From assembly GCA_947095585.1 (NCBI GenBank), contig OX352761.1:87630779-87694778 (forward strand): 64,000 nt of DNA, written 5' to 3'. A model generated the notes under the pieces. It made no database searches, was not told the DNA's origin, and saw only the letters and a program-made list of their open reading frames with translations. This document shows, piece by piece, positions 1 through 64,000 of this stretch (the stretch's first letter is position 1; each line of letters opens with the position of its first letter). Source of the DNA: Nephrocerus scutellatus. Its lineage: Eukaryota; Arthropoda; Insecta; Diptera; Pipunculidae. Both the position numbers and the translations under genes were made by a program.

Positions 1-87
1 TAACCTTAATTTTTTGTATAATGTACACACGCTCAAGGGGTTGGCTCCTTTAATGCTTACACACGTGGGCGTTAGGAAATTAGCGAG

Positions 88-126
88 AGAAATGACTGCA
101 GATCATACAAATTCGGAAACACGGAA
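88..126 (-). pseudogene. Jockey-type LINE 3' scrap
   Basis: Reverse-complement match to the C-terminal tail of the LINE fragment near 3,763-3,797: on the minus strand it reads SVFP-LYDLQSF, the tail motif of Jockey-type reverse transcriptase ORFs. Only about 40 bp is recognisable. The flanks (1-87 and 127-420) show nothing I can assign. Confidence 0.45.
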
Positions 127-420
127 TTATTGTGCGGCTAAAGCGACTGACAGACTATCGAACTAGACTGTAAGTTTAGATCGACATCCCTTAAAACTGA
201 AAGTGTGAACGCCCTAATGACGGACTGACACTCGAAACTGATTATGATCGATAATGTGTACAAAAAATCGTCAGTCAACTGTAATTTTTAACTTAAAAGG
301 CCGTATGGACATGGATGAAGACAGAAGATTTGTATAGCCCTCTCGATTTTCTGGGTACAGTGAAGGTTAAGTTTCCTATTTCTACAGCTTTCTCTGGTTT
401 TCGTCGAGAACGCTGTCGAA

Positions 421-615
421 ATGGGACACCAAACCTTTACTGTACCCAGCAAATCAAAAGCGCTGTTAGAAGAATTTGTGTGCGCCTACGAAAATACCCG
501 CTGTTTGTGGGACATAACGAGCCCCAAATACGTCATACGTTATAAAAAAAAATTATGGATATTGAAAATTGGTGGATATTATAAAAAAATACGAGGCGTC
601 GGCGACGGATCTTAA
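421..615 (+). pseudogene. MADF-domain fragment
   Basis: The 64-codon frame contains LLEEFVCAYENTRCLWDITS followed by a run of basic residues. This resembles the N-terminal half of a MADF (Myb/SANT-like) DNA-binding domain, in which a Leu-rich helix precedes a C-LWD-S-Y core. MADF proteins are common as accessory proteins of insect PIF/Harbinger transposons and as host transcription factors. The rest of the domain is missing or frame-disrupted and no transposase lies beside it. I read it as a transposon relic; a decayed host exon is possible. Confidence 0.45.
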
Positions 616-793
616 GAATGAGCAACAAACAAGCCTTTTGTTGGTCCTGCATATTTCCTCTCCGAAAATTAGAGGTGGGGACTTCACAATAGAGTAGGAC
701 TTAACGCTTCCGAAACCGAATTCTGTCTTTTGTCATCTAACCGTAACAATTATCCATGAATAGATCCTGCATCAAAGAAACGGAAAAACTCGT

Positions 794-937
794 AATCTCG
801 GTATGTGCGTTAACAACAAGCATCGATGGAACGACCATATATTCGCCATCGCTAAGAATACTGCGAAATGTTTAGGCTTCCTAAAAAGGTGTTAGATGTA
901 CTTCACTCCCAGAGACCTGGCTACTATTTACAAGAAA
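794..937 (+). pseudogene. LINE reverse transcriptase C-terminal fragment
   Basis: A frame reading NNKHRWNDHIFAIAKNTAK, then LGFLKRC, an in-frame stop, and FTPRDLATIYK matches the post-palm region of Jockey/R1-type LINE reverse transcriptases, where the strand after 'LGV' is followed by H-I-A-K-LGFL and the 'F-L-tLYK' helix. It stops abruptly where LTR-like sequence begins at about 938, so it is probably target DNA cut by the LTR element or by a deletion. Region 616-793 shows nothing assignable. Confidence 0.55.
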
Positions 938-1205
938 TAAAACACAGCACAAGTTTATTAATTTACAAATAACAGCTTTAATAAACAGACAAATTTTAAA
1001 TGCACACAAAAACACTATAATAGTTGTACTTAACAATAATTCTCTTAGGTGGTAGCTTTATCACTTTGCAAGAACTTTTACAACTTGACTAGTTAAATTC
1101 CAAAAAACTAATGATTCCTCTGCCACGAACGCCACCTTTTATACTCATGAAAAGCTTCCAGAAATATCGAGAGAAGACCAGAAAATTGTAGCCTTATTCC
1201 CTTAT
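938..1205 (-). repeat. 3' LTR of the Gypsy-type element (truncated)
   Basis: Homologous to 2,935-3,223: the same 'AAATAAAACACA' start, the same 'GAACGCCACCTTTTATACTCA' stretch and the same end at 'CCTTATTCCCTTA'. The outer end has been lost and the inner end is interrupted by a Harbinger-type miniature element at 1,206. Confidence 0.7.
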
Positions 1206-1390
1206 GGAGAATTTAGACTATAGCCGTGCGAGAAAAAATGAGCGCGCCGACTATAGTTAAATTGTGGTTAGCCAGAAGAGATTGACACTACGCGAATGTT
1301 ATAGTTATTTTATATTAACATGGGAAATGTTATCTGTAGCATTATATACTACTTCTCTCGACTGGCTAACTATAATTTCAATATAATATT
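1206..1390 (+). mobile_element. Harbinger-type MITE fragment
   Basis: Starts TGGAGAATTTAGACTATAGC just after TTA, a typical Harbinger target trinucleotide. It matches the reverse complement of 35,100-35,330 and the left end at 33,410-33,490, sharing the 'GTTAGCCAGAAGA', 'ACGCGAATGTTATAGTTA' and 'AACATGxGAAATGTTATCT' blocks. It lies between the integrase scrap and the 3' LTR. The far terminal repeat is incomplete. Confidence 0.6.
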
Positions 1391-1615
1391 TCAATTTAAC
1401 CTTTCGACCATTCCGTCTGACTGTGTATTAAACGAAGTAGTCCTCGTTTTCTTTATGTTGAGTACTTGATCGGAATGTAGTTCCAGTGGTACTCCAAATC
1501 TGCAAATTGTCCACGAACGCCCTAGCCACCGTGCTAGCTTTCTGGTTTGCGATGGGATATGCTTCTGCCCATTTACTGAAATAGTCAATGTACACGAGTA
1601 TATGTCCATTGCCAC
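1391..1615 (-). pseudogene. Integrase fragment of the Gypsy-type element
   Basis: The minus-strand frame contains RFGVPLELHSDQ, then KKTRTT and QSDGMVERLN. These are the core motifs around the second catalytic Asp and the catalytic Glu of Metaviridae-type integrases (FG-P--LHSDQG and H-QSDG-VER-N). The spacing between them is shorter than normal, so an internal deletion removed the block after LHSDQ. Integrase would insert element cDNA into the genome; this fragment cannot act. Confidence 0.7.
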
Positions 1616-1656
1616 CCGCTCAAATAGAGCTCCACATTGTACTGTTGCATTTTCCT

Positions 1657-2746
1657 CTAGTTTTTTGTTGTGGTCCTTTGCTTGTGAGACTGTCCATAAC
1701 GCAAGTCCAACTCTTTCAAGATTCTTACGGAACTCATCTCGGCATTTGGAATCATTCGCAATACATCAGCCGCCTTGTCCATCAACGCCAGGATTAGAGA
1801 ACTTAGTTGTTCTTCAGCGCCCCATCCATTATGTTGTACCGCAGCTGCAAATTGGACTTTGAAATTTTCAAATGCTGTCTCGCCATCGAAAGCAGGAGGC
1901 TTCAATATTCTTTTCTGGTTGCTAGAAAATTCTGAAATTACTCTGGTGCTGCTTTGTTGGGTGTTCTCTTTGACCAATTGGGTACGATTGTCCAGCCGGG
2001 CCTCAAAATCTGTAATTTTGCCTTCCAAACCACTCATTTTTCCTGTCATGTTTGTCTCGAGAGATTTCACTTTTTCTTGGATTTCATTTATTTCACCTTT
2101 TAGCGTTAATTGAATTCCGCTCATTTCACCTCTAAGTGATTCCAGCTTCTGATTTTGTTTATAAAACTTGACTTTGCTGATAAATTTCCTTCTTCAGTTC
2201 TTTTCTGCGATTGTTGAATTTGCTGTTCAAACTCATCGGTCAATTTGGAATTTAAATGCTGATTTTGTTGGTCCACTCCTTTAGCTTTTCTCTTTGCTGT
2301 TCCAACTTGTCACTAATTTGAAAATTCAATTCTTGCTTCTGCTGGTCCAATTTCTCGTTTAACTAACTTAGGTCTAGATTCATCTGTTTATTCTCCTGAC
2401 CTGTTCCTTAATTTGAGAATTCATATCTTTTCTTAACTTTTGATTCTGTAAAGTTTGATGGTCAATTTTGCTGGTTATCTGTTCACTATGCTGGTCAAAT
2501 TTACTGTTAATTTGTTGTATTAGGGCATTAAACATTGCTTCCATGTTTGGCACTTCTTTATTTTCCGAAGTAGACGCTTTTCTCAATTTAAAACGCTTCT
2601 CCAGCCTGCTGTTTTTTCGCTTTAACAACTTGTTGCAATCGGAAAAATAACTCTTGTTTATTGCCCGCAGTGCTTAGGTCTCGCTTTCCAAGCTCTTCTT
2701 TAAGCTCCTGGAAACTACAGGATTTGCTGTTCACTGCACTTTCCAT
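1657..2746 (-). pseudogene. Gag-like protein with SAP and coiled-coil regions
   Basis: From an ATG at 2,746 (minus) the frame reads SFQELKEELGKRDLSTAGNK, a SAP-like motif (helix, Gly/Leu turn, LSTxGNK) found in some insect Gypsy gags. A Gln/Lys-rich coiled-coil stretch of repeated 'NSKFDQ', 'LxxKxDxQ' and 'IQEKVKSLE' heptads follows (about 2,628-2,000). Then comes a capsid-like region: KPPAFDGETAFENFKVQF, then NGW-EE-LSSLILALMDKAADVL (about 1,930-1,750). Frameshifts break the region into at least three frames near 2,130-2,380 and 2,630. It would package element RNA. The C-terminus and pol are deleted. Confidence 0.65.
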
Positions 2747-2874
2747 TTTATTATTTACTGCTTATCGGTTTGTAAAATATCACTTAATTTATTTACTGTC
2801 TCAAGGTGTGCAAAATCACCAAATAATTTACTGTCTCACGATTTGCAAAATTGTAATGTCTTTACGATTTGCAA

Positions 2875-2893
2875 AATCCCACTTCTGACGCCA
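2875..2893 (-). other. Primer-binding site resembling the tRNA-Leu 3' end
   Basis: On the minus strand, one base inside the LTR end (CGTAACA), the sequence reads TGGCGTCAGAAGTGGGATT. From memory, the 3' end of an insect tRNA-Leu with CCA is complementary to this with one mismatch. The position and the TGG start are those of a reverse-transcription primer site. Confidence 0.6.
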
Positions 2894-2894
2894 A

Positions 2895-3230
2895 TTGTTA
2901 CGAAATTCAGGTTTTCGAGTTCGTAAAGGATTTTGCAAATAAAACACAACACAAGTTAATTAATTTACAAATAACAACTTTAATTAACAAACAGTTAAAA
3001 TAGAACAAGTTCACAATTTTATACTGGAGAACTTTCAAATGTACACAAAAACACTTGTAATACTTGTACTTTACAAATAACTTGACTGGTTAAATTCCAA
3101 ATAACTAATGATTCCTCTGCAGCGAACGCCACCTTTTATACTCATTGAAAAGCTTCCAGAAACTTCAATCTTATAGACAAAAATATCGAGAGAAGACCAG
3201 AAAATTGTAGACCTTATTCCCTTATTTACA
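2895..3230 (-). repeat. 5' LTR of the Gypsy-type element
   Basis: 336-bp segment bounded by TGTTACG and TTTACA on the plus strand, repeated in part at 938-1,205. It abuts the primer site, which fixes its inner edge; the outer edge is the last point consistent with a TG...CA-type terminus. Confidence 0.6.
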
Positions 3231-3536
3231 ACTAACGATAGTTATATGATATGAGTCATCTTCTAAAAATAAACTACATGTTCAATCATGTTCCTACACA
3301 CAAATCGAAAAACCGCACAAACTGGTTTGAATAAATTTTTGACCAATACATAATGATTTAAACTTAAAATCCATTATATTTCAAATAATCTAATAAAGCC
3401 CAAAGGTATTCTATGCAAAATTGCTTTATTATAATGCAGTACCTATTTTTAGTATGCAGTATGTACATTGCGATTTATCTTAGGATTTCAATTCCACTAT
3501 CTACACTACTAGATACTTTTCGTAACAATATATTCG

Positions 3537-3838
3537 CCCTAAACTCGAATACAGCTGTATTGTCTGGGCAGGTGCCCCCAAGACCACGTTGCATCAGAAT
3601 TCAGAACTATGCGATAAAACTTATTGGTGACGTAAATGTCACGAAAACGATCGAATCACATCGTAGGAATGTTTACTGCCTGTCACTGTCTTCGGACGTA
3701 CTAACCAATTCAAGGGTTCCTTCTTTAGCCGTACAATAACTATGTGGAATGAATTTTCCGACTCCGTGTTTCCGCATTTGTATGATCTGCAGTCATTTAA
3801 GACACATGAGCATGGACATCTCAAATTTTCCTCTCCCT
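3537..3838 (+). pseudogene. Jockey-type LINE 3'-terminal fragment
   Basis: Frames spanning this segment read KLIGDVNVTKTIESHRRNV and then, after a shift, SFFSRTITMWNEF-DSVFPHLYDLQSF. This is the conserved C-terminal tail of Jockey-clade reverse transcriptase ORFs (H-RRN-cLsL ... FF-RT--WN-LP-S-FP--YdLq-FK). No palm domain precedes it, so it is a 5'-truncated relic, which is usual for LINEs. Related tails lie at 88-126, 25,905-26,120 and 27,275-27,490. Confidence 0.65.
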
Positions 3839-3905
3839 AATTTTCTAAAGACAACGCTGTGCTATGCATTATAAGGGTGCAAATTCCTCTGGCGTGTGTA
3901 CATTA

Positions 3906-4712
3906 TAACAATAAAAAAACAACCCATAAAAATTAAAATTTTTCATGTAAATTCTCTAATAGGAGATGGGTATGTGTTAAAGTTTGAAGAAAATCGGGCT
4001 AAAATTTTTACAAAAAGTGTTTTTCATCGGAGATACACATGTGTATTAAATTTGAAGAAAATCGGGTTAGTTTTTTTAAAAAAAATTATGGGGCCCCACG
4101 AACCCGAGGCCCGGGGTCTCCAAAATTTTTACAAAAAGTGTTTTTCATTGGAGATACACATGTGTATTAAATTTGAAGAAAATTTGTTTAATTTTTTTTT
4201 AAAAAAATTTTTGGGGCCCACGAACCCGGGGCCCGGGGTCTCCAAAATTTTTACAAAAAATTTTGTCCATCGGAGATACACATGTGTATTAAATTTGAAG
4301 AAAATTTGTTTAATTTTATTTAAAAAAAATTTTTGGGGCCCCACGAACCCGGGGCACGGGGTCTTCAAAATTTTTACAAAAAATTTTGTCCATCGGAGAT
4401 ACACATGTGTATTAAATTTGAAGAAAATTTGTTTAATTTTTTTAAAATAATTTTATGGGTCTCCAAAATTTTTACAAAGTGTTGTCCACCGGAGATACAC
4501 ATGCGTATAAAATTTGAAGAAAATCGGGTAAATTTTGTAAAATATTTGTATGGGCCGTGGACCGAGGGGCCTAAAATTTTAATAGAAAGTGTTGCTTCCG
4601 AAAATACACATGTGTGCATACGTCCGACAGACGTCCACCCGACGTCCGACAGACGTCCGACTGCCGACCGACATCCGTGCCACGGGCAAGTGAAGTTAAT
4701 ATAGAGAAATTT
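3906..4712 (+). mobile_element. Minisatellite-bearing non-autonomous element, copy A
   Basis: Left end: a run of A, then CAACCCATAAAAATTAAAA and TGTAAATTCTCTAAT. Right end: GGGCAAGTGAAGTTAATATA followed by GAAATTTAAAAAA. Inverted versions of both ends bound the copies at 9,545-10,815. The interior is mostly a minisatellite of about 122 bp plus a short ACGTCCGACAGACGTCC repeat near 4,620-4,670. There is no coding capacity. It may be a Helitron-like or SINE-like passenger; I cannot name the superfamily. Confidence 0.6.
4026..4620 (+). repeat. Minisatellite, unit ~122 bp, about five copies
   Basis: The phrase GGAGATACACATGTGTATTA starts near 4,028, 4,150, 4,273 and 4,396, with a variant near 4,492. 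Each is followed by AATTTGAAGAAAAT, an A/T run, GGGGCCCCACGAACCC and TCCAAAATTTTTACAAA. Spacing is about 122-123 bp, the last unit being shorter. The repeat keeps long frames open by chance, and I do not treat those as genes. Confidence 0.85.
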
Positions 4713-4845
4713 AAAAAAGTTTTCGTGATATTTACGTCACCAATTGTTTTATCGCGCGGTTCCCAATTTATAATCAGCGATGTGGTAGCCCAGTTGGCAC
4801 CACAGTTGCAGATGTGCATGCATATTACAGAATCTGGCACAACTT
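4700..4845 (-). pseudogene. LINE tail scrap
   Basis: The minus strand reads 'GANWATTSLIINWEPRD', then IGDVNITKT, resembling the 'IW-ga--tt' and IGDVNVTKT parts of the 3,537 LINE fragment in the opposite orientation. Short and degenerate. Confidence 0.35.
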
Positions 4846-4849
4846 AAAA

Positions 4850-5363
4850 TGTATATATTTACTGGAACAAATACGAAGATTTTCTGAAGAACACAAACCA
4901 AATTGTTCAAAAATATTTCCCTAAAATAATACACTCTACCCTCTTATAAACTAATTTGAACACTTTAAAATAATCTATATTATTATTATTTTATTTCAAT
5001 ATTTATTTATGTATACATGTATGTATCTATGCAGGCTTGTAATTATGTATGTATGCATGTATGCACGTTTGAAAGTGTATATGCAGGTATGCATGTAATA
5101 TCTATGTATGTTTTTTATGGAGGAGGTTGGAAATCTTCAGAAAGAACCATTAGCCTTAACATGTGCGAATCTCATATTCTTATACCCTTGACACACTGAC
5201 TAGTTCAAGTCCCTTTTCTCATTTTCTTTTTGCTAAGCTAGTTACGGAACTGGTTTATTCAAAATTAGTTTGTGGAACTAGTTTAACGCAATTAGCGAAT
5301 TCACTACAGCTGATTTTGACATTTGGCGACGAATTTTGATTTGTTGAACAAATTAATTTTCAC
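4850..5363. other. Non-coding AT-rich stretch with TGTATG microsatellite
   Basis: No frame here looks coding. Positions about 5,006-5,110 hold an imperfect TATG/GCATGTA microsatellite (repeats such as ATGTATGTATGCATGTATGC). The rest is AT-rich DNA that forms the left flank of the RTE insertion. Confidence 0.6.
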
Positions 5364-5375
5364 AACCGTGGGCGT
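5364..5375. repeat. Target-site duplication, left copy
   Basis: AACCGTGGGCGT here recurs exactly at 8,635-8,646, bracketing the RTE-type LINE. Confidence 0.75.
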
Positions 5376-8300
5376 GGGCAGGGATCTACATTGCGATTGA
5401 TCGGGAAACTACTGACTGCTCAAAACTTGGTTTGGGCCAGTAGCGTAACAATCAAGTTCGTGATGTAGTGCTACCTCCTCGTGGTGGTCCCCGGGCAACT
5501 ATGTGTATAAATCCTTATACATGTAGGCTAAAACTGCAAGTGCGAACGGTCTAGCGTTTCTAGTCTAGGTAACGTGGGATAGCACCCTGCGGTACCGAAA
5601 AATACCCGCTACTGAAACTGACACAACGCCTCGGATAAGTAATGATCGAATAATGACGACTTTTGGCTATTGTACCCGGACTAAGATTGGTTTCTGGAAT
5701 GTGAGGACGCTCCTTGACTCTGGGAGTGAAGGACCTCATAATGCCAGATTTCTTCAACTGGAACGTGAGTTTCTTCGATATAATTTGGACATACTGGGAG
5801 TGAGTGAAGTAAGATGGTTCGACGCGGGAGAGTACCAATCCCCAACGTGTAACACTGTGCTACTCTACTCTGGCAAACCCTCCGGCAGTACCCGTGAATC
5901 TGGAGTGGGTCTGCTGCTAACGCCAATAGCACGTAGAGGCCTAATTTCCTGGCACCCGCATAGTGATAGGATCATATCGGCCAGATTTCGGACTAGAGTA
6001 CGGCGCGTCACGATCATACAGTGCTACGCCCCAACGAATCCCTCGACTGAGGATGAAAAGGACAACTTCTACAATCAACTAAACGCTGTATTCAACGCAA
6101 CGCCGAACGGAGATATCGTCATCGTGATGGGGGATTTGAATGCCAAGGTTGGCAACGACAATGAAGGACTCAAGCATGTGATTGGGAAGCACGGCCTCGG
6201 CGAACGAAATGACAATGGTGAAAGATTTGTTGATTTCTGCAACACCAACAACCTTGTTATAGGAGGCACCATGTTTGAGCATAAGACTTGCCACAAGGTC
6301 AGCTGGGTGTCAACTGACAGGCAATCATCATCCAACCAAATCGACCATGTGGCGATCAGCAGACGTTTTAGGAGCTGTCTGTTAGACGTCCGAAACAGAC
6401 GAGGAGCCGACATGGGTATGGTATGTGATCATCACCTTATGGTAGCTACTGTCCAGTTACGTTCTGCATCAGTTCATAGAATCCGCAATATCATCCGAAT
6501 GCCTAGGTATAACATCGACCGGCTAAAGATCCCCTCAGTACGCCAACAATTAAGGGATCATTTATCGCAAGGAGTGGAAGCAATCAGCAGCTCACTGCCG
6601 ACAACCATCCAGGAACATTGGAAGGCTGTGAAAAATGTTTTCACATCTGGAGCGGAAAGTATTGTTGGTAGAAGCCAGGCAAGGCACAGCACGTGGCTTA
6701 CCGAAGATACCTGGAGGCGGATTGAAGAACGTAAACTACTTAAAGCTCGTATTGTAGATATCCCAGCAGCAGCAAGGAGCGAGCTAGAGTCCATGTATCG
6801 AAGAAAAATGAGAGAAGTGCAGCGTAGTGTAAGACGTGACAAGCGTAACTATATTAACAACCTGGCCTCAGAAGCAGAGGAAGCAGCGAGCCAGTGCGAT
6901 AGCAGAACCGTTTACAGAATCACCAAAGAGCTGACAGGTGGTCACCGCTCTAGCCAACATCCGGTGAAAGGCCTAGATGGTACCGTACTCGTTTCAGATG
7001 AGGATCAGCTCAAGCGATGGAAGGAGCATTTCTCTACGGTCCTTAACCGTGTATTTGCTAACGATATGCACCTAAATCAAGCGGAAATGCCGGAAGTAAC
7101 AATTTCCCGAATTCGCACCTCAACTCCCAGTAAAGACGAGATCGCTACCGCGATTAACGCACTAAAGAACAACAAGTCGGTAGGACTAGATGGTATACCC
7201 GCAGAGCTTCTGCGTGCAGCTCCAACGACATCAGCAGAGCTTTTATATCCTCTTGTAGAGAGAGCTTGGGAGGTAGAAAGTTTCCCCGAAGAGTGGAAGA
7301 AGGGAATGATTGTCAAGCTCCCTAAAAAAGGTAGTCTTATGGAGTGCGAAAACTGGAGAGGCATTTGCGTTCTCCCTGCAGTTGCAAAAGTAATAGCCAA
7401 AGTAGTACTTGAACGTATTAAGGAACATCTGGAAGATACACTCGATGCCGAACAAGCTGGTTTCCGCACTGGATCCTCCTGTGTAGACCACATAAACACC
7501 CTGCGGATCATTATTGAACAGTGCGTTGAATTCCGGTCACCACTGCACCTGCTGTTCATCGATTTTGAGAAGGCGTTTGACAGTGTCAACAGACAGTTTA
7601 TCTGGCTCGCCTTGCGCAGGAGAGGTATACCCGATAAACTAATAGCTATTATTAAAGCAACCTATGATGGCTCTGCTGCATAGAGGAATTCGAGATCCTA
7701 AGTGGGGTACGACAAGGTTGCTTTCTATCGCCGATACTTTTTTTGTTGGTGATTAGCGATGTACTTCGCGCAGCTTTATCTACTGGAAACGGAGGAATTC
7801 GTTGGACTCTTACATCTCAACTCAAACATCTGGATTACGCTGACGACGTTTGTTTACTCTCACATAGAATTATGGAGCTGCACCAAATGACAACAAATGT
7901 GGAGAGGGAGGCAAATGTTGCGGGTTTGAAGATTAATACTGCCAAAACCAAAATCATCAACCTCGGCACTAACTCAGTTACTCATGTTAACATTGCTGGA
8001 CAGCCGGTAGAGAGAGTAGAGAGTTTCCAATATCTTGGGAGTATTGTCTCGACCGAAGGTGGAACCGAACAGGACATTACCAACCGAATCGGCAAAGCAA
8101 AATCGGTGTTTGGAATGATGTCCATGATATGGCGAAGCAATGCGATCAGCTTAAACACCAAGCTGCGACTGTTCCGCTCAAATGTTGAATCTGTGCTGTT
8201 GTATGGGTGCAGCACTTGGAAGGTGACCGCTACTATCACAAAAAGATTACAAACATTTGTAAATAGGTGCCTACGGAACATCTTAAGGGTTTTCTGGCCT

Positions 8301-8634
8301 AACCGTATCTCTAACGAACATCTTTACCAGAGAACGGGTCAGGAACCAATAGGCACAACCATCCAACGACGGAAGTGGCAGTGGATTGGTCATACACTCC
8401 GAAAAGGCGACAGTTCCATAGCAAACTACGCAATGCAATGGAACCCGTTATCTCAGGATGGTAGAAGAACGGGTCGTCCGAGAAATACATGGCGCAGAAC
8501 AGTTGAGGAGGAGGCACGGCAATTGGGGAAGAGTTGGAGAGAGCTGAAGCTCATTGCCAGGAACCGCACGCGATGGCGCGTAGGCGTAGTAGAGCCCTAG
8601 GACCCATAAGGGGATACAGGACATAAAGAAGAAG
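5376..8634 (+). mobile_element. RTE-type LINE, nearly full length
   Basis: A 3.26-kb element with a short 5' leader, a single long ORF for endonuclease plus reverse transcriptase, almost no 3' UTR and a GAA-rich tail at about 8,624-8,637. A single ORF, a minimal 3' end and a short simple-repeat tail fit the RTE clade. A 12-bp target-site duplication flanks it, so this insertion is complete and its edges are known. A second, 5'-truncated copy lies at 29,661-30,762 on the other strand. Confidence 0.8.
5653..8600 (+). pseudogene. RTE LINE ORF: endonuclease + reverse transcriptase, one frameshift
   Basis: The ATG at 5,653 opens KIGFWNVRTLLDSGS, the start of an APE-type endonuclease. The nuclease motifs follow in order: LGVSEVRW, VIVMGDLNAKVG, SNQIDHVAI and CDHHLMVA (about residues 5-270). 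A basic linker leads to reverse transcriptase: LKNNKSVGLDGIPAELL, WRGICVLP, EQAGFRTGSSCVDHI and LLFIDFEKAFDSV. The frame ends at a stop at 7,681-7,683. Compared with the 30.6-kb copy, two short deletions (about 12 and 14 nt, near 7,672-7,685) cause the shift. The other frame carries on with GVRQGC-LSPILF, LDYADDVCLL and the C-terminal domain to 8,600. The enzyme would nick DNA and copy element RNA in place; this copy is broken only at that point. Confidence 0.85.
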
Positions 8635-8646
8635 AACCGTGGGCGT
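8635..8646. repeat. Target-site duplication, right copy
   Basis: AACCGTGGGCGT, identical to 5,364-5,375, directly after the GAA-type tail of the RTE element. Confidence 0.75.
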
Positions 8647-9300
8647 CAGTAGCGGGCTACAAGGGGGTGCACTTGCACCCCATGGATTGGAAGAAGAAAA
8701 TATACAGTTTAATTAATTAAAAAAGAAGTATTTTTATTAAATATTTATTGTTTTTTGATATACATAACCTATGAAAAAGAATGGTTATTTATTTTATACA
8801 TATTATAATAAACTTTGAAAAAAGTAATTTTTTGAATAAAAGTTTCAGGCGTTGTTGTCCAATATTTGTCATTTTACTTGACTTACATATAATATAGTTG
8901 CACCCCCTGCAAATAATCATGCCGGCGCGTATGTTGACAGCAGGAGGAGTAATACATAAGTACTCACTCTAGCAATTTTTTGATATACATACCCTATATA
9001 TATATACATTGCCAAGGGAGAACTACCTAAATGACTTGCGTGAAAGGAATAAGGTGACGCATTTATAATGTTGTTCCGCTCAATAACGCGTTTTATAATC
9101 TTCTCTTTTTTGTAAACCAACTGAAAATAGTATTGAGTGTGTCATCCTCAACAGTTATCTTATAAACTACAAACTACTACTACTCTCAGCGATGGCCGCA
9201 CTCCGTTTTTATTATTTTATTTCTTTTCCTACTTTATTCACATCGTTTTTTGTGTTACATTGTTTCATTCCTTCTCTCACGCTCGAGACACCGTAGGCGC
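8647..9300. other. AT-rich non-coding stretch
   Basis: No coding frame is recognised. There is an 18-bp perfect palindrome at 8,664-8,681 (GGGGTGCA-CT-TGCACCCC), and the phrase TTTTTGATATACATA occurs twice (about 8,752 and 8,977), hinting at a short internal duplication. Otherwise AT-rich. Confidence 0.5.
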
Positions 9301-9309
9301 TGCATTATA

Positions 9310-9475
9310 TCTCATTTTGTAGCATAGAGTTCGCTATATTTTCTGGCGAAATGGTGTTTCCTTTTTGCTCTGACATATCCTGTCTTTCTCTTGCAAAAAG
9401 TGGACAATGGAAGAAAATATGTTGAACATCTTCTGGTATATCCTCACGTAAAGTACAGTGGGTGAACTCTCGTGC
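9310..9475 (-). pseudogene. LINE C-terminal fragment (R1-like)
   Basis: The minus strand reads CTLREDIPEDVQHIFFHCPL followed by FARERQDM. This matches the Cys/His motif after reverse transcriptase in R1-type LINEs (C-lC--e-E---H--f-Cp-f---R). It may be the missing tail of the R1-like relic at 10.9-12.6 kb, displaced by the minisatellite elements inserted between them. Confidence 0.55.
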
Positions 9476-9544
9476 TTATACTTAAGGAGGTATGAGCAAA
9501 AACTTGGGATAGACAGAAGTCTATTTCTATATGACCTCTACCGA

Positions 9545-9937
9545 CCCATATTTTTTAAATTCTCTATATTAACTTCGCGTGCACGTGGCTGGCTGGCTGG
9601 CTAGTCAGATTTTCAGATCAATTTTTAGCCCACTTCCCATTGCCCGATTTTATTGAAATTTTGCACACATGTATATTTCCGGTGACAATACTTTCTATTA
9701 AAATTTGAGGCCCCTCGGAGCGATCGGCCCCTTGGGGACCCCAATATACAAATTTTAAATATCGCTACATCGAATCAGATTACGGGAAAGTCTGAGCTTT
9801 GAGCTTTGTGAGCAGCGCTGTTCGCTGCCGCTGCGTCATTTGGTGGATGATTTTGCCACAAACTAGCACGCAGTGTGTGTGTGTGTATCCCCGATTAGAG
9901 AATTTACAAGAAAAATTTTAATTTTTATGGGTTGTTT
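9545..9937 (-). mobile_element. Minisatellite-bearing non-autonomous element, copy B
   Basis: Reverse-oriented relative of copy A. It opens with TTTTTAAATTCTCTATATTA and ACTTCGCGTGCACGTGGC plus GGCT repeats, and closes with AGAGAATTTACAAGAAAAAT, AATTTTTATGGGTTG and a T run. It contains one degenerate repeat unit (CCCGATTTTATTGAAATTTTG, then CCCCTCGGAGCGATCGGCCC). It abuts copy C directly. Confidence 0.55.
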
Positions 9938-10815
9938 TTTTTAAATTCTCTATTAACTTCGCGTACACGTGGCTGGCTGGCTGGCTGGTCAGATTTTATG
10001 ATCAATTTTTAATCCACTTCCCATATCCCGATTTTATTGAAATTTAGCACACATGAATATTTCCGGTGACAATACTTCTTTTAAAATTTGGAAGTGATCG
10101 GGCCCCGGGCTCGTGGGGCTCCCATACAAATTTAAAATAAAAATTTCCCGATTTTTTTCAAATTTTACACACATGTGTATACCCAATAAAAAATACTTTT
10201 TCTAAAATTTGGTAGTAATCGGGCCCCGGGTTCGGCCGCAGGGCCCTTATACACTTTTTTAATTTCTTATAGTGGCATCAGATACCGTCGTACTTTAATG
10301 ACTGTGTGCGGTGTGTGCTGCGCAGTCGGCTGCGCTGTATGGTTTTGGTGGTGGAGAGAGAGAGAGAGAGAAATCTTAGCGCACGCACAAATGAACCTAG
10401 CAAATGAAACGAGACATAAATGTTTTATGCTTAATTCAACTTACTTACTTATTTACTGAATTGTATTTTTATTGATGTTGTTTTTTTTGTCGATAACAAC
10501 TTACAGATAGAACAACAAGTTTTCACAATATTCTGTCATTGCGCGTTTTCATAAATTAGTTCAGAGCAGTCAAAGAGTTCCAAAGATAAATGCTCGTGTT
10601 TCTTATTTGCTCAGAGTATGAGCGTGCTCTAAGTGCTCCGAATAAAATGATCTGAGCATTTTCAATTTTAACATCTGATGTCAAATGTCTCTTTCGATGA
10701 TTTTCTCCTACAATAAAAAAAAAATGACCCAGGATCGAGGGGCTCCCATATCAATTTCTGCGATTACAGAATTTAGATGAAAAATTTTAATTTTTTGGGT
10801 TGTTTTTTTACAGAT
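9938..10815 (-). mobile_element. Minisatellite-bearing non-autonomous element, copy C
   Basis: The same opening (AAATTCTCTATTAACTTCGC, GTACACGTGGCTGGCTGG) and the same end near 10,770-10,815 (GATGAAAAATTTTAATTTTT, then GGGTTG plus a T run). Two repeat units with GGGCCCCGGG cores lie at about 10,020-10,255. The middle (10,260-10,735) is different DNA with a GA microsatellite at about 10,349-10,371, so the copy has either a variable core or an insertion. Confidence 0.5.
10349..10371. repeat. (GA)n microsatellite
   Basis: A run of about ten GA dinucleotides inside minisatellite-element copy C. Confidence 0.8.
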
Positions 10816-10879
10816 TGTATTAATATATGGGTTCATCTACCCTTGACTGATCCCATCTAATTTGCTAGTTTCTAACGGC

Positions 10880-12560
10880 TTCAGCACGTGCTGCTCTTCG
10901 GTTCAGATCACTCTTAGAACACTTAGTCGCTATATAGATGACATCTTTCGCCAGTAGATAATAATATTAATCGTGTTAGCCCATATTGGCGCTCCGTATA
11001 AAAGGATCGATAAGACAACTCTAGCCAACAGCTTTCTTCTAATTTGCTTCGCCATAATTCGAGACAGTGCTGAACATACTGTCCTTTATTGCTGCCAACC
11101 TTCATATATGTTCTTTAAATGATAGTCTCACATCAATTACCATTCCCATACCATAATTGAGCAATTACCAGCTTCAAATGTTATTGTCTCTCTTATTTTC
11201 CTACTGGATATAAGTAGAGTATTTGCCACAACGACGTTTGCAATCTCATCTGCGAAACTGACAATCTATGCCTCTTCAGGTATTTGGAACCAAAATATAC
11301 CGTCGTACATTATATTCCATAACTAAGGGCCTAACACAGACCCCTGCGGAACTTCTCCTGTAACCTTATATTCCTTCTGGTCATTGTCGGTGTCGGCAAA
11401 ATTCTGTTACCAAAGTGATCTGCCATCAATCTCAAAATGTACGACAGAACTTCTTTGACGTAGTTCATTGAATATGCAGCTTCATTTGGCTGAATTGAAT
11501 TCATTTTATCTCAATCCTTTCACCTTTTTCCATTTGTCGCTTTTTGCGCTAACTTTTTAACAAATTCAATGGCATCAATTGTTAAACGCGACTTGCGGAT
11601 AATTCTTTATAAGATTTTGCCCGATGTGTCGAGCATACATATAGGACGGTATGTGGTGGTGCGTCTAAGGGTTTTTTCCCTTTAGGGAGCAGGACAAGTC
11701 TGTTTTTTCCAATACTGTTTAGCATATTGGGGCACGAAGGAGATGTAAACAAGTTACCCTTAACTTTCGCCGATACTGTTCTGTACCGTATACCCCAGGT
11801 GTCTTCTGCGTTTTCTTGTGATCGTACTTTATAGATAACCAATGTTCATACGCCTTTTTCTTTGGCATTGCCGTCTGGCCCGTAGGCACTTCCGACGAAG
11901 TTCCGCGATTTCTTCCATCGTAGTAGACTTGCGATGGCCAATTAATACTTTCCTCGGCATTGCTACATCACAGGTTCTTCTTAACGAGGTCATAACTTTA
12001 GACACTTTTTCTGTAGCTGACCCTGAGATACTGGTATCCTCAAACATGAAAAGAAACAATTTTTCATCAAAGAATTTCGCAGTATGGCTTGGTTGTCACT
12101 ATGTTTGTGTAATTCGCTGATCTCCCAAGTGAAGGAGGTCACTTGGGAGATCTGACTTAAGAGGCAATTACTGATAAACGTTAAATCGATTTCTATTCTA
12201 TTCCATGTTTCAATAATGTAATCTGCAACGTAGAAAATGTTTCACCGCGAACATCTCTTTTCCGGCTGTCCCATTTCACAGAACATGCCTTAAAGTCGTC
12301 CGCTATCACCAGGGGATTTCGTTCACGAGCATCAACTTGACGGACCAGAAAAGTTGGAAACTCTTCTATTGATGCACTTGGTTGTGCATAAAAACTATAT
12401 ATAGGGATCTGATTGACTTATGCTCTTTCAAAACCGGAAACAACGTTTATTACAAACCCGCTACCAGTAGCGTCCACAGCACATATGCTTTCATCGAGGT
12501 TTCTGTATGGTTCGCTGATAATAGCAGCATCTATTCCCAGTTTACGCACAGTTTGATGAA
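10880..12560 (-). pseudogene. Decayed R1-like LINE (endonuclease-reverse transcriptase)
   Basis: Reading the minus strand from high to low coordinate, the domains appear in normal order but in shifting frames. Endonuclease: NLDESICAVDATGSGFVINV, then NPLVIADDFKACSVKWDSR (about 12,560-12,230). Linker: EEIAELRRKCLRARRQCQRK (11,842-12,059). RT fingers: WGIRYRTVSAKVKG, then RLVLLPKGKKPLDAP (11,582-11,842). Palm: GEVPQGSVLGP, then IVSFADEIANVV (about 11,370-11,210), where FADD has become FADE. Thumb: ARVVLSILLYGAPIWANT, then YWRKMSSI (about 11,050-10,930). The RLVLLPKGKKP and YGAPIWA motifs point to the R1 clade. Many stops; dead. Confidence 0.65.
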
Positions 12561-12761
12561 AAAGATCCTTTGCAGCTTAACAATGATAAAGATTTACTTG
12601 GATAATCGTCATTTCATCTACGCTAGCTGTACAGCCTTCTGATATGCAGTGCACTTAAAGCTGCCTGTCAGATGTATAGAATTCTTGCTACTATCCTTAT
12701 GATGACGACGGAGCATGCATTGAGGCTCATTAGTGCAGGACTTAGGTACATGCTAGAGTTT

Positions 12762-12864
12762 TAAACAATCTCAACACTCACAAATCCGCTGGCCCAGATG
12801 GTATTTGCCCATTAGTTCTAAAGAGGTGTTCTACCAAGCTGGCATTACAATTGCGTAAGCTTTT
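12762..12864 (+). pseudogene. LINE reverse transcriptase scrap
   Basis: Reads LNNLNTHKSAGPDGICPLVL, then KRCSTKLALQLRKLF, the 'N-KS-GPDGi-p-iLK' block at the start of Jockey-superfamily reverse transcriptases. It ends exactly where the 5' end of the next LINE (CAGTCAGCAT) starts, so that LINE appears to have landed in an older LINE. Confidence 0.6.
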
Positions 12865-13100
12865 CAGTCAGCATTGAGCGCTCAACACACGAGCACATCT
12901 TTAAAGATCCCGCACCAGATCGCTCAGCTACCTGCTACCGGCAACGGAAAAAAACCATCTCACCAAAAAGCGAGCATTTCGCTACCTGCGACTTTTGAAA
13001 ATATTTAGCTTCACTAATTACTTTTTAATTTCAGGCACATATTTTAAATTAATAGTCATTTAATTTCAGATCAAGTTTTTTCATTTTCCAGCCCTAAAAA

Positions 13101-14351
13101 ATGGGTAAAAAACAGAAAAGGAAGGAAAAAGTCAACGAGGTCTTATCCTTAATTAAGGAACAAATCACCAACCATGGTGGGGATTTCCTCTCGTCATTGT
13201 ACGAAAGGCTGGGTGAAGTCAACCAGCTTTGCGAGGAATCAGCTACCTCTGTAGAGGAGAGCATGAGCGTATGCAATGAATCGGACACTGAAGTGCCCGT
13301 GTCCAGCAGTGGTGGAGAGGATAACTCCAGCGACGAAGACAGTCGCAAAGCTTGGTCTTCTCCCGAAACCATGCCCGCAAAGGCAAAAAAAAGGAGGTTG
13401 TCTGGAAATTGCAGACCATCATCGCCACCAACATCATCTTCTCCTGCAGTGGCTGCTGTTGATAAAAACATTTCTGTTGATAAAACAGCTATACCAAAAG
13501 AGTCCCAAAAGGTCTCAAATAAGAAGGCACCACCACCAGTCGCTCCATCAAGCCAAAAATCCCAAACTACGGGACCAACAGCAAAACATTTTGCCATGCC
13601 GCCAATAGTCTGCTTCAGACTAAACGTCGCTGAACTATCAAAGTTCACGAAGAGCGCCAACATTAGTTGCAGAATTCGCAACATCAACAGCAACAAATCA
13701 GTCGTTACGGCCATGAACAGAGATGGCCATCAGCTAATTCGGTCTTTCCTACAATCGAGAAAAACTGAATTTAACACTTATACTGCAAAGGAGGACAGGA
13801 AAGAAATGTTGGTCCTAAAAGGTATTCACCACTCCTTTGATGCTGAAGATGTCAATGAAGGGTTGACGACAGAGGGTGTCCCTGTACTGGTGGTGAAACC
13901 CTTCAAAAGACGACAACGTTTTCTGCACAAACTGCCAGAAAAATTGACATCCTGCAAACTATAAAGGATGTCCAAAATATAAGGAAAAGATGGCTGAAAA
14001 GCTTAAAACCGCACAAAAGAAGAAGGAACAACATAAATTCACCCAGATGTCTGCTTCAAAAGCCATAGTAAAGGGAGTAAGTTTTGCTAGTAGAGCTGCT
14101 TTGGGGACTTCCAGCAAGCCTCTAACAAGCAGCCATGCAGCATCAAACAGCAAACCAATAAAAAAGCCAGCCGTTAAACCTCTACCATCTACCGGAAAAG
14201 CCAACATCTTCGACGATGCGGAAAGGCTATTTGGCTCTTCACAATTTTACAGAAGGTAAGAGAAGTCGTGCCTGCTAATTATAGCAGTCTTGATGACAGG
14301 TCCAAAACAACTGTTTTGGGTCGACTTATTTGTGAATTATGTTCACAATAA
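13101..14351 (+). pseudogene. LINE ORF1 (gag-like), zinc knuckles deleted
   Basis: The ATG at 13,101 opens a Lys-rich start, a Ser/Glu-rich disordered stretch and a basic KAKKRRLSG patch. An RNA-binding-like region follows (ICFRLNVAELSKF-type, then HQLIRSFLQS and KEMLVLKGIHHSFDAEDV). After VVKPFK about 300 nt present in sister copies is missing, with joining at a short A/G-rich match near 13,908. The frame shifts there and stops at 13,964. The C-terminal part resumes at 13,990 (MAEKLKTAQKKKEQHKF) with another shift near 14,256. ORF1 proteins of this type bind element RNA; without knuckles this one is defective. Confidence 0.7.
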
Positions 14352-15431
14352 GCAGGATAAGTATATTCTCATATAATGTGAATTCCATTTATTCGTTAGC
14401 TAGGCGTATCAGAATAACATTATTTATTAAAACTAATAAACCTGACATTCTTCTTTTACAGGAAACAAATCTCACTGGGAGAAATCCTTTCAGTCCAGAC
14501 GGATACAATATCCACAGGGTCAACAAAGGCAGTGGACGCTCTGGGACGGCGGTCCTTATCAGGAACACTATGGCAGGCGAAAAGGTCCAAATTAGTGGTC
14601 TACGTAGCATGGAAGCAACAGCTGTCAGCATTAAAGTCAACGAAGTGGAGACCTTGCTGGTGATATCGGTGTACAATCACTGTAACGCAACGAGGGAAGA
14701 CATCCAACGGGATTTGCAAACTGTCTGCAACACCTCCTCTATACACACATACTGTGTTGTTGGAGGTGATTTTAATGCTAGACATACTCGATGGCAGGAC
14801 GAAGTGTGCAATCACAAGGGAAGGGCCATTACAGACTGGATGGACTCAAATCCGCATCAGCACACGATGGCTATAGTTTCACAGCCCCGGAAGACGTACC
14901 CTCGGACACCGTCAACTCTGGATTTCTTTCTGGCAACCACAAATTTCTTAAATATTCTCCCAGAATTAAGAAATTATTCCTGCTTGGCGCATGATAGCGA
15001 CTCGGATCATATGGCCATAGAGCTTCGAGTGAGGCTGAACCAGCGAATTGTGCAAGTCACCCCAACACCTGAACTTCACATCAACTTTAAGAAAATAAAC
15101 TGGAACCGGTTTAGATCAGAAGTTGAAGCTGAACTTTCTATTCCAGCGGCTTGCAGAATACAGAAATTGATGATGCTATCAGAAATTTTGAGATTACAGT
15201 GAATTCAGCCATTGATCGGCAGAAAACAATTCGCACTAGCAGGGATCGCTTCCAACACTTGTCTGAGCATATACAGGCCATATATGCTCACAAGCAACGG
15301 CTTAGGAAACGCCTTCAGAGAATCTTCAATAGGACACTTAACACAACAGTCAACGACGAATACCCGTCTGTCCTTTCGCAACTGCGTTGTACAGTTAACA
15401 TGTGTCGTCAAGCTGTGCGGAGGTTTCAGGA
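14339..15431 (+). pseudogene. LINE ORF2: endonuclease, truncated before RT
   Basis: ORF2 starts at an ATG overlapping the ORF1 stop by 13 nt (ORF1 TAA at 14,349-14,351), so ORF2 translation probably relied on stop-restart or frameshift. The APE endonuclease motifs are all present in order: FSYNVNSIYS, LLLQETNLTG, CVVGGDFNARHTRW, STLDFFLATTNF and DSDSDHMAIEL. The frame breaks near 15,155, where 11 nt is missing compared with array copies, and the DNA ends in the linker at RRFQE. No reverse transcriptase remains. Confidence 0.75.
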
Positions 15432-15596
15432 ATGGAGGAAAAAAAATTTATTTTGGAATTTTTAGAGGTATATCGTTCTCTACCAGCGTTGTGGAACGTA
15501 AATCCAAAGAAGTATAGCAACTCTAATTTAACAAATGACCAGTACGAAACGCTCTTTAAAAAATACCAAGAAAGATATCCAAAATATCAATAATAT
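15432..15596 (+). pseudogene. Harbinger MADF-protein N-terminus
   Basis: Reads MEEKKFILEFLEVYRSLPAL, then WNVNPKKYSNSNLTNDQYE, a clear MADF-domain start (Leu-rich helix, LW-v----Y--). It begins at the break in the LINE and stops after about 50 residues. It differs in sequence from the MADF protein of the array Harbinger. The transposase remnant faces it from the other side, as in the complete Harbinger at 35-38 kb. Confidence 0.65.
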
Positions 15597-15599
15597 CAA

Positions 15600-15955
15600 T
15601 ATCAAAAATTGCTTCGCTCGTTTCGTTGACAATACGACCAATTGAATGTTCAGATATAGATAGCACTGATGCATTTCAAGTCCGCAAACGTATTGCCTGT
15701 AGCCAGTAAACGAAGAGTTATTAAAAGACGATGACTTTCAGGTATAACATCTCGCATTTGGGTACCTTTTTTTATAATTTTGAGTGTAATCATTACTCAT
15801 AACAAGAAGTTGATCATATGCCTCCTCGTTCATGCGGAGGAAATTTCTAAAATCATTCGGCGAATTTAATTTCAGTTAACTCAGAAGATGTTCGTGTGAA
15901 AACTCGTTTCGTTTTTTTAGCCATTCCTTTCTCCACACCAGTTTCTTCCGGACTT
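15600..15955 (-). pseudogene. PIF/Harbinger transposase N-terminal remnant
   Basis: The minus strand, across small shifts, reads LNSPNDFRNFLRMNEEAYDQ, LLVMSNDY, GTQMRDVIPESHRL and LRLLATGN. This is the pre-catalytic region of PIF/Harbinger transposases (F-nf-RM----f--Ll--v, then --m---I-p--RL--tLRfLAtG). The whole catalytic DDE half is absent. The plus-strand MADF fragment at 15,432 converges on it, so this is an internally deleted Harbinger. Confidence 0.6.
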
Positions 15956-16007
15956 TTTTACTTTTCTTCCTCAACGCTAGCGCTAGTCCCACAGGGAGCG
16001 AGCTATT

Positions 16008-16032
16008 CAATTTAACTATAGTCTAAATTCAC
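16008..16032 (-). repeat. Harbinger/MITE terminal sequence
   Basis: AATTTAACTATAGTCTAAATT matches the sub-terminal sequence of the MITE family at 1,206 and 33,408-35,335 (reverse complement). It suggests that this deleted Harbinger, or a close relative, is the parent of that family. Confidence 0.5.
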
Positions 16033-16107
16033 TTTTATGCGCCACATAACTCATAACAATAACATATTACATTAACGCATTGAACACCAAGTTGTTACAA
16101 CATTTTC

Positions 16108-16150
16108 TCATTAGAGAATTTACATGAAAAATTTTAATTTGATTTTTTAC
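16108..16150 (-). repeat. Terminal scrap of the minisatellite element
   Basis: TTAGAGAATTTACATGAAAA, then TTTTAATTTGATTTTTT, matches the distal end of copies A-C. DNA from 16,150 to 16,445 has no recognised feature. Confidence 0.5.
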
Positions 16151-16621
16151 GCATACCATCATTGCCACGGGTGGGCGTGCACTTTATTGAAAATTAAAAA
16201 AAAGAAAATTAAAACGAAGGAATGTGATTTTCATTATGTCACATTCCTCACGTTTGTAGCCGGTTTCAATTTATTTTCTTAGAATTCTCTGATTCATTGA
16301 AAAAGCAATAGGTTTACAAATGATGTGTCCCTTCGTATGTTTATATGTTTTACAAAACCTGATGTTAAACAATTAGAAAAACTGATAACTAACAAACTAA
16401 GATGACCCATCGATAAAATTTTTAAAACAAAAATATAATTAAATAATTATTGCGAGCCCGAAGAGCGAAGCTTTTATTAAGAGGACATGAAAATTTTTCA
16501 GCGAGCGCGTGTACGTTTGTACGTTACCTTTGTACCGTTTGTTAGCGCTCGGCTTGCGATGGTGTAATTTGTCCATTAATAGGTGTTACTACTTCTGTGG
16601 AAACTGAAAAAATACTCAATC

Positions 16622-16790
16622 TACGCATCGCTATCGATTTTTTAAGCCTAAAGGTTTGCAAAGTTATATGTGGTTTTTCAAACTATTTCATTTTTCGATT
16701 TTCAATGCGCTATAGATTTTTTTAAGCCTAAAGGTTTGCAAAGTTAAATGTGGTTTTTCAATCTATTTCAGAAATCGCTTATGACTGAAA
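16622..16790. repeat. Tandem duplication, unit ~88 bp
   Basis: AAGCCTAAAGGTTTGCAAAG, then TTATATGTGGTTTTTCAA, occurs near 16,645 and again, with a few changes, near 16,727. Confidence 0.75.
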
Positions 16791-16923
16791 GACCTATTGA
16801 ATAAAATACCTACATTTAACGTTGCATACTATAAGGCTCTTAAGATAAATTAGTCTTTAGACTGAATTACAACTAAATATACATACACGGGTGTGTTTAG
16901 TCACTCGCATAGGAACGATTTTC

Positions 16924-17148
16924 AGTACTAATCCCAAGTTAAAGTTACAATTTTATGAATTTATTTTTAAGGGAAGACGGCAAAACAAGTCTGACGAATT
17001 TCATTGATAATCATTATCGTCATTGTTTGTTAAGTACTAATCCCAAGTTAAAGTTACAATTTTATGACTTTATTTTTAAGGGAAGACGGCAAAACAAGTC
17101 TGACGAATTTCATTGATAATCATTATCGTCATTGTTTGTTAAGTCATA
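16924..17148. repeat. Tandem duplication, unit ~112 bp
   Basis: AGTACTAATCCCAAGTTAAA through CATTGTTTGTTAAGT is present twice back to back (about 16,924 and 17,035) with only a couple of differences, indicating a recent duplication. Confidence 0.85.
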
Positions 17149-17455
17149 TGTCTCGGCTTTTACCAGTCAGAATTTAATAGGGCTAGTTTTATAGCAATTG
17201 TGACGCGTGTGGCGCGTGTAAAAAAATAAACATAAATTAAAAAAAATAAACAAATTTAAAAAAAAGTTTTTTTTTTTTAAAAAAAAAGTTTTTTTTTTTT
17301 TAAAAAAAAACAGTTTTTTACAAAAATTTAGTTTTTTACAAAAATTTAGTTTTTTTTAACAAAAAAAAAACAAATGCCCAAAAAAATTGTTACAAATTTC
17401 GTGAAATAGTTACTATTGGGCTTTTAAGATAATTAAGTGTTTAGAGACTAAATTT

Positions 17456-17575
17456 CAAGAGAGATACAACGCGACTTCTTTACTTAAAGTTCACTTTATT
17501 TCTGAGTTTATTTTAATAAAGTTGGGTTTATATACTAATTCGCTGGCAACTCTGTCAAGATAATAGCAAGTGTGC
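17456..17575. repeat. LTR-like fragment, left half (split)
   Basis: GAGATACAACGCGACTTCTT, then ACTTAAAGTTCACTTTATT, matches 30,913-31,000. There this sequence is followed without a break by the piece that here lies at 22,692. On the minus strand it contains AATAAAGTGAACTTTAAGT, which looks like an LTR poly(A) region. Confidence 0.55.
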
Positions 17576-17916
17576 TTAAGTCAGTGTTATTTTTAAAACT
17601 TTAAAAATCATATTTATTCGCGCGTAATAAACGCGAAATTATCTTCCAACAATTGTGCTCTGTGTAAACTATCACGGTCATCTGAAATTCTCACCGGAAG
17701 ATCAATCAGTGCAAAGGTAAGCAGAATCATTATTTCTCAATTTACCTGGTGATCAATTACTAGCTCCAGCGCTCCGTGGACCTTGTGGAACCGGTGGAAC
17801 TCAAGCTACCATCAAAAGCTCCAAACACCTAAGCTTTCTAGCCCAGATTCATTAGGCTTATCACAGACAACAACCACCCGATCTGCTTAATTGCCTAAAG
17901 GTATGCTCTGTTTTTC

Positions 17917-19134
17917 ATGAGCTACGTGAAAAATGAGTGTATTAAGATCGCCTCCACCCGACTGGAAAATAACTTATTTTACCTTGACTCAAAACTAACT
18001 TCAACGACAGCAACACTAACATCAACAACCATTACAACTGCAAGTGCATCATCGTTCAATGCAACGACCACACTAATTTCAAGTAACGCCAACACTATAA
18101 CTACACCCATAACAAATACATCTCTAACCATCAAAACAGACGACCCCACCACAAAACCTAGCGCAATGCAATCAAAAAGAAACAGGGCATCCCCCGAAAA
18201 AACTAAAAAACTCAAAAATCTAAATACCGTAAAAAACTACTGGCTGAACCAACCCGAGGAGAAATCTCACAATCGCTTTGATATCCTTTCAACGGATCAT
18301 GAACTAGATGAACCTGAAAGCTTGTCCAAGAAAATTATAAGACCAAGTCGCCGAAACCCCCGCCAATATATGTTTCAACCTAACTACTTCAAATGACACA
18401 TACGAATTAAAAGTCTTACAAAATAATGAAATAAAAATACAGACCACCGACTCCATAACATATACAAAAATAGTAAAAGAACTCAAACTCAAAAACACAC
18501 AATATTATACATTTAAACCCAATGAACAGCGTAACTGTAGTCATGCTACGTAATATGCACCACTCCGCGGACCAGGAGGAAATCAAAAAAGAACTAAACG
18601 AATATGGACACAGCGTTACTAACATACACAACATTTTACAATGAGGAACTAAAAAGCCCCTTTCAATATGCACTGCAAGATATCTTTCGAACCACCTTAT
18701 CAAAAAAGGTCCATCCCTCAGTGCATGAATTGCCAAAAATACGGTCACACAAACAACTTTTGCTCACTCGAACCATCCTGTGTGAAGTGCGCCGGAAAAC
18801 GCAGGATGACTGAATGTACTTTATCTCCGGATTGCAATAACTTAAAATGCGCACTCTGCGGGAAACCACACACCGCAAACTATAAGGGTTGCGAAGTATA
18901 TAAAGCTCTAAAGGTACAAAGATATCCGCAACTAAGGAAAAAAACGATCGATGAGCAGAACTCAGAAGTTAAAAACCATGACAATACCAAAACTGTCTCC
19001 AGCATGGTCCAACCTTCGACAACATATGCTGAGGCAATTAAAAGCAATACAATTCCTGCTGTAAAAAATAATACTCCCCCTACAAACAGCAATCAGGAAC
19101 CAAGGAGCAATACTCCTCCCACAAACAATAAATA
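17917..19134 (+). pseudogene. Jockey LINE ORF1 (gag-like)
   Basis: The ATG at 17,917 starts a Thr/Ser-rich N-terminus, then KRNRASPEKTKKLKN and NRFDILSTDHE. The first frame stops at 18,396; a shifted frame gives the 'TYTKIVKELKLKNTQYYTFK'-type domain (about 18,400-18,600). A further frame from 18,668 has three knuckles: CMNCQKYGHTNNFC, CVKCAGKRRMTEC (where the expected His is not visible) and CALCGKPHTANYKGC. The CX2CX4HX4C and CX2CX3HX6C spacings are those of Jockey gag proteins, which bind element RNA. At least two frameshifts. Confidence 0.7.
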
Positions 19135-21537
19135 GGAAAACTCAACAAAACTCACAGATGACCTATCCGTAATCAAAGAAATGATGAAACAACTAATATC
19201 ACAGATCTCTAACATGATGAATATACTAACATTATTAATGACTAAAATAAATAATGGACATTAATTTAAACCTTAAAATCGTCATATGGAATTCAAACGG
19301 ACTAATCCAACATGCTTTAGAAGTAAAATAATTTATGAAAAACAACTCAATAGAAATCCTTTTAATTTTAGAAACTCACTTCACAAGCAAGAGTTTTCTA
19401 AAAAATTTCCCAGCTTTAAAATGTTCCACACAAACCACCCTAGTGGACGAGCTCACGGCGGAACCGCAATTATAATCAGACAACCATCCAAATCGAGGAC
19501 ACACAAGGACCCCTTACAATATCTGCACTATACTGCCCACCAAAGTTCACAATTAGTACTGGAGTATACTGACTACTTCAAATACCTGGGGCCACGTTTT
19601 ATCGCAGGTGGAGAATTTAACGCAAAGAATACAGACTGGGGATCAAGACTAACATGGATGTTCTGAACAGGTGCAACTGTAAATTTTTAAGTACTGGAGA
19701 ACCAACCTATTGGCCCACTGACACCAGAAAAACTCCTCATAAACTTCTGCATAACTAAGAACATTAACTTAAATCAACTAACAATAAAAACTTGCCTTGA
19801 CCTTTCCTCAGACCACTCACCAATCATTATTAAATATCTCAAAAACGTAAGACTGCAAATAAAAATGCCCCCCTTGACTAACCACAAGACCGACTGGGAT
19901 GCATACCGACAACTTGTTGACAAAAATATTGAACTAACGATTCCGCTAACAACCAATCAAGACCTTGAGAGTGCAATAATTCATCTCAACGATACTCTTT
20001 TCTCTGCCGCACTAAAATCAACGCCAGAGTTAAAACAACGAAATACTGCTACTTTCACGTCGAAAAAAATAAGACTAAAAATCAAAGAAAAGCGAAAATT
20101 TAGGAAAATTTGGCACACTACTAGATCACCGCTTGACAAAGCAAACTACAACAAATCGACGAAAGAACTAAAGGCTATCATCAAAGAGGACAACAACAGT
20201 CGTATAAACAAATACTTGTCAAATCTCACACCAACGCACACAACCAACTTCTCTCAGTGGAAATTAAACAAACGTCTTAAGAACGGAACTACCCATCACC
20301 CACCTATCAAAAACATTGACGGTACCTGGTCTAGAATATGCATGGACAAAGCGAAAACTCTAGCTGACTACTTTACAACAACATTCACTAATGCAATTAA
20401 TGGTCAGAATATCTCATTTCCACAAAATAACACAACTACAAACACAAGAACTTAACGAATATCCGCCAAAGAAATAAAAGATCACTTTAAACATAAACTA
20501 AATCTAAATAAATCTGCCGGGTATGTCATGATTAATGGGAAACCATTAAAATATTTACCTGACAATGCCATTATATACCTTAGAAATATCTTTAACGCTG
20601 TTATACGTCAAAATTACTATCCTAAAGTCTGGAAGGTATCCAAAATAATAGCCATTCCTAAACCCGGTAAAGATCCTACGAAAACTTCTTTATATAGACC
20701 GATAAGTCTATTACCAATTATATCAAAGATATTCGAAAATATGATACTTGACCGTATTGACAAAGACAACAAAATCTTATCCCAGACCACCAATTTGGTT
20801 TTCGACAAAAACACTCGACTATTCAACAAGTTCATCGCGTAACCAATAGAATATTGAATGACTTGGACGAGGAAAAATATTGTGTGTCAGTTTATTTAGA
20901 CGTTGCAAAGGCCTTCGATAGTGTCTGGCATAAAGGACTACTATTTAAATTAAACAGTATGCTTCCAGACTACTATGAATTAATTAAAAGCTACTTGAAC
21001 GATAGACACTTCTACGTGCAATACAACGAAGAGTGCTCCGATTTACGCCAAATAGATGCAGGTGTACCCCAAGGAAGTATTTTAGGACCTACGCTCTATC
21101 TTCTTTATACAGCGGACATACCGACTCCAATCAACTCCATGCTAGCTCTATTTGCAGATGACACTGTAATCCTATCCTCAAACAAATGCATAAAACTAGC
21201 CACAGAACAAGCCAGAATAGCGCTGTACAGGACAGTAGAATGGTTCCTCAAATGGGGAATCAAGATAAACGAGGACAAAACAACACAAATTGTATACACT
21301 ACAAAAAGAAATTATATTCCAGAAATTATAAGCTTAAACAACAAAGAAATCCCCCTTGACAATGAAGCTAAATACCTGGTATATTAATAGACAAAAAATT
21401 GACTTGGAAACCTCATATAATCTCTAAACGAAACCAAATAAAAAACAAATTCAGACAACTTTTCTGGCTTCTAGGGAAGAATTCAAAGTTATCAACAGAA
21501 AATAAACTATTAATATATAAAACTAAGATACTAAAGC

Positions 21538-22287
21538 GAGCTTCTCAGCTCGCCATATGGAAAATTGTAGTTCAGCCTAAAGACTGAATTATCTTAAAAA
21601 GATTTTACTTTAAAAAAAAAACATTTTTTGTCTCCTAACTCCTATGAATAAAAAAAAACTCTAAATTACACCATCACAAGCTGACACGCGTCACGTCACC
21701 GCAAGCCAAGTTTTAAAACAAGTATTTGAAAAAAATACACGCGCGACGCGTCACGTCATAGCAAGCCAAGTTTAAAAACAAGTATTTAAAAAAAATTTAC
21801 ACGCGCCACACGAAAGACGTGACACGCGTCAAGTAAAGTCAAGTTTTAAAACAAGTACCTTTTTTTAAACAAAAAATTTACACGCGCGACATGTGTCACG
21901 TCATCGCAAGCCGAGTTTTAAAAAAAGTATTTAAAAAAAAATAAACGCACCACACGTGACGCGCGACACGTAACACGCGTCACGTCATCTCAAGCCAAGT
22001 TAGCAAACCAAGTTTTAAAACAAGTTTTTAAAAAAAAAATTACACGCGACACGTGACACGCGTCACGTCATCGCAAGCCAAGTTTTAAAACAAGTAATTA
22101 AAAAAAAAAAAAACGCGCCACACGCGACGCGTGTCACGTCATCGCAAGCCAAGCGCTTACCAATTGTTTTAAAACAAGTCTTATCAAATTATGACTGGTA
22201 GAAGTCGCGATATACAACCGGACAACCCGACACACGTACGCTAGAAAAATTTTCTTGTCCTCTGATTATTAGCTTCGCCCTTCGGGC
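21538..22287 (+). mobile_element. Non-autonomous insertion with internal satellite
   Basis: Interrupts the Jockey ORF2 between codons that are contiguous in the family. It opens with GCGAGCTTCTCAGCTCGC (a small palindrome) and closes with GCTTCGCCCTTCGGGCTCGC (another). Relatives lie inverted at 16,450-17,455. A similar palindromic end, AAGCTCAGAAGCTCGC, occurs near 31,277. No ORF. The flanks TACTAAA and TCATAAA may be a diverged 7-8 bp target duplication. Confidence 0.55.
21675..22165. repeat. CG-rich tandem repeat, ~65-75 bp unit
   Basis: About seven units of ACACGCGTCACGTCATCGCA, then AGCCAAGTTTTAAAACAAGT and an A run. The ACGCGTCACG core is dense in CpG and near-palindromic, in sharp contrast to the AT-rich surroundings. 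The units vary in length through the A runs. Confidence 0.75.
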
Positions 22288-22691
22288 TCGCAATCATAAA
22301 ACCAATATGGACTTACGGGATTCAAATATGGGGAACTGCCTGAACGACAAACATTAACATGATTCAAAGACTGCAAACAAAAATTCTCAGAACCATTGTA
22401 AACGCACCATGGTATATAACCATGAAGACTTACAACGTGATCTCAACATCCTCACTGTAAAAGACGAAATAAAAATGATAAGCAGAAAACATCAAATCGC
22501 GCTTTGTAATCACACAAATGATCTAATACAAAGCTTACCCGAACGAGAAACCAACACAAGAAGACGATTGAGAAGACGCAAACCGGTAGACCTCCAATAT
22601 AATTAAATAAGGAAAAGCTATATTCAATGAACGTTTTAACCTGTAATGTAATTGTAATTCTGTATCGTTTAACTAGTATCTGTAAGGCAAT

Positions 22692-22880
22692 GAGAATATG
22701 CTTGCATTGCATATTCCCACAAATAATGATTTACTTGAATTTGGACATGCAGTTTGGGATTGGCCTTTGCATTGCGCATTCATTCGTTCATTACACCGCG
22801 ATGTACTCATGTTGCCGACGTTGATAATTCAGGTGTGGGAAACGAAATGTAATTGTGCATATCTTGCACTATTTCACTTC
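22692..22880. repeat. LTR-like fragment, right half (split)
   Basis: TGAGAATATGCTTGCATTGC through GTGTGGGAAACGAAATGTAA matches 31,050-31,240 closely. Together with 17,456-17,575 it rebuilds the order seen unbroken at 30,905-31,258. Positions 22,880-23,024 are AT-rich with nothing recognised. Confidence 0.55.
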
Positions 22881-23690
22881 TCCCTCCCCTTGAATCGTCA
22901 ATGTCTTCATTAATCTGATCATTACGATTTTTCTAAAGTAACATTTTTTTAAATTATTACAATTATACAGCTTTGTTTTCAAATAATCTTTATTTACAAT
23001 TATTTCAATTCTTTGTTCTAGTGCTACGAGGGGTGCCGTAAATGTTTTTAGAAAATGGTAATACTAGTGTTTTCCGATGTAAATCTCTATGCCAGTCAAA
23101 TAGTTTAACATTTTTCGTCCGTTCGCATTGCAACATCGTTTTTTTTTAATGAATTCAGTGAAAAAATGGAATTATCGCGTGAAAATTTTCGTGTGATGAT
23201 TTTTTACGATTTTCGAAAGGGGCTAACTCAACAACAGTGCTTCGAATCACTTCATTCGACTTTTGGTGACGAAGCACCGTCCTTGGCTAGTGTTTATAGT
23301 TGATACAATGAATTTAAACGCGAACGACGTTCACTCAAAGACGAGCCTCGTGAAGGTCGTCAAAAAACAGCTGTTGTGCCAGAAAACATTGATGCTGTGA
23401 GAAAACTGATTAAAGAGGATCGTCAAGTGAGTTATCGGGCATTAGTAACACCAGCGTATATACGATCTTTCATGAAAATTTAAAGGTGCGGAAGCTACGT
23501 GCATGTTGGATTCCACATTTCGTGTCGATTGGTGCCGCCAAATGCTTGAAAAATTTGTTGAAGGTACTTACAAAAATGACATGTGACGAGTCATTGATAT
23601 TTGCGTGAGCCGGAAGGAAAATGGCAATCGACTGTTTGGGTCTTCCAATTTGAAGAAGCTTTCTAAAACTAATTCTTATAATTAGCCCTG

Positions 23691-24514
23691 ATTCCAATTA
23701 CTCCCCGTGGGGGTCCAGCTGCATCTTAACCTATTTATGGATAGGGTGCGAGCCTCTACCACGGAAAATAAGAAGGGCCGCGGGTACTTAGAGTATGTCT
23801 TCTAATTTGCGACCCAGAAAGGATAGTAGCCCTAGCCTAGCCTAGAGATAAATCTTTTGGGTAACTCTTCGTATTTAGTAGCTCATTTCGTACACAGAAA
23901 GACCGTCATGAACGCTTATAATAGATTCTATTCTATTCTGCTTGGTGGTGCTTGCTTTAGAGTCCTAGTTGTAGATGATGTTTCGAGGTTCCGGACAAAA
24001 GTGCTGCTAGGGTCTGCTTTGCAACCGCCCAGGAACTCATCGCTGAAGGAACCGAGGTCATTGACACTAGATCTCAACAAGATAGCCTTTGGTAGCACGG
24101 GAGGGACCAGGTTTGACCGTGAGGTTGACCTGGTCTGAGGACAACTATGGCTGTGGACTCAGTTCATTCTGGGGATGTAACGTGGAGGCTGAGGTTTTAC
24201 TCTCGAAAGAGGGGAATGCCTAAGAGGAATAGCATAATTATGAGCAAGCTTAATGGCGTAAGGTAGGAAAGCGCGGATTCGACCCACTCCAATAATGATG
24301 ATCCCAATAGCCTCTTTTCAGCTTATATCATAGTAATGATTGACTCGTTAATTTGTCCACCACTTTCCTTATCTAAGACAATAGCAACAAACAGCTGTGA
24401 CTCATGGATAAAGATTAGATCGGTTCATAACGGACATTCAGCTTGTGCCATATGCAAATGGTTAAAAAGCAATTTGCCGATTTTTAAAAAAAAACACCAA
24501 AAGAAAATCCAACA
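23691..24514. other. Unclassified insertion within mariner
   Basis: Separates mariner codons that are adjacent in the family. It contains a GC-richer stretch (CCCCGTGGGGGTCC; CGAGCCTCTACCACGG) and a segment ending in AATAATGATGATCCC near 24,290, like the short-repeat tails of some LINEs. No convincing frame. It may be a LINE 3' UTR or a SINE; I cannot tell. Confidence 0.4.
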
Positions 24515-24722
24515 AAAGTTGTGCTCAGAGCTCAGAGCGTTGGCAAGCAAATGGGCGTGTTTCTTCACAAAACCCGGTCATGTGGCTAGTGTGGCTCTTG
24601 AAAGTAAAAAGACAGTCAATTCAGCTTGGTATACGACCATTTGTTTACCTGAGGTTTTCAACAAATTAAGAGAAAACAACCCAAAACGGCGAATCATTTT
24701 GCATCACGATAATGTGAGCTCA

Positions 24723-25567
24723 CACCAACCTTGCTCTTCAAAATACCCCAAACCGAGAAATCTAGCGGATTTGCATCCGGTGAATTTGATGGCCATTGGG
24801 CAGTGGAAATGAACCGCGAACGCTGTTTCTTAGCCAATCTTGATTGACGCGCGCTTTATGACTCGGCGCCGAGTCCTATTGAAATGTCCAGGCTCTGCGG
24901 CCGAAATGTTTTTGTGCCCAATGCTTCAACGCTTCCTCCAAACACATGATCCCGACAAATTTAAGCATTTATCTTGATGACACGGTCCAAAAAAACGAGC
25001 GGTGAACGGCTTTCGGCCGTTACGGCGGCCCAAACCATCACCATCGGCGCGCTTGGTTTCGAGTGGCAATCCGTTGGTCCAAATTTTCAGTAGAACGGCC
25101 GGGCAAGTAAATCCGGTCGTTTTGCTTGTTCACATATTGCTCAATAACGAACGGTGACTCATCGGAGAAAACCAAATTCGGCAAATCGCCACTTTCGTGC
25201 AAGCGTAACAACTCCTTTGCTCTTTCCACTCTAACTTTTTTTTGAGCATCGGTGAGACCATGCGTTTTTTGGAATTTCAAGGCCTTTAATCCAAGATGAT
25301 ATTTCCATATGTGCTCCATCCGTTCGAGCGCAATGTTCGCCTCACGAGCCATTTTTCTGCCGCTACGGCGCGGATTCCGAGCCAATTTGGCCTTCCGAAT
25401 GATATCCGGCGATGTTGCAGTGCGTTTCGGTCCACCACCATGGCGTTTTGCAATGCTGCCAGTATCGTTATATCGTTATAACGATTTATGGTGCGATAAA
25501 CAAACATTTTATTCACATGCAGATGTTTTAACTGGTTAACAATCTGCGGCTGTGGTTTTCCAGCCAA
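24723..25567 (-). pseudogene. maT-like transposase (broken)
   Basis: From 25,567 downward the frame opens MAGKPQPQIVNQLKHLHVNK (HTH region), then shifts to MARNPRRSGRKMARE and LGLKALKFQKTHGLTDAQKK. LPNLVFSDESPFVIEQYVNK holds the first catalytic Asp. Further shifts follow; TVLDR-type text and VWAAVTAE are still readable. Near 24,870 the QQDSAPSH block carries a TAG, and SPDANPLDF near 24,770 is the third-Asp region. The DNA-binding half and all three Asp regions are traceable but not in one frame. Confidence 0.7.
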
Positions 25568-25743
25568 AGAGCAATCACACTATTACGCTTGAATTCCATT
25601 GCGGATAACTTTTTTCTGAATATTTCCCACTAAAATGCTTTTGTACGCTTGTATACAATGGAATGAACTGTCATTAGTGTAAATTTGAGCGCTGGTTTGA
25701 CAGCAATGACAGTCTGAAGTTGGTAACAATTAGTGTCAGTCAC
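24723..25743 (-). mobile_element. maT-like (Tc1/mariner) element nested in mariner
   Basis: Opposite in orientation to the host mariner and placed between its second-Asp motif and its C-terminus. It encodes a distinct transposase with NPRRSGRKMAREANIALERM and the NKQNDRIYLPGRS signature of maT-type (DD37D) elements. Its own terminal repeats are not obvious, so the exact ends are inferred from where mariner coding stops and resumes. Confidence 0.65.
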
Positions 25744-26219
25744 CCGGTAGATCTTAAAGGCGAATATTTTGAAAAGCAATAAAGCAATTTTTGATGAAAT
25801 TTTTTAATTTTTTATTACTTTTACTAAAAACTTTTACGGCACCCCTCGTATTAAGGTTTTTGTTGAAATAGGATTCGATTGAGTCTTTAATCCTACAAAA
25901 ATTCATTCATTTCATTACGAAATATTCTTCGGACGTACAGTTAAATTCAGGGATTCGTTCTTCAGCCGTACAGCACGTATATGGAATGCTCTGCCAAACT
26001 CTGTCTTCCCACATCACTACGATCCACAGGCATTCAAAACACAAGCTCATAGACATCTCCTCTTTTCTCCTCCTCTTCCATAACTCCCACGCTGTGCGAA
26101 CCCCTTGAAGCGTGCGCGAATTATATAAAGGGTCCGCCAAATAACTTTTTTTTTTGAAAATGCTATAAAAGAAACTACTGAATATTTTTTAAAATTTCTT
26201 TTTTTATTTGAATTTTTTA
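24850..26219. repeat. 1,370-bp tandem duplication, copy 1
   Basis: Runs from the second-Asp region of maT, through the mariner 3' terminal repeat and a Jockey tail, into the first ~90 bp of the Tc1-type element. It is repeated immediately at 26,220-27,589 with a single obvious base difference (GGTCCAAAA versus GGTCAAAAA near 24,988/26,358). The junction is T/A-rich (TTTTTATTTG). Confidence 0.9.
25905..26120 (+). pseudogene. Jockey LINE tail fragment, duplication copy 1
   Basis: Reads FRDSFFSRTARIWNALPNSV, then FPHHYDPQAFKTQAHRHL, the conserved C-terminal tail of a Jockey-type ORF2. It sits between the mariner end and the Tc1 terminus. An identical copy lies 1,370 bp further on. Confidence 0.65.
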
Positions 26220-27589
26220 TTTGCTTTATGACTCGGCGCCGAGTCCTATTGAAATGTCCAGGCTCTGCGGCCGAAATGTTTTTGTGCCCAATGCTTCAAC
26301 GCTTCCTCCAAACACATGATCCCGACAAATTTAAGCATTTATCTTGATGACACGGTCAAAAAAAACGAGCGGTGAACGGCTTTCGGCCGTTACGGCGGCC
26401 CAAACCATCACCATCGGCGCGCTTGGTTTCGAGTGGCAATCCGTTGGTCCAAATTTTCAGTAGAACGGCCGGGCAAGTAAATCCGGTCGTTTTGCTTGTT
26501 CACATATTGCTCAATAACGAACGGTGACTCATCGGAGAAAACCAAATTCGGCAAATCGCCACTTTCGTGCAAGCGTAACAACTCCTTTGCTCTTTCCACT
26601 CTAACTTTTTTTTGAGCATCGGTGAGACCATGCGTTTTTTGGAATTTCAAGGCCTTTAATCCAAGATGATATTTCCATATGTGCTCCATCCGTTCGAGCG
26701 CAATGTTCGCCTCACGAGCCATTTTTCTGCCGCTACGGCGCGGATTCCGAGCCAATTTGGCCTTCCGAATGATATCCGGCGATGTTGCAGTGCGTTTCGG
26801 TCCACCACCATGGCGTTTTGCAATGCTGCCAGTATCGTTATATCGTTATAACGATTTATGGTGCGATAAACAAACATTTTATTCACATGCAGATGTTTTA
26901 ACTGGTTAACAATCTGCGGCTGTGGTTTTCCAGCCAAAGAGCAATCACACTATTACGCTTGAATTCCATTGCGGATAACTTTTTTCTGAATATTTCCCAC
27001 TAAAATGCTTTTGTACGCTTGTATACAATGGAATGAACTGTCATTAGTGTAAATTTGAGCGCTGGTTTGACAGCAATGACAGTCTGAAGTTGGTAACAAT
27101 TAGTGTCAGTCACCCGGTAGATCTTAAAGGCGAATATTTTGAAAAGCAATAAAGCAATTTTTGATGAAATTTTTTAATTTTTTATTACTTTTACTAAAAA
27201 CTTTTACGGCACCCCTCGTATTAAGGTTTTTGTTGAAATAGGATTCGATTGAGTCTTTAATCCTACAAAAATTCATTCATTTCATTACGAAATATTCTTC
27301 GGACGTACAGTTAAATTCAGGGATTCGTTCTTCAGCCGTACAGCACGTATATGGAATGCTCTGCCAAACTCTGTCTTCCCACATCACTACGATCCACAGG
27401 CATTCAAAACACAAGCTCATAGACATCTCCTCTTTTCTCCTCCTCTTCCATAACTCCCACGCTGTGCGAACCCCTTGAAGCGTGCGCGAATTATATAAAG
27501 GGTCCGCCAAATAACTTTTTTTTTTGAAAATGCTATAAAAGAAACTACTGAATATTTTTTAAAATTTCTTTTTTTATTTGAAAGTACAA
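26220..27589. repeat. 1,370-bp tandem duplication, copy 2
   Basis: Near-identical to 24,850-26,219. It contains a truncated maT frame (26,408-26,937, minus), a mariner 3' terminal repeat (27,194-27,220), the Jockey tail (27,275-27,490) and then the true start of the Tc1-type element. Confidence 0.9.
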
Positions 27590-28752
27590 TCCTTCCGGTT
27601 AACAATGGAAAATAGTTTCATTCAAATGGCTGCCTCGGCTGGCCATGCAGTAGCCTACACGATCGGTCCAATTTTTAAGCACATTATCGATTGTGTGCAG
27701 CTGTATTTCACCAATGGCTTCACGAATATTGTCCTTTAAAGCGTCAATTGTCTCTGGCTTGTCGGCGTAACACTTATCTTTTAGGGCACCCCACAAATAA
27801 TAGTCCAACGGTGTCAAATCGCAGCTCCGAGGTGGCCAAACGACATCAGCTCTGCGGCTGATAATGCGATCTTCAAAAACAGGGTGCCGTCCTGTTGAAA
27901 CCAAATGTTGCCAATATCCTCCTCTTCAATTTTTGTGAACAAAAATTCGTTCAACATGGCCCGATAACGATCGCCATTGACTATAACGGCCACTCCTTGC
28001 TCATTTTCGAAGAAAAATGGCCCAATTATGCCTCTGGACCAAAATCCGCACCAAACAGTGACTCGTTTTGGGTGTACCGGCTTTTCAATGTATGCGTGCG
28101 GGTTTTCTGTGCCCCAAATGCGACAATTTTGCTTGTTTACATACCCGCCAAGATCAAATGAGCTTCATCCGAAAAGATGATTTTTTTTGGCAAAATCGGC
28201 ATCTTCTGTAAGTCGATCGCAGGCCCACTCAGCGAAGCGAAAACGCATTGGATGGTCAGTTGGCTTCAACTCCTGAACCAATTGGACTTTGTATGGCGTC
28301 ATACCAAGGTCTTTATGCAAAATTCGTCTCAATGATGTCTCCGAAATGTTCAATTGTTGAGAACGACGGTGAATTGATGTTGATGGCGCTTCACGCATAC
28401 TTTCTGCCACAGCATCAACATTCTCGGGTGTACGCACTGTTTTTGGCTTTTCACGCTTTGGTTTATCGATGAGGATGCCAGTTTCTTTCACTTTTTTCAC
28501 AAGATAACGAACATACGGAGCTGACGGTGCTTCTCTTCTTCCAAAATCCGTACGCAATTTTCGTACACATCCTGCAACATTACCATGATTTTCAAAGTAA
28601 TGTCGCAATATTTCCCAGCGTTGTTCAAGCGTATACACAACCATATTCGTTCAGCGGAAGGATACAACTAATTATCTGTCAAATCAGACATGAGCTAAGT
28701 GTTACCATTCACGAAATAAGCACTAGTTGAAAAAAACTTTAGATGGCGGACC

Positions 28753-28755
<3 letters not shown>
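27498..28755 (-). mobile_element. Tc1/mariner-superfamily transposon
   Basis: Bounded by AAGGGTCCGCCA (27,498) and TGGCGGACCCTT (ending 28,755), each flanked by TA. About 1.26 kb with one transposase gene on the minus strand. Its first ~90 bp also occur at 26,128-26,219 because of the tandem duplication. Confidence 0.75.
27599..28644 (-). pseudogene. Tc1/mariner-type transposase, two lesions
   Basis: From 28,644 downward: MVVYTLEQRWEILRHYFENH (HTH), KPKTVRTPENVDAVAESMRE, SQQLNISETSLRRILHKDLG and HPMRFRFAEWACDRL. A one-base slip in an A run near 28,185 shifts the frame at the first-Asp motif (IIFSDEAH). GYVNKQNCRIWGTENPHAYI and VTVWCGFWSRGIIGPFFFE continue in the new frame to FQQDGT (second Asp). 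There a deletion of roughly 14 codons and a shift join PVFEDRIISRRADVVWPPRS, CDLTPLDYYLWG (third acidic region) and the C-terminus to 27,599. It is recent-looking but inactive. Confidence 0.8.
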
Positions 28756-28792
<37 letters not shown>

Positions 28793-28894
28793 GGAAGGAT
28801 ACAACTAATTATCTGTCAAATCAGACATTAGCTAATTGTTACCATTCACGAAATAAGCACTAGTTGAAAAAAAACTTTAGATGGCGGACCCTTT
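28655..28894. repeat. Duplicated Tc1-type terminus around a poly(A) run
   Basis: About 102 bp of the element end (28,655-28,756, CGGAAGGATACAACTAATTA to the terminal repeat) is repeated at 28,792-28,894 with few changes. The two are separated by 35 consecutive A (28,757-28,791). Confidence 0.85.
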
Positions 28895-29184
28895 TTTTTT
28901 ATTTTTTTTTTTATTTTACTTATTTCTAAAATTAATTGTGTTACTTCTTGTTCTGGTCCTTTCATCAACCTCAATATCAGAAAAGTTACGATCTTCTCGC
29001 TCTGGGGTGTGAATCGTGGGTATTAGTGCGGATATGTGTTTAAAGTTGTGAAAACAGAAATGCCTCCTTCAATTGACGAATGTTAGGCTAATTACTCTCC
29101 TAATGAATTTGATGCTGCTGTTGCTGATGATCATGCTGCTTCTTTAGTCGAAAAAAATTCACAACGAACAATGTGTTTTTTCTT
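28895..29184. other. T-rich and unassigned DNA
   Basis: Starts with a T-rich run (to about 28,920). It includes GCTGCTGTTGCTGATGATCA. No supported gene. Confidence 0.4.
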
Positions 29185-29505
29185 TCATTTTTGCTGCAAA
29201 CAAAATAAGCTTTCGCCGCAGCTAAAGTTGGAATTTTGAAAATTTCCGAAAATGCTTACAATGGCGAACTTCTTTCTTGATATAAAGTCCAGCTCCACCA
29301 ACGAGACTCCAACTGGTGTGATCTCCACAAATTTAAGCAGTATTACCTGGAGGCGGCAACTTGCAAATGAGTGGTACGCCTTGTTGAGTCCCTCTTCATC
29401 ATTGCAGGCTTCTAACCGTTTCACACTTGCCTGTAGCAATGCACTCTCCTGATTTCAACGGTTGGTGGTGGTGAGTTGTCCTCCATTGTATTTGAACCAA
29501 TAAAC
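29185..29505 (-). other. Unrecognised minus-strand coding-like stretch
   Basis: An ATG near 29,487 reads MEDNSPPPTVEI; after a one-base shift near 29,440 the frame continues LLQASVKRLEACNDEEGLNK and AYHSFASCRLQVILLKFVEI, ending at 29,185. The composition is protein-like but I do not recognise the family. A retroelement gag remnant or a decayed host exon is possible. Confidence 0.3.
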
Positions 29506-29660
29506 TAATTAACCCTCTTAACCAGTTTCAGTTTCGAGTTTAAGGTAAAGAAGTCTTGCCCAGTTCTAGGTTTGAAGGTTTAATAAAATTTACTGCTGGA
29601 ACTCCAGATTGATATTCCCTCAACCTTGTGTGTTTCCTTTAGCAAGAAGTTCTTCCTGAC

Positions 29661-30762
29661 TTCTTCTTCTTTATGTCCTGTATCCCCTTGTGGGTCCTAC
29701 GGCCTCTACTACGCCTACGTGCCATCGCGTGCGGTTCCTGGCAATAAGCTTCAGCTCTCTCCAACTCTTCCCCAATTGCCGTGCCTCCTCTTCAACTGTT
29801 CTGCGCCATGTATTTCTCGGACGACCTGTTCTTCTACCATCCTGAGATAACGGGTTCCATTGCATTGCGTAGTTTGCTATGGAACTGTCGCCTTTTCGGA
29901 GTGTATGACCAATCCACTGCCACTTCCGTCGTTGGATGGTTGTGCCTGTTGGTTCCTGACCCGTTCTCTGGTAAAGATGTTCGTTAGAGATACGATTAGG
30001 CCAGAAAACCCTTAAGATGTTCCGTAGGCACCTATTTACGAATGTTTGTAACCTTTTTGTGATAGTAGCGGTCACCTTCCAAGTGCTGCACCCATACAAC
30101 AGCACAGATTCAACATTTGAGCGGAACAGTCGCAGCTTGGTGTTTAAGCTGATCGCATTGCTTCGCCATATCATGGACATCATTCCAAACAACTATTTTG
30201 CTTTGCCGAATCGGTTGACAATGTCCTGTTCGGTTCCACCTTCGGTCGAGACAATACTCCCAAGATATTGGAAACTCTCTACTCTCTCTACCGGCTGTCC
30301 AGCAATGTTAACATGAGTAAGTGAGTTAGTGCCGAGGTTGATGATTTTGGTTTTGGCGGTATTAATCTTCAAACCCGCAACATTTGCCTCCCTCTCCACA
30401 TTTGTTGTCATTTGGTGCAGCTCAATAATTCTGTGTGAGAGTAAACAAACGTCGTCAGCGTAATCCAGATGTTTGAGTTGAGATGTAAGAGTCCAACGAA
30501 TTCCTCCGTTTCCAGTAGATAAAGCTGCGCGAAGTACATCGCTAATCACCAACAAAAAAAGTATCGGCGATAGAATGCAACCTTGTCGTACCCCACTTAG
30601 GATCTCGAATTCCTCCGACAGCTTTCCTCTATGTAGCACATGGCATTTAGAGCCATCATAGGTTGGTTTAATAATAGCAATTAGTTTATCGGGTATACCT
30701 CTCCTGCGCAAGGCGAGCCAGATAAACTGTCTGTTGACACTGTCAAACGCCTTCTCAAAATC
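29661..30762 (-). mobile_element. RTE-type LINE, 5'-truncated second copy
   Basis: Highly similar to 7,557-8,634 on the opposite strand, with the same GAA/TTC-type 3' end at about 29,661. It starts abruptly at GATTTTGAG (30,762), as a 5'-truncated LINE insertion does. It retains the ~26 nt that the other copy lost, so it shows the original reading frame there. Confidence 0.8.
29671..30762 (-). pseudogene. RTE reverse transcriptase, C-terminal half
   Basis: Reads FEKAFDSVNRQFIWLALRRR, ILSGVRQGCILSPILFLLVI and LKHLDYADDVCLLSHRI (catalytic YADD), then the thumb and C-terminal domain. A TAG replaces a Ser codon near 30,190 (GKAK-stop-LFGMM versus GKAKSVFGMM in the first copy). Otherwise open. 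The missing N-terminus reflects incomplete reverse transcription. Confidence 0.8.
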
Positions 30763-30904
30763 CTGACTTGAAGGATCGAAATCCACCAGGTTAAAGTCCT
30801 TGTGTTGTAGGATGATGATTTTCATTCGCCATATATCATCCAGTGTATTTGATCCTCACAACACAGTTCATTATTAACACAGTAGTCAGTGCTACCTGAC
30901 TGGC

Positions 30905-31258
30905 GCAGTCATTGAGATACAACGCGACTTTTTTACTTAAAGTTCACTTTATTTAAATTTGGGTTTACTAATTCGAAAAATAATAACTAAACCTAACATA
31001 ATAATATTCTTATCTTAATAGAAGGCGCAAGTGCCGAATTGCATTTGCGTGAGAATATGCTTGCATTGCATATTCCAACGAATAATAATTTACTTGAATT
31101 TGGACATGCAGTTTGGGATTGGCCTTTGCATTGCGCGTGCATTCGTTTAATACACCGCGATGTACTCATGTTACCGACGTTGATAATTCAGGTGTGGGAA
31201 ACGAAATGTAATTTGAAATTACATAACATTGTGCATATCTTGCAGTATGTCACTTAAA
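30905..31258. repeat. LTR-like fragment, unbroken copy
   Basis: Contains in order the two pieces found apart at 17,456-17,575 and 22,692-22,880. The minus strand carries AAATAAAGTGAACTTTAAGT (a poly(A)-signal-like region). A TGGCGCAGTC phrase, reminiscent of Gypsy primer sites, lies just outside at about 30,902, although its orientation does not settle the matter. I call it a probable solo-LTR fragment. Confidence 0.45.
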
Positions 31259-32340
31259 ACTATCCGAGCTTTGGCAAGCTCAGAAGCTCGCTTTACTATC
31301 ATATGTTTTAACTTGATCCGTGATTCCACTGAACACCCAATATTTACATCGTTTTTAAATTGATAGCACATAAAATGTTTGATATGCGTTGATTTGCATA
31401 TTATTCTGGTGCAGATTATAATGTACGAGTGCGGCCGCAGCCCATTGTACGAATAAACTGGCTCCTAGCTTGTATTAATTTGAATGCCAATTGTCTTACA
31501 ACGATATTTCCCAATATTTATTTAAGTTTAAAAATAACGGAAAAAAAGTTTGAAAATTAATTAAACTAAAGCTTGATTATGGTCTATATATCTCTTAAAT
31601 GTTTGTATACTGATGTAATATTTTATCAGTTTTAAAACCACAACAGTGAGTGTGTGAAATTGGTATATATACGGAAAAATCGTAAAAAAAAACAATCGAA
31701 CCCCAAAAAAACATCTGTCTATACTCTATAGAGTGGTTATAACGTGCAGAAGGAGGAACTTAGGGTTGGATTTTATTTGAACTGCTAAACGGAAAGCAAT
31801 GCGAGCAAAGCACCTGGAGGGAGAGTGTTGCCTTCGCGGAGTTGTGCACGACGTACCCGTAACTCTTTACTTTTGATGGTAGCAGAAATAACGCTTGAAT
31901 GGCTAGATACAGCTCTGCTGATAACTGACATTTATTTTCACACGACCATAGACGAAAGTGTCTGAATCCTACGATATAACCTACCCTCGAAAGTAGGCAT
32001 TATCTAAACTAGTGTGTTAACATAGAAAATACTTTGGTTATTTACTGCAGTCTCAGCGAACACACTCCCACAGAAGTTTTGCATTGCATGATCAGTTTAG
32101 CAGAAAAATTGTTTTGGTCGTGTGAAAAATAGCGTACATTACTCGCTGAAAAGTGCTTAACGTTCAGTTTCCCAACTCGTTATGTAATATACTATATAAA
32201 GCGTTTTATTACTGGTATCTTCTCTTATGCTGCGTTGCTTTGGCAAAGCCGGCTTAGCTTTACAAAGCAACAGCTTTTGGCTTTAAATTTTCGATGCATT
32301 TTAATTGTTATTTGTGTTAAACAAAACACCGCCTTATGGT
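31259..32340. other. Unassigned AT-rich stretch
   Basis: No coding frame or known element is recognised. Near 31,277 it holds a palindromic AAGCTCAGAAGCTCGC resembling the end of the 21.5-kb insertion, so another copy of that family may start here. Confidence 0.4.
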
Positions 32341-32564
32341 GAGAGCTATAACTAAAAAATGGATTTAGTTATAAATCCTAAAAACGTTTTGGATTCATTT
32401 TCGGCTTTATGCTTATGCGATTGTTGTTGTAAGCCTAGATGGATTAGCCAAAGCAATACAGCATTAATTGGTTCCCGAAAACTACGTTGTCCTTTTGGTT
32501 TGTTTTTTCGTTTTAGTAGTAATAAAATCTTTGGGAAGAGTAAAAGTATTAATATAGATATTAT

Positions 32565-33177
32565 TTACCTATCTTTTTCCCGAGCAATAGATAATTTAAG
32601 TTTTCTAACAAATTCCACGGGAAAGTCATTTTCTTCAGAATTGAAACTGGTTGGCGCATTACTACAGACTTGAAAATCAACTTCTCTGTCACAATCGTCC
32701 AATAAAATTTTGCTGTCATTACCATTAATTTCTGACGAACGTAACTTTTCGGTTTCGATTACTTTTTCATTTAAAGCAATCAGCAAATATTTCTCAGGCT
32801 CTGAGGTGCGTTTAGTTTTATATTCGAAATTTAGTGCTTTGTCTGATGCTGTCTTTTCTTCAGTATATTCCCCGCCTTCCGATGAGCAAGCCTTTTCGCC
32901 ATTTCTAACTGTCGTAATATTATTTGAATTTGTTCCACAATTAGTCGTGCCCTTGGAATTTACTATTATATGTTGTGGTTTCTAAAATAATGCAAATTAT
33001 TGCGTTTTATGAAGTTTATTCACTCATTTTACAAACGTTTTGGCTTATATCTGCAGTGTCCGATTCCGAAATATGAGTACTGCTAAGAATTTCATCCAGT
33101 TCAGATTCTTGGTCATCGAACATCTCGCCAATACTTTGGTATTCATCATATGATTCAATCGTTGGAGCTTTACTCAT
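32565..33177 (-). CDS. Unrecognised acidic two-exon gene
   Basis: Exon 1 is 33,037-33,177 (47 codons, ATG at 33,177) and exon 2 is 32,565-32,981 (139 codons with stop). The 55-bp intron between them begins GTTTGT and ends ATTTTAG; splicing keeps phase 0 and gives about 185 residues with no stop. Exon 1 is acidic (QSIGEMFDDQESELDEIL). Exon 2 is Glu/Asn/Ser-rich with EKYLLIALNEKVIETEKLR, and ends VEFVRKLKLSIAREKDR. No domain is recognised. The stop overlaps AG-GTAAAT, a plausible donor, but I could not find a third exon in phase. It could be a host gene fragment or a transposon accessory protein. The donor is weak. Confidence 0.4.
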
Positions 33178-33495
33178 TGTTAAGTAGATTGAAATATTAA
33201 CACTTAATAAAATAAAAAATATTTATGAAATTAGATCGGAGTGTTGTTTATGAACAATAGTGAACTGACAAAGTGACGAACTAGTTTTCAATTTGCTTTG
33301 AACGTGAAGCAAACTAGTATTTTTTTTTTCAATTTACAATTTGGATTGAGTGGTGCGCACAAAATCAATCCTAGGTCCCTTTTAATTTGCTGATTAGATT
33401 TAAAGCGGATTTATACTACAGCCGTGCGAGAAAAATGAGTGGGCCGACTTATAGTTTAATTGAAGCTGTGGTTAGCCAGAATAGATTTACGTTAA

Positions 33496-33742
33496 ATTTT
33501 TTTTCGTAAAACTCTACCCCAGAATCGCGCTCTACCCCAGAACTTTTCAAAAAGGAAATCGAACATGAAAGGCGAAAATCTTTTGTTTAAATTTTTTTGC
33601 TGCATGTGTTGTTGTTGTGTTAGTATAAAGAGGGGTAAATCTCCTAACATATCGAGAGCTGTTTTAGCTCTACGGTAGAGGCATTTTGAAGGGGAAACGA
33701 AACGAAACGAAAAATCTGGGGCAGAGTTTTACGAAAAAAAAA
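33496..33742. mobile_element. 247-bp MITE with TTAA flanks
   Basis: Inverted repeats of about 26 bp (T-run then CGTAAAACTCTACCCCAG, and CTGGGGCAGAGTTTTACG then A-run), with one internal mismatch. TTAA lies directly outside both ends (33,492-33,495 and 33,743-33,746). No ORF. A TTAA duplication suggests mobilisation by a piggyBac-type transposase, though the ends do not start with the usual CCC. Confidence 0.7.
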
Positions 33743-33851
33743 TTAACATTACACTACGCGAATGTTATGTGGTATTTTTTTTGTTCAAGAAATCTGCGCT
33801 CGAGCTCCGATGTTTTCTTAAAAAAATGAACACTTAAAAAAAACAGGATAT

Positions 33852-34140
33852 TAGCTGTATTTTATTGAAATCCGAATAAGGAATTCGAATGTCAAAACCA
33901 GCCAAACAGCAGGTTTTACAATTCCAGAGAAGGAATTCGACAGTGCAATTGTGTTGTAATTCCTTATTCCTCGGCAATAAAATACGGCTATTATAATTAT
34001 TTTATAGCTGTATTTTATATGAATTCGAATTGGGAATTACAACAACAATTGCACTGTCGAATTCCTTCTTTGGAATTTGAAAACCTGCTGTTTGGCTGGT
34101 TTTGACATTCGAATTCGGATTCCAAATAAAATACAGCTTA
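33852..34140. repeat. Inverted pair of ~137-bp MITEs forming a long hairpin
   Basis: The left arm 33,852-33,990 and right arm 34,005-34,140 are near-perfect reverse complements around a 14-bp spacer (TTATAATTATTTTA). Each arm itself begins and ends with the inverted repeat TAGCTGTATTTTAT, so each is a tiny element, and the two lie head to head. Shared core: CAAAACCAGCCAAACAGCAG and GAAGGAATTCGACAGTGCAA. Confidence 0.85.
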
Positions 34141-34295
34141 TATCTGCAAGGGAAATATTGACCCCTATTCCGGCGACAAAATTTTATCATATTATCATTT
34201 TATTATGTTATATAAAATAAAAAATGCTATTTTGGTATTCCGATAAAAAAACGTTCATTCCTCATTTATTTAGGATGATAAAATTTTCATCATTA

Positions 34296-34405
34296 GAATT
34301 CAACACCGCGCCAATCTACGGATGCTCCGAGATGCAAGTGATCCTTATGGATTGCCCTCATTCCGATTCAAGAAATTGTTTAGGCTTAATAAGCGAACAG
34401 TGTAA
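34296..34405 (+). pseudogene. Harbinger transposase N-terminal scrap
   Basis: Reads LRMLRDASDPYGLPSFRFKK, then LFRLNKRTV. This is the pre-catalytic 'R-D--nP-elP---F-k-fRL-k--v' region typical of PIF/Harbinger transposases. It belongs to a different family from the transposase at 35.5-37 kb. Confidence 0.55.
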
Positions 34406-34506
34406 TTTTTAATACTAAAGTTGAAGCTAATGTCACGGAAATCAACAATCCCCTTCAGAATTAAATTACTTTGTACTCTACATTTCTATGGTCATGAGTC
34501 ATATCA

Positions 34507-34616
34507 GGGATTTTGTATGTAACTATAATGATGTTGGGACCTGGATGTGTGTGATGCGGAGGGCAAAGCGATTTTGTATTTAGAATGACGTTGGGACCTG
34601 GATGTGTGTGATACGG
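34507..34616. repeat. Imperfect 55-bp tandem duplication
   Basis: TTGGGACCTGGATGTGTGTG occurs twice, preceded each time by a GATTTTGTAT phrase. It lies at the 3' edge of the Myb/SANT-like scrap and duplicates the SHTSRSQ-H residues. Confidence 0.75.
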
Positions 34617-34704
34617 CTGCATTTAACAAATTGACTAATTCATCCCATATCTCTTGCACTGAATCATTGGAATCTTTTTTAGGAGGACTAAGGATGATTC
34701 TCAA
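34590..34704 (-). pseudogene. Myb/SANT-like accessory protein scrap of Harbinger
   Basis: The minus strand reads PPKKDSNDSVQEIWDELVNL, then LNAAV, like helix 1-2 of the Myb/SANT domain in Harbinger accessory proteins (W-el---LN--g). Only one helix pair remains. DNA between 34,705 and 35,100 is AT-rich with nothing recognised. Confidence 0.4.
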
Positions 34705-35549
34705 GAAATAATATGTATATATCGTATTGCTCGGGGGTTGTTTTGGATTGGCGTGTAATTTTTTCTAAAATTTAATAAAATTTAAAGTGTAAATTACTAA
34801 AAATTACATAAAAAATAAAAACTATAAATAACCAAAAAAGTTTTTATACCGACCTATAATTAATGCAAATCTGTTAATATAAACATTTTTAAAAAATACG
34901 TATAGAAACACAAGAGAAAAAAAATGCACTAGATTTTTTTAAATTAATTGCACAAGCTCATGTTACAGTAAAAGTTAAAATAACATACCATGGTTAGAAT
35001 ACCGAATTAAAAAAAATTTTATGTTACCTCGTTTTTAAAAATTATAACATAAGAAAATAACATACAATTTTGAAATCCCGGAATACGGGCCATTATCTAT
35101 AGGATTATATATCAATGGAAAATATCCGTACGAGACGAGAGAAGTAGTACATTTTTCAATGTTACCATAATGCTATAGATAACATTTCTCATGTTACTAT
35201 AAAATAACTATAACATTCGCGTATGTTAATGTCTTCTGGCTACCCAGAACTTTAATTTAACTATAGTCTAAATTATCCATAATGGAGACACGGCTATAGT
35301 CTGAATTCTCCATTATGGAGAATCATCTGAAGTACACGAGTAGAACACCTCTTAAGTTACTTCCTTGTCCAATTTGCCCAATTTTTAACTGAAGTTAACC
35401 TTGCATCTCCACCTGACATAATTTATACTATTACCATTAAAATATATGGTAAGAAAAATTTTCAATATGGCTACGGGTGTGGTAAACTTACTATAAATTT
35501 GACATTTGTGTATCATTATTTTGTTGAATGTTACTAGTGTCATACACAC

Positions 35550-36981
35550 ATGTTATCAAATAATAAAAAAATTAAAATTGCGCTTGGGATAAAAGTTTTA
35601 AAAGATTTAAAAGAATTACAACAGCAAGAAATGGAAGAAAAAAGAAAACGAAAAGCCCATTCTTTTTGGGTTAATCCCTTTTTAATAAAACGAAGTGAAC
35701 ACGATATTGAAATGGCTTTGCTGAAAGATTTAAATTGGGGTAGCAACTTTAAAAATTTTACCAGAATGCATATTGGTGAATTTGAGGAAGTGTTATCCTT
35801 GATAAGTTTTCTTGCTTTATACATAATTTATTTTGTTTAATATGAAATAAATTTGTAAATTTGTATACTTCTTTAAAATGTTTCTAAGTGAGTTGAATTA
35901 TTTTCATGAGATAACTATATTATTTAGGTTGAAGCGGCAATAAAAAAACAAACCACAGTTTTGCGATAAGCGATTTCATCAAGAGTACGACTAGTTGTAA
36001 CATTAAGGTTCATTGCAACTGGAGACAGTTACCGTTCTTTGGAGTACGTATCAAGAGTGTCATATAAGACAATATCGAAATTTGTGCCAGAAGTTCTTCA
36101 AGCTATATGTAATGCACTCCAACCCAAGGTAAACTAAAATGAAAAAACTAAATTATATTTGCGGACAACACAATATTTTTTAATTCTTATTCATTTATAG
36201 GTTCCACAGACACAAGAAGTTTGGGGTAGAGTAGCTGAAGGCTTTAATAAAATGTGGCAATTTCCACATACGTTGGGTGCTATTGATGGTAAGCATATAC
36301 GTTTCAAAGCCCCACCAAATTCTGGATCTAATTTTTACTGCTACAAGGGCCACTTCAGTATAATTTTGTTTGCGATGGTTGATGCCCACGGAAAATTTTT
36401 GTTCGTTGATGTGGGATCAAATGGCCGCATTAATGATAGCACTATATATAAAGACAGCTGTTTTTATGAAGCATTGTCAAAAGGGGTTTTGAATATACCT
36501 TCGCCAGTAAACTTACCTGGACAAGATTCGGAAACATCGTTTTTCTTCATCGGTGATGCATTATCGGCATTCCCATTATCACGAAATCTGCTGAAGCCGT
36601 TCAATAGAAACATAGCCTTATATGTTTCTGAAAAAGTTTTTAATTATCGGCTATGCCGAGCAAGAATGATTGTTGAAAGAGCATTTGGCAGATTAGTTGC
36701 TCGATTCCGGATATTTCACAGGCCTATAGAGACTTCACTAGATACCACAGATTTAATAGTGAAGGCTTCCTGTGCGATACACAACTTTTTAACCCGTGAA
36801 AGTTTTAATGTAATGCAAGAAAATGAGATTTATGACAACAAAAATGATTATTTTGGACCCATCGACATGCAGTACGTTGATCGTTGAAACTAATAAATTG
36901 GTCGCATCTACAAGACAAAATATTATGAAATACGTGATGTCAGATGGAGTTATTGAAAATCAATGGAAACACATTGATTAA
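35550..36981 (+). pseudogene. PIF/Harbinger transposase, one stop and one frameshift
   Basis: Exon 1 (35,550-about 35,802) reads RKRKAHSFWVNPFLIKRSEH and FTRMHIGEFEEVLSLI. Exon 2 (from about 35,929) continues VEAAIKKQTTVLR, then TAA at 35,967-35,969 where relatives have a sense codon, then LRFIATGDSYRSLEYVSRVS to CNALQPK (36,129). Exon 3, after a GTAAAC...TTTATAG intron, runs VPQTQEVWGRVAEGFNKMWQ. The catalytic domain is intact: LGAIDGKH, FIGDALSAFPLSRN and ARMIVERAFGRLVARFRIF hold the acidic residues expected of the DDE triad. A one-base shift near 36,885 breaks the tail, which otherwise ends VMSDGVIENQWKHID at 36,981. The exon 1 donor is unclear. It would cut and paste the element at 3-bp targets together with the MADF partner. 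Confidence 0.8.
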
Positions 36982-37124
36982 TTTTATACATAATTTTTAA
37001 ATAAAATACAAATTTTATAAAAAAATACACAGAATTCATTTATTTTCATTTCAGAACAAGTAATATAATAAAAAAAATTAGTTAATTCAGTCATCAAATA
37101 AAAAAAAATAAGAAAAATTTAAAT

Positions 37125-38079
37125 TTAAAGAATTTCGTTTTCTTCAATGTTTGCAATATGCATAGCATCTTGCAATATATCTTGTAAATGCAAAGGAGCA
37201 GGTGATTTAGTTGGTATACTGGCTTGAATTATTATTTTTTTAAACTGTGATTGTTGAATAAATCTATTTGGTTGAACATAAATTCCTGATGATGACGATG
37301 ATGTTGAACAAGGTGAAAATGAGGTTAAAGGGCAAGCTATTGACGTGGTAATTGTGAATTATGTACGCGGATTCTCATATTAGTTAGCAGCTGATGAATT
37401 TCCCCCATACATCGGATTGCATGAATTTGCGGTACTTGCCGTATCTGATCAGGTATACGGATTCCACAAATGTGCTGAACTGATCTCTAGCCGGTTCGGA
37501 ATTAACGGATGAAATAAATTTATTTAATGCCTCATCAAAATTGATGTTTTCATTTTGATTGGAGGTTTTTCCTTTTTTTCTTGATGGTGGATTCCTTTCG
37601 AGCCGATCGGGATCTTCAATGTTACTTTCTTCGGAATATTCTAGTGATTGGGTTGATACTTCAGACATAGGCGAATCACTTGTGTTTGCATCTAAATTCT
37701 ATAAACAAAAATAAAACATAAACACATTATGTATCATAATTTTTATTATGTAAAATAATGAAAAACCTTACATTTAAATTGCTTTGGCTTTTCCTATAAA
37801 CTATACAAGGATCAAGAAAACTCATAGCTGTAAAATAGAACAGGTTACTTTCTATAATCTCTTCCAAACCGGCTCCAGATTTTTTTGAGTTTAAAATTTT
37901 CTTTTTTTCAGCTGTATATGCGGTACGAAGATTTTTTCGTCCATTTTCATATCAGCCGCTATTTTGCGATACGCACTATTTTTAATATCAGTGCGCCTGA
38001 TTAGTTTGGAATTGATATTCCATAAACATTCATGCTCCTTGTAGTGGCTTATTAATTCAATAACCTGTCTATCATTCAC
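37125..38079 (-). pseudogene. Harbinger MADF protein, original locus
   Basis: Exon 1 (38,079 downward) encodes a MADF domain: MNDRQVIELISHYKEHECLW, then NINSKLIRRTDIKNSAYRKI. A small deletion near 37,935 shifts the frame after DMKMDE. The intron runs from GTAAGG to TTTATAG, and exon 2 opens NLDANTSDSPMSE. Exon 2 is Ser/Glu/Pro-rich, with FDEALNKFISSVNSEPARDQ (possibly a BESS-like interaction motif), and ends LHLQDILQDAMHIANIEENE, then IL and a stop at 37,125. It has further shifts near 37,360-37,460. Such proteins bind DNA and help the transposase reach the nucleus. The natural C-terminus is visible only here, because in the array it is replaced after ILQD. Confidence 0.7.
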
Positions 38080-38554
38080 TTTTGGTAAAAAATTAAAATT
38101 AACAAAATTAAAAATTTATTAAACAATCGACAACTATTGCACGAATCACAATAAAAAGAAAATGAGGCCATTTTTATTTCGAGGAAATGTCAACATATTG
38201 TATACCATCAAGTTATGCCGAGATTGTATACCGTGATGTTAGTATTGATGTTAGTTTGATGGTATTGCGTGTCTCCACTAGCAAACTGTTCTAAAATTAA
38301 TGGTAGAACTCAATCAGTCAGCATCGAGCGCTCAACACGAGCACATCTTTAAAGATCCCGCACCATATCGCTCAACTACCTGCTACCGGCAACGGAAAAA
38401 AAAACCATCTCACCAAAAAGCGAGCATTTCGCTACCTGCGACTTTTGAAAATATTTAGCTTCACTAATTACTTTTTAATTTCAGGCACATATTTAAAATT
38501 AATAGTCATTTAATTTCAGATCAAGTTTTTTCATTTTCCAGCCCTAAAAAATTG

Positions 38555-40032
38555 GTAAAAAACAGAAAAGGAAGGAAAAAGTCAACGAGGTCTTATCCTT
38601 AATTAAGGAACAAATCACCAACCATGGTGGGGATTTCCTCTCGTCATTGTACGAAAGGCTGGATGAAGTCAACCAGCTTTGCGAGGAATCAGCTACCTCT
38701 GTAGAGGAGAGCATGAGCGTATGCAATGAATCGGACACTGAAGTGCCCGTGTCCAGCAGTGGTGGAGAGGATAACTCCAGCGACGAAGACAGTCGCAAAG
38801 CTTGGTCTACTCCCGAAACCATGCCCGCAAAGGCAAAAAAAAGGAGGTTTTCTGGAAATTCCAGACCATCATCTCCACCAACATCATCTTCTCCTGCAGT
38901 GGCTGCTGTTGATAAAAAATTGCTGTTGATAAAACAGCTATACCAAAAGAGTCCCAAAAGGTCTCAAATAAGAAGGCACCACCACCAGTCGCTCCGTCAA
39001 GCCAAAAATCCCAAACGACGGGACCAACAGCAAAACCTTTTCTCATGCCGCCAATAGTCTGCTTCAGACTAAACGTCGCTGAACTATCAAAGTTCACGAA
39101 GAGCGCCAACATTAGTTGCAGAATTCGCAACATCAACAGCAACAAATCAGTCGTTACGCCCATGAACAGAGATGGCCATCAGCTAATTCGGTCTTTCCTA
39201 CAATCGGGAAAGACTGAATTTAGCTGCAAAGGAGGACAGGAAAGAAATGTTGGTCCTAAAAGGTATTCACGACTCCTTTGATGCTGAAGATGTCAAGGAA
39301 GCGTTGACGACAGAGGGTGTCCCTGTACTAGTGGTGAAACCCTTCAAATCTCAAAGGACTGACAAGAAATTTATTCATTTCATTGTCGAGCTAGAGAAGA
39401 ACTGCGATAAAGCGGCAGTTTGCTCAAAAACCCTCCTTTTGAACCAGTTGGTGCATTGGGAAAAACTCAAATCGGCGGGCATTACTCAATGCAGAAACTG
39501 CCAAAAATTTGGACATGTCGCAAGTAATTGCGGCATGAAATACAGATGCGCCAAGTGCAAAGACGAGCACTTGCCTGGCCAATGCCCAAGAAATGCAGAC
39601 AATATAAAAGACGACAACGTTTTCTGCACAAACTGCCAGAAAAATGGACATCCTGCAGACTATAAAGGATGTCCAAAATATAAGGAAAAGATGGCTGAAA
39701 AGCTTAAAACCGCACAAAAGAAGAAGGAACAACATAAATTCGCCCAGATGTCTGCTTCAAAAGCCATAGTAAAGGGAGTAAGTTTTGCTAGTATAGCTGC
39801 TATGGGGACTTCCAGCAAGCCAGCAACGATCAGCAAGCCTCTAACAAGGAGCCATGCAGCATAAAACAGCAAACCAATAAAAAAGCCAGCCGTTAAACCT
39901 GTACCATCTACCAGAAAAGCCAACATCTTCGACGATACGGAGAGGCTATTTGGAGCTGACCTCTTCACAATTTTACAGAAGGCAAGAGAAGTCGTTTTGG
40001 GTCGACTTATTTGTGAATTATGTTCACAATAA
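38555..40032 (+). pseudogene. LINE ORF1, unit 1
   Basis: The start codon is lost (AATTGG in place of AATGGG at about 38,552). A frameshift follows the VAAVDKK region (about 38,918), and an 8-nt deletion follows KTEF (about 39,221). The frame from 39,247 is open for 205 codons and carries the full set of knuckles: CRNCQKFGHVASNC, CAKCKDEHLPGQC and CTNCQKNGHPADYKGC (CX2CX4HX4C, CX2CX3HX4C, CX2CX4HX6C), typical of Jockey-type gag. A TAA follows SHAA at 39,862. The 45-nt PANYSSLDDRSKTTV block is absent. Confidence 0.75.
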
Positions 40033-42004
40033 GCAGGATAAGTATATTCTCATATAATGTGAATTCCATTTATTCGTTAGCCAGGCGTATCACACTAACA
40101 TTATTTATTAAAACTAATAAACCTGACATTCTTCTTTTACAGGAAACAAATCTCACTGGGAGAAATCCTTTCAGTCCAGACGGATACAATATCCACAGGT
40201 TCAACAAAGGCAGTAGACGCTCTGGGACGGCGGTCCTTATCAGGAACACTATGGCAGGCGAAAAGGTCGAAATTAGTGGTCTACGTAGCATGGAAGCAAC
40301 AGCTGTCAACATTAAAGTCAACGAAGTGGAGACCTTGCTGGTGATATCGGTGTACAATCACTGTAACGCAACGAGGGAAGACATCCAACGGGATTTGCAA
40401 ACTTTCTGCAACACCTCCTCTAGACACATATACTGTGTTGTTGGAGGTGATTTAAATGCTAAACATACTCGATGGCAGGACGAAGTGTGCAATCACAAGG
40501 GAAGGGTCATTACAGACTGGATGGACTCAAATCCGCATCAGCACACGATGGCTATAGTTTCACAGCTCCGAAAGACGTACCCTCGGACACCGTCAACTCT
40601 GGATTTCTTTCTGGCAACCACAAATTTCTTAAATATTCTCCCAGAATTAAGAAATTATTCCTGCTTGGCGCATGATAGCGACTCGGATCATATGGCCATA
40701 GAGCTTCGAGTGAGGCTGAACCAGCGAATTGCACAAGTCACCCCAACACCTGAACTTCACATCAACTTTAAGAAAATAAACTGGAACTGGTTTAGATCAG
40801 AAGTTGAAGCTGAACTTCCTAATCCAGCGGCTTGCAGAAATCTGGAGAATACAGAAATTGATGTAGCTATCAGAAATTTTGAGATTACAGTGAATTCAGC
40901 CATTGATCGGCAGAAAACAATTCGCACTAGCAGGGATCGCTTTCAACACTTGCCTGAGCATATACAGGCCATATATGCTCACAAGCAACGGCTTAGGAAA
41001 CGCCTTCAGAGAATCTTCATTAGGACACTTAACGCAGTCAACGACGAATACCCTTCTATACTTTCGCAACTGTGTTGTACAGTTAACATGTGTCGTCAAG
41101 CTGTGCGGAGGTTTCAGGAAGATGAACTGACCAAACGGCTCCAGGACATCAAACCAGGCCCTGATGCTTTTAGGAAGCTGAACTCTCTGGTTGGAAAGCG
41201 TATTTCCATTCCAGAGATTATCACCATTGAAGATCGAACAGTATCCAGCGCTGTTGAAAAAGCGGAAGCCTTTGCCTGCCATTTTGAAAGGAGCTTTACG
41301 GACCGACCACCAACGCATCTTCCAGATTTCTTGTAAGAGGTTGAAAGTCTTGTGGAAGACACCACTTCTCCAGGAAATACTATAGTGCAGTTCAGTGAAG
41401 AAAATCACGCCAACGCACCTGTAGACGTCGATATGTTTACCGGAACAGCTGTTGTCAATGATTTGATTATGAGTGGAAACTCAAAAAAATCATCAGGCAC
41501 AGATTGGATTTCTAAATTTTTGCTTAAAAAGTTACCGGGTATGGCAATTTTGATGTTAACCATCATTTTCAACAATTGCCTAAACAATGGCTACTTTGCG
41601 GACAACTGGAAGGTGGCAAGGTAGTACCAGTACCCAAGAAAACTGACCGCTCCAGCGTAACTGGTTACCGTCCAATAGCTCTACTGTGTTGTATCAGTAA
41701 AGTATTGGAATCATTGATCCGTAAAAAGATCAATACGTTTTGTACGGAAAGAAATCTTATTCCTTCCTTTCAGTACGGTTTCCGAGAGAAGCACTCTACG
41801 CTGCACCCTCTGCTGAAGCTTCACAGTGACGTCACTAAAGGACTGAACGTCAAAAGTAGTACAGTGGCCTGTTTGCTAGACATCGGAAAAGCTTTCGATA
41901 GTGTCTTGATAAACGGGCTACTGTACAAGCTTTTTAGTTTTGGTTTCCCCAATTATATTGTAAAAATAATTAAAAATTTTCTTTTTAACAGGGTCTTCTT
42001 TGTA
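40020..42004 (+). pseudogene. LINE ORF2, unit 1 (endonuclease + partial RT)
   Basis: The best-preserved ORF2 in the array: 438 codons open from the ATG at 40,020. A complete APE endonuclease is present (FSYNVNSIYS, LLLQETNL, CVVGGDLNAKHTRW, STLDFFLATT, SDSDHMAIEL), then the linker up to TAA at 41,334. A single missing base near 41,620 (WKVAR-stop) shifts the RT fingers. RT continues VTGYRPIALLCCISKVLESL, FQYGFREKHSTLHPL and LLDIGKAFDSVL, where Glu-to-Gly and Trp-to-Leu changes are unique to this unit. It is cut at NRVFFVH before the GVPQGS and YxDD blocks, so no catalytic palm centre exists. Confidence 0.8.
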
Positions 42005-42121
42005 CATCTTGCAATATATCTTTTAAATGCAAAGAAGCAGGTGATTTAGTTGGTGTACTGGCTTGAATTATTATTTTTTTAAACGGTGATTGTTGAATAA
42101 ATCTATTTGGTTGAACATAAA

Positions 42122-42842
42122 TTAAATTAATAGCAGCTGATGAATTTCCCCCATACATCGGATTGCATGAATTTCCGGTACTTGCCGTAACTGATCAGGT
42201 ACAGATTCCACAAATGTGCTGAACTGATCTCTAGCCGGTTCGGAATTAACGGATGAAATAAATTTATTTAATGCCTCATCAAAATTGATGTTTTCATTTT
42301 GATTGGAGGTTTTTCCTTTTTTTCTTGATGGTGGATTCCTTTCGAGCCGATCGGGATCTTCAATGTTACTTTCTTCGGAATATTCTAGTGATTGGGTTGA
42401 TTCTTCAGACATAGGCTAATTACTTGTGTTTGCATCTAAATTCTATAAACAAAAATAAAACATCAACACATTATGTACTATAATTTTTATTATGTAAAAT
42501 AATGAAAAAAAATACATTTAAATTGCTTTGGCTTTTCCTATAAACTATACAAGGATCAAGAAAACTCAAAGCTGTAAAATAGAACAGGCTACTTTCTATA
42601 GTCTCTTCCAAGCCGGCTCCAGATTTTTTGAGTTTAAAATTTTCTTTTTTTCGGCTGTATACGCGGTACGAAGATTTTTTTTTTTTTTTAATAATCTCCT
42701 CGTCCATTTTCATAGCAGCCGCTATTTTGCGATACGCATTATTTTTAATATCAATGCGCCTGAATAGTTTGGAATTGATATTCCATAAACATTTATGCTC
42801 CTTGTAGTGGCTTATTAATTCAATGACCTGTTTATCATTCAT
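42122..42842 (-). pseudogene. MADF gene, unit 2 (deleted)
   Basis: Exon 1 (from 42,842) has the MADF start but two compensating shifts around an expanded T/A run (42,677-42,690) that scramble the middle of the domain. Exon 2 lacks about 100 bp, which removes the Ser-rich and C-terminal coding part. The only clearly broken MADF copy among units 2-5. Confidence 0.7.
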
Positions 42843-43276
42843 TTATTAAACAATCGACAACTATTGCACGAATCACAATAAAAAGAAAATGAGGCCATTT
42901 TTATTTCGAGGAAATGTCAACATATTGTATACCATCAAGTTATGCCGAGATTGTATACCGTGATGTTAGTATTGATGTTAGTTTGATGGTATTGCGTGTC
43001 TCCACTAGCAAACTGTTATAAAATTAATGGTAGAACTCAATCAGTCAGCATCGAGCGCTCAACACGAGCACATCTTTAAAGATCCCGCACCAGATCGCTC
43101 AGCTACCTGCTACCGGCAACGAAAAAAAAACCATCTCACCAAAAAGCGAGCATTTCGCTACCTGCGACTTTTGAAAATATTTAACTTCACTATTTACTTT
43201 TTAATTTCAGGCACATATTTAAAATTAATAGTCATTTAATTTCAGATCAAGTTTTTTCATTTTCCAGCCCTAAAAA

Positions 43277-44416
43277 ATGGCTAAAACACAGAAAAGGAAG
43301 GAAAAAGTCAACGAGGTCTTATCCTTAATTAAGGAACAAATCACCAACCATGGTGGGGATTTCCTCTCGTCATTGTACGAAAGGCTGGATGAAGTCAACC
43401 AGCTTTGCGGGGAATCAGCTACCTCTGTAGAGGAGAGCATGAGCGTATGCAATGAATCGGACACTGAAGTGCCCGTGTCCAGCAGTGGTGGAGAGGATAA
43501 CTCCAGCGACGAAGACAGTCGCAAAGCTGGGTCTTCTCCCGAAACCATGCCCGCAAAGGCAAAAAAAAGGAGGTTGTCTGGAAATTCCAGACCATCATCG
43601 CCACCAACATCATCTTCTCCTGCAGTGGCTGCTGTTGTTAAAAAAATTACTGTTGATAAAACAGCTATACCAAAAGAGTCCCAAAAGGTCTCAAATAAGA
43701 AGGCACCACCACCAGTCGCTCCAACAAGCCAAAAATCCCAAACTACAGGACCAACAGCAAAACCTTTTGCCATACCGCCAATAGTCTGCTTCAGACTAAA
43801 CGTCGCTGAACTATCAAAGTTCACGAAGAGCGCCAACATTAGTTGCAGAATTCGCAACATCAACAGCAACAAATCAGTCGTTACGCCCATGAACAGAGAT
43901 GGCCATCAGCTAATTCGGTCTTTCCTACAATCGGGAAAGACTGAATTTAACACTTATACTGCAAAGGAGGACAGGAAAGAAATGTTGGTCCTAAAAGGTA
44001 TTCACCACTCCTTTGATGCTGAAGATGTCAAGGAAGCGTTGACGATAGAGGGTGTCCCTGTACTAGTGGTGAAACCCTTCAAATCTCAAAGGACTGACAA
44101 GAAATTTAATCATTTCATTGTCGAGCTAGAGAAGAACTGCGATAAAGCGGCAGTTTGCTCAAAAACCCTCCTTTTGAACCAGTGGGTGCATTGGGAAAAA
44201 CTCAAATCGGCGGGCATTACTCAATGCAGAAACTGCCAAAAATTTGGACATGTTGCAAGTAATTGCGGCATGAAATACAGATGCGTCAAATGCAAAGACG
44301 AGCACTTGCCTGGCCAATGCCCAAGAAATGCAGACAATATAAAAGACGACAAAGTTTTCTGCACAAACTGCCAGAAAAATGGACATCCTGCAAACTATAA
44401 AGGATGTCCAAAATAA
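43277..44416 (+). CDS. LINE ORF1, unit 2 (379 aa, C-terminally cut)
   Basis: Open from the ATG at 43,277 (AAAAAATGG context). A Lys-rich start is followed by an acidic Ser-rich stretch (about residues 45-90) and a basic AKAKKRRLSG patch. Then comes a Pro/Lys linker and an RNA-binding-like region (about 170-290: VCFRLNVAELSKFTKSANIS, MLVLKGIHHSFDAEDV, KKFNHFIVELEKNC). Three zinc knuckles lie at about 315-377 (CRNCQKFGHVASNC, CVKCKDEHLPGQC, CTNCQKNGHPANYKGC). A 25-nt deletion makes a stop right after GCPK; relatives go on for about 120 residues, which continue here in another frame (44,404-44,787). It could still encode an RNA-binding protein. Confidence 0.7.
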   Translation: MAKTQKRKEKVNEVLSLIKEQITNHGGDFLSSLYERLDEVNQLCGESATSVEESMSVCNESDTEVPVSSSGGEDNSSDEDSRKAGSSPETMPAKAKKRRLSGNSRPSSPPTSSSPAVAAVVKKITVDKTAIPKESQKVSNKKAPPPVAPTSQKSQTTGPTAKPFAIPPIVCFRLNVAELSKFTKSANISCRIRNINSNKSVVTPMNRDGHQLIRSFLQSGKTEFNTYTAKEDRKEMLVLKGIHHSFDAEDVKEALTIEGVPVLVVKPFKSQRTDKKFNHFIVELEKNCDKAAVCSKTLLLNQWVHWEKLKSAGITQCRNCQKFGHVASNCGMKYRCVKCKDEHLPGQCPRNADNIKDDKVFCTNCQKNGHPANYKGCPK

Positions 44417-44774
44417 AAACCGCACAAAAGAAGAAGGAACAACATAAATTCGCCCAGATGTCTGCTTCAAAAGCCATAGTAAAGGGAGTAAGTTTTGCTA
44501 GTATAGCTGCTATGGGGACGTCCAGCAAGCCAGCAACGATCAGCAAGCCTCTAACAAGGAGCCATGCAGCATCAAACAGCAAACCAATAAAAAAGCCAGC
44601 CGTTAAACCTGTACCATCTACCGGAAAAGCCAACATCTTCGACGATACGGAAAGGCTATTTGGAGCTGACCTATTCACAATTTTACAGAAGGCAAGAGAA
44701 GTCGTGCCTGCTAATTATAGCAGTCTTGATGACAGGTCCAAAACAACCGTTTTGAGTCGACTTATTTGTGAACT

Positions 44775-46764
44775 ATGTTTACAATAAGCAGGATAAGTAT
44801 ATTCTCATATAATGTGAATTCCATTTATTCGTTAGCTGGGCGTATCACACTAACATTATTTATTAAAACTAATAAACCTGACATTCTTCTTTTACAGGAA
44901 ACAAATCTCACTGGGAGAAATCCTTTCAGTCCAGACGGATTCAATATCCACAGGGTCAACAAAGGCAGTGGACGCTCTGGGACGGCGGTCCTTATCAGGA
45001 ACACTATGGCAGGCGAAAAGGTCCAAATTAGTGGTCTACGTAGCATGGAAGCAACAGCTGTCAGCATTAAAGTCATCGAAGTGGAGACCTTGCTGGTGAT
45101 ATCGGTGTACAATCACTGTAACGTAACGAGGGAAGACATCCAACGGGATTTGCAAACTGTCTGCAACACCTCCTCTAGACACACATACTGTGTTGTTGGA
45201 GGTGATTTTAATGCTAAACATACTCGATGGCGAACGAAGTGGAAGTGTGGAATCACAAGGGAAGGGTCATTACAGACTGGATGGACTCAAATCCGCATCA
45301 GCACACGATGGCTATAGTTTCACAGCTCCGAAAGACGTACCCTCGGACACCGTCAACTCTGGATTTCTTTCTGGCAACCACAAATTTCTTAAATATTTTC
45401 CCAGAATTAAGAAATTATTCCTGCTTGGCGCATGATAGCGACTCGGATCATATGGCCATAGAGCTTCGAGTGAGGCTGGACCAGCGAATTGTGCAAGTCA
45501 CCCCAACACCTGAACTTCAAATAAACTTTAAGAAAATAAACTGGAACTGGTTTAGATCAGAAGTTGAAGCTGAACTTCCTAATCCAGCGGCTTGCAGAAA
45601 TCTGGAGAACACAGAAATTGATGTAGCTATCAGAAATTTTGAGATTACAGTGAATTCAGCCATTGATCGGCAGAAAACAATTCGCACTAGCAGGGATCGC
45701 TTCCAACACTTGCCTGAGCATATACAGGCCATATATGCTCACAAGCAACGGCTTAGGAATCGCCTTCAGAGAATCTTCATTAGGACACTTAACGCAGTCA
45801 ACGACGAATACCTGTCTATACTTTCGCAACTGTGTTGTACAGTTAACATGTGTCGTCAAGCTGTGCGGAGGTTTCAGGAAGATGAACTGACCAAACGGCT
45901 CCAGGACATCAAACCAGGCCCTGATGCTTTTAGGAAGCTGAACTCTCTGGTTGGAAAGCGTATTTCCATTCCAGAGATTATCACCATTGAAGATCGAACA
46001 GTATCCAGCGCTGTTGAAAAAGCGGAAGCCTTTGCCTGCCATTTTGAAAGGAGCTTTACGGACCGACCACCAACGCATCTTCCAGATTTCTTGTAAGAGG
46101 TTGAAAGTCTTGTGGAAGACACCACTTCTCCAGGAAATACTATAGTGCAGTTCAGTGAAGAAAATCACGCCAACGCACCTGTAGACGTCGATATGTTTAC
46201 CGGAACAGCTGTTGTCAATGATTTGATTATGAGTGGAAACTCAAAAAAATCATCAGGCACAGATTGGATTTCTAACTTTTTGCTTAAAAAGTTACCGGGT
46301 ATGGCAATTTTGATGTTAACCATCATTTTCAACAATTGCCTAAACAATGGCTACTTAGCGGACAACTGGAAGGTGGCAAGGTAGTACCAGTACCCAAAAA
46401 AACTGACCGCTCCAGCGTAACTGGTTACCGTCCAATAGCTCTACTGTGATGTATAAGTAAAGTATTGGAATCATTGATCCGTAAAAAGATCAATACGTTT
46501 TGTACGGAAAGAAATCTTATTCCTTCCTTTCAGTACGGTTTCCGAGAGAAGCACTCTACGCTGCACCCTCTGCTGAAGCTTCACAGTGACGTCACTAAAG
46601 GACTGAACGTCAAAAGTAGTACAGTGGCCTGTTTGCTAGACATCGAAAAAGCTTTCGATAGTGTCTGGATAAACGGGCTACTGTACAAGCTTATTAGTTT
46701 TGGTTTCCCCAATTATATTGTAAAAATAATTAAAAATTTTCTTTTTAACAGGGTCTTCTTTGTA
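44775..46764 (+). pseudogene. LINE ORF2, unit 2
   Basis: Opens at 44,775, overlapping the ORF1-frame stop by 13 nt. The endonuclease frame shifts just after GGDFNAKHTRW (1-nt loss plus a GAAGTG duplication near 45,232) and carries on in the frame 45,227-46,096 with STLDFFLATT and SDSDHMAIEL. TAA after LPDFL, the WKVAR-stop shift and a TGA at 46,447 (IALL-stop, where unit 1 has Cys) follow. RT is cut after FNRVFFV. No functional enzyme. Confidence 0.8.
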
Positions 46765-47699
46765 CATCTTGCAATATATCTTTTAAATGCAAAGGAGCAG
46801 GTGATTTAGTTGGTGTACTGGCTTGAATTATTATTTTTTTAAACGGTGATTGTTGAATAAATCTATTTGGTTGAACATAAATTCCTGATGATGACGATGA
46901 TGTTGAACAAGGTGAACATGAGGGTAAAGGGCAAGCTATTGACGTGGTAATTGTGGAATTATGTACGCGGATTCTCATATTAGTTAGCAACTGATGAATT
47001 TCCCCCATACATCGGATTGCATGAATTTCCAGTACTTGCCGTAACTGATCAGCTACGGATTCCACAAATGTGCTGAACTGATCTCTAGCCGGTTCGGAAT
47101 TAACGGATGAAATAAATTTATTTAATGCCTCATCAAAATTGATGTTTTCATTTTGATTGGAGGTTTTTCCTTTTTTTCTTGATGGTGGATTCCTTTCGAG
47201 CCGATCGGGATCTTCAATGTTACTTTCTTCGGAATATTCTAGTGATTGGGTTGATTCTTCAGACATAGGCGAATCACTTGTGTTTGCATCTATATTCTAT
47301 ATACAAAAATAAAACATCAACACATTATGTACTATAATTTTAATTATGTAAAATAATGAAAAAAATTACATTTAAATTGCTTTGGCTTTTCCTATAAACT
47401 ATACAAGGATCAAGAAAACTCAAAGCTGTAAAATAGAACAGGCTACTTTCTATAATCTCTTCCAAGCCGGCTCCAGATTTTTTTGAGTTTAAAATTTTAT
47501 TTTTTTCGGCTGTATACGCGGTACGAAGATTTTTTATTTTTTTTTTAATAATCTCCTCGTCCATTTTCATATCAGCCGCTATTTTGCGATACGCATTATT
47601 TTTAATATCAGTGCGCCTGAATAGTTTGGAATTGATATTCCATAAACATTTATGCTCCTTGTAGTGGCTTATTAATTCAATGACCTGTTTATCATTCAT
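46745..47699 (-). CDS. MADF-domain protein with LINE-derived C-terminus, unit 3
   Basis: Exon 1 is 47,370-47,699 (110 codons): a full MADF domain (MNDKQVIELISHYKEHKCLW, KNNAYRKIAADMKMDEEIIK, NLRTAYTAEKNK, SSLFYFTALSFL). The intron 47,297-47,369 runs GTAATT to TATATAG. Exon 2 is 46,745-47,296, in phase: NIDANTSDSPMSEE, KKGKTSNQN, FDEALNKFISSVNSEPARDQ, a Ser-rich stretch, then LHLKDILQD. After ILQD the natural tail is replaced by VQRRPC and a stop, read from antisense LINE DNA across the unit joint. Spliced length is about 293 residues with no stop. MADF proteins bind DNA. Whether it is expressed is unknown. Confidence 0.65.
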
Positions 47700-48141
47700 T
47701 TTTGGTAAAAAATTAAAAATTTATTAAACAATCGACAACTATTGCACGAATCACAATAAAAAGAAAATGAGGCCATTTTTATTTCGAGGAAATGTCAACT
47801 TATTGTATACCATCAAGTTATGCCGAGATTGTATACCGTGATGTTAGTTTGATGGTATTGCGTGTCTCCACTAGCAAACTGTTCTAAAATTAATGGTAGA
47901 ACTCAATCAGTCAGCATCGAGCGCTCAACACGAGCACATCTTTAAAGATCCCGCACCAGATCGCTCAGCTACCTGCTACCGGCAACGGAAAAAAACCATC
48001 TCACCAAAAAGCGAGCATTTCGCTACCTGCGACTTTTGAAAATATTTAGCTTCACTAATTACTTTTTAATTTCAGGCACATATTTAAAATTAATAGTCAT
48101 TTAATTTCAGATCAAGTTTTTTCATTTTCCAGCCCTAAAAA

Positions 48142-49281
48142 ATGGCTAAAACACAGAAAAGGAAGGAAAAAGTCAACGAGGTCTTATCCTTAATTAAGGA
48201 ACAAATCACCAACCATGGTGGGGATTTCCTCTCGTCATTGTACGAAAGGCTGGATGAAGTCAACCAGCTTTGCGGGGAATCAGCTACCTCTGTAGAGGAG
48301 AGCATGAGCGTATGCAATGAATCGGACACTGAAGTGCCCGTGTCCAGCAGTGGTGGAGAGGATAACTCCAGCGACGAAGACAGTCGCAAAGCTGGGTCTT
48401 CTCCCGAAACCATGCCCGCAAAGGCAAAAAAAAGGAGGTTGTCTGGAAATTCCAGACCATCATCGCCACCAACATCATCTTCTCCTGCAGTGGCTGCTGT
48501 TGTTAAAAAAATTACTGTTGATAAAACAGCTATACCAAAAGAGTCCCAAAAGGTCTCAAATAAGAAGGCACCACCACCAGTCGCTCCAACAAGCCAAAAA
48601 TCCCAAACTACAGGACCAACAGCAAAACCTTTTGCCATACCGCCAATAGTCTGCTTCAGACTAAACGTCGCTGAACTATCAAAGTTCACGAAGAGCGCCA
48701 ACATTAGTTGCAGAATTCGCAACATCAACAGCAACAAATCAGTCGTTACGCCCATGAACAGAGATGGCCATCAGCTAATTCGGTCTTTCCTACAATCGGG
48801 AAAGACTGAATTTAACACTTATACTGCAAAGGAGGACAGGAAAGAAATGTTGGTCCTAAAAGGTATTCACCACTCCTTTGATGCTGAAGATGTCAAGGAA
48901 GCGTTGACGATAGAGGGTGTCCCTGTACTAGTGGTGAAACCCTTCAAATCTCAAAGGACTGACAAGAAATTTAATCATTTCATTGTCGAGCTAGAGAAGA
49001 ACTGCGATAAAGCGGCAGTTTGCTCAAAAACCCTCCTTTTGAACCAGTGGGTGCATTGGGAAAAACTCAAATCGGCGGGCATTACTCAATGCAGAAACTG
49101 CCAAAAATTTGGACATGTTGCAAGTAATTGCGGCATGAAATACAGATGCGTCAAATGCAAAGACGAGCACTTGCCTGGCCAATGCCCAAGAAATGCAGAC
49201 AATATAAAAGACGACAAAGTTTTCTGCACAAACTGCCAGAAAAATGGACATCCTGCAAACTATAAAGGATGTCCAAAATAA
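48142..49281 (+). CDS. LINE ORF1, unit 3 (379 aa)
   Basis: Same length and, as far as I can see, the same residues as the unit 2 ORF1, including the ATG, the three knuckles and the early stop caused by the 25-nt deletion at 49,279. Such identity points to very recent duplication or gene conversion. The downstream out-of-frame C-terminal part is at 49,269-49,652. Confidence 0.7.
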   Translation: MAKTQKRKEKVNEVLSLIKEQITNHGGDFLSSLYERLDEVNQLCGESATSVEESMSVCNESDTEVPVSSSGGEDNSSDEDSRKAGSSPETMPAKAKKRRLSGNSRPSSPPTSSSPAVAAVVKKITVDKTAIPKESQKVSNKKAPPPVAPTSQKSQTTGPTAKPFAIPPIVCFRLNVAELSKFTKSANISCRIRNINSNKSVVTPMNRDGHQLIRSFLQSGKTEFNTYTAKEDRKEMLVLKGIHHSFDAEDVKEALTIEGVPVLVVKPFKSQRTDKKFNHFIVELEKNCDKAAVCSKTLLLNQWVHWEKLKSAGITQCRNCQKFGHVASNCGMKYRCVKCKDEHLPGQCPRNADNIKDDKVFCTNCQKNGHPANYKGCPK

Positions 49282-49639
49282 AAACCGCACAAAAGAAGAA
49301 GGAACAACATAAATTCGCCCAGATGTCTGCTTCAAAAGCCATAGTAAAGGGAGTAAGTTTTGCTAGTATAGCTGCTATGGGGACGTCCAGCAAGCCAGCA
49401 ACGATCAGCAAGCCTCTAACAAGGAGCCATGCAGCATCAAACAGCAAACCAATAAAAAAGCCAGCCGTTAAACCTGTACCATCTACCGGAAAAGCCAACA
49501 TCTTCGACGATACGGAAAGGCTATTTGGAGCTGACCTATTCACAATTTTACAGAAGGCAAGAGAAGTCGTGCCTGCTAATTATAGCAGTCTTGATGACAG
49601 GTCCAAAACAACCGTTTTGAGTCGACTTATTTGTGAACT

Positions 49640-51629
49640 ATGTTTACAATAAGCAGGATAAGTATATTCTCATATAATGTGAATTCCATTTATTCGTTAG
49701 CTGGGCGTATCACACTAACATTATTTATTAAAACTAATAAACCTGACATTCTTCTTTTACAGGAAACAAATCTCACTGGGAGAAATCCTTTCAGTCCAGA
49801 CGGATTCAATATCCACAGGGTCAACAAAGGCAGTGGACGCTCTGGGACGGCGGTCCTTATCAGGAACACTATGGCAGGCGAAAAGGTCCAAATTAGTGGT
49901 CTACGTAGCATGGAAGCAACAGCTGTCAGCATTAAAGTCATCGAAGTGGAGACCTTGCTGGTGATATCGGTGTACAATCACTGTAACGTAACGAGGGAAG
50001 ACATCCAACGGGATTTGCAAACTTTCTGCAACACCTCCTCTAGACACACATACTGTGTTGTTGGAGGTGATTTTAATGCTAAACATACTCGATGGCGAAC
50101 GAAGTGGAAGTGTGGAATCACAAGGGAAGGGTCATTACAGACTGGATGGACTCAAATCCGCATCAGCACACGATGGCTATAGTTTCACAGCTCCGAAAGA
50201 CGTACCCTCGGACACCGTCAACTCTGGATTTCTTTCTGGCAACCACAAATTTCTTAAATATTTTCCCAGAATTAAGAAATTATTCCTGCTTGGCGCATGA
50301 TAGCGACTCGGATCACATGGCCATAGAGCTTCGAGTGAGGCTGGACCAGCGAATTGTGCAAGTCACCCCAACACCTGAACTTCAAATAAACTTTAAGAAA
50401 ATAAACTGGAACTGGTTTAGATCAGAAGTTGAAGCTGAACTTCCTAATCCAGCGGCTTGCAGAAATCTGGAGAACACAGAAATTGATGTAGCTATCAGAA
50501 ATTTTGAGATTACAGTGAATTCAGCCATTGATCGGCAGAAAACAATTCGCACTAGCAGGGATCGCTTCCAACACTTGCCTGAGCATATACAGGCCATATA
50601 TGCTCACAAGCAACGGCTTAGGAATCGCCTTCAGAGAATCTTCATTAGGACACTTAACGCAGTCAACGACGAATACCTGTCTATACTTTCGCAACTGTGT
50701 TGTACAGTTAACATGTGTCGTCAAGCTGTGCGGAGGTTTCAGGAAGATGAACTGACCAAACGGCTCCAGGACATCAAACCAGGCCCTGATGCTTTTAGGA
50801 AGCTGAACTCTCTGGTTGGAAAGCGTATTTCCATTCCAGAGATTATCACCATTGAAGATCGAACAGTATCCAGCGCTGTTGAAAAAGCGGAAGTCTTTGC
50901 CTGCCATTTTGAAAGGAGCTTTACGGACCGACCACCAACGCATCTTCCAGATTTCTTGTAAGAGGTTGAAAGTCTTGTGGAAGACACCACTTCTCCAGGA
51001 AATACTATAGTGCAGTTCAGTGAAGAAAATCACGCCAACGCACCTGTAGACGTCGATATGTTTACCGGAACAGCTGTTGTCAATGATTTGATTATGAGTG
51101 GAAACTCAAAAAAATCATCAGGCACAGATTGGATTTCTAACTTTTTGCTTAAAAAGTTACCGGGTATGGCAATTTTGATGTTAACCATCATTTTCAACAA
51201 TTGCCTAAACAATGGCTACTTAGCGGACAACTGGAAGGTGGCAAGGTAGTACCAGTACCCAAAAAAACTGACCGCTCCAGCGTAACTGGTTACCGTCCAA
51301 TAGCTCTACTGTGATGTATAAGTAAAGTATTGGAATCATTGATCCGTAAAAAGATCAATACGTTTTGTACGGAAAGAAATCTTATTCCTTCCTTTCAGTA
51401 CGGTTTCCGAGAGAAGCACTCTACGCTGCACCCTCTGCTGAAGCTTCACAGTGACGTCACTAAAGGACTGAACGTCAAAAGTAGTACAGTGGCCTGTTTG
51501 CTAGACATCGAAAAAGCTTTCGATAGTGTCTGGATAAACGGGCTACTGTACAAGCTTATTAGTTTTGGTTTCCCCAATTATATTGTAAAAATAATTAAAA
51601 ATTTTCTTTTTAACAGGGTCTTCTTTGTA
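49640..51629 (+). pseudogene. LINE ORF2, unit 3
   Basis: Carries the same lesions as unit 2 (shift after HTRW at about 50,097, TAA after LPDFL, WKVAR-stop, TGA at 51,312). It differs by AACTTTCTGC (Phe) near 50,023 and EVFACH (Val) near 50,893, both shared with unit 4, so units 3 and 4 are nearest relatives in this half. Confidence 0.8.
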
Positions 51630-52564
51630 CATCTTGCAATATATCTTTTAAATGCAAAGGAGCAGGTGATTTAGTTGGTGTACTGGCTTGAATTATTATT
51701 TTTTTAAACGGTGATTGTTGAATAAATCTATTTGGTTGAACATAAATTCCTGATGATGACGATGATGTTGAACAAGGTGAACATGAGGGTAAAGGGCAAG
51801 CTATTGACGTGGTAATTGTGGAATTATGTACGCGGATTCTCATATTAGTTAGCAACTGATGAATTTCCCCCATACATCGGATTGCATGAATTTCCAGTAC
51901 TTGCCGTAACTGATCAGCTACGGATTCCACAAATGTGCTGAACTGATCTCTAGCCGGTTCGGAATTAACGGATGAAATAAATTTATTTAATGCCTCATCA
52001 AAATTGATGTTTTCATTTTGATTGGAGGTTTTTCCTTTTTTTCTTGATGGTGGATTCCTTTCGAGCCGATCGGGATCTTCAATGTTACTTTCTTCGGAAT
52101 ATTCTAGTGATTGGGTTGATTCTTCAGACATAGGCGAATCACTTGTGTTTGCATCTATATTCTATATACAAAAATAAAACATCAACACATTATGTACTAT
52201 AATTTTAATTATGTAAAATAATGAAAAAAATTACATTTAAATTGCTTTGGCTTTTCCTATAAACTATACAAGGATCAAGAAAACTCAAAGCTGTAAAATA
52301 GAACAGGCTACTTTCTATAATCTCTTCCAAGCCGGCTCCAGATTTTTTTGAGTTTAAAATTTTATTTTTTTCGGCTGTATACGCGGTACGAAGATTTTTT
52401 ATTTTTTTTTTAATAATCTCCTCGTCCATTTTCATATCAGCCGCTATTTTGCGATACGCATTATTTTTAATATCAGTGCGCCTGAATAGTTTGGAATTGA
52501 TATTCCATAAACATTTATGCTCCTTGTAGTGGCTTATTAATTCAATGACCTGTTTATCATTCAT
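51610..52564 (-). CDS. MADF-domain protein with LINE-derived C-terminus, unit 4
   Basis: Exon 1 is 52,235-52,564 and exon 2 is 51,610-52,161, with the same splice signals as unit 3. Both exons are open and appear identical in sequence to unit 3, ending ILQD-VQRRPC. Its 5' end lies about 210 bp from the next LINE 5' end, so the two probably share a divergent control region. Confidence 0.65.
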
Positions 52565-52999
52565 TTTTGGTAAAAAATTAAAAATTTATTAAACAATCGA
52601 CAACTATTGCACGAATCACAATAAAAAGAAAATGAGGCCATTTTTATTTCGAGGAAATGTCAACTTATTGTATACCATCAAGTTATGCCGAGATTGTATA
52701 CCGTGATGTTAGTTTGATGGTATTGCGTGTCTCCACTAGCAAACTGTTCTAAAATTAATGGTAGAACTCAATCAGTCAGCATCGAGCGCTCAACACGAGC
52801 ACATCTTTAAAGATCCCGCACCAGATCGCTCAGCTACCTGCTACCGGCAACGGAAAAAAAACCATCTCACCAAAAAGCGAGCATTTCGCTACCTGCGACT
52901 TTTGAAAATATTTAGCTTCACTAATTACTTTTTAATTTCAGGCACATATTTAAAATTAATAGTCATTTAATTTCAGATCAAGTTTTTTCATTTTCCAGC
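52565..52999. promoter_or_regulatory. Predicted divergent control region between MADF gene and LINE (unit 4; same in others)
   Basis: About 430 bp separates the MADF ATG (minus) from the LINE ORF1 start site (plus). It holds the Harbinger right end with its GTATACCATCAAG and GTATACCGTGATG repeats and the LINE 5' UTR from 52,773. LINE promoters of this superfamily are usually internal at the 5' end, so transcripts should leave in both directions. No TATA box is obvious. Equivalent intervals: 38,080-38,554, 42,843-43,276, 47,700-48,141, 57,210-57,643, 61,803-62,251. Confidence 0.4.
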
Positions 53000-54297
53000 C
53001 CTAAAAAATTGGTAAAAAATGAAAAAGGAAGGAAAAAGTCAACGAGGTCTTATCCTTAATTAAGGAACAAATCACCAACCATGGTGGGGATTTCCTCTCG
53101 TCATTGTACGAAAGGCTGGATGAAGTCAACCAGCTTTGCGAGGAATCAGCTACCTCTGTAGAGGAGAGCATGAGCGTATGCAATGAATCGGACACTGAAG
53201 TGCCCGTGTCCAGCAGTGGTGGAGAGGATAACTCCAGCGACGAAGACCAAAAATCCCAAACTACGGGACCAACAGCAAAACCTTTTGCCATGCTGCCAAT
53301 AGTCTGCTTCAGACTAAACGTCGCTGAACTATCAAAGTTCACGAAGAACGCCAACATTCGTTGCAGAATTCGCAACATCAACAGCAACAAATCAGTCGTT
53401 ACGCCCATGAACAGAGATGGCCATCAGCTAATTCGGTCTTTCCTACAATCGGGAAAGACTGAATTTAACTGCAAAGGAGGACAGGAAAGAAATGTTGGTC
53501 CTAAAAGGTATTCACCACTCCTTTGATGCTGAAGATGTCAAGGAAGCGTTGACGATAGAGGGTGTCCCTGTACTAGTGGTGAAACCCTTCAAATCTCAAA
53601 GGACTGACAAGAAATTTAATCATTTCATTGTCGAGCTAGAGAAGAACTGCGATAAAGCGGCAGTTTGCTCAAAAACCCTCCTTTTGAACCAGTGGGTGCA
53701 TTGGGAAAAACTCAAATCGGCGGGCATTACTCAATGCAGAAACTGCCAAAAATTTGGACATGTTGCAAGTAATTGCGGCATGAAATACAGATGCGTCAAA
53801 TGCAAAGACGAGCACTTGCCTGGCCAATGCCCAAGAAATGCAGACAATATAAAAGACGACAAAGTTTTCTGCACAAACTGCCAGAAAAATGGACATCCTG
53901 CAAACTATAAAGGATGTCCAAAATAAAAACCGCACAAAAGAAGAAGGAACAACATAAATTCGCCCAGATGTCTGCTTCAAAAGCCATAGTAAAGGGAGTA
54001 AGTTTTGCTAGTATAGCTGCTATGGGGACGTCCAGCAAGCCAGCAACGATCAGCAAGCCTCTAACAAGGAGCCATGCAGCATCAAACAGCAAACCAATAA
54101 AAAAGCCAGCCGTTAAACCTGTACCATCTACCGGAAAAGCCAACATCTTCGACGATACGGAAAGGCTATTTGGAGCTGACCTATTCACAATTTTACAGAA
54201 GGCAAGAGAAGTCGTGCCTGCTAATTATAGCAGTCTTGATGACAGGTCCAAAACAACCGTTTTGAGTCGACTTATTTGTGAACTATGTTTACAATAA
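53000..54297 (+). pseudogene. LINE ORF1, unit 4 (mosaic, three deletions)
   Basis: The original ATG is replaced (AATTGG). The 71-codon basic/Pro segment between NSSDED and QKSQTTGP is deleted in frame at 53,247. The 8-nt deletion at about 53,469 shifts the frame, which reopens at 53,492 with the knuckles. The lineage-A 25-nt deletion at 53,924 then stops it. It combines lesions from both lineages. Confidence 0.75.
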
Positions 54298-56274
54298 GCA
54301 GGATAAGTATATTCTCATATAATGTGAATTCCATTTATTCGTTAGCTGGGCGTATCACACTAACATTATTTATTAAAACTAATAAACCTGACATTCTTCT
54401 TTTACAGGAAACAAATCTCACTGGGAGAAATCCTTTCAGTCCAGACGGATTCAATATCCACAGGGTCAACAAAGGCAGTGGACGCTCTGGGACGGCGGTC
54501 CTTATCAGGAACACTATGGCAGGCGAAAAGGTCCAAATTAGTGGTCTACGTAGCATGGAAGCAACAGCTGTCAGCATTAAAGTCATCGAAGTGGAGACCT
54601 TGCTGGTGATATCGGTGTACAATCACTGTAACGTAACGAGGGAAGACATCCAACGGGATTTGCAAACTTTCTGCAACACCTCCTCTAGACACACATACTG
54701 TGTTGTTGGAGGTGATTTTAATGCTAAACATACTCGATGGCGAACGAAGTGGAAGTGTGGAATCACAAGGGAAGGGTCATTACAGACTGGATGGACTCAA
54801 ATCCGCATCAGCACACGATGGCTATAGTTTCACAGCTCCGAAAGACGTACCCTCGGACACCGTCAACTCTGGATTTCTTTCTGGCAACCACAAATTTCTT
54901 AAATATTTTCCCAGAATTAAGAAATTATTCCTGCTTGGCGCATGATAGCGACTCGGATCACATGGCCATAGAGCTTCGAGTGAGGCTGGACCAGCGAATT
55001 GTGCAAGTCACCCCAACACCTGAACTTCAAATAAACTTTAAGAAAATAAACTGGAACTGGTTTAGATCAGAAGTTGAAGCTGAACTTCCTAATCCAGCGG
55101 CTTGCAGAAATCTGGAGAACACAGAAATTGATGTAGCTATCAGAAATTTTGAGATTACAGTGAATTCAGCCATTGATCGGCAGAAAACAATTCGCACTAG
55201 CAGGGATCGCTTCCAACACTTGCCTGAGCATATACAGGCCATATATGCTCACAAGCAACGGCTTAGGAATCGCCTTCAGAGAATCTTCATTAGGACACTT
55301 AACGCAGTCAACGACGAATACCTGTCTATACTTTCGCAACTGTGTTGTACAGTTAACATGTGTCGTCAAGCTGTGCGGAGGTTTCAGGAAGATGAACTGA
55401 CCAAACGGCTCCAGGACATCAAACCAGGCCCTGATGCTTTTAGGAAGCTGAACTCTCTGGTTGGAAAGCGTATTTCCATTCCAGAGATTATCACCATTGA
55501 AGATCGAACAGTATCCAGCGCTGTTGAAAAAGCGGAAGTCTTTGCCTGCCATTTTGAAAGGAGCTTTACGGACCGACCACCAACGCATCTTCCAGATTTC
55601 TTGTAAGAGGTTGAAAGTCTTGTGGAAGACACCACTTCTCCAGGAAATACTATAGTGCAGTTCAGTGAAGAAAATCACGCCAACGCACCTGTAGACGTCG
55701 ATATGTTTACCGGAACAGCTGTTGTCAATGATTTGATTATGAGTGGAAACTCAAAAAAATCATCAGGCACAGATTGGATTTCTAACTTTTTGCTTAAAAA
55801 GTTACCGGGTATGGCAATTTTGATGTTAACCATCATTTTCAACAATTGCCTAAACAATGGCTACTTAGCGGACAACTGGAAGGTGGCAAGGTAGTACCAG
55901 TACCCAAAAAAACTGACCGCTCCAGCGTAACTGGTTACCGTCCAATAGCTCTACTGTGATGTATAAGTAAAGTATTGGAATCATTGATCCGTAAAAAGAT
56001 CAATACGTTTTGTACGGAAAGAAATCTTATTCCTTCCTTTCAGTACGGTTTCCGAGAGAAGCACTCTACGCTGCACCCTCTGCTGAAGCTTCACAGTGAC
56101 GTCACTAAAGGACTGAACGTCAAAAGTAGTACAGTGGCCTGTTTGCTAGACATCGAAAAAGCTTTCGATAGTGTCTGGATAAACGGGCTACTGTACAAGC
56201 TTATTAGTTTTGGTTTCCCCAATTATATTGTAAAAATAATTAAAAATTTTCTTTTTAACAGGGTCTTCTTTGTA
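54285..56274 (+). pseudogene. LINE ORF2, unit 4
   Basis: Lineage-A type, essentially as unit 3: endonuclease frame 54,285-54,827, shift after HTRW, second frame 54,737-55,606, then the truncated RT frame 55,975-56,274. The catalytic centre of RT is absent. Confidence 0.8.
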
Positions 56275-57209
56275 CATCTTGCAATATATCTTTTAAATGC
56301 AAAGGAGCAGGTGATTTAGTTGGTGTACTGGCTTGAATTATTATTTTTTTAAACGGTGATTGTTGAATAAATCTATTTGGTTGAACATAAATTCCTGATG
56401 ATGACGATGATGTTGAACAAGGTGAACATGAGGGTAAAGGGCAAGCTATTGACGTGGTAATTGTGGAATTATGTACGCGGATTCTCATATTAGTTAGCAA
56501 CTGATGAATTTCCCCCATACATCGGATTGCATGAATTTCCAGTACTTGCCGTAACTGATCAGCTACGGATTCCACAAATGTGCTGAACTGATCTCTAGCC
56601 GGTTCGGAATTAACGGATGAAATAAATTTATTTAATGCCTCATCAAAATTGATGTTTTCATTTTGATTGGAGGTTTTTCCTTTTTTTCTTGATGGTGGAT
56701 TCCTTTCGAGCCGATCGGGATCTTCAATGTTACTTTCTTCGGAATATTCTAGTGATTGGGTTGATTCTTCAGACATAGGCGAATCACTTGTGTTTGCATC
56801 TATATTCTATATACAAAAATAAAACATCAACACATTATGTACTATAATTTTAATTATGTAAAATAATGAAAAAAATTACATTTAAATTGCTTTGGCTTTT
56901 CCTATAAACTATACAAGGATCAAGAAAACTCAAAGCTGTAAAATAGAACAGGCTACTTTCTATAATCTCTTCCAAGCCGGCTCCAGATTTTTTTGAGTTT
57001 AAAATTTTATTTTTTTCGGCTGTATACGCGGTACGAAGATTTTTTATTTTTTTTTTAATAATCTCCTCGTCCATTTTCATATCAGCCGCTATTTTGCGAT
57101 ACGCATTATTTTTAATATCAGTGCGCCTGAATAGTTTGGAATTGATATTCCATAAACATTTATGCTCCTTGTAGTGGCTTATTAATTCAATGACCTGTTT
57201 ATCATTCAT
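56255..57209 (-). CDS. MADF-domain protein with LINE-derived C-terminus, unit 5
   Basis: Exon 1 is 56,880-57,209 and exon 2 is 56,255-56,806. The sequence is open and apparently the same as in units 3 and 4. Thus three consecutive units keep an undamaged MADF gene while the LINE next to each carries many lesions. This reflects either recent homogenisation or retained function. Confidence 0.65.
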
Positions 57210-57643
57210 TTTTGGTAAAAAATTAAAAATTTATTAAACAATCGACAACTATTGCACGAATCACAATAAAAAGAAAATGAGGCCATTTTTATTTCGAGGA
57301 AATGTCAACTTATTGTATACCATCAAGTTATGCCGAGATTGTATACCGTGATGTTAGTTTGATGGTATTGCGTGTCTCCACTAGCAAACTGTTCTAAAAT
57401 TAATGGTAGAACTCAATCAGTCAGCATCGAGCGCTCAACACGAGCACATCTTTAAAGATCCCGCACCAGATCGCTCAGCTACCTGCTACCGGCAACGGAA
57501 AAAAACCATCTCACCAAAAAGCGAGCATTTCGCTACCTGCGACTTTTGAAAATATTTAGCTTCACTAATTACTTTTTAATTTCAGGCACATATTTAAAAT
57601 TAATAGTCATTTAATTTCAGATCAAGTTTTTTCATTTTCCAGC

Positions 57644-58903
57644 CCTAAAAAATTGGTAAAAAATGAAAAAGGAAGGAAAAAGTCAACGAGGTCTTATCCT
57701 TAATTAAGGAACAAATCACCAACCATGGTGGGGATTTCCTCTCGTCATTGTACGAAAGGCTGGATGAAGTCAACCAGCTTTGCGAGGAATCAGCTACCTC
57801 TGTAGAGGAGAGCATGAGCGTATGCAATGAATCGGACACTGAAGTGCCCGTGTCCAGCAGTGGTGGAGAGGATAACTCCAGCGACGAAGACCAAAAATCC
57901 CAAACTACGGGACCAACAGCAAAACCTTTTGCCATGCTGCCAATAGTCTGCTTCAGACTAAACGTCGCTGAACTATCAAAGTTCACGAAGAACACCAACA
58001 TTCGTTGCAGAATTCGCAACATCAACAGCAACAAATCAGTCGTTACGCCCATGAACAGAGATGGCCATCAGCTAATTCGGTCTTTCCTACAATCGGGAAA
58101 GACTGAATTTAACTGCAAAGGAGGACAGGAAAGAAATGTTGGTCCTAAAAGGTATTCACCACTCCTTTGATGCTGAAGATGTCAAGGAAGCGTTGACGAT
58201 AGAGGGTGTCCCTGTACTAGTGGTGAAACCCTTCAAATCTCAAAGGACTGACAAGAAATTTAATCATTTCATTGTCGAGCTAGAGAAGAACTGCGATAAA
58301 GCGGCAGTTTGCTCAAAAACCCTCCTTTTGAACCAGTGGGTGCATTGGGAAAAACTCAAATCGGCGGGCATTACTCAATGCAGAAACTGCCAAAAATTTG
58401 GACATGTTGCAAGTAATTGCGGCATGAAATACAGATGCGTCAAATGCAAAGACGAGCACTTGCCTGGCCAATGCCCAAGAAATGCAGACAATATAAAAGA
58501 CGACAAAGTTTTCTGCACAAACTGCCAGAAAAATGGACATCCTGCAAACTATAAAGGATGTCCAAAATATAAGGAAAAGATGGCTGAAAAGCTTAAAACC
58601 GCACAAAAGAAGAAGGAACAACATAAATTCGCCCAGATGTCTGCTTCAAAAGCCATAGTAAAGGGAGTAAGTTTTGCTAGTATAGCTGCTATGGGGACTT
58701 CCAGCAAGCCTCTAACAAGGAGCCATGCAGCATCAAACAGCAAACCAATAAAAAAGCCAGCCGTTAAACATGTACCATCTACCGGAAAAGTCAACATCTT
58801 CGACGATACGGAAAGGCTATTTGGAGCTGACCTCTTCACAATTTTACAGAAGGCAAGAGAAGTCGTTTTGGGTCGACTTATTTGTGAATTATGTTCACAA
58901 TAA
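57644..58903 (+). pseudogene. LINE ORF1, unit 5
   Basis: Lost ATG, in-frame 71-codon deletion at 57,891, 8-nt deletion at about 58,113. The frame from 58,136 is open for 255 codons through the three knuckles and on to the true ORF1 C-terminus (MAEKLKTAQKKKEQHKFAQM to RLICELCSQ), minus the 15-codon PANYSSLDDRSKTTV block. It overlaps the ORF2 ATG (58,891) by 13 nt. Confidence 0.75.
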
Positions 58904-60866
58904 GCAGGATAAGTATATTCTCATATAATGTGAATTCCATTTATTCGTTAGCTAGGCGTATCACACTAATATTATTTATTAAAACTAATAAACCTGACAT
59001 TCTTCTTTTACAGGAAACAAATCTCACTGGGAGAAATCCTTTCAGTCCAGACGGATTCAATATCCACAGGGTCAACAAAGGCAGTGGACGCTCTGGGACG
59101 GCGGTCCTTATCAGGACCACTATGGCAGGCGAAAAGGTCCAAATTAGTGGTCTACGTAGCATGGAAGCAACAGCTGTCAGCATTAAAGTCATCGAAGTGG
59201 AGACCTTGCTGGTGATATCGGTGTACAATCACTGTAACGCAACGAGGGAAGACATCCAACGGGATTTGCAAGCTGTCTGCAACACCTCCTCTAGACACAC
59301 ATACTATGTTGTTGGAGGTGATTTTAATGCTAGACATACTCGATGGCGAACGAAGTGTGCAATCACAAGGGAAGGGTCATTACAGACTGGATGGACTCAA
59401 ATCCGCATCAGCACACGATGGCTATAGTTTCACAGCTCCGAAAGACGTACCCTCGGACACCGTCAACTCTGGATTTCTTTCTGGCAACCACAAATTTCTT
59501 AAATATTTTCCCAGAATTAAGAAATTATTCCTGCTTGGCGCATGATAGCGACTCGGATCATATGGCCATAGAGCTTCGAGTGAGGCTGGACCAGCGAATT
59601 GTGCAAGTCACCCCAACACCTGAACTTCAAATAAACTTTAAGAAAATAAACTGGAACTGGTTTAGATCAGAAGTTGAAGCTGAACTTCCTAATCCAGCGG
59701 CTTGCAGAAATCTGGAGAATACAGAAATTGATGTAGCTATCAGAAATTTTGAGATTACAGTGAATTCAGCCATTGATCGGCAGAAAACAATTCGCACTAG
59801 CAGGGATCGCTTCCAACACTTGCCTGAGCATATACAGGCCATATATGCTCACAAGCAACGGCTTAGGAAACGCCTTCAGAGAATCTTCAATAGGACACTT
59901 AACACAGTCAACGACGAATACCTGTCTGTACTTTCGCAACTGCGTTGTACAGTTAACATGTGTCGTCAAGCTGTGCGGAGGTTTCAGGAAGATGAACTGA
60001 CCAAACGGCTCCAGGACATCAAACCAGGCCCTGATGCTTTTAGGAAGCTGAACTCTCTGGTTGGAAAGCGTATTTCCATTCCAGAGATTATCACCATTGA
60101 AGATCGAACAGTATCCAGCGTTGCTGAAAAAGCGGAAGCCTTTGCCTGCCATTTTGAAAGGAGCTTTACGGACCGACCACCAACGCATCTTCCAGATTTC
60201 TTGGAAGAGGTTGAAAGTCTTGTGGAAGACACCACTTCTCCAGGAAATAGAGTTCAGTGAAGAAAATCGCGCCAAAGCAGCTGTAGACGTCGATATGTTT
60301 ACCGGAACAGCTGTTGTCAATGATTTGATTATGAGTGGAAACTCAAAAAAATCATCAGGCACAGATTGGATTTCTAACTTTTTGCTTAAAAAGTTACCGG
60401 GTATGGCAATTTTGATGTTAACCATCATTTTCAACAATTGCCTAAACAATGGCTACTTTGCGGACAACTGGAAGGTGGCAAGGTAGTACCAGTACCCAAA
60501 AAAACTGACCGCTCCAGCGTAACTGGTTACCGTCCAATAGCTCTACTGTGATGTATAAGTAAAGTATTGGAATCATTGATCCGTAAAAAGATCAATACGT
60601 TTTGTACGGAAAGAAATCTTATTCCTTCCTTTCAGTACGGTTTCCGAGAGAAGCACTCTACGCTGCACCCTCTGCTGAAGCTTCACAGTGACGTCACTAA
60701 AGGACTGAACGTCAAAAGTAGTACAGTGGCCTGTTTGCTAGACATCGAAAAAGCTTTCGATAGTGTCTGGATAAACGGGCTACTGTACAAGCTTATTAGT
60801 TTTGGTTTCCCCAATTATATTGTAAAAATAATTAAAAATTTTCTTTTTAACAGGGTCTTCTTTGTA
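58891..60866 (+). pseudogene. LINE ORF2, unit 5
   Basis: The endonuclease frame (58,891-59,427) shifts by one base after GGDFNARHTRW. The second frame (59,343-60,260) is open past LPDFLEEVESLVEDTT, where other units have a stop, and ends at a small deletion near 60,250. The WKVAR-stop shift, the TGA at 60,549 and the truncated RT (60,567-60,866) follow. Confidence 0.8.
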
Positions 60867-61802
60867 CATCTTGCAATATATCTTTTAAATGCAAAGGAGC
60901 AGGTGATTTAGTTGGTGTACTGGCTTGAATTATTATTTTTTTTAACGGTGATTGTTGAATAAATCTATTTGGTTGAACATAAATTCCTGATGATGACGAT
61001 GATGTTGAACAAGGTGAACATGAGGGTAAAGGGCAAGCTATTGACGTGGTAATTGTGGAATTATGTACGCGGATTCTCATATTAGTTAGCAACTGATGAA
61101 TTTCCCCCATACATCGGATTGCATGAATTTCCGGTACTTGCCGTAACTGATCAGCTACGGATTCCACAAATGTGCTGAACTGATCTCTAGCCGGTTCGGA
61201 ATTAACGGATGAAATAAATTTATTTAATGCCTCATCAAAATTGATGTTTTCATTTTGATTGGAGGTTTTTCCTTTTTTTCTTGATGGTGGATTCCTTTCG
61301 AGCCGATCGGGATCTTCAATGTTACTTTCTTCGGAATATTCTAGTGATTGGGTTGATTCTTCAGACATAGGCGAATCACTTGTGTTTGCATCTATATTCT
61401 ATATACAAAAATAAAACATCAACACATTATGTACTATAATTTTTATTATGTAAAATAATGAAAAAAATTACATTTAAATTGCTTTGGCTTTTCCTATAAA
61501 CTATACAAGGATCAAGAAAACTCAAAGCTGTAAAATAGAACAGGCTACTTTCTATAATCTCTTCCAAGCCGGCTCCAGATTTTTTTGAGTTTAAAATTTT
61601 ATTTTTTTCGGCTGTATACGCGGTACGAAGATTTTTTATTTTTATTTTTAATAATCTCCTCGTCCATTTTCATATCAGCCGCTATTTTGCGATACGCATT
61701 ATTTTTAATATCAGTGCGCCTGAATAGTTTGGAATTGATATTCCATAAACATTTATGCTCCTTGTAGTGGCTTATTAATTCAATGACCTGTTTATCATTC
61801 AT
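60847..61802 (-). pseudogene. MADF gene, unit 6 (exon 1 frameshift)
   Basis: Exon 2 (60,847-61,398) is open and ends ILQD-VQRRPC. Exon 1 (from 61,802) has a length change in the T-rich run near 61,632-61,650 that shifts the frame after DEEIIK. Only this homopolymer error separates it from an intact gene, so it should be confirmed against reads. Confidence 0.65.
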
Positions 61803-62251
61803 TTTTGGTAAAAAATTAAAATTAACAAAATTAAAAATTTATTAAACAATCGACAACTATTGCACGAATCACAATAAAAAGAAAATGAGGCCATTTTTAT
61901 TTCGTGGAAATGTCAACATATTGTATACCATCAATTTATGCCGAGATTGTATACCGTGATGTTAGTTTGATGGTATTGCGTGTCTCCACTAGCAAACTGT
62001 TCTAAAATTAATGGTAGAACTCAATCAGTCAGCATCGAGCGCTCAACACGAGCACATCTTTAAAGATCCCGCACCAGATCGCTCAGCTACCTGCTACCGG
62101 CAACGGAAAAAAACCATCTCACCAAAAAGCGAGCATTTCGCTACCTGCGACTTTTGAAAATATTTAGCTTCACTAATTACTTTTTAATTTCAGGCACATA
62201 TTTAAAATTAATAGTCATTTAATTTCAGATCAAGTTTTTTCATTTTCCAGC

Positions 62252-63511
62252 CCTAAAAAATTGGTAAAAAATGAAAAAGGAAGGAAAAAGTCAACGAGGT
62301 CTTATCCTTAATTAAGGAACAAATCACCAACCATGGTGGGGATTTCCTCTCGTCATTGTACGAAAGGCTGGATGAAGTCAACCAGCTTTGCGAGGAATCA
62401 GCTACCTCTGTAGAGGAGAGCATGAGCGTATGCAATGAATCGGACACTGAAGTGCCCGTGTCCAGCAGTGGTGGAGAGGATAACTCCAGCGACGAAGACC
62501 AAAAATCCCAAACTACGGGACCAACAGCAAAACCTTTTGCCATGCTGCCAATAGTCTGCTTCAGACTAAACGTCGCTGAACTATCAAAGTTCACGAAGAA
62601 CGCCAACATTAGTTGCAGAATTCGCAACATCAACAGCAACAAATCAGTCGTTACGCCCATGAACAGAGATGGCCATCAGCTAATTCGGTCTTTCCTACAA
62701 TCGGGAAAGACTGAATTTAACTGCAAAGGAGGACAGGAAAGAAATGTTGGTCCTAAAAGGTATTCACCACTCCTTTGATGCTGAAGATGTCAAGGAAGCG
62801 TTGACGATAGAGGGTGTCCCTGTACTAGTGGTGAAACCCTTCAAATCTCAAAGGACTGACAAGAAATTTAATCATTTCATTGTCGAGCTAGAGAAGAACT
62901 GCGATAAAGCGGCAGTTTGCTCAAAAACCCTCCTTTTGAACCAGTGGGTGCATTGGGAAAAACTCAAATCGGCGGGCATTACTCAATGCAGAAACTGCCA
63001 AAAATTTGGACATGTTGCAAGTAATTGCGGCATGAAATACAGATGCGTCAAATGCAAAGACGAGCACTTGCCTGGCCAATGCCCAAGAAATGCAGACAAT
63101 ATAAAAGACGACAAAGTTTTCTGCACAAACTGCCAGAAAAATGGACATCCTGCAAACTATAAAGGATGTCCAAAATATAAGGAAAAGATGGCTGAAAAGC
63201 TTAAAACCGCACAAAAGAAGAAGGAACAACATAAATTCGCCCAGATGTCTGCTTCAAAAGCCATAGTAAAGGGAGTAAGTTTTGCTAGTATAGCTGCTAT
63301 GGGGACTTCCAGCAAGCCTCTAACAAGGAGCCATGCAGCATCAAACAGCAAACCAATAAAAAAGCCAGCCGTTAAACATGTACCATCTACCGGAAAAGTC
63401 AACATCTTCGACGATACGGAAAGGCTATTTGGAGCTGACCTCTTCACAATTTTACAGAAGGCAAGAGAAGTCGTTTTGGGTCGACTTATTTGTGAATTAT
63501 GTTCACAATAA
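62252..63511 (+). pseudogene. LINE ORF1, unit 6
   Basis: Same set of lesions as unit 5 (lost ATG, 71-codon deletion at 62,499, 8-nt deletion at about 62,721). The frame 62,744-63,511 is open for 255 codons with all three knuckles and the natural C-terminus. Confidence 0.75.
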
Positions 63512-64000
63512 GCAGGATAAGTATATTCTCATATAATGTGAATTCCATTTATTCGTTAGCTAGGCGTATCACACTAATATTATTTATTAAAACTAATAAA
63601 CCTGACATTCTTCTTTTACAGGAAACAAATCTCACTGGGAGAAATCCTTTCAGTCCAGACGGATTCAATATCCACAGGGTCAACAAAGGCAGTGGACGCT
63701 CTGGGACGGCGGTCCTTATCAGGACCACTATGGCAGGCGAAAAGGTCCAAATTAGTGGTCTACGTAGCATGGAAGCAACAGCTGTCAGCATTAAAGTCAT
63801 CGAAGTGGAGACCTTGCTGGTGATATCGGTGTACAATCACTGTAACGCAACGAGGGAAGACATCCAACGGGATTTGCAAGCTGTCTGCAACACCTCCTCT
63901 AGACACACATACTGTGTTGTTGGAGGTGATTTTAATGCTAGACATACTCGATGGCGAACGAAGTGTGCAATCACAAGGGAAGGGTCATTACAGACTGGAT
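63499..64000 (+). pseudogene. LINE ORF2 start, unit 6 (runs off window)
   Basis: Endonuclease N-terminus with LLLQETNLTG and CVVGGDFNARHTRW. The one-base loss after HTRW (CGATGGCGAACG) is already visible at about 63,955. The rest lies outside the window. Confidence 0.7.

Follow-up and report, generated by a model that had tools for sequence, protein, structure and literature searches.

A tandem array of a LINE nested in a Harbinger transposon in the genome of Nephrocerus scutellatus

Introduction

Ideas on how satellite arrays originate usually rest on arrays that are already old and homogenised. The locus described here, found in the fly Nephrocerus scutellatus, raises the question of how transposable elements (TEs) of two classes came to share one multi-kilobase unit that is repeated head to tail. 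The window analysed is a stretch of 64,000 nucleotides (C1:87630779-87694778) from a genome of 613 Mb in 9 contigs. Positions past its right end are given as window-continued positions, which are converted to contig positions by adding 87630778; features lie on the + strand unless stated otherwise. The reading that we favour, with a probability of about 0.93, is a tandem array formed from a LINE-in-Harbinger nest by one duplication, exchange between units and later insertions.

Results

Organization of the array

Unit borders were set by self-comparison of the sequence and then by cutting at the joint sequence. The array starts at position 37,167 and its complete units within the window measure 4,592-4,865 bp. 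Unit 1 (U1; 37167-42005, 4839 bp), whose left edge runs on from native Harbinger sequence, combines the Harbinger half that carries a MADF gene with the 5′ three quarters of the LINE. It is followed by U2 (42006-46765, 4760 bp), which defines type A, by two recombinants, U3 (46766-51630, 4865 bp; type B left and type A right of one breakpoint) and U4 (51631-56275, 4645 bp; B then A, with a breakpoint to the right of that in U3), by U5 (56276-60867, 4592 bp) of type B, and by U6, near type B, which is cut by the window end (60868-64000, on to 65475 window-continued). The sequence-only reading of this DNA had proposed at least five full units and a partial sixth, joining two TE classes; self-comparison and joint cutting bear out the unit array, Pfam bears out its two parts, and the proposed joint coordinates are correct within 1 bp. 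The partial sixth unit holds as a count within the window but not as the end of the array, which comprises 8 units with 7 joints between them and extends ~30 kb past the window edge. Likewise, each unit does carry the LINE 5′ part, but its share, put earlier at two-thirds, is about three quarters (3,741 of 4,950 bp). An Rfam scan of the window returned 0 matches.

The host Harbinger element

PIF/Harbinger elements are defined by a 3-bp TWA target duplication. The host element is bordered by TAA at both ends (35396 and window-continued 94500), and another Harbinger copy of the genome, L014, has TTA on both sides. Most of the host element, including its left end, occupies 35396-38313: the target-site TAA (35396-35398) is followed by the left terminus CCTTGCATCTCCACCTG from 35399, and the element is interrupted at 38313, where the LINE was inserted. 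The remaining 26 bp at its right end are found, with the second TAA, past the window (window-continued 94474-94502, C1:87725252-87725280). Inspection by eye found TCTCCACCTG common to both ends; an automatic inverted-repeat search, run without the known right end, scored within the shuffled range.

The transposase DDE domain (DDE_Tnp_4, PF13359, E 5.2e-28 in Pfam; 36201-36887) is placed outside the repeated unit. Homologues of the transposase were 242 among 336 candidates, the best named ones coming from Calliphora, Musca and Rhagoletis, and they include proteins named HARBI1. PIF/Harbinger elements also carry a second gene, whose product has a Myb/SANT-like (MADF) domain; here it is present on the - strand (46745-47720), as two open segments (47340-47720 and 46745-47296) with a MADF_DNA_bdg domain (PF10545, E 1.7e-18 in Pfam); its C-terminus is truncated by the joint. 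Among the six units examined, U3-U5 are the only ones with both segments open; U1, U2 and U6 each have one or both broken. No homologue of the MADF protein was found at E ≤ 0.001 among 1110 candidates, and the left edge of the array was therefore tested through the genomic copy L014.

Insertion of the LINE into Harbinger

The LINE, provisionally called Jockey-like as in the sequence-only reading, has by Pfam the domains expected of the Jockey clade: an ORF1 with CCHC knuckles and an ORF2 with an APE endonuclease and a reverse transcriptase (RT). Its 5′ part in U1 (38314-42006) corresponds to positions 1-3741 of L019, a 4950-bp copy found elsewhere in the genome, and covers the CCHC ORF1, the endonuclease and the first half of the RT. 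The closest full ORF2 found (P0121; 972 aa, 51% identical) places the truncation of the array copy near residue 665, within the RT domain (538-798). Jockey-clade LINEs have no RNase H domain, and none was found in this relative, P0121. ORF1 is split in all six in-window units and ORF2 in all five units that the window holds as far as the joint.

The 12-bp target-site duplication GGTAGAACTCAA (38302-38313 in U1) precedes the LINE in 8 of 8 units. Its second copy is found once past the LINE 3′ end (window-continued 94462-94473), and after it come the terminal 26 bp of Harbinger and then TAA. The last unit carries the entire LINE, as aligned to L019 (window-continued 89564-94458). Two other Harbinger copies, L014 on C3 and L012 on C4, are uninterrupted by a LINE at the same point. 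Since GGTAGAACTCAA flanks the LINE and L014 and L012 provide the empty site, it is the LINE that was inserted into Harbinger. The founding step was thus the integration of a complete, endonuclease-bearing LINE of ~4.9 kb at 26 bp from the right end of the Harbinger element. One element within another, with an empty site elsewhere, is one of two features looked for in a tandem TE nest; the second, the same joint throughout between native flanks at both edges, is also found, as follows.

The founding duplication and its joint

At the duplication joint, position 3,741 of the 4,950-bp LINE abuts the Harbinger MADF gene in its middle. The first joint, of 30 bases, is at 41991-42020 and the others in the window are at 46751, 51616, 56261 and 60853; the 24-base cores of two more start outside it at window-continued 65467 and 80072. 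A search for the 30-base joint allowing 3 mismatches gave 5 matches in the window, all exact, and 0 in 100 shuffles. All seven joints are identical over the core, with single base changes farther out in joints 1 and 7. This upholds the preference of the sequence-only reading for amplification of a single chimera over repeated insertion. A joint search in viral contigs (0 matches) was uninformative.

At the breakpoint the native LINE reads TTTGTACAGGTG, or TTTGTACATGTG in the copy L018 (seven copies, four places). Comparison of the native Harbinger sequence CATAGCATCTTG with the joint TTTGTACATCTTG shows that at least CA is common to both sides. The products show that one break-and-join event duplicated the segment from within the Harbinger MADF gene to within the LINE reverse transcriptase, probably by end joining or template switching at this 2-bp microhomology. 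Because L014 aligns across 36056-38314 as a single match of 2333 columns (89.7%), native Harbinger sequence runs across the left edge of U1. The right edge, across which native LINE aligns, is continued by the rest of the LINE to its 3′ end, then by the second copy of the target site and the Harbinger terminus.

A separate feature was seen in unit 8. It extends beyond the breakpoint into native LINE but without 30 bp that span the breakpoint and that are present in 7 of 7 native LINE copies. A simple model of the array does not require this loss at the founding breakpoint.

Exchange between units

Substitution counts omit all gap columns; distances that include U7 and U8 drop bases inserted relative to units 1-6 (keeplength), and were also computed after removal of two segments, one out of order in U7 (77185-77494) and one foreign in U8 (80182-80962). 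Unit pairs differ by 10-114 substitutions and private indels are also present. U1, U7 and U8 are each 1.5-2.5% from all other units (2.0-2.5% for U1), while U3-U4 and U5-U6 differ by 0.26% and 0.22%. The description of the array as young consequently fits its newest exchanges, which differ by 0 to ~0.2%, but not U1.

At the 64 sites that differ between U2 and U5, U3 matches type B up to its breakpoint and type A after it, with 0 exceptions, and U4 is B then A, with the later breakpoint and 1 exception; the minima in 10,000 shuffles of site order were 13 (U3) and 15 (U4) exceptions. Left of the breakpoints, U3 shows 0 differences from U5 in 1368 sites and U4 shows 0 in 1718. Two sites in the A part are common to U3 and U4 and unlike U1, U2 and U5 (pattern 00110), which is what descent of U4 from U3 would give. 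U7 resembles U6 in its left half and is divergent in its right half. This pattern would result from misaligned units exchanging sequence by unequal crossing-over and/or gene conversion. U3 and U4 together fit what unequal crossing-over predicts, although gene conversion could yield the single steps. The pattern fits the order A,B, then A,B/A,B, then A,B/A,B/A′,B, with unit 7 becoming B/older, to give the present eight units. Two deletions, of 8 and 45 bp, group U1 with U5/U6, whereas most substitutions set U1 apart, so that the exchange history is more tangled than a simple chain. Some of the mosaic structure, read from one assembly, could reflect switches of haplotype or errors of assembly.

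Later insertions and rearrangements

Units 7 and 8 were later split by inserts with long terminal repeats. The U7 insert is 8.3 kb long with identical terminal repeats of 1341 bp, and that of U8 is 7.7 kb long with terminal repeats of 422 bp (97.6%). At each insertion point the matches on the two sides have an overlap of 4 bp, as LTR elements leave, and by their structure the two inserts are probably LTR elements. U7 has in addition a 304-bp piece out of order and U8 has ~780 foreign bases.

Discussion

Weighing of alternative origins

The joint speaks against a chimeric mobile element that inserted repeatedly and independently. Both parent families are mobile and have further copies in the genome, but the same joint sequence occurs seven times, the units directly adjoin, and the 7 joint-spanning matches among 50 matches listed (40 of 1435 candidates scored) are all at this locus. 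Repeated insertion is rejected because the joints are identical, and its probability is negligible. Head-to-tail identical joints would also be given by an extrachromosomal circle of one unit that was amplified by rolling-circle copying and reinserted as a multimer. Both edges of the array are, however, native flanks of the same nest, which demands homologous return of the circle into its own source, and the stepwise mosaics of U3 and U4 do not suit such an origin; as units are up to 2.5% apart, they do not all come from one recent burst. We consider the circle very unlikely. Copying or mis-stitching of a single nested element by the assembly is highly unlikely: haplotype switches can produce mosaics and a single assembly was used, but an artefact does not account for the substitutions and private indels that separate the unit pairs, nor for two inserts in separate units with terminal repeats of unequal length and 4-bp overlaps.

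Amplification could also have been selected if the MADF gene of each unit, or LINE transcription, were useful to the host or to the elements, for instance as a source of small RNAs. The open MADF segments of U3-U5, beside the broken ones of U1, U2 and U6, and the presence of the LINE 5′ end in every unit speak for it. However, U3-U5 are identical across MADF, which is most simply explained by recent exchange, and their open frame therefore does not represent three independent cases. Selection on the open MADF frame, for which this one identical stretch was the candidate evidence, is not supported. The cut MADF C-terminus, the broken ORF1 and ORF2, and a crude dN/dS of 0.58-1.43, obtained with small counts in the 8 comparisons with differences (9 made), all stand against selected amplification, which we judge improbable; the broken frames and the dN/dS equally disfavour the earlier idea of a gene-amplification locus. 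An array without evident function, a neutral by-product of the nest and its duplication, is the most likely interpretation. It is possibly the seed of a satellite. A satellite in the strict sense is a long array of many homogenised units, and with 8 units at one locus that are up to 2.5% apart the present array is not one; the term satellite-like used earlier fits weakly.

Other arrays and known systems

It had been stated that neither element alone makes such arrays. This does not hold, as the same genome has one mostly-Harbinger and one mostly-LINE array. A tandem array of a deleted Harbinger at C4:54.76 Mb has a period of 2613 bp (~98%), of which Harbinger covers 2285 bp in one unit; no LINE match was found in the 40 kb examined. 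At C1:44.08-44.10 Mb, a deleted copy of the same LINE forms several repeats of 3456-3468 bp (~98%), with the LINE covering 3231 of the 3463 bp in one unit and its 3′ end retained in the last (rightmost) copy; no Harbinger match was found in the 40 kb examined. Both resemble the nest array in their families and in their multi-kb head-to-tail copies at ~98%, and differ from it by having one element each plus other sequence (328/2613 and 232/3463 bp uncovered). A tandem pair that looks Tc1-like was also noticed in the window.

The Drosophila elements invader1 and Dm88 are LTR elements. A paper by McGurk and Barbash reportedly deals with double insertions. The alpha-beta repeat of the Drosophila melanogaster Hsp70 87C region is, in the parts of the source available, a tandem array of an invader1/Dm88 nest, for which tandem duplication was deemed sufficient (Bergman et al. 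2006, PMC1794594). To the extent covered by those parts, that array is alike in being a two-TE nest duplicated in tandem at one locus, and unlike in that its nest lies between heat-shock genes and ours is a LINE in a DNA transposon; at the present locus the founding site, the joint and both native edges are readable. The available parts of the article also describe jockey+Rt1c tandem clusters in HDR1 of D. melanogaster, which likewise mix element families including a jockey LINE but are interrupted by other insertions and carry gene duplicates (the repeat-unit legend names no DNA transposon), and cite the 5.9-kb repeat of O'Hare (PMC1794594). Reviews of TE-derived satellites, in the portions available, present microhomology end joining and unequal crossing-over as routes to tandem arrays (PMC12628747, PMC9659126); those portions treat mostly single-element monomers, one of the reviews discussing nested insertions, while here the unit is made of two elements and repeated in 8 units. 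No description of a LINE + Harbinger array was found among titles and the opening lines of abstracts, in which subscription papers are thinly covered. Tandemly repeated TE nests and clusters have been described in Drosophila, so the present array is a new, unusually legible case of a known kind.

Significance

For a TE-rich genome the array is an ordinary kind of object. Its value is that the steps can be followed at one locus, from empty target site and insertion through the single duplication joint to the native edges on both sides and the successive products of exchange, which allows end joining followed by unequal crossing-over to be tested directly as a model through comparison of strains. 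The three arrays, the Tc1-like-looking pair and the 30-bp deletion in unit 8 hint, tentatively, that this genome may repeatedly turn single TE insertions into tandem arrays through recurrent break-and-join at TE loci, a possibility that we regard as rather doubtful. If it were true, the locus would display the birth of a satellite step by step.

Units 7 and 8 of the main array

Units 7 and 8 lie beyond the right end of the window and are given here in its numbering continued past that end (adding 87,630,778 yields the contig position). Unit 7 carries an insert at 66534-74829 whose terminal direct repeats of 1341 bp are 100% identical; judged from its structure, it is a recent LTR-type insertion. 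Unit 8 lacks 30 bp of the LINE exactly across the founding breakpoint (93220-93260), the LINE position that the joints of the array connect to the Harbinger MADF gene.

Other copies of the LINE and Harbinger, and further repeats

A second copy of the LINE, followed by a MADF-like frame, occupies window positions 12864-15590. The LINE 5′ end is present and the copy breaks off within ORF2 at 15432; the MADF-like frame, a different one, begins a few bases further on and scores 21.2 bits against PF10545 in Pfam, slightly below the 22-bit cut-off. Harbinger-transposase-like sequence was recognized by eye on the minus strand at 15653-15875, for which a Pfam scan returned no match.

Both element families are also found singly in tandem elsewhere in the genome. 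The array at 44.08-44.10 Mb of contig C1 (L016-L017) repeats this LINE with an internal deletion, and its last copy keeps the native LINE 3′ end. The array at 54.76 Mb of contig C4 (L012-L013) repeats this Harbinger, likewise shortened by deletion, with a period of 2613 bp.

The window further contains a minisatellite (4001-4459; 3.8 copies of a 122 bp unit). A fragment of another RT element is present twice, at 7561-8636 and 29661-30762, in opposite orientations and with 96% identity. Self-comparison of the window revealed a 1360-bp element in two head-to-tail copies (24853-26212 and 26223-27582) separated by 10 bp and differing at one base. The element carries a transposase-like ORF, Tc1-like by eye, for which a Pfam scan gave no family above cut-off. 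The pair is either another tandem duplication or a doubling introduced by the assembler.
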